From positions 134,501-198,500 of the forward strand of contig NW_024882766.1 of assembly GCF_019059575.1 (NCBI RefSeq): a stretch of DNA of 64,000 nt, written 5' to 3'. The notes beneath the pieces were generated by a model that made no database searches, was not told the DNA's origin, and worked only from the letters and a program-made list of their open reading frames with translations. A program made the translations under genes and the position numbers. This DNA comes from Amphibalanus amphitrite. Taxonomy: Eukaryota > Arthropoda > Thecostraca > Balanomorpha > Balanidae. Shown piece by piece: positions 1 through 64,000 of this stretch; position 1 is the first letter of the stretch, and each line of letters starts with the position of its first letter.

Positions 1-690
1 GTGATAGATTCCTGCCACAAGCTAGCTTAAGTCCCAAACATATAGCTATTCTTACTTGGATAGACGATACCGGCGCACTTCTGCCAACGACGGGCAACAT
101 TATGCGATACTATACATCTTCTAAGAAGCTCAACAACATAATAACTTTTGTTTACAAATGGACAACCTTTTTGTTGAGCACACAGCAAATGATACAAGAT
201 GCCTCACCTTCAATCAAGCCAAAGAGCAGTTGGGCAGACACACACAGCAATGGCGACGCAACACAAAATGGACGCCGGCTCCCGGAAGCGGGGGGGGGGG
301 GCTTCTTCTGAAAGCAGCCACAGACTCCTAGGTTGTAACATGCGACGAGGATAGCTATGAGGCACATCCTCATAGCCATCCGAAGCCGCTTACCACGCAA
401 GCTTGCCAGCACGTTTACCAGCTGCAGGCGTTCGTGACAACAAGCGGGGTTGCACGCAAGGTTATCCGTTTAGTAGGTGCCAGCCGGGGCCTCGTCAGCT
501 GAGCTAATAGCGAAATGACCTAATTGAGGGACACGCTAAAAACTGGCCGAGAACAAGCCAACGGCGGGTAACACTGTGAGGCTGTGCGTAGTTCATTAAC
601 ACTGCGCAAAATTAGGTTCCTGAACATGTTCTCGCTCGTAGGCATTTGTTCCACAAGCGGCATTGTTAATGTGCATGGCTCTGACTACTA
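1..690. other. Non-coding stretch upstream of the Penelope-like ORF
   Basis: I see no convincing gene here. It holds a poly-G run near 290-300 and unique-looking sequence. It may include the 5' end or pseudo-LTR of the Penelope-like element that follows, but I could not find a copy of the element's 3' sequence here, so the element's left end is undefined. Confidence 0.4.
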
Positions 691-1988
691 ATGTCCATAT
701 ATGTTGTAACGAGGAGCAAGGGAGGCACTCGTAAAAAATGCCTAATTTCAAAATTAGCTAGTGAATATTTTTTACAGTGTAAGGTTAAGCCTAGATGCCC
801 TGATAAGAGGACAGAACCTAGACGCCCTGATAGCCAGACCGCTGATCCACTGAATGCCTCTGTGACGGATGGGACGGATAGTCAGGAAGTGGGGGGACCT
901 CCTCTCTCTAAGCCTCGATTCCCAGACTCATACGCCTGTCAACCCCCGTCTGTGAAAAGCTCATCTATCGAACTTTTCAGGAAGCTTAAGTTCAGAATAT
1001 TATCAGCATTTCGGTCACAGAAAAACACACAGAACACTGATGCAAAGAAATATGCTCCCGTCATAAAGGATATTGTTAGCAACGATGATCTCATAGTAAA
1101 ACAGTCTGACAAGTGTAAAAGCTTAGTTGTCATGTCCAAATCAGATTACGTCTCCAAAGCGTCGGATTTGCTAAGTAGCTACCAAAAAGTGGCCACGAAT
1201 CCCACCCCAGACTTAGAGAAAAGGACCCGAGACCTCACCGCGAAAGTGCTGCGTGGGAAATTACCTGACAGGACCATCGACCAATTAGTACCCAAATGGA
1301 CGAGAACGGCTGAGTTTTATGGCTTACCGAAAACCCACAAGCCAGGAAACCCTCTCAGACCCATTGTATCAGCTTGCGGGAACCCCTTAGACAAACTGTC
1401 TTGGTTCCTACAGCAAATCCTAACACAGCTCCTTCAGTTCGTACCAACGTATATTGAAAACACACAGCACTATCTTGGTAAACTCAAGCATTCCTTTCCA
1501 GGTATCTTGCCTAAGGGAGCCATTGTGTTTTCCCTTGACGTGGTGAACCTGTATGGGAGTATCCCCATACAAGAGGCGATTAGCGCAACGATCGGCTTAA
1601 TCAAAGAAAACATTTCCAAAATCAACACGTATGGCCTTTCACTAGACGAAATAGAGAAACTTCTTACACATGTGCTGACAAACAACTTCATTCGTTTTGG
1701 GACTGATTTTTACAAACAAACGGAGGGCATAGCAATGGGGAACAGGCTTGCGCCACCGCTGGCTATAGTTTTCATGCACAACCTAGAATCTAGCTTTGTA
1801 AAGAAAGTACTTGTTAGGCCGAGCATCTTACTAAGATATATTGACGATTACTTCGGAGTATGGGTACATGGCATCGAAACTTTACTTGAGTTTTATGAGA
1901 ATATCAACAGCTTTCATCCAAAAATCAAGTTCACCTTAGAGCACACGTACCACACAGGCAACATCTCATTCCTTGACACTATGGTTAC
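691..1988 (+). pseudogene. PLE ORF, 5' part: reverse transcriptase domain
   Basis: Encodes the reverse transcriptase that copies the element's RNA into DNA. Residues about 115-160 contain the PLE N-terminal block (here SDKCKSLVVM, where many PLEs have DKG). The RT fingers/palm begin at about 211 with GLPKTHK...RPIVS. Catalytic Asp is at about 283 in FSLDVVNLYGSIP, followed by EGIAMGNRLAPPLA, and the YIDDYFGVW box is at 383-391 with both catalytic Asp residues present. The thumb-like block ending FLDTMVT is where the hAT insertion (TSD ATGGTTAC, 1981-1988) interrupts it. Translation would run on into (GGCTCC)n-encoded repeats and stop at 2085. The ATG at 691 is the first in frame, but an upstream start or a truncated 5' end cannot be excluded. 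No other stop or frameshift was seen, so the lesion is the insertion alone. Confidence 0.88.
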
Positions 1989-2016
1989 CAGGGATGCGGA
2001 GCCGTGGAAATTTCAA

Positions 2017-2158
2017 ACGGCTCCGGCTCCGGCTCCGGCTCCGGAGAAAAAAATCGGCTCCGGCTCCGGCTCCGGCTCCGGGTGAAATGTTATGGCGGCT
2101 CCGGCTCCGGCTCCGGCTCCGAGTAAAATGGTCCGGCTCCGGCGGCTCCGGCTCCGAC
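2017..2158. repeat. (GGCTCC)n subterminal array, left
   Basis: Hexamer GGCTCC is reiterated with short interruptions (AAAAAAATC, GGTGAAATG, GAGTAAAATG). The same hexamer is contained in the terminal inverted repeat (GCGGAGCC), so the array looks like amplified terminal sequence. Confidence 0.9.
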
Positions 2159-2596
2159 TCAGTACATCCCCTATGCAATCAATTAAATACGGGTGGAAGA
2201 AAAATTGGATTGGTTATACGCGTTACCTACTCTTGCCATGACCGGCTCACCGCGTCCCCGCGCAAACGCACCTCGGAGAGAACTGGCAGAACAAAGGACT
2301 AGGAAGCGATGGCATTGGAAACGCAGTCGCCGCGAATCGGAGTTCACTGGACCATCGTAAGCTGACACCCATCTCGGCTGCATTGGGGGGTGGGGGTGGG
2401 GGGGGGGGAAGAGACGATGCTGGGAGTCGCAGTCCACTGCACTGGCTTCAAAACAATGGCCGTCACCTGATGACCGGTCCTCATGTTCTGGGGATGCAGT
2501 AGACGTGAGGGGGGGGAGGAGCAGACAGGAAGTTGATTGCGTACTGTGGGATACTGGGGATATTCGGCTTTTCCATGCACTTGATGGCCCATGACG

Positions 2597-2793
2597 TACT
2601 ATTGGTCTCAAGATAAGGGCCCAGGCGACCTGTAGTTTTGATGCGGTGAATACCATTACCCTCGCCACAACTCGGGCCGAGTGCACCCCTCCTCCCAGCC
2701 AGCGCCACCCCTACTCGCATTGTGGCGAGGGTGAGGGTATTCACCGCATCAAAACTACAGGTCGCCTGGGCACTTATATTGAGACCAATAGTA
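2597..2793. repeat. Large inverted repeat (about 74-bp arms, 49-bp spacer)
   Basis: The left arm 2597-2670 and right arm 2720-2793 are imperfect inverse copies. Shared words include TACTATTGGTCTCAA, CAGGCGACCTGTAGTTTTG and CCCTCGCCACAA. It lies at the centre of the hAT element and would fold into a long hairpin. It may be a separate foldback insertion, but I saw no target duplication. Confidence 0.8.
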
Positions 2794-2891
2794 CGATATG
2801 GTTTACTGCCTTGTACTGTCAAACCGAACTAGGTCAATTATTTTTTTTCCTCTTCAAAAAATAAAAAGGAGCCGGAGTCGCCCCCTTTTTT

Positions 2892-3014
2892 GGCGGCTCC
2901 GGCTCCGGCTCCGGCTCCGGGCTATATTGTTTCACGGCTCCGGCTCCGGCTCCGGCTCCGGGCAAAATATGCCGGCTCCGGCGGCTTCGGCTCCGGCTCC
3001 GGCTCCGGCTCCGC
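2892..3014. repeat. (GGCTCC)n subterminal array, right
   Basis: Second hexamer array, ending in the right terminal repeat. It is in the same orientation as the left array, so the two arrays are direct repeats although the extreme ends are inverted. Confidence 0.9.
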
Positions 3015-3029
3015 ATCCCTGATGGTTAC

Positions 3030-3858
3030 GGTTCATCCCAACGGCACTTGCACAACAGAGCTGTTCATCAAACCCATGACTGCCCCTATCATTTTAAATT
3101 ATGAATCGGCTCATCCCATGAAAACTAAGCTAGGTGTCCTCACTTCCCAAACGAAACGAGCGGTCCAGGTATCCTCTTCCCCATCTGCTGTGCAACGCAG
3201 CCTGGACAAAATCAAGCACCTCTTCCTGGAAAACGGATATCCTGAGCACATTATTGACCGAACTTTTAAAAACAACAAAAAACGAAAGGCACAACATGAT
3301 AGAAAGAACGCTCAATCAGGGCAGATGACTTATATGAGGCTCCCTTACGTCAATGAAACAGTGTGTCATCGAGTCAATGGCATTATCAGGGCATCTAAGC
3401 TTAACCTTAGGGTGGCTTGGCAGAGTGGACCCACGGTGAAAAGCAAACTGGTCAGATCTGCCCTTCAGCCTCCGCTTTGCCGCGGCAAAACCCGGTGCCA
3501 TACGTGTCCGAACGGTCTTCAGGGGAAATGCCACATAAAAAATGTCGTATATAAAATCACTTGTAAAACATGTCAGGACAAACCTTATATTTACATCGGA
3601 GAAACGTCGCGACCGGTTCGTGAGAGATTTAACGAGCACCTTTCTGACGCCAGACTAAGAAGACTAGGTACCGGACTTGGTGAGCATGCCTTAGATAGAC
3701 ACCCGACACTTAGTCACAAGGAAATGAACAACAACTTTCATATAGATATTTTGAGCAGAAACCGTGACGTGGCTGACAATAAAATTGATGAATCTATGAA
3801 AATCCGTGATATCAACCCAAACTTAAATACCTTCACACAGTCCTGGCCAATCGTTTAG
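3030..3858 (+). pseudogene. PLE ORF, 3' part: linker and GIY-YIG endonuclease
   Basis: Continues the PLE polyprotein in the same frame as the RT part once the hAT element and one copy of its duplication are discounted. It begins with the remaining RT thumb (HPNGTC...HPMKTK). A basic linker (NNKKRKAQHDRK) follows, then a Cys-rich block (CRGKTRCHTC, later GKCHIKN and TCKTCQ) of the kind that precedes the endonuclease in PLEs. The GIY-YIG nuclease core reads VVYKITC...YIYIGETSRPVRERFNEH, with the usual Tyr, Gly, Arg and Glu/His landmarks. The C-terminus ends PNLNTFTQSWPIV with a TAG at 3856-3858. In life it would nick target DNA for priming. Separated from its RT by the insertion, it is not expressed as a fusion. 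Confidence 0.88.
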
Positions 3859-4159
3859 GTTGTTGTGACTTTTGGTAGGTTACGAACCAGAAAGTAGTAT
3901 TCATTTTTTGTTACTTGCATGGTGTGTATCTGTTTGTATGAGCGCTTGATTATATAGAACATGATAGGAATTATCATCGCTTGATTATATAGAACTTGTG
4001 TGACATGTGACGTTGTAAGCATATTGAAATAAGCATTTTGTGATCTGTCGTCGATGTCGACATCTACCTACATACAAACGGAGGAATGTTTTCCATCATT
4101 GTAGCGTGCGAATATGTTTTTGTATGTTGTGAAGTGTGTCAAGGAATTTCAAAAAACTC

Positions 4160-4200
4160 AGACCTGATGATGACAGTGTTGTCGAAAGCTTGTCTCTTTT
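4160..4200 (+). ncRNA. Candidate hammerhead ribozyme core in the PLE tail
   Basis: CTGATGA at 4164-4170 is followed by a 4-bp stem (GACA 4172-4175 / TGTC 4180-4183) closing a GTGT loop, then GAAA at 4184-4187. This is the CUGANGA-stem II-GAAA core of a hammerhead, and PLEs are known to carry such ribozymes. I could not settle stem III and the cleavage site (GTC at 4192-4194 is a candidate), and stem I pairing is weak, so activity is doubtful. Confidence 0.42.
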
Positions 4201-4619
4201 GTTTCTCTTTGGTAAACTAAAGAACCAATACAATTTTTGGCATGTTATTGATCATTTTCACATCAATTTTGACTATAATGCTTTCCTTTTTAGACGCAAA
4301 TTCTTGAGCGGAGGAGCATTCTGCCGAAGAAACTCCGACCGCAAGCTTGATATGGAACAGACTATAGCCAGCTAAACGTCATTATGAGTGAAATTATTCA
4401 TCATACCTACCTAAGTCCTAATCAGCTACCTACGGTTACACAATATCCCATTCCCAATGTCCTATGAACTTTATCAATAGTAGGCATATCATCACTCATC
4501 CTCTTGCATCACCCAAACGATTCAACCGGGGCAACCGTGCATGCAACTGAAGGGCACACCGAACGGATCGTTTCCATTTCCGAGCGAATTACTTCCACTA
4601 GGCCAAGCACTCCTTCAAG

Positions 4620-4785
4620 CTCCTACTTCAAAACCGAGCGGAGATCGCGGCTGCCGGGGCTGCCTGACAGCTCCAATTGCCCGAGGGCGATCGTCATGCG
4701 ACCGGCGTCGCCGCCGTCGGTCGGGGCTCGACAGCCGGCGGCCGCGGGCAGCGTCGACGTGCGGAGTTCGGAGCGTCGGAGCCGA
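4620..4785. promoter_or_regulatory. CpG-rich tract of unknown role
   Basis: Locally dense in CG dinucleotides and GC-rich against AT-richer surroundings, and followed at once by purine-rich simple repeats. The receptor exon at 37 kb shows the same CpG tract plus (GA)n arrangement. It could be a promoter or untranslated exon, but no gene was recognised next to it. Confidence 0.25.
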
Positions 4786-4855
4786 CAGGAGAGAGGGAGG
4801 GAGATGGAGGGAGGGAGGAGAGAGATATAGAAACGGAGCGGGAGGGAAATGTTAC

Positions 4856-4875
4856 GGACGGACGGACAGACAGAC

Positions 4876-4914
<39 letters not shown>

Positions 4915-4916
4915 GG
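4856..4916. repeat. (GACA)n microsatellite
   Basis: Tetranucleotide GACA/CAGA repeats, directly before a longer GA array. Simple-sequence DNA with no coding support. Confidence 0.95.
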
Positions 4917-4921
4917 GTGGA

Positions 4922-5930
<1,009 letters not shown>

Positions 5931-5934
5931 GGTT

Positions 5935-6530
5935 GGACATGGACGTTGGACATGTTGCCATGACGTGCCGGTTGATGTGTTGGAGACAGGTGGTGGTGGT
6001 GGTGACGACTGATGGCTGACTGATGACGCTGCATGACAGAGGGTTTATGACGGATGGTAGACGGTGGGTGGCGGATGGCAACTGACATACTGGATGGTAG
6101 ATGGTGATAATGGATGACAGCTTATAACTATATGACGATGACGCCAGATGACGGAGTGTTGATGACGAATGGTGGATGGTGGATGACAGCTGACATGGAT
6201 GTCAAGTGGAGGATGGTGGATGTGGATGGAATTAGAGAATGACTGCGAACAGCTGACAGACGGCGGATGGTTGATGGATGGTAGATGTTGGATGGTGGAG
6301 GACACCTGACATACTTACTGGATGGTGGATAGTGGGTGATGGTTGAAGGACGACATCGAACTAATGGCGGATGGTAAATGAGGGATGACAACTGATGGAT
6401 GACAGATGATCCCTGAGAGATGACTTATGATGGATGACGGATTACGGCTGACAGATGGCGGATGACAGCTGACAGACGGCGGATGATGGTTGACAGTAGG
6501 CAGTTGACGGCTGTTGGATGCCGGTTGTCG
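5935..6530. repeat. Degenerate GGATGGTGGATGACAG-type tandem repeat
   Basis: Words GGATGGTGGATG, GATGACAGCTGACA and GGCGGATG recur throughout with irregular spacing. The apparent proteins (His/Pro/Ser-rich on the minus strand) are products of the repeat. Confidence 0.8.
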
Positions 6531-7006
6531 TATACCGTTTGACCACTGAACTCGAACAAACAAATCGTAGCTCGGAGATGATCCCGGTTGTATGACAACT
6601 GACTGGTGAAAGCTGAAACGACTGACAGGCTACACTTAAAGGCAAAGTGAAAAGGTGAGAAACCCTACCGTCAGTGACCATCCAACGACACCCAAGCGAG
6701 GCGAAATTCGCTTACAAAGGGGTAAGTAATCGCACCAGCTGTTTTTACATGCTACAGCCAGTCACTTGTCTTTCAGATCAATCGATGAAAAGGAAGCAAG
6801 CTAGCGGAAATAACTGTTTTTGCCCTGTCCCTAAAATTGACTAAAAATACAACCGGAAACTTAAGGCCGCACATAATCTGTCATAACGGAAGTGATGTGC
6901 ATCATGTTGAAGCAGTCTGCATGACTTATGGCTTTTGAAGCATGCATAAACTACAGACTGTTTTGCATACTGTTTTATTTGAAGACCATACAAAACAGCA
7001 AAGTGA

Positions 7007-8040
7007 CTAGGGTGACCCGCGTGCTCCGCAACGCGAAAAGGGATATTTTCGATCGGCGGGTGTTCGGTTGTTCTTGTGTCGGTTGGGTTATCTATCCATT
7101 TCGGTCGATTGCTTTTTGACGGCTAAACGTTTTGGTTTGTGGAAAAAATATCCACCGCATCGAGGTGCCCGTGTCTGATAAGCATGCTTTCCACTTCAGA
7201 ATCTGTCAAATGTGCTTTATAATTGAGGTGCGTAGTTTTAAGACAAATGAAAGGCGTAGATAATTTTCGCTAAAAATCGTTTTGCAGAGGTTTAAAACAT
7301 TTATATTTTAAAGAATACTGTTGCTTGTCATGCAAACGTGATGATTGCATCTTGGAGAGAATTGAATGCTCTTTCTAATGATAGCATTTTCAATTGTCAA
7401 GCGTATCAGGTTAAGCAGCAAATCCCGTGTATCTTTTTAGTGGCACATTATGGACAAATACCATTTTAATTCAGCGATTTTTTCCACATTGTTTTTGATC
7501 AATTAGCTTTTCACAATTTTTCCATGAGAGACGGTACATTTTTATTGCTAATAGGCGCTGTTTCAACTCATTCCGTCTGACGATCACCTGAAATTAATAT
7601 AAATTCCAAAATCCGTTTAAAATGGCACTTTTTGAAATGAAATTGCCCTCACACTTGCACGTGGCGCGTGCCACCCCTGCACCGCACACTATTCGATTGC
7701 CCGTTCGATTCTCTACACGATGCTGTTTTCCCCGTGCCGATCGGGCGCACGGCTACCGAGATATTGCACGGGGAACGGACCCGTGTCGGGCAAATTTAGC
7801 CATTTTCGCCCGTTTTTGCCAGCCGATTTATACATGTAAAGTCTATGACGCGAATTTGCACTTTTTGGGCACGCGCCACGCGCTCGCTATCGATCCGATC
7901 GAGCCGAGACCGCTCAAAGGCACGTTGTCCATCCTTGTTCTATAACTTGCGCAAATTTCAGCGCGGTAGGTGCAACGGTGTGATCTGTAACCCGCGCTAC
8001 GTAGCACCATGTCGCGACCTTCGTAATAGACAGAAACTAC
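7007..8040 (+). repeat. Dispersed 1.03-kb repeat, copy 1
   Basis: Begins CTAGGGTGACCCGC and is collinear with 29063-30102 in the same orientation across about 1 kb, including the words GATTGCTTTTTGACGGCTAAAC, TCTATGACGCGAATTTGCAC and GTTGTCCATCCTTGTTCTATAA split across the copies. It has no long conserved frame, so it is probably a nonautonomous mobile element. I could not define terminal repeats or a target duplication. Confidence 0.8.
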
Positions 8041-8698
8041 GCCCTCCTCAAATAGTAAGTTAGATATTCCATGATGGGGGATTCTTTTAATTAATCTAAA
8101 TGTTGTTTCTGGCAGCGATGTGTAAGCAGCAAACGTCCATGTTTATGTTTAAGATCCGTCGTGTGCAAAGTCATTTGAACACTAATCAAACAAGTGTTGT
8201 CAGTATTATGTGGCAAGAGGCGTGCGTGTGCTACCCATTAAACTGTCACACTGCAATAGTTTATTTGAGCTTCCCCCGCTCTGAAGGGGGGAACATAAAG
8301 TTCCCCCCTTCCGTTTTGTGTGATATCTTTCAAAGCTGATAAGCTACGAACTTGAAACTTCACATAGCTTTAAATTAATACCTAAACCGTATTTTTAAAA
8401 AGTTTGGTGGTTGTAGCACTCATAGAGATCTTATATACATAGAGATGACACGCCTATGTTAAAGCACTTGATTTCGTGGCGATTCAGTGGGTCTTTTTAA
8501 GCAAGGTTTTCTGGGGTGCCATGGCCCGTGACTTGCATTTTGTAAGGATTCGGTCAAGGAGATTGTGTTCACATCCGCTTATTTTTAAGTACAGCTTTTC
8601 TTTTTTGTCTAGCTGTGACGCTTTCGAGCGTTATTATTGAAATGAAATTAGGCATGTTTTAACCTTATGCTCGTATCAGGCACTACATGTATCATTTA

Positions 8699-10121
8699 CC
8701 CTCGCCGGCCGAGGGGGGGGGGGTGCCGCCCCCCATAGGGTTTTTCACGATAGCTCCGAACACGCCGGCGATAGAGAGCTGAAACTTGGCATACCTACCT
8801 GACCTTTGATCCAAGCCGCATTTTGCGACACCAACCGCATTTTCAGGTCAGGTCAGGTCACTGACCTGTGACGTCATAAGTGAACCTCTGCACAGTCCTC
8901 AGACGTCGCAACTTCGCAACGCCGTCAGTGCCAGAGGAACTTTCACAGGGAGATGAAACTTACATACAGGATGTAGTATCCTCCAGAGGTCTCCCAGCTT
9001 GTATATCTCGGATTTTCCCTAAAAATCACATGAGGTCAGGTCGGCCACGTGACCTCACCAATAATCACCATTAGGTATAACTCAATGGGGAAAAATGAAA
9101 ACTGCTATGTTAGCGCCGAGAACTATCTCAAACTGTCTCCAGCACATGGAATCGTGATTTCTTGCACGCCTTGCAACGTCCGATTCTTCACTTTTGCATT
9201 GTTGACATTCTTTGACGTCATTTATGGTCACTTGGGTCATTAGAGTTTTTCATCAATAACTCCCCATCAAATTGAGTTAGCGAGTCGGGAAGGCCACCAA
9301 AAAAAACTCAGGAAGACCTGCCGATTCGAGTAATATGTAACATGACCTCTTTCAATCATCTTCGTGATCTGGGGGCGCTGACCTGCCCTTGACCCGAGGT
9401 TAACACCTCAAGTTGACCTCACCCGAACAAAAAGTACACCATTCGACGCGCCTGAGCGAGGTGAACACGATGATGCCAAAATCGCGGCTCTCCGACCGTT
9501 TTTTGCGAAGTTATGAAAAACTGAACCCTTGCCCTTGGTCACTTGACCTGACCTCAGAGGGCACCGGTTGACCTGAGACCTTAAAATCGGGTTCGCTGCG
9601 TCTTGCAACGGCGCACGCGCTTATTTTTTTTTCCGCGACGCTCTAGCTTCTAGTGGTGTCAATCGGAACTTGAATCTTCGGAATTCCGATTTTGTCCAAT
9701 GTCCAATTCGGAATTCGGTTGGACAATGACAGCAGACTTTGGACAACTTTGGACAATCGCTTGCTACACCTCAACATTCTTATAAAGTAATCGTGTTAAA
9801 CATTGATTGGCTATTAGAAAGCTCAGCTTTCGATATGATTACCACTTTTGAGCTGGTAACGATACATTAAAAGCAAATTAATTAACGGTGTTGAGTGTAA
9901 AGTATTGCGTAGATGTCGGACATCTTTGGACAAATGGCTGGCTTGGACATTTTTGGACGGACAGTCGACGTAAGTATTGGACATTGGACGGACATTGGAC
10001 ATATGTTTTCTGAAATTGACATCACTACTAGCTTCATCAGGGGCGAAATGGCGAGGGAAATCGTACCCCCCCCCCCCCCTCGGACGGCGCGTATGTAGAA
10101 AACCAATAGGTCCGGGGAGGG
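8699..10121. mobile_element. TTAA-type (piggyBac-like) element hosting a hAT MITE
   Basis: Begins CCCTCGCCGG after a decayed TTTA and ends GGAGGG before TTAA (10122-10125). Near each end is a G-run or C-run (8712-8723, 10067-10079). The interior carries AGGTCAGGTCAGGTCA and TGACGTCA. It is related to 18054-18946: both contain the words TTTTTTTCCGCGA and ATCAGGGGC near the right side. That sister has the empty site of the hAT MITE at 9651. Confidence 0.82.
9651..10027. mobile_element. hAT MITE with GGACAATG words
   Basis: Ends TAGTGGTGTCAATC and ATTGACATCACTA are inverse copies with one mismatch. CTAGCTTC at 9643-9650 and 10028-10035 is a perfect 8-bp duplication. The 377-bp interior is built largely from TTGGACA/GGACATTGG words. 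Termini match those of the elements at 21768 and 33807, whose interior word is different. Confidence 0.93.
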
Positions 10122-10414
10122 TTAATGTATCATTGAATGGGAAAATGTAACATATGTATATTTGAGCTTGCACCGTCCTCAGAAAGGTTCAGAACAGCCG
10201 TTTTCACGACGGTTGACCGAAAGCGCCAAACTTGACCAAATCTCAAGAAACCTACCCTGAAAATTCCATGAACCTGACCCAAATGACCTTAGACCTGTGA
10301 CTTTTTTGGGGGGACCATGTCGAGGGGCCATAAAACATGCATAGCACAACCCAAGTAAAGTTGGGTTCATGTGCTGACCCTTGGTGACCTGACCTGTGAC
10401 CTGTGACCTGACAC

Positions 10415-10540
10415 CACAAAATGAAATCATGCTACCAATTTCAGTGCTCACCTCAGGAATGAAATCAGCGAGGAAAGAACAGCAATATTTTTAACCAGTA
10501 AAACGCCTTTTGAGGCGACCAACAGAACGAGCGAGAGGGT
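10415..10540 (+). repeat. 126-bp exact direct repeat, copy 1
   Basis: Appears identical to 11666-11791, an offset of 1251 bp. It covers the left part of the CACGTG element and its upstream flank, so the pair records a tandem duplication or two insertions in related sites. Confidence 0.9.
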
Positions 10541-11312
10541 ATTATCAGTGACCTCTAATAGCAACATATATACATACCAGTAAAACGCCTTTTGGGCGAA
10601 GAACGAGCGAGCGAGATAGTGAGCCCTGCACGTGCGGAAGGGCGACAGGGTACTTCCAACGGGCTTGTTCAAAGCACCCTTCTAACCGGTCGCTAGCGGT
10701 GTACCAAATTTGAGCGCAATCGGCCCAGCCGTTCTCGAGATCTGGAAACGCCCCCTGCACGTGCGCACGTGCAGTAGCACCCTAACCGCAACACATGGGA
10801 ATGTATTGCCTGGTGGGTGCCTACCTGTATGCCAAGTTTCAGCGTGATCGCCCCAGTAATTACCGAGTTACTGAAATGGGAACAAATTTGGCACCTCTTC
10901 TTTTTGCATTTTGCACGTGCAGTGGGGGTCACTCACATAGATCAAGAGTATCCGACCTTTAGTAGAAGGGATGCAGCTACCCTATAAAAATTACCGCAAG
11001 ACAATCGCTTAAGCCGCTGCTGAGATATGGGCCTCTCAAAATAATTACTTTTGCAAAACTGCTTGAACACCCTTGACTTTTCATGTGGCACGTGCCACGA
11101 CGGTCACTGAGATGTATCAAAAGTAGTCAATTACGGGGTAGAAGGGATGGGGCTACCCAGCAAAAAAGACCGCAGGCTAATCGGTCCAGCGGTTGCTGAG
11201 ATATAAGCCTCTCAAAAGCGTTACAGGCCGGGCCGGGCCGCTCATACTGAGATTTTTCCGTTATATTGAAAAGACTTCGCTTCGCTCGCTGCGCTCGCTC
11301 GCTCGTAACTAG
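10485..11312 (+). mobile_element. CACGTG-palindrome element, copy A
   Basis: Starts near ACCAGTAAAACGCC with GAACGAGCGAGAGG and ends with CGCTCGCTGCGCTCGCTCG, giving inverted GAGCGAGCG-type ends. Inside is CTGCACGTGCGCACGTGCAG (10755-10775), a perfect 20-bp palindrome with two CACGTG boxes. Before it lies the conserved phrase CAGCCGTTCTCGAGATCTGG. No coding capacity. Other copies are at 11736 and, inverted, at 39426. Confidence 0.75.
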
Positions 11313-11395
11313 GCAACGTACGCCCTATTGCTGATTTTCGACAAAATGCGTTTTACTCTTTGTTATAGCGCATTCCCTAGAAGACCTGTGAACGG

Positions 11396-11606
11396 CGAAA
11401 CATTTATCTTTGACCTGACCTGTGACGTCGTCGGTGACCCCGAGGTCAATGAAATTGGAGTTCCGTCGACAAATTTGACAGGGCTATCGAGCATCGTTTG
11501 AATGTTACGGATCCGTCCAGTAGTTTCGGAGATACGGGAGGGGGACAAAAAAATGCCTCCCCCACCGCGCGGAAGGTGGCCGGGAGGTCCACCGCCTGCC
11601 CGGTTG
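11396..11606 (+). mobile_element. Fragment of TTAA-type element (right end)
   Basis: Matches the right part of 32590-33766: TTTGACCTGACCTGTGACGTC, GAGGTCAATGAAATT, AGTAGTTTCGGAG and a G-run/C-run pair. It ends CCCGGTTGATG where intact copies end GGGTTAA. Confidence 0.72.
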
Positions 11607-11665
11607 ATGAGAGCCTGAATGAGAGAAAATGTTTTTAGGCGAGCTTTTAAGGAATTCAATAAAAA

Positions 11666-11791
11666 CACAAAATGAAATCATGCTACCAATTTCAGTGCTC
11701 ACCTCAGGAATGAAATCAGCGAGGAAAGAACAGCAATATTTTTAACCAGTAAAACGCCTTTTGAGGCGACCAACAGAACGAGCGAGAGGGT
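11666..11791 (+). repeat. 126-bp exact direct repeat, copy 2
   Basis: Second copy of 10415-10540. It leads into copy B of the CACGTG element. Confidence 0.9.
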
Positions 11792-12424
11792 GGGCCTTGG
11801 ACAAGTGAAATTGCCAGGGACACCTCCAACTAACTTGTGCACTGCACCCTACTAACCGCTCCCTAGCGATGTGCCAAATTTGAGCGCAATCGGCCTAGCC
11901 GTTCTCGAGATCTGGAAGCGGCACCCTGCACGTGCGCACGTGCGAAGTGGGTCCCAACCGACTTTTCACGGCACCCTGCTAACTGGTTCCTAACCATGTA
12001 CCAAATTTCAGCACAATCGGTTCAGCCGTTCTCGAGATCTGGAATCGACCCCTGCACGTGCGCACGTGCAGCAGCACCCCAACTGTGGCACATGGATATG
12101 CATTGCCTAGTGGGTGCCTACCTACATACCATGTTTCAGCGCAATCGGCCAAGTAGTTACCAAGATATTGCAACAATTACAAAACTGACACCTCTTCGTT
12201 TTGCACGTGCCACGTGCATAAGCGGTCACCCACATGCATCGAGAATAGTCCAATACTTGGTAGAAGGAATGAAGCTACCGTACAAAAATTATTGCATGTA
12301 AATCGGTCAAGTGATTGCTGAGATATAAGCCTCGCAAAAGCGTAACCACGGCCGGCCGGCCGCTCATACTCAGAAATTTCCGTTAATCTACGAAAGACTA
12401 CGCTCGCTTCGCTCGCTCCGTAAT
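11736..12424 (+). mobile_element. CACGTG-palindrome element, copy B
   Basis: Same organisation as copy A. It contains two tandem modules, each with the phrase GTTCTCGAGATCTGGAA followed by the CACGTGCGCACGTG core (near 11928 and 12053). It ends GCTCGCTTCGCTCGCTCCGTAA and is non-coding. Confidence 0.75.
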
Positions 12425-12999
12425 GATTTCTTCAGACTAACAATGCCTCAGCCATATTGGCACGCTACTGGCTGAAAATAAGTTGCTTAAAAAGACCCAC
12501 TGAATCGCCACGATTTTAAGTGCATGTCATCTCTATGTATAAGATCTCTATGGTAGCACTTAAGATGACGTCACAGTGACGTCGTACAGTTTTGTGGTTT
12601 TCCTATATGGAGCATTTCTGATGTCGCTGAACATGAAACTCAGCTGTAAATGAACTAAACAGCACCTGCTGTCATCCTCACACATCTAAGTACACTTACA
12701 GCTAGTTCCTGATCAATGCTCGGTCCTTTATATTCGGTCCCATATATCGGATATATCGTGAGGAAACTAAGAGTCGCAAATCTATATGTTGACTTCTGAC
12801 GTCACTGTGATGTCCTTGCAAGTAGGATCGACACAAAATTTAGACACAGCCTCGGGCTAGATATTCAGGAAGGTGTGTGCAAAATTTCGCTTCTCTATCT
12901 CTTCGCGTTACGCCGATATCGTCGCAGAAGGAAAGGGGGGCAACTATATTTGCCCCGCCCCCAGCGGCCGGCGCCGGGTGCCGCGGACCTCCGGGCTAA

Positions 13000-14385
13000 G
13001 CATTCATATAACTTCTTTACTTATGAAAAGCATTTTTGTAGCACAATGATTATTTGCAAGCTTGCTCACCACCATAGGAGTTAAATTGATGCGTTCTTCA
13101 GTTTGGTAAAAGCTCACACTTTTGTCACACCAGCAAAATCATCAACAAAAGGAAAACTATCCTCCTTTCCATTGGATGAAATAAGTCCAAATCGACCCTG
13201 GACACTGGCCGCAACATCACTTTGCGCCCTATCGCGTGCACCGTTCAGAAGACCTCTGACCCTGTGAGCCGGTGACATGTCAGTCCAGGCGAGCGGCGGC
13301 AATGGATGCCCTCAATAACTGGAGATTTATCCCGGCTACGTGCAGACTTATCCCCGTCTCTGGCGAGAAATGATCCATGAGACGGTTATGGGGTGCTGCC
13401 ACTCAGCTCCTAGCAATCAGGGCACGGCGCTGCGCCGCCGCTGTTCGGGCGAGCCAGCGCCGACCGGGGTGCGAACTTGGCCAACTTACGGCGGCAACTC
13501 GCTGTACAGTTAATCAGGTCTATTGATCTATGGCCCTTCATCCGGCACAGTTGGTAGGCTCGCCGCCTCTCAGAATGTCTAATTAAATCAGCCGTGTATT
13601 ATTCGGAAAGTTATTGCAACTGGACGTCGGCATCTTGAACGAAACTTTTGTCACTAGCGGGAACTCGTGATATGGGACCATGGGCGTCTTTTTCTAGTGA
13701 CTCCTATGGTGGGGATCTCTGGGCAAAGGCTAAAAAGATAGATCCCTTATGGAGATGTTCCAATGACGAAGGAGATTACTTATTGAGAGGGAAAACCCAC
13801 TGGCTCCACGCATACTTAACACCCCGTGCTACGCAGTATAACCAACAGTGTATCGCGTGTCTTATCACATCTATATTGCTGGTACGATTAAGGACAGAGG
13901 TGTCAGCTGAAAAGGAAGTGGCTCATGTCTAACGGTCTTGGAAGCAATTATCCTTCCAAAAGCTTGCGTTCAGCAAACGAGCAACACCAACACGTTAAGG
14001 CAACATAGCGCAGCAGTAACTAGATCCAAATAAGCCGGTCAGGCTAACATCAAAGCAAAGTCAAGAAAAATGAAATATCAAAATATGACGAAAACAATCC
14101 ACATACACGTTAATACTTCTTGCTTAGGCAGGCTGTATAATAAATTAAAATAGACGGCTTGTTCTAAAATTAAAACACATAGAAACATGTCCGATGCAGT
14201 TCTCCAACACTTTGCGTGGAGCTGGACCCTGCAGATCATGAAGCCACATTGAGCGAGATTTAGGAACTTGCGTGGCTGTTGCGCGTGTCGTCGGCTTTTT
14301 AGCGATCTCAGTCCCGCTGTAAGTAATAGCTCCGTGTGTTTGATGACCGGCCGATGCATTGGCAAAATGTGCAGCTAGGTAAAAC
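13000..14385. other. Unassigned stretch
   Basis: I see no recognisable gene or repeat. Short open frames here (for example 13648-13932) have no family resemblance and no splice context I could defend. Confidence 0.4.
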
Positions 14386-14387
14386 TA

Positions 14388-16265
<1,878 letters not shown>

Positions 16266-16273
16266 TTGTTGAC

Positions 16274-16331
16274 CAGTAGCGGCGAAATACCTTCACGGTG
16301 CCCCGGTGCCCTTCCCGTTCCGCCGCCTATG
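16274..16331. mobile_element. 58-bp hAT-like micro-element
   Basis: Left end CAGTAGCGGCGAAA and right end TTCCGCCGCCTATG are imperfect inverse copies. TTGTTGAC at 16266-16273 and 16332-16339 is a perfect 8-bp duplication. Very short even for a MITE, so it is perhaps a deletion product. Ends resemble the CAGTGGCGGCGGAA start at 31011. Confidence 0.75.
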
Positions 16332-16609
16332 TTGTTGACATGAAATATGAACACATTTAGGGAAAATATCATAGGCCTTGACAGAAAGCGGGGCGAGCTT
16401 TGCAAATCTACAAAATATGGCAGCACATTCTTGCCTTCAAAATGCAGTAAAACAATATTTATTACGGGTGAATAGCGCCAGAGTACCTTACACGCGTACA
16501 ACAAACAATTTATTGGACGTCAACATCAACGTTGCCTCACTTTTGGTGAAATTTGAATCGTTGATGATGTTTTATTTCGTTCTGTCTGATCTGCTTAAAT
16601 CACCTTTAA

Positions 16610-17788
16610 CCCGCGCGGGGCTGGGGTCTCCAGCCGAACGCACGGGGCTGGGGGGGGGGTAAATTTTACCCCCCCCCCCTGTTATCTCCCGAACTAATGG
16701 TCCGATTTGGAAAAATCAAACGCCAATCGAAAGAACTCATGACGAACAACTAAAAACATGTACTTAATTTAAAGTTTGAGGTCAAGGTCAAGGTCAGGTC
16801 AAGGGTACAAATTGCAAGTTTCTACAGTATCGGCCTTGCACCGTAGTTGCCGAAGAATGGGGTCATCGACTGAGACTGATTGCCCAAAACGTGTTCTTAG
16901 GCTACCAAGACAATATTCGTTGCATACAATATCATTCCGAGGTCAAGGTCAAGGTCAGGTCAGGTCAGGTCAGGTCACCAAAAAAAAACAAAATATAGAA
17001 AAGGGCATGTGCGACACATGTTTTATGGGTCATTTTACTCATAGAATTCAATAGGCACACTCAATAAGTGATATGGACCACTTCTGGATGAATTTCAGGT
17101 CGAGGTCAGGTCAAGGTCAGGTCAATAGAGGTCAAATTTTGAAGTTGGTTGTTAAGGCCTAAAATGGTGTCTATCTGATGCAGTTTTTCACGGCGAATCG
17201 AATGGTGCTATTTTTGTTTCCGTACGAGGTCTAGAACTTCCAAAAAAATCATTTTTCAAAAATTTTGTGTGTCGTGACGTCATAAAATCTTGAATAACTC
17301 CCACATTTTTGAACCGATTCTTCTAAAATTTGGTATGTAGGTGCACATAGACCACTTCTCTGACATATATTCCGGTTTTTTCGATACACTCAAAATTTTG
17401 GATTTTATAATCATTTTCCCAAAAAATCAGTTTTTTTTAGAAAAAAAAAATTGGGCAAAAATCCCAAATTTTCAAAAAACCGAGATAGCCATTTGATAGA
17501 CAAAGTAAAATTACGTATAAACTTTTTTGTTACATCTTGGTTCCTTTTAAAATGAAGATGTTAGCGGCGTTTGAACTTTAACGTTTTTGAGGCGAAAATG
17601 GCGAACATGACGTCACTAAAACGTCAATTTCTCAAAAATTTTATGACGGATTTCGCTCAAATTTTCAGGGAACGTGTCAAATTGATGTAAGAAAAGGTAC
17701 TGAAAGTTTGGCGGCGCTGCGCGCCGTCGTTTTTGAGATATTGCAAAAATTCGCGAGGGGGGTAAAATACCCCCCAGCCCCGCGCGGG
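16610..17788. mobile_element. TTAA-type (piggyBac-like) element, 1179 bp
   Basis: TTAA at 16606-16609 and 17789-17792 flank ends CCCGCGCGGGGCTGGGG and CCCAGCCCCGCGCGGG. The subterminal hairpin at 16641-16680 has a G-run, TAAATTTTA and a C-run. The interior holds long runs of AGGTCA half-sites (16778-16805, 16938-16978, 17098-17135) and TGACGTCA. Non-coding. TTAA targets with CC-start termini fit the piggyBac superfamily; Kolobok also uses TTAA. Confidence 0.85.
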
Positions 17789-17792
17789 TTAA

Positions 17793-19119
17793 CCCGCGCA
17801 TGACTGGGTGTGTGTGGGGGGGGGGGGGGGGCAGGCAAGACACCCGTTTTCCTGCAATATATTCTAAACCGTTCTACGTATCAACACGAAACTTGCTGTA
17901 CCTTTAGCGGCATCAATTTCACACCTTGCATATGAATTACAACTTTCTAGCTACTATAGCTCGGCCGAAAATGACGTCAGAGTGACGTCATATTGGCCGA
18001 TTTTAAAGCAAAACATTGAACTACGGTAATCGCTCTTAAAAGCTTAATTTTAACCCTCGCATGTGTAGGGGGGGGGGGTCGGATGGTCCCCCCATGCTTT
18101 TTAGCGAATAGCTCGCGCAAAAAGCGGAATATCGCAACGAAACATTCAGTACCCTCGAGTTGATCAACTTTACACCTACTCTGAAAATTGTATGACCCTG
18201 ACCCAAGTGACCTTTGAACTGTGACATATTTATCGAGGCCATGTTTGGCCGGAATCGCGATTCGGCGTATGTCGGCTCGCAATAGCCGCGCGTTTGCAAG
18301 CTTCGCGTGGTTTCAAACGCTCAAACATGATATTTGATGTTGCTCCAATGCATTTGGGTGGATTTCAAGGTCACCTGTAGGTCAGGTCAGGTCATTGACC
18401 TTTTTTGACCTCGGTTCACTTTTTCGAGATTTACATGTTTCTAGGCTAGTTTTTGGAGCTGAATTCGAATTTATCAACCATTTGAACATTTACAAAGTAG
18501 TTTTGGTGCCTTCGTAACATGTTAAGAAGCTATCAGAGGCGGTCGACACGTACTACGAATACCGGTCACGACGCCTACTGGTTAGTGGTTGACCTGACCT
18601 GACCTGACCCGACCTGGTCTAAATGCTTAAAGACATCATCTTTGATCAAAACTAACACGATATTCGTGATCATCACCCAGAAAAACCCCTTTGCGGCCAC
18701 ACTTTACGACTTTCTTACAGCTCCCGATTTTCCCGACTTTGGTTTATTGACCTGACCTGGAAGGTCAACCGATGACCTAGGACCTTAAAATTGGGTATCA
18801 TTGGCTTCCTCTCGTGACGGGCAACACGCTCGTTTTTTTCCGCGAAGATCTAGCTCCATCAGGGGCCAAACGCGAAGGGGGGGGGGGGGAGGTCGTACCA
18901 ACCCCTCGTGCCGTCGAAGGACTCAAAATGGCCTGTGACGCGAGGGTTAATGAAAACAGGTTTCGCTCGACAGTTTTTCCAGGGCTATCAGACGCCGTTT
19001 GAATTTTGACGACGTGCCTAGCAGTTTCGGAGATAGGAGGAGGGGAGGGGGGGCTCTGTAGAGCCCATCCCCTTACCCCAGTCACTCGCGTTATGGAAAA
19101 TACCCACGTCAGGCGCGGG
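17793..19119. mobile_element. TTAA-type element abutting the previous one, with nested copy
   Basis: Starts CCCGCGCATGACTGGG directly after the shared TTAA (17789-17792) and ends GGCGCGGG before a decayed TCAA. The left 260 bp match the start of 32590-33766 (GCATCAATTT, ATGACGTCAGAGTGACGTCA, CAAAACATTGAAC). The right part from 18951 matches its end (TTTCGCTCGACAGTTTTTCC, GCTATCAGACGCCGTTTGAAT). Another TTAA element sits between. Confidence 0.8.
18054..18946. mobile_element. TTAA-type element nested in 17793-19119
   Basis: TTAA at 18050-18053 and 18947-18950 flank CCCTCGCATG...GCGAGGG. It has a G-run/C-run hairpin near the left end (18068-18094) and a G-run at 18879-18890. The interior contains GGTCAGGTCAGGTCATTGACC and TGACCTGACCTGACC. 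Length 893 bp, no coding capacity. Confidence 0.85.
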
Positions 19120-19675
19120 TCAACCCCGTCGTATATTAAAAATTATAGCGGAAAACTTATTTCAGCCCCGAATGTGTACTTCCGGTCCTCAAAATAACGA
19201 TATTGGTCACGATGTGGCTGTGTCATTGTCATATGTTAATTTCAACTGCCTTTACTCAGGAAATGTGTAGGTACTCATCTTCACCAGCCTTCGCACATGA
19301 ATGATAACTCCGTTTCAAGATGTAAGATGCTACACTTGCGGTGGCTTGGGCCGTGCAGTGCATGCTACATTTGCGGCGTAGAGCCACCTTCGTACTATGT
19401 AGACACGGACATCTGAACTGGCAGCATCAAAAGAGCCACAGGCGTGTTTGGTGTGAATTATCCACGCTACTAAATCGATAAATCGACGCGTAATAACAGG
19501 CAATATCACGCCAACTAACTATGCCTTGTGTGTTACAAAATAACGGCTTCCGTTGCGTTGTGCACATCTTCATATGACGGGAACTAACCAACTCCTAAAA
19601 AGAGGGATATTATGTTTAGCTTGTCACAGCTGACAAATGTCCTTTAACTAAGCCAAGCAAAATACACTTCCTTAA

Positions 19676-20727
19676 CCCGCGCCCGGCTGGGGGTCCTGGA
19701 TTTCCACGCCCTGCTGGGGGGGGGGGGTGTTTGAACACCCCCCCCCCTTCTAACTCGGCTCCTGGGCCACGTAGCGATACGCGGAAGGCGGAGTTCGAAA
19801 GAGCGTAAAAAATAATGAGGAAATCACTTCGGTCAATTTTTTGGTCAGGTCAAAGGTCAGGTCACCAGAGGTCATTGAAGGCAAAATTTCGCCGATTTCC
19901 AGGTCGAATGTCAACAATTTCCAAGAAGCCAGCGCATAACTCGGGAACTAATAGAGCTACAGCGCCGCGGAAAAGCGTATTCGATAGCCCTATTAACGCC
20001 CTTTCTGAGTAATTTTCTCAGATTTGACCTAACGTCAACGGTTTTGCCTGCAGGGGGCAAAAACTGCAAAAATAGCCGATTTTTTCGGAAACAGTTTTTC
20101 TGCAATAACTTTTGACCCAAGCTTTGTACGAGCTTACTTTTACCGGCATCGTGTTCCTCTCGTCAAGACGCATCGAATAATCTATAACTTGACCTTGAAA
20201 GGTCAACTTTAAAATTTGACCTCAGGTCAAGGTCATGACCTGACCGGAAAGGGTCATGTTGCATATCAGTCAATCCGTATCGTCGAGCTGAACACATCTA
20301 AGGCGTTTTCATCGCTCTAGCATGCCTCTATCAAAAGTTATTTGCGAAAAACTGTTAGATACCATTCGTGACCTAAGATGACCTCAGGGCATAAACAGGG
20401 GTCACGGACACCATTTTCATGTTCAGTGTGTCTAAACCACTTGTAATTTAGTGTTTGGGAGTGTTTATAATGTCTTTCGTCCAAAAGAGGCGCATTTCAA
20501 TTTTCTCCCATTGACTTATAATGGGGAGGTCGCAAAATTGACTTGACCTTAGGTCACCGATATCAAAATTCCAAGATGAACATTTGATAGATACTGTTAC
20601 CCTTATTAATCGCTGAAAGTTTCAAAGCGATCGGTCACTCGGTGTAGCTATGCGCCGCCGTTTTTGAGATATTCGCAAAAAACCACAAGGGGGTGTTCAA
20701 ACACCCCCCCCCCCAGCAGGGCGCGGG
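19676..20727. mobile_element. TTAA-type (piggyBac-like) element, 1052 bp
   Basis: TTAA at 19672-19675 and 20728-20731. Ends CCCGCGCCCGGCTGGGGG and CCCAGCAGGGCGCGGG are inverse with small differences. Perfect subterminal hairpins: G-run TGTTTGAACA C-run near 19718-19748 and GGGGGTGTTCAAACACCCCC near 20689-20713. The interior carries AGGTCAAGGTCA. A degraded relative is at 46692. Confidence 0.87.
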
Positions 20728-20818
20728 TTAAAGATCAAGTGCATAGTGCGTTCGCCTGGAACCTATACATTCTTATTCGTTTTGAAATATTACTGGTCAG
20801 ATCATCTTGACTTCATTC

Positions 20819-21294
20819 CAGACATGTGCATGGATCCTAGTAATGGATCTATGATATCAGTGGATCTCCAAGCAAACTGCAGGCTAGTCTATGATCCCAC
20901 CGGATCCGGCGTGAAAAAAAATCTGGATCTATGATCTCATACGATCTGACGATAAATCAGACTCATGATTTGAGTGGATCCCACCATGCAGAACATTTGA
21001 AACCAGGTTTTCAAGTGTTTCTTTATCAATAAGTGCCACAAATCCATGGATTGGGACAGCAGTCACATATAATAAACAGAACGTTTTTGAGTAACAACAA
21101 GCGATATGTTGTGATTTCTGTGTTGAGAAAAAGTAAACGGGGATCTATGATCTCACTGGATCTCAAGCAGATCCATGATCCCTACGGATCTCTCGATACA
21201 TTAAAGAGCTGGATCTATCATCCCGACGGATCCGAGATCAGGATCCGCGAAATCAGATCCCAGATACATGTTCTCGGATCCAGGCACATGTCTG
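20819..21294. mobile_element. hAT MITE with GGATC words, 476 bp
   Basis: Ends CAGACATGTGCATGGATCC and GGATCCAGGCACATGTCTG are inverse with one mismatch. CTTCATTC at 20811-20818 and 21295-21302 is a perfect 8-bp duplication. The interior is a degenerate array of GGATCTATGATCTCA words, giving an extraordinary density of GATC. Non-coding. Confidence 0.93.
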
Positions 21295-21767
21295 CTTCAT
21301 TCAGTTGAAGAGCATCTTCGATGATCTTCAGCATACCTAGTTATTTGAAACGAACTTGTTAGCTCGAGCTGAAAGCCCGGGTGTCTTCACTATCGAGGGA
21401 AAAGCAGAACTGCTGTAACACCACACAAAATAACAGAGAAAACTATAGTTTCAGCGAGCGTCGTGCAATATGGCAGAGAAAAGAGAAGACTAGGGTCGCA
21501 GACCACTCAGCGGAAGAGCACTCGACCTGCTCAGAAAGCGGTCCGCTGCTACTCTGCCGAGGGGGCTATCCCGTTACTATCCAGTGATCCGCGGACGGTC
21601 TTATTGATATTTATTTTCCAAATAAAGATTTAATCTGACTGTTGGCCGGCTACGTTCGATGACTCTCAGACCATGGTGATTGATGGAGGCGTTTCTAGGG
21701 GCTCCTGGCAAATCCTTATACACGCAAGAGCCCTAAGGCGCGACCGTTTTTTTATGAATGAAAGCTG

Positions 21768-22029
21768 TAGTAATGTCAATTACGGAAAATCGGAATACCG
21801 ATACCAAACCAAATACCAACCAAAACCGTGGGGAAAAACCGAAAACAAACCAATTTGGAATCATGATGAAAATACCAACTTTTTACCAATTTTTTAGCCT
21901 CTTATACATTAGTGAGGGCTCATGATACCAACAAAATACTGATTACACTAGGATTGAAATACCAAATACCAAGTTGGTATCGGTTTGGTATCGGTATACC
22001 AAAAAGTTGGTATCCGATTGACATCTCTA
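21768..22029 (+). mobile_element. hAT MITE with ATACCAAA words, 262 bp (copy 1)
   Basis: Ends TAGTAATGTCAAT and ATTGACATCTCTA. GAAAGCTG at 21760-21767 and 22030-22037 is the 8-bp duplication. The interior is built from ACCGATACCAAACC/GGTTTGGTATCGGT words. It has the same length as the inverted copy at 33807-34068, with which it is collinear throughout. Confidence 0.94.
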
Positions 22030-22039
22030 GAAAGCTGTG

Positions 22040-22750
22040 AGCCGATGAACGGAAGTGGAGGTAGCGGCCGGAGGGCGCGCGCGGTGCCGTTTCCCAACGA
22101 GGTCAGGTCAGTGATGCACCTTTGTCCTCTACTCTTTAGCCCATTAGAAGCAATTTTTGGAACAAAAATACTCATGTGACAAAGAGCTTTCAAAAGCAGC
22201 TACTAGAATAGTCACCCATAAATAAGGAAATGAATCAACCATATAAACTAACTTCCTATCTTCGGCACCCACGCCGCCATGCTTCAATATCATTCGCTAG
22301 AATATGCTTAGCATAGACTCCCACATAAATAAGAGTATATTCACCATGGATGTGATCATTGATGTCTAGCAAATGACCCAAACTGCCAGTTCGCTTGGTG
22401 CAGGTACGGCATATGGGTTTAGAGATCATCCTTTCACCTTTGATCTTACATAAACCAAATAGCCGTCTGCGGGCGGAAACTTACATAAGTTATTTCCATT
22501 CAGTATATTTCAGTTCGGTCTAAAAGTGGCCGTTTGCCAGCGAACGGGCAAGGCCTATCATTTCCAATAAACCGTAGGATGGACCGAAAAGCAAGCGCTC
22601 GGATGCATCGGCATGTGTGATTATGGTACATACATCCGATCACATTGCAAAGATCTATGAAAATTAAACAACCATTTCAGCTGCTCTATTTTCACCAAAT
22701 TTAGCACCAGCCATAGGCGACAGAATCGTGTTCCACCAGGCTAAAAATAT
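22040..22750. other. Unassigned stretch
   Basis: No gene or repeat recognised. GAGGTCAGGTCA at about 22099 is a stray half-site pair. Confidence 0.35.
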
Positions 22751-22754
22751 TGTG

Positions 22755-23260
22755 AAATGCCAAAACTCGGCGTCGACGAGGTCGCCTTGTACCACGTCTG
22801 TCAGCTGGAAGCTTCTGATAGCGCCCGTCGGCCTGTGTTGGTTGATGCGTGACTAGCTCGGCGGCGTCAGCGGCAGCGGCGGCGCGGCAGCGACGTGATA
22901 TGGCGCGTCGGCTCTACACGAGTGGCGGTTGCGAGACGTAAAATGACGCATTGAGAGTGCCGAGCGGCGTATTGTGACGGAAAGTGGCGCGGCGGAGGCG
23001 TGGGTCGGCGCGAAGCGAGCCATCTATCTGGGGTCGCCCGACGGTGGCGGGCCGTCGTCGGCCGCGATGCGTCGTAATTGTGTTTACCGCGACAGCACCC
23101 GGTCGAGAGCGCCAGTTCCGCACCCGCCGCGCCGGATTGGCCACATCGAGATGAGAGAACGCGGTCCGGCGCGTAACGCGATGGACTGAGAACTGGGGGG
23201 GGGGGGGAGGGGCACAGCCGCGCTGGCAGGATGGAGGGGAGGGCACGAAAGGGAAGGTGA
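22755..23260. promoter_or_regulatory. CpG-rich tract, possible promoter or 5' exon
   Basis: Strong local rise in GC and CG dinucleotides (GGCGGCG, GCGGCGCGGCAGCG) ending in a G-run at 23196. Such tracts also accompany the receptor exon at 37 kb. Open frames on both strands here reflect the GC content, and I recognise no protein. Confidence 0.35.
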
Positions 23261-24920
23261 AACCGGTGGAACAGGTCAGATTTCAAATGCCTTGTGACAG
23301 TGAAAAGACACTGACTGTTCGAGCGCGTTTGATGTTACTCTAATGTTCAAGGTAATTCGATGTTTTGATGCAGTTTGTAAGTCAGCATCAAAAACATTGA
23401 AACTAAAAGTAATAACATACTGATATAGCATCGTTTCTGCATGAGATGTCAGTCTAAACAAAAAATACATTGGGGTATATCAGGCTTGATGATTTATCAA
23501 AAGTTGAGCAATATGGCACATTCAGAAAGATACCTAACAGTTCTAAAACTGCAGATGGGATCAGGATGTCACCAAAAGTAACCACAGGAAGTGAGGCAGC
23601 ATGGGTTTGGTGTCAATTCAAAGCGACACATAAGCTCACAATCTCAGAAACGTTCGAAGGCAGCACGAAATTATCGACAGCTATTTATCTGAAACGCTTC
23701 GACACGATCTGTTTGCCCCGTAGTTGGCAAACGGACTGAAATTGGTTCCGATCTTGATCTATAGGGTCCTAAGGTGACCAGCAGTTGGTGACGTAGAAAA
23801 ATGACCTTTGCCTCATATCCTTCTCCAATGCTTCAAACTGGTAACTAAAATGTGAACATATCGTACCTAATAATCGTCATAATTTTGGGGGCATTCAGGT
23901 TACCCGCATAACTGAAAATGATGGCAGATCTGTATTGAAGCGAAATGCCAAGCAGTCTGACCAACTCGCGTTGTTGTCTGACAATCCTGCGGGCAGCCCT
24001 TTGTTGCCACACTAGACCGAAAAATGTAACTAAGTGCGAGGTTATCGCCATTATTTCGATGGCAGGAGGAAAGATACGGCAGCCACAAGTTCTTTTAGCA
24101 TACGGTCTGCGTTTCTTCAATTTCTGCTGCGTGATTGGCACATCGACCGGCATCGAATATTTCAACAGTTTGTGTGAAACGGTGCGTGGTACATCTCGCC
24201 GGTCTATGCAAATAGGGGCGGGCACGGGCGGCCAAATGATTGGCGAGGTGGTTCAGTCTGCCTGCGAATAACTAAAACAGCCCAACAGCAACTGCGCCGT
24301 TGTAATGCTGGCAAAAATGCAGCAGTGCTGCTAATTTTTTATAAGCAGGACTAATGTGATTAATGCGACCAATGATGCAGATAAGTTTGCCTGAAACATG
24401 ACGATTATTAATAAGGGGGAGTAAACTATTTTGAATATATGTAGCTTATTCATGCAGTTGTTTGTATCCGTGTGGTTATTACATGTCCTGACTATTTTCT
24501 GTGCTCCCGTAAAAGGCATGCATATTGAAACGCAGTTGCAGACAATGCGCTGCTGGAACGGCAGGCGTGTATCTAAAAAAGGTTTTGTAGCCAGCTTCGA
24601 AACATCTTGGATTGAAGGCTAATGACACTAATGCTCAATGACGCTCGATAAATCGATTAAATGGAGGAGCTAATGAAGCGTTTTGGTTATATGTATTAGG
24701 GAGACTCATAGGAGAGATTTTGAGGGGGTAACCAGCTTGGTACATATCTCCCCGTTCACTACGAGCCACGTCCGTAAATCGTAACCCCCCCCCCCTTCTG
24801 CTAGATTCCGCAGCAGAAGCCGGCCTCTTGCAGCCCATGTCGACCGACTGGAATTGGCCGCCCGATGGCGGATGGTCGCCACTCAGTACGGGTCACAGAT
24901 GAGCGCCATTACTGTCCATT
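23261..24920. other. Unassigned stretch
   Basis: Nothing recognisable apart from a C-run at 24784-24794. Open frames at 23845-24271 overlap on both strands and match no family I know. Confidence 0.35.
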
Positions 24921-24924
24921 ACGG

Positions 24925-25070
24925 TGACATACGAGCTGGACAGGGTCGCGCCGGACAGCCCTGACCAGAGCGCGCCCTCGGGACCCGCCGCCGGCGGTCG
25001 CCGCCGGCGTCCGGTGACTGCCGATACGCGGCGCGGGGCTGCGGGGGCGCCCCAGATGCCCAGGGTTGTT
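24925..25070. promoter_or_regulatory. Short CpG-rich tract
   Basis: Dense CG dinucleotides with the near-palindrome GCCGCCGGCGGTCGCCGCCGGCG near 24986-25008. No associated gene seen. Confidence 0.25.
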
Positions 25071-25245
25071 AGCGTGATGGATGAGATGTCCCCAGTACTG
25101 ATTTATGCCTGAAACGGGATATTTCAGAGCGCGTTCAACTGTGAAAATGAGCAGCAGTGTTGATTGGAAACTGTGGAAATATGATGTCGCATGATGTGAT
25201 GAATAGGCTGGTTCATTATTTGCTCAAATGCATCGGATTTATTAA

Positions 25246-25836
25246 CCCGGCGGCCGCTGGGCCTCCGCGCCACCCGCCGGCCGCTGGGGGGGGCATAAAG
25301 TTGCCCCCCTTTACTTCTGCGACGATATCGTCGCAACGCGAAGAGATAGAGAAGCGAAACTTTGCACACATCTTCCTGAATACCTAGCCGAGGTTGTGTC
25401 CAAATTTGGTGTCGATCCCATTTGAAATGACGTCACAGTGACGTCATAAGTGAAATTATAGATTTGCGACTCTCATATTCCTCACGATACATCACATATA
25501 TGGGACCGAATATAAAGGGCCGATTATTGGTCAGAAACTAGATGGAAGTGTAGTAAGATGTTTTAGGATGACAGCAGGTGCTGTCTAGTTCATTTACAGT
25601 CGAGTTTCATGCTCAGCGTCATCAGAAACGGTCCATAGCGGAAAACGACAAAACTTTATGACGTCACTGTGACGTCATCTTAGGTGCTACAACCACCAAA
25701 CTTTCCTCAAACATTGCCTAGGTATTCATTTGAAGCTATGCCAAGTTTCACGTTCGTAGCTCATCAGGTTTCGGAGATATTTCACAAAACGTAAAGGGGG
25801 GGCAACTTTATGCCCCCCCCCCCAGCGGCTCGTGGG
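25246..25836. mobile_element. TTAA-type (piggyBac-like) element, 591 bp, uninterrupted copy
   Basis: TTAA at 25242-25245 and 25837-25840. G/C hairpins GGGGGGGCATAAAGTTGCCCCCC (25285-25309) and GGGGGGCAACTTTATGCCCCCC (25796-25820) are mutual inverses. The inner halves are inverted too, so the whole element folds on itself. TGACGTCACAGTGACGTCA occurs at 25428-25446 and its inverse at 25659-25677. This is the intact sister of the split element at 8260-12995. Confidence 0.9.
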
Positions 25837-25840
25837 TTAA

Positions 25841-26444
25841 ATTATTAATGATTCAGCATAGAACATCCTCATCTCAGTATCTCATTAGTTTCTTAGCCTT
25901 TTGATAAGGATAAATAATCATTACATCTAGAAAATCTCGTTGTTTTTTTTTTTTGCCGTGTCGATAAATGATGCAACTGATTTTGTTTCTCTTTTAGACA
26001 ATGTGTTTGTCGTGTGTCCCAACCTTGTTGAGATATATGCCCTCCCGGTTTCTAAACAATGTGGCTGGCTGCATGCAGTTATTGCTGTTGGCCAAAGATC
26101 ATTATGCAACATCCTCTTCCGGTTGAAACCTCTCGGAGGTAAGAGTGTTAAGTTGATTGAGCTGTTAGGTAGAAATTCCGAAGAGGTGGGCGCTTCTGAT
26201 CGAAGATGGGAATGCCTGCTGTGTGCTGTAGAATAGGGCTTTATTATTTTCCAGCTTAACGTCAACATAATCGTATTTTTAGCCATTCTGGTAATCATTC
26301 AAATGTCCTTGAAGATTGACCTAACCAATGCTGTTTCTGATGCGCCGTCTGGCATGAATGCAATTTAGAATGCAGCGTGACATGACCGGACGTTGACGGA
26401 AATCGCAGCATCAAGAGAACATGACTCAAAATCCCTGGTTCAGC
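25841..26444. other. Unassigned stretch
   Basis: A T-run at 25941-25954 and an open frame at 25940-26236 with no recognised family. Nothing else stands out. Confidence 0.35.
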
Positions 26445-26527
26445 AGAAACTACAGTGGCGCAGCCAGGGGGGGATCAGAGGGTCAGCTGACCCCCCCGAA
26501 ATTTCTGTCAGGGGCCCGGTCTGGTAT

Positions 26528-26663
<136 letters not shown>

Positions 26664-26730
26664 GAGAGGTCCTAATCTAATCGGACGAGCCCGCTTCGAA
26701 AATGCGTACTGGGACACCACGGGTGATGGT

Positions 26731-27512
26731 CCATGGGCCCCAGGTGCAAGGGGCCCGGGCCCCGGGTAGATGGGGCACGGACCCCGGGTAGATGGGGCCC
26801 GGGCCCCCCGGTAGATGGGCCCGGGCCCCCGGGTAGATGGGGCACGGGGCCCCGAGTGGATGGAGCCCGGGCCCCCGGGAGAACGGGCCCGGGCCCCGGG
26901 TGGATGGAGCCCGGCCCCCCGGGAGAACGGGACCCGGGCCCCGGTTGGATTGAGCCCGGGCCCCCGGGTGGATTGAGCCCAAGCCCCCGGTGGATGGAGC
27001 CCCGGGGCCCGTGCCCCCGGTTGGATTGGACCCGGGCCCCGGGAGAACGGGGCCCGGGCCCCGGGAGAACGGGGCCCGGACCCCTGGGAGAACGGGACCC
27101 GGGCCCTCGGGTGGACGGGGGCCCGGGCCCCGGGTGGATGGGGCCCGGACCCGGGATAGATGGGGCCCGGGCCCCCGGGTGGATGGAGCCCGGGCCCCCG
27201 GGTGGATGGAGCCCGGGCCCCCGGTGGATGGGCCCGGGCCCCCAGGGGAACGGGCCCAAGCCCCGGTTGGATGGAGCCCGGTCCCCCGGGAGAACGGGGC
27301 CCGGGCCCCGGGTGGACGGAGCCCGGGGCCCGGGTGGATTGAGCCCGGGCCCGGTGGATGGGCCCGGGTCCGGGCCCCCGGGTGGATTGGACCCGGGCCC
27401 CGGGAGAACGGGGCCCGGGCCCCTGGTGGATGGGCCCCGGAGCCCCGGGTGGACGGAGCCCGGGCCCCCGGGAGAACGGGGCCCGGACCCCTGGGAGAAC
27501 GGGGCCCGGACG
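26731..27512. repeat. GGGCCC-rich minisatellite
   Basis: About 30 degenerate units of roughly 21-28 bp built from GGGCCCGGGCCC, a palindromic 12-mer, alternating with GGTGGATGGAGCC or GGGAGAACGG. Collagen-like Gly-Pro frames are open on both strands because the unit lacks stop-forming words. I interpret them as artefacts, not a collagen gene. Confidence 0.92.
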
Positions 27513-27735
27513 CGTATTCGCCAATTGTATTACACGAATCGGCCCACCAACTAGCGACATCTCTAGTGCGACGTCATAGCCGTCCGCCGCGACAATGCAT
27601 GCATTGAGGCTAGATTTGAGTTGAGACTTTTTGCAATTGTATATGGCTGGCCGTTACATATGTGTCGTTGTAGCCGAGTGGTTAGAGTCTCGGTGTGGGG
27701 AACGAAAGGTCGGTGGATCGATTCTTGCTTTAGCG
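27513..27735 (+). repeat. Left arm of inverted repeat, with tRNA-like segment
   Basis: CGTATTCGCCAATTGTATTA and the following 220 bp recur in inverse orientation at 28717-28940. The arm ends in a degenerate tRNA-like sequence at about 27664-27735, with A-box-like GCCGAGTGGTTAGAG and weak B-box GATCGATTC. The acceptor stem is not intact. Confidence 0.8.
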
Positions 27736-28501
27736 GTTCTTTTCCCTTAAAAAGAAGTCGGTCGTAGACGCGCATTTTTGGCCCCTACGTTCGCACGCCA
27801 ATATCGTACGCCCAATAAATATCTGCCAAGTATTCATCTGATTAAGGAATAAGTTCCAAAAGAACTGCAGTTGCAGTCTATACCTGAACTACCAATTTTG
27901 TTACGGCACTGTCGATATTCGTCAAAGTCGGAAGAGCTATTATGAAAGTTGAAACACACTCGAATGACAACGGATTCCTGTATTATTTCATCGATCAGAT
28001 AAGACATGTATAGAGATAAATTGATGACAGACCGCCGTGAGCATGCAACTTAACAACCAGTCCCAAGTTATCTTCATAAACGTCTAATATAAATCTTTTT
28101 GATTCCAAGTAAGGGGACTTAGGTATCCCCCTGGCGGCTGAAATGTAAAAGTTATAGTTAGGGCATAGCTCCTATAGATGACGCTCTGACGGCTGGAAAC
28201 TGATCTCGTCCCGTGATTACGCTAACAGCTATGCCGAACTTTTTTTGTGCATGGTGATTCTTACACGAAAAACGATCTGATAGCCTGCTAACCAGCGTGC
28301 GATTTTTACTTTTCATCTTAGTTTTCGCTACTTTTAGGTACTTTACCTTGCCAAGGCCCACCTACTTTCAAAAGGTCAGCGCTGCCCCTGTCATATGCTG
28401 CGTGCTATCACCCATTGGCAGTGAGAAATATTGATCAATGGCCATCGCCTAGCACCGTTTGTCTTTCCATTGGCTACGTTCGCATAGTATGCACTATGCA
28501 T

Positions 28502-28600
28502 TAGTGATGTCAATCACAGAAAATCAGAACACCGATACCAAACCAAATACAAACAAAGACCATTGGAAAATACCGAAACCGAACCAATCGGTTGGACTGC
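28502..28600 (+). mobile_element. Orphan end of the ATACCAAA-type hAT MITE
   Basis: TAGTGATGTCAATC followed by ACCGATACCAAACC matches the left end of 21768-22029. The candidate duplication CTATGCAT (28494-28501) has no partner downstream, so the right end is missing. Confidence 0.75.
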
Positions 28601-28716
28601 AAATATTTATCTTATGCAACATATTCATTAGAAGAACTCCTACGTCTGATTTCTTAGGTGCACGCCGTTGCAAATGCATAAAAAAACGCACAATGACAGA
28701 TGACACGAAAGTTGAA

Positions 28717-28788
28717 GTCGCCGAGTGGATTCGAACCACCTACCTCTGAATCACCAGTCCGATACTCTAACCACTCCGCAACGGCAAC
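28717..28788 (-). tRNA. tRNA-like sequence or pseudogene (72 nt)
   Basis: On the minus strand a 7-bp acceptor stem is perfect with G-U allowed (GTTGCCG/CGGCGAC). The A box GCGGAGTGGTTAGAG and B box GGTTCGAATCC are good, and the T arm pairs (GGTGG/CCACT). The anticodon arm does not pair convincingly, so an isotype cannot be assigned. Together with its decayed inverted partner at 27664, it is better read as a tRNA-derived component of a mobile element than as a working tRNA gene. Confidence 0.5.
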
Positions 28789-28940
28789 AACAGACTCAGA
28801 GCAGCTTAAATGTCATTAACTTAAAACCTAGCTTCAAAAGACGCCACCAAGGGCGAGGACCGAACGTATGACGCCACGCTGACGTCACTCAAGAGGCACG
28901 CTATTGGTCGGCCGATTCGTGTAATACAATTGGCGAATAC
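28717..28940 (-). repeat. Right arm of inverted repeat
   Basis: Inverse of 27513-27735: the same order of minisatellite, CACGAATCGGCC, ACGTCA, GCTAG-containing segment and tRNA-like end. Identity is high near the minisatellite and falls towards the tRNA-like end. Confidence 0.8.
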
Positions 28941-29062
28941 GCGGCCCGGACCCCTGGGAGAACGGGACCCGGGCCCTCGGGTGGACGGGGCCCGGGCCCC
29001 CTGGTGGACGGGCCCGTAAGCCCCGGGTGGACGGGGCCCGGGCCCCGTGTGGATGGGGCCCG
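28941..29062. repeat. GGGCCC minisatellite, second array
   Basis: Same unit as 26731-27512 (GGGAGAACGGGACCCGGGCCC and relatives), adjoining the right inverted-repeat arm. It runs directly into the 1-kb dispersed repeat. Confidence 0.9.
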
Positions 29063-30102
29063 CTAGGGTGACCCGCCTGCTCCACAACGCGGATAAGGGG
29101 TATTTTTGATCGGTAGGCGTTTGGTTGGTCTTGTCTCCGTGGGCTATGTATCCATTTCCGTCGATTGCTTTTTGACGGCTAAACATTTTGGTTTGGGAAA
29201 AAATATCCATCGCATCGAAGTGCCCGTGTCAGATAAGCGTGCGTTCTACTATAGAACATGTCAACTGTATTTTATAACATAGGTTGACGTAGGTCATTGA
29301 AAAAGGAAAGCCAGCGATGAATTGCCATGTAGAGGTTTGAAACATTTATCTTTTTAAGAACGATGTTGCTCTTCTTGCAATAACGATGATTGGATCTAGG
29401 ACAAAATTTAATGCTCTTTCCAACGATGCCATTTTCAATTGTCAACCGTATCAGGTTATGCAGCAAACCCCATGTAATTAAGCAAGTGGCACATCATGGA
29501 CAAATATGTACTATGTTCTCCAGCCTTTGTTCCACCTTGTTTTTGATCAATTAGCTTTTCACATTTTTCATGAGAGGCGGTACATTTCTCTTGCCTATAG
29601 GTGTTATTTGATTTCGCCCCGTCTGACAGTCACCCGAAAATGGTATAAGGTCCAAAATCCGTCTGAAACGTCAACTTTTAAGCAAAAGTGCCTCACAGGT
29701 GCACGTGGCGCGTGCCATTTCCTGCATCGCTCACCATTCGATAGCGCGTTCGATTTACTACGAGTACACGATACTGTGGTCCCCGTGCCGATCGGGTCCA
29801 CGGTTACCGAGATATTGCACGCGGACCGGACCCGTGTTGGGCAAATTTAGCAATTTTCGCCCGATTTTGCAAGCCGATTTATGCATGTAAAGTCTATGAC
29901 GCGAATTTGCACTTTTTGAGCACGCGCCATGTGCTCACCACCCCGGATCGAGCTGTGACCCCTCACAGGCACGTTGTCCATCCTTGTTCTATAAGTTGTG
30001 CAAATTTCAGCGCGCTAGGTGCAGTCTGCAGGCCTGCACCCTGCGCTAAGTAACACCATGGAGTAACACCATGCCGGGACCTCGGTAACAGACAGAATCT
30101 AC
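29063..30102 (+). repeat. Dispersed 1.03-kb repeat, copy 2
   Basis: Collinear with 7007-8040, starting CTAGGGTGACCCGC and ending in the CAGACAGAA(T/A)CTAC word. A local duplication of AGTAACACCATG occurs near 30050-30071. Non-coding. Confidence 0.8.
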
Positions 30103-31010
30103 ATCATGACATTACCACAACACAACAAACCCGGCAAAAGGCAATAAATGTCCCATATGAGCGCGTTAAAATTTCTTGTGAGCGAATTCACGTAATGAAG
30201 ACGAATAATGGCACAATCTAGGTACTACAGCTGCCATTAGATGACTTTAGGACAGGCACATGGGACTACAAAGTACTATATCATATCTTGTCCGACAGAA
30301 GCAGGCAACAGCTCCGTTTGCATTTATACTATGCATATTGCGGAAGGCGCACATTTCGTCCTCGAAAGATACGAATTAATACTTCATAGTAATAGTACCT
30401 ACCTATATTTCTGTCGTGGTCAATTTGCGTGGAAATTAACCCATTGATGACACGCCGGGTGATTACCGAGCTATTGTTCTATCAAAACTTTCCGATTCAA
30501 ACTCGCTCAGGGTTATCGTGCAGATAAAGGGGGCCCACCCAGCAGAATGTGTATAAAATATGGAGAGATTCTGAAAAATGGGTGGGGGGCCCGCACACTA
30601 GGGGGCCCGCTATGGAGGCGATGACCCCCCCGAAATGAAATCCTGGCTGCGCCACTGAGAAACTAGTTTTGCTTATCGCTTCAAAACTGACATATGAGAC
30701 TGACACATGACTCGGTATGCTCAGCACACATGAAAACATTTTCATTTTACTAGCAAAACAATAGTGAAGCAGCCTGCTACCCATCCCTAGGCGTTTTGCT
30801 TGAAACCGCGCATATTTCGACTACCCACCCCAAGATATTTTGCTTAAAGCCGCACATAGTTCGCAACACATTTCCATCTAAGAGTAGCAGAAGCACAACT
30901 TTTATTCAATGCAGAGAAAAGAAATGCACTAAATCAGTCCAATTAGGCTCTAATTAGATGAAAAAAATAAGCCGACAAGTGCATTGTGCACTTATACCTA
31001 CCAGTACGAT

Positions 31011-31170
31011 CAGTGGCGGCGGAACACCTTCAATTAAGGGGGGCACTGCCGACTTTTGGTCCCATTCTTTCCATGCAACGCCCATAGGGTTAATGTTAAA
31101 ATGCAAAAATCAAAGGGGGTACGGTGCCCCGGTGCTCCCCCCCCCCCCCCCCACGTTCCACCGCCTCATT
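31011..31170. mobile_element. Possible hAT-like element, degraded
   Basis: Left CAGTGGCGGCGGAACACC and right TTCCACCGCCTCA are inverse-like, and an internal C-run follows GGTGC words. Flanks AGTACGAT and ATTACAAT agree at only six of eight positions, so the duplication is weak. The left end resembles the 58-bp element at 16274. Confidence 0.45.
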
Positions 31171-32585
31171 ACAATGACGCGGAAGTTGACACCACATCGG
31201 GCCGGGGTCAGTGACTCGATTCTGGTGGAACCCGGCACAGTTCCCGAGCGAGCGAGTCCAACTGATCCGATGAGTGGATTATCCACGGCTCAGCCCAACT
31301 GATGTCCCCGCCTCCCCGGTCTCACTGATGTGATCGAATATCTTACGTAAGATGTCAGAGCACCCGTCGCGAGTGCGTATGCTCAGATATGACCCATGCA
31401 AGGATCGGACCATTTACGTAATACAAGCACTACAGGATAAAGTAAAAGTTACGTTTCATTCGATACCTTCGAAACGCCTTAGGGTATACCTACCAGTGTC
31501 TTGACAAGGAAGTCAAAAATCTCTTCCTCTGTTCGTGTTAGCAGTCGACTCTAGCGTTACATGTAGTTCATGCTAGCAGAGGGGCCCGATGAGGGTGATG
31601 TCATTAGTGCGCACCATTATGCGGTCGACATGGTGATGAGCGACGAGGGGGCAAGGGGTGAGGCGACCGGACGGTTTTCGACTGATGGCACCTGTCAGAT
31701 GGACCCGACAGATCCCATCAATTTCAGCCGGCAGTGCAGGACTGACAGCGCTTATGGTGTTACAGGACTAATGAAATAAACCGCCATGGGTTGAACATGA
31801 TCAAAACACAATGCACTTTTGTGGGACTAGAAAAAGTGACGTCATTAATCCACTTATAGAACGGTGACGTCATTTGCAAACCACTGACGTCCGACGCTTG
31901 ATTTGATGTCTAATTTCTGGTAGAGACTAGATGAAGACAAAAATATGTTTCAGAATCCATTGTGCGACTTTCAGCGCACATATATCAGGACAAGACGTTA
32001 GCTAGCACACGACGCTCAGTTTAGCCCATCCCCTGACAAGAGCTCCGATGCATTTGGTAATTGTTTGTCGGTAAAAGCTTCTGTAAACTGTTTGAATTAT
32101 ACGACTATCTGGACCTAGTAATGATTCAATGTCGTAGCGGGGATTAATGTCGCACATTCGATTGAGGCGGATCCTTCAGTTACATAACCAGTTCCATCCA
32201 TCTATCCATCCGGCTGTCGAATTAAAGAGGTAGATTAATGGCAAATTACCCCGTAGCTGCATTTTGCATCACATAACATGGGACATGTGTAGCCTAAATG
32301 CTCACAGAGGCCACAGAGCATTCGACTTCTGACTAGTGACTTCAACCGTTTTAATAAACATAGGAAAATATGGATCCATATTTTTGTTATGTACAAGTGT
32401 GTAAAACACTCAAAAACAATGAAACCATATAGAGGAAAAACAAAAATGGAGAGCATACATAAACAGTTAGCCTGATTCCACTTCCCCGAATAGCAATGTT
32501 TTTGACACATAGTGGACACATAGTGACAAACACATAGTGGATGTAAATGGTGGCAATGCATGCCAACGGTCTGAGCACCTAACTG
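31171..32585. other. Unassigned stretch
   Basis: No gene recognised. Two TGACGTCA sites occur at about 31838 and 31867. Nearby open frames carry no known motif. Confidence 0.35.
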
Positions 32586-32589
32586 TTAA

Positions 32590-33766
32590 CCCGCGCCCCA
32601 CTGGGGGGGGCTATTTATAGCCCCCCCTCCCGTTTTTCTGCAATAATTTCCAAACCGCTTAACGGATCGACGCCAAACTTTCAGTACCTCTGGCTGCATC
32701 AATTTGACACCTTGTGTCGAAATTTGAACTTTGTAGCTACCATAGGTCGGCCGGAAATGACGTCAGAGTGACGTCATGTTCGGCCGATTTCGACGCAAAA
32801 CATTGAACCACGGCAATCGCTCCCAAGAGCTCAGTTTTTAAGCTAGATCCAATTTCTTTGCATGAAAGAACTCAGAATTGACCGCGCTATCAAACTGCTA
32901 TCTCGGATTTTCAAAATTTTGAAAATTCTGAAAATTTTATATAATAATATTCAAAATTGATATTTTTATATTTTTCTCAAAAAGTTTTTGACTTTTCGAA
33001 AAAGCCGGAATATATGTGACAGAACGCATGATTATGACTAACTCTAGCAAGTTTTAGCTAAATATCTTCAAAAATGGCCAAGTTATACGCATCATTGCAA
33101 AAAATTCACAATTATTAATTTTTCAAATCAATTTTTCAGTACGTATTTGACATCGTACACCAATATAAATGGCACCATCGTGTTCCTGAGCTCAAACTGC
33201 ATCCAATAGACACCTTTTTTGTTGAAAAATTTTAACTTCAAAATTTGACCTTTTTTGACCTGAAAGTGACCTGACCTAAGCTAAGTTCGACTCAAAATGA
33301 CCTCGAATGACACAGACGACATCAAATTCGAAATCTATGGCCTAAATGGACCATAAAACATGTGTCACGTGACCGACGCATGGTATAATATTTTCGTGAC
33401 CTATGATGACCTGACCCTGACCTGAAAATCAAAGTACAAGTTTGGTACCCTCAAGGTATCTAGAGAATCTGTTCACGAGTGTGGAAACCAAAAATGAGCC
33501 TGATCTGACTTGTAAGACGGCGGCCAGAGCCCAAAAGGTGAACAAGCCAAAATGCTAATAATTTTTACTTTGACCTGACCTGTGACGTCATCGGTGACCT
33601 CGAGGTCAATGAAATTAGGTTTCGCTCGACAGTTTTTCCGGGGCTATCAGACGCCGTTTGAATTTTGACGATCGGCCCAGTAGTTTCGGAGTTAGGAGGG
33701 GGGCTATGAATAGCCCCCCCCCCCCCCAGTAGGGCGTGTTATACACAGACCCCAGTGGGGCGCGGG
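32590..33766. mobile_element. TTAA-type (piggyBac-like) element, 1177 bp
   Basis: TTAA at 32586-32589 and 33767-33770. Ends CCCGCGCCCCACTGGGG and CCCAGTGGGGCGCGGG are almost exact inverses. Hairpins GGGGGGCTATTTATAGCCCCCC near 32602-32626 and GGGGGGCTATGAATAGCCCCCC near 33699-33722 lie inside each end. TGACGTCAGAGTGACGTCA lies at 32758-32776. TGACCT half-sites occur at 33245-33275 and 33410-33425. Non-coding. Confidence 0.9.
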
Positions 33767-33806
33767 TTAATAAGGGCGCAGTACAAGCCAATATTTGTGT
33801 ACTTAC

Positions 33807-34068
33807 TAGAGATGTCAATCGGATACCAACTTTTTGGTATACCGATACCAAACCAATACCAACTTGGTATTTGGTATTTCAATCGTAATGTGTTTGGTAT
33901 TTTGTTGGTATCATAAACCCTCACTAATGTATAAGAGGCTAAGAAATCGGTAAAAAGTTGGTATTTCCCTCATTTTCCCAAGTTGGTTTGGTTTCGGTAT
34001 TTTCTCGTGGTTTTGGTTGGTATTTGGTTTGGTATCGGTATTCCGATTTTCCGTAATTGACATCACTA
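33807..34068 (-). mobile_element. hAT MITE with ATACCAAA words, 262 bp (copy 2, inverted)
   Basis: Ends TAGAGATGTCAATC and ATTGACATCACTA. GTACTTAC at 33799-33806 and 34069-34076 is the perfect 8-bp duplication. It is the inverse of the 21768-22029 element over its whole length. Confidence 0.95.
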
Positions 34069-34079
34069 GTACTTACCTA

Positions 34080-35342
34080 CTTCATTCTCAGCTTTCATTT
34101 GATGTACTACTTCATCCTGACCGCATATACCCGCCAGGAGCGTTGATAGTAGCCACCATTTCAGACATATCCGGTGGAGTTTTTCACTTAATCCTGACAC
34201 TTTGGATGGGCTTTCTCGAGAGCAGTCCTTGCCATCCATCCGATTTCGCCATTTAAGTCAGCCCGTAGAATTTAGTGTCGGAGGCTTTACGTGCCATAAA
34301 GATAGGTCGCCACCCGCGGGCGGGTGCTGATCCTTCCAACTGGCGAGTGGGCCGGCGATCCGACCCGCAGGCACACCAATCAGGAACAAATTGATGGCAG
34401 CTGATCGGGGCTCCGCTCTAAACGCTTCAGCAGAGCGCCAATAGAGATAGACGTTCGGTCTCCGAGAGAGGTTCTTAACTGGTGTTCTCCGATGAGGAAT
34501 TGGAGACCGATGTTTGTGAATCGTGTTGAAATGAACGGCGGGTTGAGAAAATACCTATGTGCTTGACGGGGAGTGAGTAAGGCAACGGAAAAAGCAGAGC
34601 TGTGGTGACGTTACAAGAAACGATGTGATAATGTTCCCAGAATGCCTGGACCACTTTCCGGAGTGTGTTTTGCAGCGGTGTGTTTTGCAACGGTTTGTTC
34701 TTTGGTGGTCAATGCAATGAAGTCATGGACCACAGCACAAACAAGACGATAACAAGTATAACGTAACTAGAATATAAAATGCTATGTAATAAACAGGTGG
34801 GTTGTAAGTTGCAACTCCACAAGCATGATGATTGATTATTCCTATACGGTTGACATGTCCGCAGTAATAGCGGTAGGGAGCATGTTCTAACCAGTAACCA
34901 AGGTTCTAACAGTTCAGTTGGGGAAACTACGAGGCGAAGATAAAAAAATGATTGGTCAATAAATGGACTTTTGATGACCATATATGGGCATAAATGCAGC
35001 CCCCGCTACTAAGGGTGAAAAACGGTATAACAAGCCGGTACTTGCGGTATCGCGTCCACTCATCGGAGAGAAAAGGCTTCCATTTTCCACTAGGAATTAG
35101 CGCGATTTGATTAAATTCGGCGAATTGACTCGAAAATTGCGATAGGAAAACGGCTTTTCTGCAGGTTCTGGGCGTCACAATCAGCTGGCCATTCAATAAA
35201 TGGATTTTTAAAAAGAAAATTGTCAAAAGATTTAATTTCATGACCATAAACAAAGGTCATTAATTTTAAATTAATAACTTAACCACAATTAGAAAAACCA
35301 TAAACAAAATAATAAAAATAATGATATTTTTAAACCACTGTA
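34080..35342. other. Unassigned stretch
   Basis: No gene recognised. Around 34960-35250 a phrase (ATTGGTCAATAAATGGA, then CATTCAATAAATGGATTTTTA) recurs loosely. Otherwise nothing. Confidence 0.35.
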
Positions 35343-35350
35343 CTGCTTAC

Positions 35351-35629
35351 CAGGGCTGCGGAGTCGGAGTCGGAGTCGGAGTCGACAGTTGTGACCGGAG
35401 TCGGAGTCGGAGTCGGAGTCGATTTTAGAAACCCGAGCCGGAGTCGGAGTCGGAGTCACCGAAAATCTGTCGACTCCGCAGCCCTGCTAGGTCTGCGGAG
35501 TCGGAGTCGGGAGTTGGAGTCGGTCGGAGTCGACAATTCTGCCCGGAGTCGGAGTCGGAGTCGGAGCTGGTTTTTGAAAGCCGGAGTCGGAGTCGGAGTC
35601 GCCGAAAATCCATCGACTCCGCAGCCCTG
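35351..35629. mobile_element. hAT MITE dimer with GGAGTC words, 279 bp
   Basis: Ends CAGGGCTGCGGAGTC and GACTCCGCAGCCCTG are exact inverses. CTGCTTAC at 35343-35350 and 35630-35637 is a perfect 8-bp duplication. An internal CTCCGCAGCCCTG at about 35474-35486 is followed by TCTGCGGAGTCGG, so two monomers sit head to tail within one duplication. The interior is GGAGTC hexamer arrays. Confidence 0.94.
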
Positions 35630-35639
35630 CTGCTTACAT

Positions 35640-36880
35640 TTTTTGGCGCGTCTGTTTCAATCCGCCATATTTGCCAATCACTGTTTGACCTTGTGTTGTA
35701 ACTCTGCGATTTAAAGCCGCCAGTTAATTGTGCACCGAGTGAGTGTAGGCCTTGTGTGGTTAAAAAACATTCTTATGCCTCATTTTTTTCATTTGAATGC
35801 TAGGATGCATTGAAAAGATGAAGTTGTCTGATTTTATGACCATATATGGCCATCGCCCCGCCCACTCCAGCCGTTGATTGGCTAATCCAATTTTTGTTTG
35901 GCCCCTCATAGTTTCCCTAACTGAGTTGTCTACAGTATGTAAGCCCTTAGCTGAATGACACTGATTACATTTGCCTTGTCTAGGCGACAGACCAGCGTCA
36001 AACACATATCCTGAACAAATGAATGAATGTAAAATTTGGACTTCAAGCCAATGAGCGCCAGAACAATAACACGGAGAAGCTGAGCCGCTTGCAAATAGAA
36101 GATTGTGCATGCACAATTTCATTAGTATGAGCAATAATATAAAACGATCGCAAAGATCGAACGGTCCACTAAGCAGTGAGCAGGCTATTTGACTTCGAGG
36201 GTGACGAAAAATACACTGAGAGATTTGAGACTCTCTGTATGATGAATGTACGAACAGTGGCTCAGATTTCGGACTCACTTGCCGAGATCATTTGCTGCTT
36301 GTATGCACTATTTAGAATATTTACTTTCAAATAAACCCAGATTTGATTCATCACCATGCGCAAATTCAACAATAACTCACGCTGGCTTCATTAACCTTGC
36401 CGCACAATATTCTCAGGTCCATGGTTGGACCATTTTACATCCCTTCACGGCGCACAGGTCGAGATTTTACATTACACTGCATTGCAATTTGCATTGCATT
36501 GCACACCCAAACTGTGCAGTCATCATAACCTCTACAAATATTGCGAATGAAAAATACAAGTTGGGAATAGCTCTAATATACATAGTTGATAGTACATTAT
36601 TCAGCGCGTTACCAAAGCTGAGCTGTTTTATATGCCGAAGAGCTCTCTGGAGTTGGTTGATGGAACATTGAAATATTTTTATGTCGGGTGAACTGACACA
36701 TTACAAAGGATATTGGGTTCCATTGAAACGCGTAGTGACGTTTTTAGTTACAGACAATTTTCGGACAAAATAGATCCGATCCCTGTAAGTTGTAACATAT
36801 GAGTCGCAGCTTCACAAGGCATGCACTAGGGAAACTGTCACTCACCACTCTTCCACCATGGGTCACCACAGCAGTAACCC
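35640..36880. other. Unassigned stretch
   Basis: No gene recognised; the short ORF at 36246-36671 has no family resemblance. The phrase TGACCATATATGG at 35838 also occurs at 34976, which may be a minor shared repeat. Confidence 0.35.
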
Positions 36881-36882
36881 GC

Positions 36883-36936
36883 ACTTACCCCGAGTCATGA
36901 TGGATCCGCAGTCGCGCCGATGACCGACACTTACCC
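36883..36936 (-). other. Duplicated splice-donor segment (46-bp tandem offset)
   Basis: The sequence around the donor, GGACCCATCATGCCTCAGGGTAAGTG split across the junction, recurs 46 bp downstream as GGATCCATCATGACTCGGGGTAAGTG, with its own GTAAGT at 36883-36888. Use of the second site would add 46 nt and shift the frame. Confidence 0.8.
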
Positions 36937-37157
36937 TGAGGCATGATGGGTCCGCAAGGGTCCTCTCGCTCGTGCACCATCATCAGTCCGCCGATCATCA
37001 GGTCTCCCTCGAGCTCCACCTTGAGCCTCGCGGAGCGGAGGTGTGCCTCCTTCATAGCTGTCAGCGGGTCGGGCTGCGACCAGCGGCCCCCAGCCACGGC
37101 CGCCAGAGCAGCACACAGCAGCGCACAGACCCACATCGTCGTACCGCCGCTGCTCAT
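36935..37157 (-). CDS. First coding exon of a class C GPCR (mGluR/mangetout-like)
   Basis: Encodes the N-terminus of an extracellular ligand-binding (Venus flytrap) domain. The minus-strand frame gives a signal peptide (MWVCALLCAALAAVAGG), a short linker and then the start of the lobe: LEGDLMIGGLMMVHERE, followed by CGPIMPQG. The first beta strand (GDLxIGGLxxVHE) and the following Cys are typical of metabotropic glutamate receptors; MMVHERE and CGPIMPQ suggest the arthropod mangetout (mtt) branch, from memory. The exon ends at 36935 with the strong donor CAGG|GTAAGT. Starts at 37157 or 37136 both suit the signal peptide; an upstream in-frame ATG at 37283 would bury it behind a basic leader, so I prefer 37157. 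No further exon of the receptor was found in the window; they should lie to the left, beyond long introns. Flanked upstream by a CpG-rich region and a (GA)n array. Confidence 0.68.
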
Positions 37158-37516
<359 letters not shown>

Positions 37517-37519
37517 ATC

Positions 37520-39425
37520 TATTGTTGGCTGTGGAGTAGGGAAGGTGGCTTACCGTGTCCCCTGAAATAGGCTGAAGTGGGAAGCGGTTATATGAGGCGG
37601 GAAAGTTTCGTAATCCAGATCCATGACCTTGCTCCTATTCCGAATCGAATCACTGTAAAATGAAATATTTACCAGTCCGGAAGGATCTCTTCGAGCGAAC
37701 TTAGTATGGCCAAAAGGTCGCCGAAACTATTGAGAACTCCTCCATTGGCAGGAAAAACGCTAGTTGAGGCCAATGCTAACATAACAAATTAACAATAAGC
37801 CATGTCACTTTTAAATAAAATGTTGAGCTTATATGAAGAAAAAAAATCAGTGGATCGATGGAAAATCAAGCTTCAGAATCACTTGATGAGCCGGTTTGAA
37901 CTGGAGAACGTTAAGAGCTGATCAGTTAAGTAAGAATATTGTTCAAGTGTGGAAAGCGCCTCAGTCACTTCGGTGAGAATTGAACCTGCGATCAGAGACG
38001 TACGTAAGCTTCGAGAGGAAATGAAACTGTCTGTATACCTATGAGGTATAACTGATAAAATCAACGTTTTGAATTTAAATTGAAACCGACATAATCTCAG
38101 CAAATGACATTCCCTTGGGAAATACTGGATATTGAATGGTCTCCTAGGGATTGCAACTGTTCAGTGTTCGATGTAATCGATTGGTCCATATCAATGCGAC
38201 CAATCCATACATATTGCCTGCTGAAACCGATAGAACGAGAGTTCAACTGGTAGAAAGGCAAATGGAGGTTTTATTTCTAGTTTGGTGATGTGACGGCTAA
38301 ACTGCACTTCTGTGACGTAGGTTGGGAGTTGCTTGTGAGACAGGACAAGTGATATAGTCTACAATCTACATATGCATATTAACGACATATGCATATCAGA
38401 TCCCTTTAGTTGCATATTGGTCATCTCCACCAGTGTCAGGATGCCAACAACGAACATTATTTTTTTCTTGCCACTTATTCCATTAATGCTGATATGCATT
38501 TTGGACAATGCCATCCCTTCAGAAAGGCGCTGTAAAAACTCATCGCCTACACGCTGGCTGATGCCAGTAGAGGCACCACCATGAAGAAGTGCATGCATTA
38601 TGCATCACTGTCATGTGGCGATACGCAGACGACCGATTACCGCCAGGCTACTGACGCCTGTCTCACGCGACGGGACAACAGACTGTTTTCCTAGTCGCGC
38701 GATACTACCTCGATGACGGGAGCGCGGAGCCGCGGGCTCCCGCGGGAGCCGCGGATCGATTCAGGACAAAGGTGTGCTCTAATGGGCTCACACCGGCGCA
38801 CCGCGAATTCAGGAGCGCGGTGAAAATAGAGTTAACAAAAACGGCCACAGCCTGTCAGTGCGTGAAAGGGAAGCTAAGTGACCGTTCACTCCGGTTCATT
38901 ATCCCGTTTTACAGGTGACACGGTTTTGAGAGGCTATGGTGTCAAGATGAGGCGCCTCCGGAAACGGTGTTTATGAAAGTCAATTTAAGGAAAGGAATTT
39001 GTAATTTCAAAGACACTCCTTAAAAAATGCGTGCAGAACGGATACACATTGCACACAGTAACTAATTCCAATTTCTTTAAGCTATTACCATATTCTTGCG
39101 CAAATAAATGAATGTGAAAAACATTCAGGGTGTATGACACAGCAATGTAATTATATCGAATTGTCATCCGGCTTGGCACGTCCGGAGGCAACATTGCATG
39201 AGACAAGAAGACGGAGGCCGGCGTCGGACGTAAAGATCCCCAATCAGCTTGACTTGATCCGCCCGCATGATGTTTTGCCATGGACACAGTGGTGATGCAT
39301 TTGGATACGAGTCGACCTGCTATGCTGTCCATGTGATAAATGGGTGGAGCATGAGATATACCGACGAATAAACAATTGAATTGTTTACTTTTCATAGCAG
39401 CAAACGTAGCGTTTCAACCTGTTTA
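37520..39425. other. Unassigned stretch
   Basis: No gene or family repeat recognised. ATATGCATATTAACGACATATGCATAT (38369-38395) is a small inverted repeat, and GCGGGCTCCCGCGGGAGCCGCGG (38731-38753) is another. Confidence 0.35.
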
Positions 39426-40095
39426 TTACGGAGCGAGCGAAGCGAGCGGAGTCTTTCCTTAGATTAACGGAAATTTCTGAGTATGAGCGGTCGGCCAGCC
39501 GGCCGGCCGGCCGTGGTCACGGTTTTGCGACGCTTATATCTCAGCAACCACTTGACCGATTTACACGCGGTAATTTTTGTAGGGTAGCTTCATTCCTTCT
39601 ACCAAGTATTGGACTATTCCCGATGCATGTAGGTGACCCCTTATGCACGTGCCACGTGCAAAACGAAGAGGTGTCACTTTTGTAATTGTTGCAATATCTC
39701 GGTAACTACTTGGCCGATTGCGCTGAAAGTTGGCATGTAGGTAGGCACCCACTAGGCAATGCATATCCATGTGCCAGAGTTGGGGTGCTGCTGCACGTGC
39801 GCACGTGCAGGGGTCGATTCCAGATCTCGAGAACGGCTGGACCGATTGCGCTCAAATTTGGTACACGGTTACGGAGCAGTTAGTAGGGTGCCGTGCACAA
39901 GTCAGTTGGGACCCATGTTGCACGTGCGCACGTGCAGGGTGCCGCTTCCAGATCTCGAGAACGGCTGGGCCGATTGTGCTCAAATTCGGCACATCGCTAG
40001 AGACCGGTTAGTAGGGTGCCGTGCACAAGTCAGTTGGAGGTACCCCCTCGCAATTTCGCACGTGCAAGGCCCACCCTCTCGCTCGCTCCGTTAGT
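39426..40095 (-). mobile_element. CACGTG-palindrome element, copy C (inverted)
   Basis: Begins TTACGGAGCGAGCGAAGCGAGCG and ends CTCGCTCGCTCCGTTAG, giving inverted ends of about 13 bp. It is the inverse of copies A and B. Two modules contain the GCACGTGCGCACGTGCA core (39794-39810 and 39920-39936), each followed by CAGATCTCGAGAACGGCTGG. A long G+C block of GGCCGGCC is near 39500. Non-coding. Confidence 0.8.
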
Positions 40096-40379
40096 CGCCC
40101 CATAAGGCGCTATACTGGTGCGCACAGCGTAATACAATATGACTTGCCTCATGTTAGCCACGAACATATTTTACACTTGGTACTACTGATGTTACACTTA
40201 CATAAATATTAATAATTCACACCCAAGCTTCATTAAAAGTTTGGCAAACGTGTACTTCTTTCCTAATCATAGAAATATTTCAATTTCATTATTTTTCACC
40301 GACATTATTTCAAAATCTCGTTTTAAGTACATCAATGATATCTTGATTTTTCTTTATCAAGGATTTTAATGGTCCGTTG

Positions 40380-40538
40380 GGTCAAGGTCATGGAATTTCT
40401 AGAGTATAGATGTAAAATTGATAAACTCGAGGGCACTAAACGCTTCGTCGCGATCGGCCGCTTTATGCGCAAGCTATTCGCATAAATCCGTGGGGGTGGC
40501 CCGTTAGCCCCTTCCCCATATATGCATAAGTGCGAAGG
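40380..40538 (-). mobile_element. End fragment of a TTAA-type element
   Basis: Inverse of the left end of 18054-18946: GCGAATAGCT, ATCAA(T/C)TTTACA and CCCTCGAGTT words. It finishes GCGAAGG before TTAA (40539-40542). The other end is missing. Confidence 0.7.
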
Positions 40539-40542
40539 TTAA

Positions 40543-42275
40543 CAATATTTTCCATGTTTATGTAAATATGCAGAGAAAACAAAAAGTGTTGTGCACCACC
40601 ACGCTATTTTTTAGTAAAACGGCACCAATGACGTCGTGCAAGGTACAGTAACATGCCCTTTGTCTGTCACTCACCTCATGTGTGAAGTCCGTTGGCAGCA
40701 AGTCAATGTTGGTAAGACTGGAGTATAGTGGCAGTCCATAGGACGACAGGCGGCCTGGCAACAACAGCACTAACCCCGGCAGGTAGTAGCACCTGGTGGT
40801 TTCTTCTCCACACTGCACTGGTGTGGAAGCTATAGAAGGCGGAGAACAGGAGGGGTGTCAATATGATAAAATGAAAAGTTTGTGCTGCCATAACGGCCGT
40901 GTGTGTGAGTATATGATAAAAATGAGATAACTAGTAAAACGCTTCCACAAAAAAAGGCTAACCGAGTCATGCATGCAATTGCACACATTCGGACGTCATG
41001 TTACATGCCATCGTTACTTGGCTAAAATTCAAAGTCAACGTAAAGATCAACGTAAAAAAAAGATAAAAGCCAATCCAGAGCCTGCGTCACTCGCTCTCTA
41101 TTTTTATCATACAGATTACTTTCATAACAAACTTAAATCAAAGTTACGAGCGAGGCAGCTGACAAGTGAACTACTGTGATGCAATCATACTACTAATGGT
41201 TTTGTTGCGCATACCATGTTACGTTCGGGACATGAGATTTTCGCATTTTTCATTCAGTGTTTTATCAGCAGTCAGCACACTTCCCTTACCTGTGATGTCG
41301 GAAAATAATGCTCCACCTTGTAGTATTTTGCACAAGATGTTTGATTACTTCAGTGACAGAAAACGAAACTGCTGTCTTCAAAAAAGCGCTTCCAGTCTTT
41401 CCCGTGGCATTGAGCGTCGTTCACTCCATCAGTATTTCGCTCTGCCGGTGTAATGTATGTAGTGCCTTGGCTCTGCCTCTCTAGAAGGCGGGGTCAGCTC
41501 AGCCAGTGTCTTGAAGAGGCTTCCACGCCGCGGCTCCGCAGGGGGATATTTGCTAGGGGCTCACACTGCCGTCTTCCATCCTTTGCATTGGTTAGACTTC
41601 GCCGTTGGACTTCGCATCCACATACAGATCCACCCAAGGCCCTATATACCGATCCATCTCTGCTTGCTTTGGTTCCCGTTGGAAGCTCGTGTTTGCTCCT
41701 GTCTGGTGAGAGGCCATCCCAGACCCATGGGTCTCTGCCGAATGCATGGCACACGCCTGAGACCCCGCGGCTATGTCGCAGTCCTACGTGGTCCTCTGCT
41801 GCTCTGCTGGTGCTTTGCACATCTTCCGTCAAAAAGTCCACATTCAGAATGTACGATCTGAATTAACGGTTAACGTTACGTCTACGTGGTGTGGTGTTGT
41901 GCAGTTACGCCGTCTGCAGAGGCACAAAGAATCGGCCCCCGTCGCAATTGTTTGGCAGCACTGCCGCTCTACGGCGTACGTTTCCTACTAGCTCATAGGT
42001 CTTACGGCTTTAATGGTCTGTTTTCAGCGAACTGCATGTCGGCCACTATTTCCAGAAATACACGGCTCTTAATCCCAGAAGAAAGATCGATGAATTTTCT
42101 TTCGACAATTCCTCTGCCATTTATTCACGAGAGCGATAGCGCAAGCGGTCGAGTTTTGGACTACGGATTCTTTTGTGTATTGAGGGTCTGCATCACGGAA
42201 GTTCCTCGTGACTCGTGAGTTAGCTGGACTTAATTGAGACCTAGGCTGTTTTAGGTGTTTTAATCTAACATAGAC
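40543..42275. other. Unassigned stretch
   Basis: No gene recognised. Several overlapping open frames at 41453-41866 on both strands lack motifs and splice support. Confidence 0.35.
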
Positions 42276-42281
42276 CCTGTC

Positions 42282-42368
42282 CCTTTGCTCAGTTGGTAGA
42301 GCGTTGGACTCTGCGTGGTGAGAGCACGCGTTCCCGGTTACAACAGTCCGGGTTCGAAGCGCGAAAGG
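42282..42368 (+). tRNA. tRNA-derived sequence, degenerate
   Basis: A-box-like TTTGCTCAGTTGGTAGAGCG and B-box-like GGGTTCGAAGC are about 50 nt apart, wider than normal, with a GC-rich insertion at the anticodon/variable region. The T arm does not pair well. Probably a tRNA pseudogene or SINE head; isotype cannot be given. Confidence 0.4.
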
Positions 42369-42369
42369 C

Positions 42370-44600
42370 GCTTGACATTTATGGGCCCCCTGACAGGTGT
42401 GGTTGCGGTTGGTGGCAGACCGTAACCAGGCGAAGTCAGTGATGCATAGCTGTTTTCGAAGAACTTTAAAACAGCGTGCACCCGCAATCATTGCCTACCG
42501 TAAGAAGGGCTACCATTTTCTAGTGTGAACTAGAGGTTTGCTAGTTCCGACTATGCGTAGTATGTTTTCTACATAGTAGATGTTTTAGACCTGAGCACAC
42601 TTCGCCTCAGGGCCTCACATTCAGGGGTATGACATTTTACTCAGTTACCTACTTGTTTTCAAAGCCCTAAATAGTAAATACACTACACTTGTTTTGCAGT
42701 CATGCTACACTAATGTTCAAAGTATAACTATTAGGAACAATTCAATAAAATTGCATACGAAATATTTAGCAGCTTAAAACAGACGTGATATACCTACACG
42801 ATCAGTGGAATTAATACTGCGGTGCAACGTAATCAAATTAGAAACGCTTTCTCTGTATATTGCCTACGCCGACTGGCGACTGCGCTTCGGGATAGATTCA
42901 CTTTCGCTACGGAGGGTTATGGTAGACTTTATCACCTAAACGAGACATTCTACAGACAAAAGGATGGCTATTAGGTGTACATCTGGAATTGATCTTTCGT
43001 TTAATGCGTATAAAAAAAAACATTTAACTGATATCGGCGTTCTTACGTGCTTGCACTGAGCCTATGGCAGCAACCATGCCCCGGCCATGACTCGCGCAGT
43101 AAAAGTACCCGGCCTCTAATGCGACATCCAGCATTGTCAGCAAATACCACGGGCGTTCACTAGCCGTTGTTGCCGGCTGCCGCGCAATCATGCGATTGTA
43201 CTTACCACGATAATCTAGGGCCGAGGCTTCAGGTTTGCCGTCTTCTCGCACACGACACCGATGGTTGCTCCGCTCATCTGCTTCTTCCCGCTCACGCTCG
43301 TTTCGTCCAGCGAATCCAAAAGTCAGCAGATCTCATCTGGTATGAAATCGGTCTCGGTCTCGACAGTCGACACAGGTACCTGAGGTTTACCGTTAGCTGC
43401 TCCCTCGCTGCCCCGTCGGTAGTTTCATTCCCACTTACGCACCAAAATGAGAAATTGTGACCGAGTGTCACGTTTACCTTCTTCTCTCGTGTCCTCTGCA
43501 TACGAGCAGGGGGTCATGAGTTGTTTTCTTACACGTTGCAGCTCTGGGAGCTTGGAACCTTTTGATGTTTCTGCTCTTCTCTTATACGACCTAAGTTGTC
43601 TCCACGACCGATACTACATAAGCTTACGACATGGTCTCCATCCGATCTGAACCTCATTGCTTCTATCCCTAGTACAATAACTCGTCCGCTTTCTTTTTGG
43701 TTTTCGTTGTGAAAGACTGCTTCGCATGGTGTACTTTGAGGTCACTTAGTTGTATTTCTGAAGTACATACTTCGGTGGCTTGCGGGCCAGCTTACCAGTT
43801 CGCTGTCCTCGCTTCCGCTTCCTTCAATCCTTATCGCGCATACTGAACAGCATGGATCCCAGAAGTGCTAATCAGTCGCTTGAAAGACCTCTGCATCGTC
43901 ATGCATGTGTCGAGCCATTGTCTGGTAAATATGAGTTGTGTACCACTCCCGTCACTAAACTACTTCAAAACAGGCTTCCGCTTATGCGCAGTCAACGTTC
44001 GAGAGCCTACTAACACTTGATCAGCGCATAACGGCAACATTCGGACGGCGTAATGCTGAAAGTTGCAGAAAAGTCATAGATAATGAGCACGGTAACAATG
44101 CCCATCCGCATATGTTAACTTTTCTCGTTCAGCCCCAGGCCATTCCTCGCTTAATTAATGTGTTCTGTTACGATTGGAGGAGGCAAAACAAGGAAGAGTG
44201 CAAAACATTGTCTTTTAATGCTATGCATGTTGATGTTCACCATCTCCACAAGCACATCTCTGTGGTCTTCCGAATAACTCAGCTCACCTCAGAACCTTTT
44301 GAAATGTAAGTTAATGAAACAGACCCTATAACGCGTCTATAAATCATCCAAACTGGATTGAACGCTCATATGTGTGATCCAATGAGACCACGTGAGCTGT
44401 ATCTACGACATTCTGACTGCTTTGCCACCGGCGTTAGGCAGCCGAGGACCTGAATGGCGTCTCAGTAAAAGCGGATAACAAACTACAAACGACATTAGGT
44501 CGATCCGGACAGTTCACAAAAGGAGAGGGAAAACTCGACAATGCAAAATTTAGAACAACTTGAGGGGCAGTAGTGCTACCTTTTATAAATTAATTATGAA
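42370..44600. other. Unassigned stretch with one possible exon
   Basis: Mostly featureless. On the minus strand, sequence around 43214-43320 reads as a charged peptide (NHRCRVREDGKPEASALDYR) ending at a good donor, TATCGTG|GTAAGT (43203-43210). I could not find a matching acceptor or family, so it remains only a candidate exon. Confidence 0.25.
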
Positions 44601-44605
44601 ACTGC

Positions 44606-45165
44606 ACTGAAAAAAACTTACACCTAGAGAGTTATTTTTGGAGTTTTTCCACTCCAGTTTGGCGAATAATCACGCACCAATGGCATATAATGATTATGTT
44701 TTGTAGCGTATTGTTACTCTCTGCATTGCATTAAGGGCGTTTTTGAAAGTTATTCTTAAACCTGGTACTATAATCATCTCTTTTGTGATTTAGCAAGTGC
44801 TAATTTTATCTTCTAATTTTATCACGTGTCCTTTTTATTCTTTCGGGTTATAAATTTACATCAGTCTCAAAGAGGCATGGGGTAATTTTAGCTTATTTCA
44901 CAGTGATAAACAAGGTCATTGGAATATATTTGTGCTGAACTCCCATTAGATGGTAATAAAATTGACAGCTAGAGTACTTTTATCAAAACTGCATAAAATT
45001 AAACCGCTGTGGAGTAATTAGGGTAATTTTTATACTCCATTACGGCTGATAAATTGACGCGACAGAATAAAACTATTCTCATGTAGGTGTAAAAATTACT
45101 TCCTTCGTGATAAAACTATCATGTCCGGACAATAATTTTATAACCATGGAGTAATATTATGTGGT
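44606..45165. repeat. AT-rich element with GGAGTAATTTTA-type words
   Basis: Starts CACTGAAAAAAACTTACACC. The interior repeats GTAATTTTTA/TACTCC/AATTTTAT words at irregular spacing. The start matches the inverse of the right end of 50390-50804 (AAGTTTTTTT...CAGTG). CACTG ends are compatible with the CMC (CACTA/Chapaev) superfamily, but no target duplication was defined. Confidence 0.4.
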
Positions 45166-45335
45166 AGCATTACTAACATTATTCTTCGGGAGTATTCTGG
45201 AGCGTATTTCAAGCAATACTGTATCACTTTCTTGATAATCCTATTCCGTTCTGACATAACTAATCTAAAAGTGATTAATCTATTCGTCCAGCACAGTATT
45301 ATTCCAAGAATAATATTTTCGGAATGTCTCTGCAG

Positions 45336-45425
45336 TTCGCGACCATTCGCGACCGCCATTGTGCTCAAGTCGTCAGAACCAAGGCCTTCTGTCAGAGAAC
45401 CGAGCAAGCGTTTCAGTCCTCGAAG
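45336..45425 (+). other. Candidate upstream exon of the decayed gene
   Basis: Bounded by an acceptor (GTCTCTGCAG|TTCG) and a donor (CGAAG|GTAAGC). It reads SRPFATAIVLKSSEPRPSV then REPSKRFSPR. Its exit phase does not agree with the next exon at 45847, which would give a TGA, so either an exon between is missed or this is chance. Confidence 0.3.
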
Positions 45426-45846
45426 GTAAGCTGAAATTACTGTATACTTTGTGTTTTGTTAGTATGACTTTACAGTAATCCGTAGTATGACCATACAATC
45501 CAAGAAATGCGTTGACGTAGATTTGCGGACGAAGATTTCCGCGATGATGAAATTCTGGAAGACAAATTGTCACCCATGGCCGCTACGTATTGGGTCCTCC
45601 GAGGTTCCTCCTGTGTCACGTTGATGTTTCCTGTCTTGTGGTCGATGTTACCCATAGTCGTCCAGTGCCCATTGCCTATCGTATTAAAACGGTCATATCC
45701 GGACATCCACTTTTTGTTGTTTCTATCCTCCCAACATCACGATAGAAGAAAACACGTTAAATGAACGTATTTATATCTTGTTCAGTGTTCACTGCCTGAT
45801 AAAGCTGTCCATGAAATTAAAAAAACGGTTCTTTTCTTTCTCAAAG

Positions 45847-46209
45847 GTGACTCTGCGGAAGAACAGCTTCCGACAGAAACTTCGGAACAGATTCAAGAAC
45901 TGTCGAAAGCCACTGAGCAACGCCGTCATCGACACGGAAAGACGAGCCAGGGGCATCGTTGTGAAAAAGCGTGCGGCAGCTGAAGAGGGGATGCCGGGGA
46001 TGTTTCCCAAAACGAAGAAGTCGAAGCTAGACATCTGCACCGAAACCGCCAAGTTCAGTGCCAAGCTAAAGCACGCCGATGTCACTCACAAGACATCTGT
46101 TCTCAAAGAATCCTTCGAGGCTCGGCGGATATGCCTCACGAGCAACCGAAACCGGAAGACTGGCGAGGAGATGAAGGAGATATTCCCGGATATGTACAGC
46201 GAAGCTGCC
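45847..46209 (+). pseudogene. Exon a of a decayed gene, possibly SAMD3-like uncharacterised family
   Basis: The acceptor TTTTCTTTCTCAAAG|GTG and donor GCTGCC|GTAAGT frame a 363-nt exon open in phase 0 (121 codons). It is very basic at the start (RKNSFRQKLRNRFKN) and later reads KESFEARRICLTSN then GEEMKEIFPDMYSEAA. That last block resembles the 'F-x-x-RR...PaLf' segment of uncharacterised animal proteins often labelled SAMD3-like; this is a tentative reading from memory. The next two exons (47016-47152 and 49411-49713) follow on the same strand. Codon use is richer in G/C than the surroundings, as expected for a former coding exon. I call it a pseudogene because of frameshifts downstream. Confidence 0.5.
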
Positions 46210-46691
46210 GTAAGTGTTGCTTTATTCGGTATTTAAAAGTCTTGTCTAATGTTATGTGTGATTGAACTCGAGATTCCTTTACTAACAGGGTAGTTCAGTA
46301 GGAAAATTTGACCGCCACGGTGACGTCACAGTGGCTTTGCGTAAGCGTGGTGTAGTTAAAATGTCACATTTGACATCTGTGCCTTTTAAGGGTGGATTAT
46401 CGAGAAACGGGGCTTCAAACATTCATGTAAACGTGTTTTTTTATAAACTTCCCAATTATAAGCTGGCCAGTTGACCCAGATGATCACCATGTTCCTATGT
46501 ATTATGAATGTGTGGGAACTTTTTTCCCGCCAGCGCGGCAGCGTGATGTAACGGTAAAGGAATTTTGAAACTCGTTAACGGGGGATGGTTGAACTGAACT
46601 AACTATATAATTAGTGGCACCATTTTATATCCGCGCTATCAGGGAACAAAATTGGATAGGAAAACATCTGGAAAATTTGTATAATTTTTAA

Positions 46692-46876
46692 CCCACTCCC
46701 TCTGGTTTTTCTACCGCCTGCTGGGAAGTCACTCCCCCCCCCTCTCCCATCTAACTTGGCGGGTCCTAAGCAACGTAACCGTAACGAAACGCTCAAGGCG
46801 GAGTTGGGAATCTTGTCACAAACCATGACGAAAGCATTCCAGTCATTTTTATCAGGTAAAAGATCACCAGAGGTTG
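46692..46876 (+). mobile_element. Left-end fragment of a TTAA-type element
   Basis: TTAA at 46688-46691, then CCCACTCCC. The sequence matches the first 190 bp of 19676-20727 (CTAACT(C/T)GGC, AGGCGGAGTT, GTCACCAGAGGT-like end). The rest is gone. Lies in the intron between exons a and b. Confidence 0.7.
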
Positions 46877-47015
46877 ACACTTGACGTGGCGCGCTTTCAA
46901 ACTTTTTGTGAGCTGGAGTAACTTACCTGACCTGACCTTCCACAATGATATAATGTTCATTTGATGTTGCTTGATGTTAATTCCATTCATTAATGTGATT
47001 TTGCGATGTTTCCAG

Positions 47016-47152
47016 GTGTGGACTGACTCGGGAATGATCATGGGGCTCCGGGCTCGAGGAGGACGTGAAGGAGCATGTCCTGCACAAAATCAGACATACC
47101 GCGAAGAAGTATGCCCAGACGATGATAAACGTGGAGCCGGCCGACAAAGACG
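47016..47152 (+). pseudogene. Exon b of the decayed gene (frameshifted)
   Basis: The acceptor GCGATGTTTCCAG|GTG and donor GACG|GTGAGT are good. The convincing peptide, LEEDVKEHVLHKIRHTAKK then YAQTMINVEPADKD, is in a frame one nucleotide away from the phase delivered by exon a, with an in-frame TGA just upstream. So a one-base indel near 47025-47050 is likely, through decay or assembly error. The exit phase (one base) joins exactly to exon c, giving ...ADKD-DDELLALLAYW, which supports these being parts of one gene. Confidence 0.55.
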
Positions 47153-47545
47153 GTGAGTTTTGAACGGGCACAAGCACACCTTTTCGGATGAGGTGTTCCG
47201 CTAGCAACACATCGTGCCGGGGGGGGGGGGGGATAGGTACTCTTCTTCTATGTAACTGGGCTCGAGCCGATCATCGTAGACAATATATTCCTGGCCAGGG
47301 CTGGAATAATGTTTAGATCCGACCGATTTTTTTTAGCGAATGTAAAGTTAGGCCCGAGGTATTTTCGATAAATACGAGGTCAGGCCAAAACAATAGCCAA
47401 GACCAAGTGTAGGAAGGTATTTCCCACGCATGCTTCTTCCTGCACGATGGAGAAATGACGTTTCACATATCCCAATGGCGTAATACACTAATAGCAGAGG
47501 GCAGGACAACTGTTTATTTTCTTGATGATTTTTTTTTTGGCTTAA

Positions 47546-47893
47546 AGGAAGACTGCCACCTTGTTTTACATAAAACGGTTTTCACTAAACCTAACCCACC
47601 TATGACCTACCCTGAAGTCTGTTTCCCGAAATTCGGCCTAGTTTTCAAGTTATCCGCAATTGGACTTCAGATTAAAGCCATCATAAATGTGTGGAATATG
47701 GGAATGTGGCATGTAACATTACCATGTTAGAATCCCATCTCCCACACTTTTTGTGATGGCATCAATGTGAAGTTCGAATGCGGATATCTCGAAAACTAGG
47801 ACGAATTTCGGGAAACGGACTTCAGGGTAGGTCATAAGTGGGTCAGGTCTTCTGAAAACCGTTTTAAACCGAAAACCGTAAAAAGGTGGCACT
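47546..47893. mobile_element. 348-bp TTAA foldback MITE
   Basis: TTAA at 47542-47545 and 47894-47897. The two halves are inverted copies for about 160 bp each, sharing GCCACCTT, TATGACCTACCCTGAAGTC, GTTTCCCGAAATTCG and CCTAGTTTTC. Its ends (AGG...CACT) differ from the CCC family, so it is a separate TTAA family, possibly Kolobok-like. Lies in the intron between exons b and c. Confidence 0.85.
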
Positions 47894-48073
47894 TTAACGA
47901 CGGGCGGGACAACATGTTGTACCTCACCTTTGGACAGCCAATCGTCGTTGGTTTTGCTATTAGTCAAAAAGTGTTGTTTAACTCTAGTGATATTGAAAAG
48001 TCATGGTTGTCTCCATTCATGGTTGTCTTCATTGTCTCCAAATATACCACAGTTACCTGCAGTTTGATACCTA

Positions 48074-49076
48074 CAGGATGGACCAAAAAGGATGGAAACA
48101 TTTTAAACTCGTATAAAACATGTATCATTGCATGCACGTGACTGGGAATGATACCAAACAATAGTACATTTCGTGGAAATTCATAATGGCCTCACTCTCA
48201 TATGCTTTCTCTCGTTTTCAGTCTCTCACAGCAGATGTTCGAAATGACCACCTTCGCGAGACAGGCACAGAGCGACCAGCCTGGCTGCTGACACGATAGC
48301 CCGCTTGTATGGCTCAACAGCCTTGTTGATCGCTCTCTTCAGTTCAGAGGCTTTCTGAACCTTCCTTGTAGACCTGGCCCTTGAGATGACCCCACAGTAA
48401 AACATCCATACTCCATAGGGGTCAGGTCGGATGAGCAGGTAGGCCAGTTCCGACTGGCACCGCGGGATATCAGCCGGTCACCGAAGTGGTTTTCGATGCA
48501 CTTGAGCGTTGTTTTTGCGATGTGAGGAGGCGGGCGGGACACCACATAAGGTGTATGATGAGGCTGCCATGCTTCGTTTGGACTCGCTCTCAGAACTTCC
48601 TCAGCGCCGCCTGGTATGCGCTGTTGATTGACGGTCACGGTGTCGCCGCTCCCTTCCTCGAACCAAAGTGGACCCACGACTCATTTTCCGCTGAGGGCAC
48701 ACCATTTCGGTGACCTTGCTGCTGTGCAGTGACTTCTCTATCATCTCATCTCAAGGACCAGGTCTACAAGGAAGGTCTCTGTGACCTGAAGAGAGCGATC
48801 ACCAAGACTGTGAGTCGTGTGAGCCATACCAGCGAACATGTGTCGTCGGGCTATCGCGTCAGCCACCAGACCGGCCGCTCTGTGCCTGTCTCGCGAAAGT
48901 AGTCTCTTCGAACATTTGCTGTGAGAGACTGAAAACGAGAGAAAGGAGATGAGAGTGATGCCGTTATGAATTTCCACGAAATGCACTCTCGTTTGGTACC
49001 ATTTTCAGTTACATGCATACAATAATGCATGTTTTATGCGAGTTCAAAATGTTTCCATCCTTTTTGGACCACCCTG
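48074..49076. mobile_element. Tc1/mariner-superfamily element, rearranged into a foldback
   Basis: TA dinucleotides (48072-48073, 49077-49078) flank inverted ends CAGGATGGACCAAAAAGGAT and (inverse) CAGGGTGGTCCAAAAAGGAT. Similarity continues well beyond a normal terminal repeat, about 300 bp per arm. Each arm includes a copy of the 3' part of a transposase gene reading outward, minus strand at left and plus strand at right. The middle 48380-48755 holds single-copy transposase sequence. Total 1003 bp, so the 5' half of the gene is missing. Confidence 0.86.
48220..48680 (-). pseudogene. Mariner/Tc1-type transposase remnant
   Basis: Minus-strand frames contain CIENHFGDRLISRGA, NWPTCSSDLTPMEYG and, after a frameshift, WGHLKGQVYKE and LKRAINKAVEPYKRAIVSAA. 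This is the C-terminal third of an IS630/Tc1/mariner DDE transposase; the DLTPxE block is the third catalytic position. At least two frameshifts break it, and the first two Asp motifs are absent. A second outward-facing copy of its last 60 codons occupies 48760-48930 on the plus strand. Confidence 0.78.
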
Positions 49077-49410
49077 TACTTGCACTCCATACTTAACCAT
49101 GACAGCGGAACATCGGGTACTAATTTCTTATTTCACTGAAATATTTTAACGACGTATAATTATTTTGTAATTATGCACCACGTTTAGTTGTAAGAGTGTA
49201 TCATACTACGCAAACGTACTACGCATCGTACTACGATTTTGAGAGTGAAAAGAAATCAGGAAGAAGCGAAGAATCGTCTCCAGATACTGTAGATGGCATA
49301 GCCAGCTACTGTACGAACGCGGTTCCTTGTTTCTCTCCTAGGTTTTATTTACGTTTATTTGTACGATATGCATTGATGCCAACTGACTGCGATATTCTTT
49401 TTCACGGCAG

Positions 49411-49713
49411 ACGACGAGCTGCTAGCTCTACTTGCCTATTGGTTGTGGAACAACCATTGGCACCTTGGCGGATCCGAGAAACGGGGTTCGTCAGGCAGGT
49501 GAGGAACTATCGGTGGACGGTGTGGTGGTCTGCCAACTGCCGGCCACCAGGTTGGAGACCGTGGCCCTAATGACGGCCGCCCACGCTGTCTTCTACACAA
49601 AGTTCACGGGGCCCTGCAGGGCCCTGTTCGAGATTCTTTACCGGAGTGTGGGATTCGATGTAAACCTATCTGGCTTATCACAGAAGGTGTGGGAGGCTAC
49701 CCAGGTAGTGTAG
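49411..49713 (+). pseudogene. Exon c (last) of the decayed gene, frameshifted
   Basis: The acceptor TTTTTCACGGCAG|ACGACG joins in phase to exon b. The first frame gives DELLALLAYWLWNN and then stops. The second frame, from about 49440, gives LADPRNGVRQAGEELSVDG, CQLPATRLETVALMTAAHAVF, CRALFEILYRSVGFDVN and a final KVWEATQVV with TAG at 49711-49713. So a second indel lies near 49435-49470. The C-terminal block (VDG..V...A..LM....A.F....ALFE..) loosely resembles the C-terminus of SAMD3-like uncharacterised proteins. The alternative is that this is a domesticated or decayed transposon ORF. Confidence 0.5.
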
Positions 49714-49920
49714 AACCAGCATCGGAGATGCCCACTTCGAATGACTGGCGACCTGTGGCTCACCTGTGGTTCAAGTGACTCGTGACTTGTGGCTCACCTG
49801 TGGCTCAAGTGATTCGCAACGTGTGGCTCACACTACTGGAGCCTCTGTATTATGACTAATTCAGCTGCGGCGGTCTCAGTACGCCAATGAGTCTCAGTAC
49901 GTCTTTCATAGCCCAGATCA

Positions 49921-50148
49921 CGCTCGTTTTATACGCCATCCGTGGCGGTGGTTCTGTGCGCAGATGTTATTCGTTAGCCTCAGTGTTAACCATACACGCT
50001 CGTTTTATCTGCCATCCGTGTCGGTGGTTCTGTGCGCAGATGTTATTCGTTAGCCTCAGTGTTAACCATACACGCTCGTTTTATCTGCCATCCGTGGCGG
50101 TGGTTCTGTGCGCAGATGTTATTCGTTAGCCTCAGTGTTAACCATAAC
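49921..50148 (+). repeat. Three-copy tandem repeat, 76-bp unit
   Basis: The unit starting CGCTCGTTTTAT and running through GTTCTGTGCGCAGATGTTAT and CAGTGTTAACCATA repeats at 49921, 49997 and 50073 with very few differences. The period is not a multiple of three, so it is unlikely to be coding. Confidence 0.92.
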
Positions 50149-50167
50149 GCCCTTGTGAGTTGTGACC

Positions 50168-50306
50168 TTGAACGTCCTTCCAGTGATTTCGCATTGCGGC
50201 CGGCAGAGACGAAGTTTTGCCTCCCAGTTGAGACGCCGCTTCTCAACTAGGAAGCAAAATTACGTCCCTGTCGGCCGCAATGCGCCATCACTGGAAGTGC
50301 GTCCAA
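50168..50306. repeat. 139-bp inverted repeat
   Basis: Arms of about 65 bp: CTTCCAGTGAT, GCATTGCGGCCG and GTTGAGA recur in inverse order on the right side. No clear target duplication. It adjoins the 76-bp tandem repeats. Confidence 0.8.
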
Positions 50307-50389
50307 ACTAAGATGTACCTGCTGATGCTCAGGTACCATTCGTTAATCAATTGTTGGTGTTTCAATACATTGTTTAAATGCATTCCTTA

Positions 50390-50804
50390 TTTTACACTTG
50401 GTCATAATATTATCACATCACCCCGCATTATCAGGGGTGGTACTTTTACACCGGGGCTTGATTTTACCGGGGAGTTACTCCGGGGTAAAATTATCGAAAA
50501 AAGGAGTGCTTTTTGGCATGGCAATATTATTCCCCGAATGGGAGTAGTTTTAGTGTTAAGTTAATAAAATTATCATCTGGTGTAATTTTATCCAAAGATA
50601 GCATACTTTTATCCTCCGCCATAAAATTACTCCCTAGCACGAATAATATAAGCGTTCGGATACTAAATATATTCTGTATGCTAGTTTTATTCCCCAAAAC
50701 TCCCCATTTTAGGCGCTTATGCCAGGTCATAAAATTATTCGATTGCAGGAGTGCTTTTTGGCATTCTAAAATTAGAAAATGGGGAGTAAGTTTTTTTTTT
50801 TCAG
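50390..50804. repeat. AT-rich element with ATTTTACTCC-type words
   Basis: Words TTTTAC(A)CC, GGGGTAAAATTA and GGAGTAAG recur, with GGAGTGCTTTTTGGCAT appearing twice (50503 and 50748). The right end GTAAGTTTTTTTTTTTCAGTG is the inverse of the start of 44606-45165. Probably the same kind of nonautonomous element. Confidence 0.45.
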
Positions 50805-51217
50805 TGTGAGGAAACGCTTCTAGCACCCGTAATTTATTTATAACGGTTTCTCAGCCTTCTAAGAGAACTAATGGAATACTCCTCTCCGTTTCTTGCAGTT
50901 CTCTGATCGTGAAAGAGCAGAGTGGGCTGCACTCCCAAAGTTTGGGTGGATCCGATGAGCAAAGTTTGCTGTTACTTGCTCGCAAGTTGTATGCTGCTCT
51001 CCGGGGTCATGACCCAGGGGAGCACTGCCTCCGAGAGGAATTTACCGGGGGTGCCAGCGAGCCACTCCAGGCTCGATGTTTGCCGCGTCAGACGTATGTA
51101 GGGTGATTGAAGTGTCTGGTGTGAAATGCGCGACTTTTTTTTTGAGAACTAGGTGCTTTATAAAACATTACTTATAACATTCATTTGATTTATTACATTT
51201 AGAAGCAGCTGGATTAA

Positions 51218-52163
51218 CCCTCGCACGACCAGGCCATTTCTCATAACACGAACGACCAGGGGGGGGGGGTTGTTACGACCCCCCCCCTGGCGTTTCGAAA
51301 CGGAAGGTCGTAGAGCTTAGCGGAAAAAACCAACGGATTGCTCTCAACGAGATCTCGCGATTGGTGGTATATTTTTTGGTCCTAGGTCAACATTTGACCT
51401 ACTTTTGACCGGTCAAAGGTCAAATTTTCGGAAAAATAGACTTTTTTCAACTTTCCGCGGCGATTGCGGCAAAACGGTGGGAGATATCGACTTGAAATCT
51501 TCACTATCGTGTTCCTTGATCAATTCTCTATCGTTTGGTATGTATTTCGTTTCCCTAGCTCTAAAAATGGCGCGTTGGGAGCGCCGGAAGTCGGCAAGGT
51601 CACAGTCGGCGGCAGAAATTCGAAAAATCAAAATTTAAATTTTTGAAATCTGATTGTATTTTTGGATTTGGAAGGTCCATTTGCTCCTTATAGAAACTAA
51701 TATTGCTGCATATTCCCATTGAGGTGACAAGAATTAGCAAAATAGTGGTTCGGGCGCTTTTCAAAAATAGTACCGGACGCTGTTCCTCTTATGACGTCAT
51801 AACTCCGTGACCTGACCTGACCCGGTCAATTTTCTTGCGCCACACGATAGCCAATGCTTGCCCCAACATGCATGGGAAGTTTCATCATGATCCATCAAAC
51901 AATGTGAGTATCACCGGCAGAAAACCTAGGGATTCGGCGCACACGTTTGGTAACTGTCGGCCGGAGGCTGTACCTCTTATGACGTCATAACTCCGTGACC
52001 TGACATGACCCGATCAATTTTTTTTCGGCAAAAGATGCGCAAAGGTTGCCCCAGAGGGTATTGAAAATTTCAGCCCGCTACGACAAGCCGTTTAGCGTGC
52101 ACTTCGAAAAAACCTCAGGGGGGGGGGGGTTGATATAACCCCCCCCCCCCAGGCGTTCTAGGG
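51218..52163 (+). mobile_element. TTAA-type (piggyBac-like) element, 946 bp (copy 1 of inverted pair)
   Basis: TTAA at 51214-51217 and 52164-52167. Ends CCCTCGCACGACCAGG and (inverse) CCCTAGAACGCCTGGG. G-run/C-run hairpins lie at 51258-51288 and 52120-52150. It contains TTGACCTACTTTTGACCGG and two copies of CTTATGACGTCATAACTCCG. A 77-codon frame conserved in both copies differs by two residues, which reflects recent copying rather than coding selection. Confidence 0.92.
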
Positions 52164-52169
52164 TTAAAC

Positions 52170-55100
52170 AAATGATTATTTTATCAGCATTGAAAAATAG
52201 TACATTATACGAGTTGTCCTGTCAATAGCCGGGTTCGTTATGCATTTACATAATGTACAGTGTATGTATGCACGATGCATTGTGATTTTCGTCTCAATGA
52301 TTTATTATACCAACGGATATTTCCATACGGTAAGTAGGAATAAAGTTTTCATGCTCGTCATAATTGTCAAAATTCTGGCAATGCGACGCTTCGCCCGGAT
52401 ACCATTTGTATCGTGGCGTACATTACATCCATTCGCTGTTGGGAACAAGAAACATATCCACCGAAATCGAAGCGTAAAAAGCATTAGCTGGCACAGCCGG
52501 CTTGACATCTTGTCAGGGTTAATAACGGGCACCATTATGGGACTTCAGCCGACCGAGGGATTCAGCAGAAATCGCTCATTAACGATCCGGTTGTCAACCA
52601 TGACAGAACCAAGCCTGGCATGGATATTGGCGAGGAAAATGTGATCTGCCACGTGTCTTCTGGTCCGCGTCTATGTAAATGAGAGCGCATTAGACAGTCG
52701 GGGTTATTATCAAGGCCTAAGATTATTCGGTTGCCCGGTCGCTTTCATAAAAAACGATGTCAACTCCCAGAAATGTTTTGTGCATGACTGACCACACTAA
52801 AGGTTTTGCATTTTCTATTTGTGTATTTTATTGAAGAAGGAAAAAATATCTGCAAAATCACTCAAGTTATTACAAATCTATACTTGCATAAACATTGAAC
52901 TATATATTTTATCAACTTTGACCGTGAAGGATATCAGCGGGCTCAGTGCTATTACCAGCTCAATAAAGTGTAAAGAAACGGCTTAATCATTCGCATCACA
53001 CGATTCCCGAGCCTGAGGGTAGAGCAGTTACTAGCATTGATGCGCAAACTACCAGCGCACCCCCCCCCCCCTCCCCCCAAAAAAAATCCATATCATTCGT
53101 CCATTAGCTGCAAGAGAGCGAAACCGTCGCTGGATTTCACAGAACTAAACAATGTGCTGCCCCATATGATAGCGTAATGAATGAAGATTTGCTGCGTTGG
53201 AAGTTGCAGTCAGTCTTCTTAAGCAAACACAAGGCAGGCAAAGTTGGCGCTATGGGCAAAGTTAACAAACTTGTCGGGGGTAGGTGCCAGATTGCTTTGT
53301 TCCACATATCTGCTAGAGGTCTGTTGTCTGCTGAATAAAAGATAAAGCATCGAGTCGTTTTGGTGGGGGATTTTTCTCAGCAAAGATCACATCTTTGATG
53401 TTATTCCGGGATGATACTGTTTGTTCAGTGTTATAACACAATACTGCACCTTTTTCGGGCCACAGCAGAATCAAATTCAATTTCAAAGAGATTAGGTTCC
53501 GTTAAAAATTAAGGTAAGTTGGGTATTGGGCAGTATTATTTTTCATTTATACAAACAATCGCCGAGTTAGTTCTTCTTATTACGTCATTAATGTTCTGTA
53601 CGACTGACCGGCCACACCAACCCTGATATACCATACTTAGGTAGAGTGAGGGCGTCTAGGATAGAGCAAAGGAGCTAGCCGTAATGCGGACCGGTGTAAT
53701 GGAAGAGTGCGGAAATGGAAACCCCCATAGGTGCAATGGAGGGATAGCCTTCCGCTCCATGTAGCAGAGACACGAAGGGAAGGGTGGCTGATAAATAGCA
53801 CGAGACACTATGAGCTTGCGTGTGGCAGGATACACGGTTCCTTGACAGAACTCCTTCAGGAAGCCTGGTCAGAAAGTGTGGTCGCAAGCGTGTAATAAAG
53901 TTAATAAAGGTGTTTTTTTCCGCTACACGGGTTCTCGCAGCGAAAATTTATTACTTTTTTGACCCTCATCCGTGATCCGGATAAGCTTTTATAGGAACTG
54001 TATTTTTCGACCCTCTTGTGGTTTTGGATGTGCACAAGAAACGTTCATGTGTTGTGCAGATTGCAGAATATGGTCAATTTGAGTCTATGTAGTTATCTCC
54101 AAGCTGGTTTCTATCCACGATTTTCACTTTCAGCGTGGCTGCCGACAGCCATTTCGCCCATTTCTCACAAAACTGCCTGAATAAAGGCCATTTCCTACGT
54201 CAAGTCATGAAAAGCTAGTGTAAATGCATGTCGAGTTCCCTGGGTATCATAAATTACGGAAACTGGCAGGCTCGAATGTGATTCGATTGCAAGAATGACT
54301 GAGTATAGAACGCTAAACGCAGTCAGACTTTTGAAAAAGTAGGTTAGGAGGAGGTTAGAGCGTCTGGGTGCTTTCAAAATCTTCGTCGAGTTAGCTTCTG
54401 GATACTAAAGCTCACGACCTTTTCAGCTTTTACGGTAAAATAATAAGACTATGCACCGAATTCATGTAAATAATTGTCCTAAGTCATACTTCAGTTAGCA
54501 ATCGATCATAGCCATGCAGCTTAGTACCGATGTCAAAACTCGTAAAATCATGGTAAAAACGGAAACAATCATTAAAAAGACATTTTTGACGTCCATCAGT
54601 CCCCGTTACATCCACCCTTCATATTAAGTTGATATTTTTCCGACTGAATTGCGTTTCTCTGGTTCGTGCCGCGGTGTGTGGCGCGTGCGTGGGCTATGCG
54701 GGCTGCAGGCCCTATCGATCCGGGCCCGTCTTGTTAGTGTACTGTTGCAGCGGACAGTCGTGGTGGGCCTTGTTCACGTGGGCTGGCCATTATCCAAGCC
54801 AGGCTGGGCCGACACCACACCGCTTTTTGTGCACGGAGCTGCATTCGATTCACGGCAGGATGGGTTTGAAGTGGGTCAACGAAAGTCGCCATGGTCGCCA
54901 CTGGGGAGCGGTAGTGTCGTCCCAGACGGAAAAAATGAATACCTAAACTCATTACTGTCACCAGATGCAACTAGTTATAACTCATAACTTAGGAGAAACA
55001 TTGTAAGACACACAAATCTACATAAATGCAAACATTGCATATATACTCCAATTCCATATCAATGCACATGATGTGACTCAAAAGGACCATACGTACGTTG

Positions 55101-55475
55101 ACGCACGTCATACGCGATAAGAATGTTGAGTAATAATCCGAGTAGTGTGGGAAAAAGCAAATTATGGCTGGCCAGCGTCAAGCGTGTTTACACCATCGAA
55201 TCGATTCGAAAAAAAGAAAAAGTAAAAAATGTACGCCACTGAATATGACACCCAGCCGCAAGTGCGCGGCGCTTTCGGTCAGCTCGGCGGCGCAGTATCT
55301 GCCCCTATACGCGCACGCATGCCGGCTGCCGCGCCGCGACGCGCCGGCGAGCGTTCATCACCCGATCGCCTCGGGCGCCGGGCACTGACCTCTTGACCTA
55401 CTGGAACCGTATCTGATTGGTGGAGTGTGGACACGCTGGGCCGGGGAATGATTCCATTGGCGAGCCTTGCAAGCC
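52170..55475. other. Unassigned stretch
   Basis: No gene recognised over 3.3 kb. C-run at 53061-53070. Moderately CpG-rich sequence at 55255-55390 has no attached gene. Confidence 0.35.
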
Positions 55476-55479
55476 TTGT

Positions 55480-55547
55480 CCTCCCCGTGGCATAGTGGAT
55501 GAGGCGTCCGTCTCCTAACTCGGTGGCAGCGAGTTCGCGGCCGGGAA
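55480..55547 (+). tRNA. tRNA-like sequence, possibly Arg(CCT)-derived
   Basis: CCCCGTGGCATAGTGGATGA resembles the A-box half of arthropod tRNA-Arg, followed by CTCCTAA in the anticodon-loop position. GAGTTCGCGGC is a poor B box, and acceptor pairing is unclear. Likely a pseudogene or SINE head. Confidence 0.35.
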
Positions 55548-55657
55548 GCTCCACGTTGTTTGACCCGCGTTCCTATATTAAGCCAGCTGGCAACTGGCGA
55601 GAGAGGGCGACGCTAGACCCGGGAGGACCGTGCCGCCATCTACCTGCGGCACGTTAA

Positions 55658-56604
55658 CCCTAGAACGCCTAGGGGGGGGGGGGGGGTTGTATCAACCCCC
55701 CCCCTGAGGTTTTTTCGAAGTGCACGCTAAACGGCTTGTCGTAGCGGGCTGAAATTTTCAATGCCCTCTGGGGCAACCTTTGCGCATCTTTTGCCGAAAA
55801 AAAATTGATCGGGTCATGTCAGGTCACGGAGTTATGACGTCATAAGAGGTACAGCCTCCGGCCGGATTTTCACAAACTGAGTGCCAACGCCCGAGGTTTC
55901 CTGCCGGTGGTACGGACATCGGTTGATGGATCGTGATGAAACTTCCCATGCATGTTGGGGCAAGTATTGGCTATCATATGGTATAAGAAATTTGACCGGG
56001 TCAGGTCAGGTCACGGAGCTATGACGTCACAAGAGAAACAGCGTCCGGTACTATTTTTGAAAAGCGCCCGAACCACTATTTTGCTAATTCTTGTCACCTC
56101 AATGGGAATATGCAGCAATATTAGCTTCTATAGGGAGCAAATGGACCTCCCAAATCCAAAAATACAATCAGATTTCAAAAATTTAAATTTTGATTTTTCG
56201 AATTTCTGCCGCCGACTGTGACCTTGCCGACTTCCGGCGCTCCCAACGCGCCATTTTTAGAGCTAGGGAAACGAAATACATACCAAACGATAGAGAATTG
56301 ATCAAGGAACACGATAGTGAAGGTTTCAAGTCGATATCTCCCACCGTTTTGCCGCAATCGCCACCGAAAGTTGAAAAAAGTCTATTTTTCCGAAAATTTG
56401 ACCTTTGACCGGTCAAAAGTAGGTCAAATGTTGACCTAGGACCAAAAAATATACCACCAATCGCGAGATCTCGTTGAGAGCAATCCGTTGGTTTTTTCCG
56501 CTAAGCTCTACGACCTTCCGTTTCGAAACGCCAGGGGGGGGGGGTCGTAACAACCCCCCCCCCTGGTCGTTCGTGTTATGATAAATGGCCTGGTCGTGCG
56601 AGGG
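55658..56604 (-). mobile_element. TTAA-type (piggyBac-like) element, 947 bp (copy 2, inverted)
   Basis: TTAA at 55654-55657 and 56605-56608. Inverse of 51218-52163 along its entire length, with scattered substitutions concentrated in the segment around 55862-55930. The start CCCTAGAACGCC matches the known piggyBac terminal octamer CCCTAGAA by eye. Confidence 0.92.
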
Positions 56605-56609
56605 TTAAA

Positions 56610-57040
56610 CTTTCGATCCAAATTATCACCGGTGAACCGGGCGCGGACATTGGGCAAGGCGGGGTGGTGGGTCCGTGGTGTCAATCGCAACAAGCACTGC
56701 TTAGCGTAGCACCCGGGCCCATAGCCACCCATTCATACATTCGGACAAAATTTCTCAAAAAAAAAATGTATTGTAGTGTGCGTCATGCAGATCGAAAGGA
56801 CAGCAATGAGCGTGACCTGCGTCAGAAGCGCATTGTCTTTCAATGAGCCAGTCGCTATCAAAACGAAAAGACAGTAGGTAGGCATAATTCGCAACATACA
56901 GCATTCTCTTCAAAGATATTATACGCACAATTTCATGTAGTAACAACTACGTCTCATCCCAGATCGGTCCGTTTTTTATTTGGCTTTTGTCTGCTTTACC
57001 GATAATGCACACTGTCAGTTGACCACCGCAGTTTCTGTCA
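56610..57040. other. Unassigned stretch
   Basis: No gene or repeat recognised. Confidence 0.35.
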
Positions 57041-57072
57041 GTTAACCACCGCACTGCAGTGCGGTGGTTAAC
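57041..57072. repeat. 32-bp perfect palindrome
   Basis: GTTAACCACCGCACTG followed immediately by its exact inverse, with no spacer. A partial extra copy of the half-word (GTTGACCACCGCA) lies 20 bp upstream. Confidence 0.97.
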
Positions 57073-57074
57073 AC

Positions 57075-58480
57075 TGCACTGGTTTCGTGATGGGGGATAT
57101 TTTCCCAAAGCTATCTCAACATTGAACAGGCCGAGACGACTACAGCTTCACTTTACTCAACTATACCACGCTGTTTGTTTCGTTTAAGTCAGTGCCGTTC
57201 AGGGAGCCATCATGGCATTATCACAGACTGGCCATGATCGTTTTACGAGGGCGCTATTCTCAACAAAAGAATCAGTCTCAAAGTAATGAGGTCAGAGGTG
57301 TTGACAACTGCAATTATACCTAGCTTTGTAGAAGCGCATTGAAGACCTTTGGTCTGTCTGTCTGTCCTTTCAATGGGTCTGTCCCTTTGAAGAAGCAGTT
57401 AGCGCGATTCAAGCGACTAACAAGCATTCAAGTAAAGACAACGGTCTTTCGCTTTGAGAATCAAGCCCGCAGCTCGCTAAATTTGTTTGTTTTGTTTTGT
57501 TGGGTTAGGCCCTTTCGGTCTGACAAGACCATTGCAGAGCCGGAAGGGTGATAGTAATTAGGGGGAGACATTGGTCTGGGCAGACACCCTAGAGAGTCGC
57601 CGGGGCTGAGCCCGTCCGAATGGACAGGCCGACCAGCCCCCCAAGCACTCTCTGCACCCGGCTACGGGGTGCGCTCCCTCGGGAGCAGCGGTGCCGCTCC
57701 AAGGGAGCAGCCCGCATGAGATAAAGGTGCTTGTCCAGCCCGGAGTAGGGGTTGCGGCGTGGAGGAGAAGGATTTCAGTATCCAGAGGATAGAAGCACGG
57801 AACGGTGAACTCGCTAAATGTGACGAAACGGAATGCACCGAAGAAACACGGTAACGAGTATAGTAGTGAAAAGCTTAGCGATTCAACGTTTAGCAAGGGA
57901 AACTGAAACGTTATAGAGCATTCGAAGGAATATCGGTATGTCATCCCGTAATTTAATCAAGCATCAAAAGCATAAAATCTTTTTCTGGGTGTGCACGGGC
58001 ATCACTTTTGGTGCCAAGGAGACACGAGTGGCGCCGCCCTGGTGACGAAGCTGGGAGCTGTGATCAGGCGCTAGGGGTCGAAGGATGAGAATGATGCGAC
58101 GAAGATCAGTCAGGGTAGGCTCCAGTCACCCATACAATTACAATACACATACAGTTGCGTTCATTATACACGTGGTCTTCGGTAATATGTTTGAATTTTA
58201 TGACGTGACTGAACAAATAACGTTCACTTTCTACTTCAAGCAAATGGTCCCTTTGAACACTAACTGGGACAGAGGTAACATCAGGTGTAACTCGTTGTAA
58301 GAACGAGTTGAGCCTTCTTTGTCTTCGCCCATTCGTCTGATCACAATGTCTGATAGAAGCTCCTTTCCCGGCGACTAGCCGGAGTAGCAGACGACTCCCT
58401 GCAAAGCCCAACCCATCCACCCACCAATCAGTATAGTGTTCATCCCAATACTCTTTCAGAGCTGTCCCTCAGTCCCACCT
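57075..58480. other. Unassigned stretch
   Basis: No gene recognised. Short CTGT runs at 57353-57366. A GC-rich block with CTCGGGAGCAGCGG and CTCCAAGGGAGCAGC (57678-57706) is a small local duplication or inversion. Confidence 0.35.
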
Positions 58481-58489
58481 CCGACACGC

Positions 58490-59480
58490 TCCAGCACAGT
58501 CACTCGGGTCGCGACACCGTCAGTATATTCTGAACGAACTCAGGGGCCGACGGGCGCGGCGGCGCCTCCATCCTGAGCGGAACGGACGGCGCCGCCGCCG
58601 CGTCTACAAGCTGCTACGTTACACACTAGTAAATCGGCTTAAACGGAGAATACAGGAGCATAGACTAGAGGCCTCTGTCGTGCCTCGAGCAACCAACAGG
58701 ACGAAACCCATCGCACCGCCGGTCGACTCGCTCACACCGAGCCGAGAGCGTTAGCGCCCGCCGGCTATTATAAAATTCATACAAAAACACCTTAGAAACG
58801 ATAACCTCAGAATGCCTACGTCTACACGACACACCGCGGCAGACATGCAAGAAAGAAAGACTCCGTGGCGGGGCGCGGGCGGCGCAGCTGCGAAGGGCGA
58901 CAATACGTCAGCAGCAGCAGCAGCAGCGGCAGCAGCAGCGGCAGCAGCAGCAGCAGCGGCAGCAGCGGCGGCAGCGGCAGCAGCGGCGGCGGCGGCGGCG
59001 GTGGCGGCGCCCTCTGCTCGCCGGTAAGACTTCGAGGCCGGGCAGAGGGCGGCAGCAGCGCCGCCGGTCGCGCGCCGCACTCGCGCAGACTAGACGGAGG
59101 TTCAGTGAATATGATCCGGCTTATTTACAGGCTAGCAGCGCAGCCGGCGGACGGCCACAGGCCGAGCTGTGCCGCGCGGCAGACAGAAACAGAGAGCCTC
59201 CGGGCCGGCCGGGCGCGCCGCCCCCCCGGCGTATCGTAGCGCCGGTCCTCAGCGCCTCTCCGCGCTCCCACGCTCGCTGACTTTACACGAGTCTCTCCTC
59301 GCGTCTACGCTCTACAGTCCGTGCCCGTCGCATCTCGCGCATTGGTCGATCCCGCTCGTGACACGAGGTGGCCCCCGTCCGAGCTACCCTTTCCACGCTA
59401 TCCTCGCGCCGAGACCCCGCCGAGAGGCGGCTAGTCTCGCGCCGAATGACGATATAATTCAAACGCCGGCCGTCGGCGCG
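58490..59480. promoter_or_regulatory. CpG-rich tract with triplet repeat
   Basis: Dense in CG dinucleotides (GCGCGGCGGCGCC, CGGCGCCGCCGCCGCG). It lies 0.3-1.3 kb beyond the stop codon of the Nck exon, so it is either its 3' UTR/flank or the promoter of an unseen neighbouring gene. No open frame here shows a family motif. Confidence 0.35.
58906..59005. repeat. (CAG/CGG)n triplet repeat
   Basis: About 32 triplets of CAG interspersed with CGG, shifting to GCGG at the right. Poly-Ala, poly-Ser and poly-Gly frames are open on it. No splice or protein context supports translation. Confidence 0.93.
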
Positions 59481-59674
59481 GCGTCGCATGACTATTGCAC
59501 AAAACAAATCTCCCTTCGCGATCACACAATTAAAGAACGCAAGAGCCGGGCGCACACCGTTCCACAGGCCCCGACAATGGACCGAAACAAACTGAGTCAG
59601 AACGACCGCGATGGGTAAGGGCCTGGCGCCACGCCGCCCAACTAAGTCATGACACGCACCCTCATGGGTTTACC

Positions 59675-59750
59675 GGGGCCCCGCGGGACCCACCGAGTTC
59701 CACCGGGGCCCAGCGGGACCCTCTGAGACCCCGCGGGACCCGGTGACAGG
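59675..59750. repeat. Short GGGACCC tandem repeat
   Basis: About three degenerate 30-bp units, CCGGGGCCCCGCGGGACCC and relatives, just past the Nck stop codon (in its 3' UTR or flank). Confidence 0.7.
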
Positions 59751-59821
59751 AGCGGGGCCACCACATCCCGCGGACTCTCAGAGGACCTCGACAGAGCCGG
59801 CTCCTACCGTTCCGCCGGCGC

Positions 59822-60022
59822 CTACTGTCTGGGCAGTGGTCGGATCAGGTAGAGCTTCTCGCCCTGTGGATTGGTGTAGATCGGACAGCGCTGGTAGTGA
59901 TCCACCAGCTGGTCGAGCGTGTGGAACTTGCGCTGGCCGATGCAGTACAGGGCGCCTTTCACCTCCACGCGGAAGTGTTTGTTGCGTCCCGGCGCCTTGA
60001 GCGAAACGGAGTAGTCGCCCAC
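59822..60022 (-). CDS. NCK: Last coding exon of an Nck/Dock adaptor (C-terminal half of SH2 domain)
   Basis: Nck/Dock proteins carry three SH3 domains and a C-terminal SH2 domain that links phosphotyrosine receptors to actin regulators in the cytoplasm. This exon encodes the second half of the SH2: [20 protein letters not shown] (strands C and D), [20 protein letters not shown] (strands E/F and helix B), and [19 protein letters not shown] (C-terminal strand) with TAG at 59822-59824. Wording and spacing match vertebrate NCK1/2 closely ([24 protein letters not shown]). The exon starts at 60022 after acceptor TTCGTTCCGACAG|GTG. The phosphotyrosine-binding FLVR Arg would be in the preceding exon, which I could not find to the right within the window, so the intron is probably long. 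The insect name is dreadlocks (dock). Confidence 0.88.
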
Positions 60023-60024
60023 CT

Positions 60025-62170
60025 GTCGGAACGAACGACAGAACACGTCAGGTCAAACAAACTAACCAGCCAATGGAATGATGAAAATTAAAGGCTTTTA
60101 AGAATACAAACGAAAAAAAAAATACCGCCTTCCTAGAGGCGAGAATTGATGACATTGAAAACATCGAAAACCAATCGAGAGTAAGGACATTGAGCATCGC
60201 TGAGGACATAATAGGTTTATCCATTGCTCCATCTTCATTGTCGTTGGTTTGCACTGGATTGTATGTACTGCGCTCAGTGTCGCCCTGTAAGCATATCATC
60301 ACGACAAGAGGAAAACATATCGTGTCATACAAGCTGATTAAACAGATCAATAATGACGATTGATGTTTTATGACGCCAATAACACCACTGTGAAATGAAA
60401 GGGTCCACAGTCATTGTCCATTAGTTGGGCCGTAGCTCAGCACAATGGCATTGCCAGGCTACCGTCCGGACTCATTAGGGTCACAAGCAAGACGGTTATG
60501 AGATGCCTACATAGATATATAACGCAGCCAGTCATACTACAGAGCGGAAACTTCGGCATCACATTGCAATAGTTGGAAAAGGAGTTTCATTTTGTCACAT
60601 CCCACACCAGTTCCAGGGGCGGGGCAAATCGAACGATCAATATTCTAAGCTGAAAGATACAACAGGAAAGTGGCGATATGTGGTGATAGCTAGCTGCACA
60701 GCAATGCCAAATGTTATAGTCAACATATTGAGAACAAAGAGCCCCACCTTTCCGAAATGTTGTGCTTGCACACTGACAACACAGTGTGACTACATAGTGC
60801 ATCTTTTGGTTCATTTTCACTGAGCCTACGTCCCAGCACATAACTGGGTATCTGCGCTCGTTGCTGTGCAGAACGGGGCCGTATTTCAGAGCAACTGCCG
60901 GCCGGCGGCGGCGGCACCGGGCCGTCTATCGATTTGCCCCCCCCCCCTGTCCCCTCCTCCCCCCGCGCCCGGGCGGTCATGAGCTCCGCCCTTGAGTAGG
61001 TGCGACGGTAGGCGGCAGGCAGGGACACCACCACACTCCTACTCCCAGTGTCGGTGTGTGTGTTGTTGTTGGGGTTTGGAGACAACTGTTTCAGCTAATG
61101 TTAGCTAACAAGTGTTCCCATATTCTCAGTCATATGCGGACAGTAAATTTCACCGGCCGGATGGCTGGACGATGTGTTACGAGATATACAAAATGAATGG
61201 AAAGGCGGCATTAATGACTTCATAATATATCGTCCCTGGAGTTGACGGCATATCCGGACAAATCCTGCCCAAAGGAAACAGAAGATGTACAGCGAAAAAT
61301 GGTCAGTTCGCAAAAATAAAAAAGGAAAACAAAACCACGTTAATTATAGACTCTCTACACTCTTTCATTTACTTTCATTCAATGCGCGTTGTTCAGAATC
61401 CAGCCGAAAGATAAGTCGTAAAAGTACGGCTAATAGTGTTGCTGAATCACTGGTGCCGGAGCACCAAAAATTAGCATAATCTACGCAATTCAGGAGACAT
61501 AGCTTCGTGCAAATGAGCCCGTAGTCGACGCACCCGTAAACCCCAATTAACTAACTCATACGGGACATGCGAACTTTTTTAATAAAATAAAACCAAGAGA
61601 GCTGTAGATACGGCCGTAAAATAGTACCCACTCACCAAAGCGTTGAACAAGTAATCAACAATATACAGTCTGCGGTGACGCTCACAAATGGCAAGGCGCC
61701 ACTCTCCAAATCAAGCAATCCATACGTGTGCCTAGTTCGCGAGCACCAGCTCGCTCCCTTCCCCACCACACAATCAGTCGTGGTAGCTAGAAATGTTCAT
61801 TCATTCATTGAACATTCACTGTTCAGTGTTCAGTGTGTAACAAGTCAACTCACTGTTGACTCCAGACTCACAGTGTGTAACTCACTGCGGCAACTGACTT
61901 GCTCTGACTCTGCCGAGTGCATTCAATCAATCAACAGCTTGTCATGCTTGACGACCGAGACTGGGTCTGTTACGCTGCGACCCTTCTCAATGTCGAGGAT
62001 ATTCTATTCACAACTCGCGCAGCCAAAACACAAGACCATGACAGATACAGCTCACACTCACAGACAAAACGGACAGTCACAGACGGAGCACCGACCGACC
62101 GGCCGACCAAGCCGGACAGACGAACAGATAGACATATTATAGACGTATATGTAGGTACAGGTCTCGCGGG
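60025..62170. other. Stretch probably within the Nck intron
   Basis: No further SH2 or SH3 exon seen. C-run at 60938-60947 next to a GC-rich block (60895-61010) with no recognisable protein. Otherwise ordinary sequence. Confidence 0.35.
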
Positions 62171-62176
62171 TTTTAA

Positions 62177-62394
62177 CGGTAGGTTTTGCACCTTGAAAAT
62201 TTAGCGTACTTCAAGCTATGTCTTCGTCGTCTTAATCTTTTAAGTGTTGAAGATGCGATCGACTTGTTGGTTCACAAGCCCCGCCATGATCGTGTAAAAT
62301 GGCTTCATCGTAGATCGATTAGTTTCTGAGATATAACCAGAAATGATTAGTTTCTGAGATATAACCAGAAATGTAAAAGTGCAAAACCTACCGC
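62177..62394. mobile_element. 218-bp TTAA MITE
   Basis: TTAA at 62173-62176 and 62395-62398. Inner ends CGGTAGGTTTTGCAC and GTGCAAAACCTACCG are exact inverses. The element contains a perfect 28-bp tandem duplication (62317-62344, 62345-62372). Non-coding. Confidence 0.8.
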
Positions 62395-62427
62395 TTAATC
62401 GCGCTAGAGCCGTACAGTACCGTAAAG

Positions 62428-63841
62428 TGGGGCTATTTGAGACAGTGGGGCTATTTGAGACAGTACGGTATTGGTTTAGTAAAATTGCTGTAAAATTAAA
62501 ACCGTTTGATATTTTTCATCAATTTTTGCTCGGGGTGATATAGAATTTAACGGTGAATTCCATTGATAGGATTTTTGGAAAATTTTTAAAAGGTTTGAAA
62601 GAACTTTGGCATTAAACGAGAAATACAGAAAAAAAAACACAATTTAAGTTATACGAAAAGCACCCCTACCTGCACCTTACCATGGTTGAAGTTTTGAAAA
62701 CTTTGCAACCGAATCTATCGTAACTATCGTTTTACTTATGGGCTAAGCACATTTTTTCATGAAGACATTATATATTGTTAACGGTAGTGACGGTTGTGTA
62801 ACCCAATGTCTCAGAATCCCGATGATACCCACCTCGTCAAACTTCAACATATGCCAAATACAGCTGATGTTTGTGATGCTAAGGCCCTAAAACAGGTGAT
62901 ATGATGCATCTTGCATCTTGCATGCATGCAAGACTTACCGCCATCTGCCTAAAGTGTATCAAACGTTCGAGCTAAGAAACACCGGTGAATCGGCCATGGG
63001 TTCATGATACTTTTAGCAGCAAGCAATGTTTACACATTGTAGCTCAATGTGACCTTCCAGTTTGTGACGATATTACTTACCTCTGTGAATATGTGCATAA
63101 AATGTGCTTCATTAGTCACTGACGTGGTCGGTAATGGACCCATGTCTACTCTGGTTGACCAGAAGGCACCGTTGAAGGTCATTTATCATACATCCGTACT
63201 GTTAGGTGAGCCTTAAGTATACGTACTGGATGCAGTGCGGTAACCGGCCATTCGATACAACATGCAGTGATCTAGGAAAATCGGTATAAAATCAAAACTG
63301 GTTGACCTTTTTCTGTTATTTCTTCACAGGTTGATGTGCAATGGAACAACCGATCATGCATGCCATTCATTAAACCATATTGAAAACTGGTTTTCCCTTT
63401 TTTAATGCATTGCGGTGTGTTAAATGCATTAGCGAGCCTGTCTCAAATAGCCCCACCAACTTTCGGCCTATATGTTTTACGCCGCCCGAGACAAACACAA
63501 CTTATTTTGAAAATTTCACTGTCGTTGACTTAGTAATAGTCCTACATAATCTTCCTGTGATTTTTAAAGCTTAGGGTCGCATCATATTATGACAGCCCAA
63601 GCATAAAGTAATGCAATTTTTTTGACAGACCGAAATGCTATGTCCAACGAAAAACGATAAGTTTGATTATGAGAGTTACATAACTGTATTTGAAAGAAAT
63701 ACTTTTTGGCACAAGTATCAAAATTTAATTTCCAATCGCATGGCATTAAAAGAATTATCCCTAGCTTGACCGATTTTCTTCAACTTCCTTGCAACTAAAA
63801 CTGTCTCAAATAGCCCCACACTATGGGGCTATCTGAGACAG
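62428..63841. repeat. Inverted TGGGGCTATTTGAGACAG repeats bounding a 1.4-kb segment
   Basis: The 18-mer TGGGGCTATTTGAGACAG is present twice in tandem at 62428-62463. Its inverse is at 63438-63455 and 63801-63818, and one more forward copy (one mismatch) closes the segment at 63824-63841. The layout suggests terminal inverted repeats of a mobile element running from about 62410 to 63845, perhaps with an internal end. I found no target duplication and no transposase. Confidence 0.6.
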
Positions 63842-64000
63842 GCTTCAAGTAGAAAAATAAGTTTATTTATGGTTACTAGCTGAACCAAAATGGACCTATC
63901 TGAAAGCAGTTACAGAGAACTACGTTTTTACAATTTACATGTTATAGGAAATATCAACCGTTTTGAAGGGAGAGGCCAAAAACTGTAAAATCCGTTTCAA
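63842..64000. other. Unassigned window end
   Basis: Nothing recognised in the last 160 bp. Confidence 0.4.

Follow-up and report, generated by a model that had tools for sequence, protein, structure and literature searches.

The elements analysed here are best explained, with a probability that we put at roughly one half, as piggyBac-type MITEs whose interior forms a nucleosome-scale ladder, in which transcription-factor sites would lie between nucleosomes and would have been kept as useful to the element. This reading starts from directly observed features in a 64-kb window (the whole stretch of DNA that was analysed) and in the host genome, namely element structure, copy number, motif enrichment and spacing, spacer periodicity, and motif constraint.

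The carriers are very abundant, non-autonomous piggyBac-type MITEs with the TTAA target site at both ends. The earlier note had placed the motifs inside TTAA elements, which holds except for element H, whose left end at 8695 is degenerate (TTTA), and for the C-like element at 17789-19123, where it is the right side that is degenerate (TCAA). The inverted ends begin with CCC, in the forms CCCGCGC, CCCTCGC, and CCCTAGAACGCC, the last of which we take to be similar to the end of T. ni piggyBac. As typical for MITEs, the elements are short and non-coding (among frames of at least 110 aa, the longest stop-free one lying mostly within a delimited element has 114 aa) and combine inverted ends with a high, homogeneous copy number, although their size exceeds that of most MITEs. 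One terminal pattern yielded 20,564 exact matches genome-wide versus 0 for its reversed control, and the G, C, and T elements (~1.19 kb) share a mean pairwise identity of 95-97%, a figure from which a 1,382-bp pair in L055 is excluded by a 1,300 length limit. Three stretches of viral contigs with the terminal pattern (61-64% G+C; AGGTCA counts of 3, 4, and 0) were taken as chance matches. The elements of the window are listed below; the 231-bp pairing of TGACGTCA in element S was found again elsewhere on contig C1. Reading 51214-56608 as a single long-terminal-repeat element was rejected, as it comprises two inverted elements of ~955 bp with their own TTAA ends.

Table. Elements of the window and positions of their motifs
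Feature	Position	Strand	Ends and structure	Motif clusters	TGACGTCA
Element H	8695..10125	+	Degenerate left end TTTACCCTCG (TTTA), right end GGGTTAA 10119-10125; ends read from sequence	8845-8876, 9033-9055, 9213-9220, 9343-9419, 9544-9574	
Later insertion in element H	~9653-10030		Boundaries set by eye, from sequence		
Inverted, diverged relative of element S	12553..12976	-	84-86% inverted match to 25268-25690		12566 and 12797, 231 bp apart
Subfamily G element	16606..17792	+	TTAACCCGCGCGGGGCTGGGG at both ends	AGGTCA: 16779-16801, 16940-16977, 17103-17134	17275 and 17608
C-like element	17789..19123	+	TTAA common with G element; right end degenerate (TCAA); hosts element Z		Double, 17972-17990
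Element Z	18050..18950	+	TTAACCCTCGC...GCGAGGGTTAA; nested in C-like element	18208, 18368-18411, 18590-18605, 18748-18778; one AGGTCATTGACCT among them	
Subfamily T element	19672..20731	-	Shortened copy	19847-19874, 20025, 20190-20241, 20369-20384, 20544-20556	None
Subfamily S element	25242..25840	+	599 bp	No AGGTCA	Double, 25428-25446 and 25659-25677, 231 bp apart
Subfamily C element	32586..33770	+		TGACCT: 33246-33303, 33397-33423, 33571-33608	Double, 32758-32776; also 33583
Subfamily W element	51214..52167	+		AGGTCA/TGACCT: around 51384-51422, 51597, 51808-51818, 51996	51792 and 51980
Second W element	55654..56608	-	Inverted relative to 51214-52167; one end TTAACCCTAGAACGCC		

The genome contains at least 116 scored piggyBac transposase matches, and in the subset of loci examined no autonomous partner with the ends of our elements was found. 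None of 30 transposase loci (L009-L038) was itself bordered by CCCGCGC or CCCTCGC, while 19 of them gave a possible end pair, one of these weak; no end pair was found for two further transposase families (L091-L094). In eight piggyBac elements that carry a transposase and whose ends are defined, none of them CCCGCGC or CCCTCGC, AGGTCA occurs 0-4 times each (1.3-1.6 expected). Thus, the AGGTCA array is not general to piggyBac in this genome.

The window contains 128 copies of AGGTCA/TGACCT and 23 of the palindrome TGACGTCA; 100 dinucleotide shuffles gave means of 28.7 (sd 4.5, maximum 39) and 0.9 (maximum 4), respectively, so that the excess is not due to chance. Seven delimited element stretches, amounting to 8,710 bp, account for 84 of the 128 and 17 of the 23 copies, respectively. 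Outside them, AGGTCA occurs at 0.80 per kb versus 0.45 expected, and part of these copies sits in further fragments with undelimited borders. The pattern extends far beyond the window: compared with the same patterns read backwards, the genome holds 11,720 versus 11 matches to TGACGTCANNNTGACGTCA (the double TGACGTCA), 20,300 versus 27 to AGGTCANTGACCT, 150,702 versus 866 to AGGTCAN{0,12}TGACCT, and 265,299 + 268,293 versus 2,373 + 2,156 to AGGTCAN{0,12}AGGTCA. Furthermore, in each of the four families ranked, no hexamer is more enriched than AGGTCA.

The AGGTCA repeats to which the earlier note had drawn attention are indeed present, as AGGTCA runs at 8845-8860 (in element H, followed by TGACCT at 8862), 16779-16801, 16940-16977, 17103-17134, and 18379-18394, and as a TGACCT run at 18590-18605, the last two in element Z. 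Likewise, its palindrome was recovered exactly (TGACGTCAnAGTGACGTCA) at 17972, 25428, and 32758, the copy at 25659 having the reverse-complement form (TGACGTCACTGTGACGTCA). Its interpretation, namely that these are perfect receptor and CREB/ATF motifs through which the family could scatter responsive sites, is partly supported. AGGTCA and TGACGTCA show the enrichment, non-random arrangement, and constraint expected of genuine binding sites, which makes them putative sites. Direct spacings of AGGTCA in the families include the receptor-type arrangements DR4, DR0, and DR5 among others, and the sequence of TGACGTCA is that of a candidate CREB/ATF site. Among the first 100 places listed, the commonest inverted spacing is 1 (IR1, AGGTCANTGACCT; 22 of 78 innermost pairs), which is also the spacing of strong ecdysone-receptor palindromes. 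The host genome gave 77 exon-level matches to zf-C4 (nuclear receptors), and one fetched receptor DNA-binding domain best matched the solved NR5A2 and SF-1; the host thus encodes nuclear receptors, one of them NR5-like, so that cognate proteins for AGGTCA exist. A simple reading as hormone-response elements, however, is at odds with several features. Directly repeated copies in the families most often overlap (DR-1, AGGTCAGGTCA; 26 adjacent pairs), an arrangement on which two receptors would be unable to sit simultaneously, and spacings of 5, 6, and 11 are likewise common. In addition, the classic half-site consensus is RGKTCA, and AGTTCA, which is part of it, is not enriched (1.3-fold), the variant GGGTCA being enriched 5.7-fold. 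AGGTC repeats are also a rotation of TCAGG, a beetle telomere word; a telomere-like reading was rejected, since it does not fit short arrays that lie in the interior, run in either direction, and are interspersed with single sites and TGACGTCA.

New here are a regular recurrence of the clusters, a regular distance from the ends, and a periodicity of the spacers; this phasing and periodicity, together with the constraint described below, go beyond the earlier note. Motif clusters repeat at intervals of ~172 bp, roughly the size of a nucleosome, with cluster-merging limits that were set after the pattern had been seen. The outermost clusters lie 181±11 bp from the element ends (16 ends, 8 families); the element at 17789-19123, whose single cluster is 192 and 242 bp from its ends, was excluded from the end-distance and gap tests. 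Since several families are homologous in their subterminal parts, the equal end distances are partly a matter of shared descent. Gaps of 329 bp in G, 504 bp in C, 231 bp in S, and 89, 96, and 224 bp in X do not fit one nucleosome. After masking of the known families, the remaining fetched DNA gave 46 dereplicated gaps, of which 13 fell within 140-180 bp, but one of four control word sets did as well, with 8 of 23. The spacers display a 10-bp periodicity of AA/TT/TA, which is a nucleosome-positioning signature, and their G+C dinucleotides have no 10-bp peak. A fixed rotational phase of the spacers relative to the clusters was rejected, as Rayleigh tests did not reveal it (p 0.42 at the left edge, 0.29 at the middle, and 0.014 at the right edge, three positions being tried) in spacers of 90-175 bp (n=17), a choice that biases their mean of 145 bp.

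The AGGTCA sites look constrained. Across the T and G copies, 24 substitutions hit motif sites versus ~80 predicted from context, a deficit that recurred in held-out copies; in comparisons of three diverged family pairs, too, the motif sites are conserved better than the remaining sequence. Isolated, non-tandem sites are likewise protected (those of G alone, 1 versus 2.0, have no power), and the palindrome TGACGTCA shows enrichment as well as conservation. Motif arrays contain deletions more often than other parts; this and the TGACGTCA conservation were analysed in 16 of 20 new copies, L059, L063, L064, and L076 being dropped for having no right end by rule, and L076 also for few shared words. 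As AGGTCA and TGACGTCA mutate less than the surrounding DNA, they are probably useful to the element or to the host. The possibility that selection is visible in shared but not in singleton variants was rejected: both are equally depleted (18:3 at motifs versus 313:86 elsewhere, p 0.59), and selection on transposing lineages is consequently indistinguishable from post-insertion constraint.

In our model, short clusters of AGGTCA or TGACGTCA would separate spacers about one nucleosome long, the clusters being protein-binding sites maintained through selection among copies. The likeliest binders would be transcription factors that the host expresses in the germ line or early embryo, where transposition is profitable: nuclear receptors, e.g. 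of the NR5/FTZ-F1 type, at AGGTCA and a bZIP protein of the CREB/ATF kind at TGACGTCA. They would sit in the linkers between positioned nucleosomes, e.g. opening chromatin, and a piggyBac transposase provided in trans could thereby still reach the element. The identity of the proteins, the position of the nucleosomes, the benefit to transposition, and any effect on host genes are inferences.

Alternatively, AGGTCA (and TGACGTCA) could be what the mobilising transposase recognises through its DNA-binding domain, repeated along the element for affinity, and host receptors would be irrelevant; the earlier note had named such a role as a refutation of its reading. We regard this alternative as doubtful: the clusters span the whole 0.6-1.2 kb, beyond the subterminal parts, element S is devoid of AGGTCA, the eight transposase-bearing elements, whose ends admittedly differ from ours, do not hold the array, and one protein would need two unrelated words. 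On the other hand, the motif is a constrained hallmark of mobile families, its outermost clusters lie at a near-constant distance from both ends, where piggyBac needs internal domains, and the genome is rich in piggyBac transposase matches. It is unlikely that the elements are degenerate tandem repeats, in which an ancestral ~170-bp unit (end, spacer, and motif cluster) was duplicated and phasing and common words are relics of descent. Although W has an internal 93-bp direct repeat (85% identity) and subterminal parts are alike in several families, this origin was rejected as the spacers of one element are not alike (with motifs masked, only 3 of 188 within-element pairs score above the 99.9% point of the shuffled distribution); relic descent also leaves unexplained why the words alone resist mutation.

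Less probable again is that the elements matter mainly by scattering hormone- or cAMP-responsive sites and thereby placing host genes under ecdysone or cAMP control. In its favour, the host encodes receptors, and the genome holds 20,300 copies of AGGTCANTGACCT and 11,720 of the double TGACGTCA, at which receptor or CREB binding, a hormone response, and an effect on host genes would be required; yet the half-site choice and overlapping arrays are unlike a standard response element, and the observed constraint is a property of the family rather than of gene-proximal copies. The most improbable account of all seems to be that (AGGTC)n and (AAGGTC)n expanded neutrally, like microsatellites, without any function. 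Steps of 5 and 6 bp do resemble slippage, which the frequent deletions in arrays would suit, but slippage as sole cause was rejected because isolated sites are also protected; moreover, TGACGTCA is no slippage product, yet enriched and conserved, and AGGTCA recurs in families without detectable interior homology.

Precedents for parts of this arrangement are CERP2/CELE2 in C. elegans, mouse SINE B1, and primate Alu. To our knowledge, SINE B1 has no multi-nucleosome array of site clusters. According to the accessible text of the respective study, the CERP2/CELE2 MITEs of Caenorhabditis feature m1m2 motif pairs, HIM-17, and a 10-bp periodic TT bias tied to nucleosome positioning (PMC9757741). 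Our elements are reminiscent of them in being non-autonomous and in combining paired factor motifs with ~10-bp periodic A/T dinucleotides, here without a G+C counterpart or fixed phase. While CERP2/CELE2 have one motif pair within inverted repeats and a THAP protein as binder (PMC9757741), the present elements have several clusters at ~172-bp steps, the words AGGTCA and TGACGTCA, and TTAA/CCC ends. Positioned nucleosomes and co-opted germline promoters in vivo would complete the parallel. Mouse SINE B1 similarly spreads a nuclear-receptor site, TCAAGG(C/T)CA, used by the nucleosome-binding receptor NR5A2; however, it is a retroelement with demonstrated binding, whereas our sites are predicted (PMC11102866, text available in part). 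Primate Alu, also a retroelement, multiplies AGGTCA-type direct repeats as DR2 retinoic acid response elements, in contrast to the overlapping, DR4, IR1, and similar spacings found here, and the available portion of that paper reports no phasing (PMC1785376). The CMITEs of corals, which are associated with a piggyBac-like element, resemble our elements in their TTAA target site and CCC ends, and their interiors are better conserved between families than the ends; they are ~100 bp long, with receptor words unmentioned in the accessible text (PMC2872659), as opposed to 0.6-1.2 kb and conservation of only the words here. A literature search, partly on incomplete texts, found no description of TTAA MITEs that carry AGGTCA or of a comparable nucleosome-phased transposon.

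More tentatively, and at somewhat less than even odds, our ladder model may amount to a DNA transposon whose own sequence specifies its chromatin: several unrelated interiors would have converged on, or been held to, nucleosome-length spacers with a receptor or CRE cluster per linker, each new copy would assemble an accessible, factor-bound nucleosome ladder, and hundreds of thousands of AGGTCA pairs would have been seeded in the genome. If true, this would be a particularly clear example of mobile DNA with cis sequence constrained for chromatin architecture, and not for protein coding or ends alone, and its many natural copies and several unrelated interiors would serve to test the rules of word, spacing, and nucleosome length. 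With 533,592 matches counted over both strands, the host genome would then have acquired at least about half a million direct pairs of AGGTCA, presumably for the most part through these elements, and anyone looking for hormone-response elements in it would have to reckon with this load.

The window contains a succession of non-coding elements delimited by TTAA, whose inverted ends begin with CCC. Those with CCCGCGC ends form three subfamilies of ~1.19 kb each, namely G (n = 7), C (n = 3) and T (n = 14), whose average pairwise identity is 0.965, 0.949 and 0.967, respectively, in a non-random sample of the window plus 20 pieces of another contig, C1, picked for containing ends. Throughout the scanned assembly (807,550,619 bases, 2,644 contigs; window, C1269:134501-198500), the terminal pattern TTAACCCGCGCNNNNCTGGGG has 20,564 exact matches, and the same pattern reversed has 0; since an intact element has two such ends, elements of this subset alone would number on the order of ten thousand.

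Features of the window and of fetched genomic pieces (L-numbers); plain coordinates are window positions
Feature	Position	Remarks
W	window, two copies	TTAA element, 954-955 bp
X	L053	TTAA element
Y	L055	TTAA element
Z, S, H	window	TTAA elements
Inverted W pair	51214-56608	flanks ~3.5 kb of other sequence, with which it could form a single composite unit
Palindromes such as GGGGGGTAAATTTTACCCCCC	16600-33770	from long G and C runs, near each terminus of elements
Phrase like tatctcNgaaactactgNNccgat	16680-20700; 32630-33700	just inside many element ends
Same phrase, other repeats	10650-12400; 39800-40040	
Repeats with CACGTGCGCACGTG words	10415-12395; 39455-40119	related, oppositely oriented
RVT_1 match	within 685-2082	under curated cut-off
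GIY-YIG match	within 2833-3855	
Retroelement remains	685-3855	presumably Penelope-like
Tandem array (GGGCCCCGGGTGGATGG...)	26735-27509; further piece 28939-29062	GC-rich, 22-23-bp unit
tRNA-Thr, anticodon GGT	28716-28788	minus strand; could be a tRNA-derived repeat
piggyBac nested in another element	L028:7-3825	inner piggyBac (667-3347, CCCATTAGTGCCCA ends) with an open transposase frame; outer element with CCCGCGCCC ends

The earlier note had claimed that such transposons carry arrays of the nuclear-receptor half-site AGGTCA together with the CRE-type palindrome TGACGTCA, and the enrichment is borne out: AGGTCA/TGACCT reaches 4.5 times and TGACGTCA ~25 times the shuffled expectation in the window, with 12-21 AGGTCA in each CCCGCGC element and 7 in W elements. 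When all hexamers were ranked without a prior choice of word, AGGTCA headed the list for G, C, T and W alike. Genome-wide motif and pair counts exceed reversed-pattern controls one hundred- to ~one thousand-fold, a measure of abundance and not of independent events, as the matches stem mostly from copies of related elements. Adjacent half-sites in eight family representatives were arranged as overlapping direct repeats (DR-1, 26), DR4 (10), DR0 (7), DR5, IR5 and IR1 (4 each), plus others. Among 78 innermost inverted pairs, retained from the first 100 listed on C1, the spacings were 1 (22), 5 (15), 11 (14), 6 (11), 0 (6), 7 (4), 10 (3), 2 (2) and 9 bp (1), while 3, 4 and 8 bp did not occur. Double sites place one TGACGTCA 11 bp from the next, about one helical turn.

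Site clusters follow one another at steps of ~155-208 bp in most places, some gaps being double or odd, and a common period of 172 bp outperformed 2000 random placements. When each homology group (T; G or C; W or X; Y or Z; S; H) contributed a single member, all eight combinations yielded 172-174 bp (p = 0.001, the floor), the groups not being entirely independent, as the right part of H is homologous to Y/Z (masked in one analysis). At the listed C1 places, successive inverted pairs less than 700 bp apart lay at 161-188 bp in 8 of 29 cases and at 343-369 bp in 9, and direct pairs less than 400 bp apart at 150-195 bp in 13 of 15 (several from G copies), the other two at 329 and 332 bp. With the families masked, 13 of 46 gaps in the remaining DNA measured 140-180 bp, from which one of four control word sets (8/23) was not clearly lower. 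The spacers between clusters display an AA/TT/TA dinucleotide peak at 10.0-10.2 bp, which held in both dereplicated sets against the window background and, in 17 inner spacers selected by length, was sharpest at 10.1 bp; G+C dinucleotides had no ~10-bp peak in spacers, nor was the phase fixed relative to the clusters. Such ~10-bp AA/TT/TA periodicity is a classic signature of nucleosome-favouring DNA, and by sequence the spacers look nucleosome-favouring.

The motifs themselves appear constrained. Agreement at motif versus other interior positions was 0.98 versus 0.88, 0.72 versus 0.53 and 0.91 versus 0.62 in three aligned pairs of diverged families, with shifted-mask fractions of 0.010, 0.000 and 0.000. 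Substitutions were rarer at motif sites than elsewhere in T and G copies, in the first sample and in later-fetched copies alike; the depletion persists against a trinucleotide-context-matched expectation, and isolated sites in T share it. For TGACGTCA in G copies, a single substitution was seen over 256 sites. Because singletons are as depleted as shared variants, selection during spread and selection after insertion would look alike. Peculiarities of mutation or repair at these sites are a further, less likely, explanation.

The explanation we favour is that the elements encode a nucleosome ladder, that clusters of host-factor sites would fall in its linkers, and that both would be maintained because accessible copies transpose better. 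Its main rival takes the clusters as a transposase-binding array. Eight delimited transposase-bearing piggyBac elements lack arrays of this kind (0-4 AGGTCA), but none of the eight has the ends of the AGGTCA-bearing family, whose partner transposase was not found among the piggyBac elements examined. The piggyBac element in L028 is nested in an element with CCCGCGCCC ends, and for this reason documents TTAA insertion into the AGGTCA-bearing family, not the mover of that family.

As for candidate binders, the assembly contains 77 zf-C4 exon matches. L081, the one of 12 fetched pieces compared with solved structures, best matched NR5A2 (E = 1e-43) and SF-1; the rest of the 12 we take, by eye, to be HR3-, HR78-, HR38-, HR39- and USP-like. 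The host is on this basis very probably an arthropod, a barnacle being a guess. In L079-L087, several receptors come in twos with similar DNA-binding domains (by eye HR3-, FTZ-F1- and HR78-like); the two members may represent paralogues or haplotypes left uncollapsed. NR5A2 is described as preferring nucleosome entry-exit sites (PMC11102866), a preference that would fit sites adjacent to a nucleosome.

The spread of receptor sites by mobile elements has precedents in SINE B1 and Alu, and CERP2/CELE2 are likewise described as MITEs joining factor motifs with 10-bp periodic DNA (PMC9757741). Our literature search turned up no case of multiple site clusters recurring at nucleosome-scale intervals within families that lack detectable interior homology; it is this recurrence of several clusters across such families, and not the spread of receptor sites itself, that appears new here.
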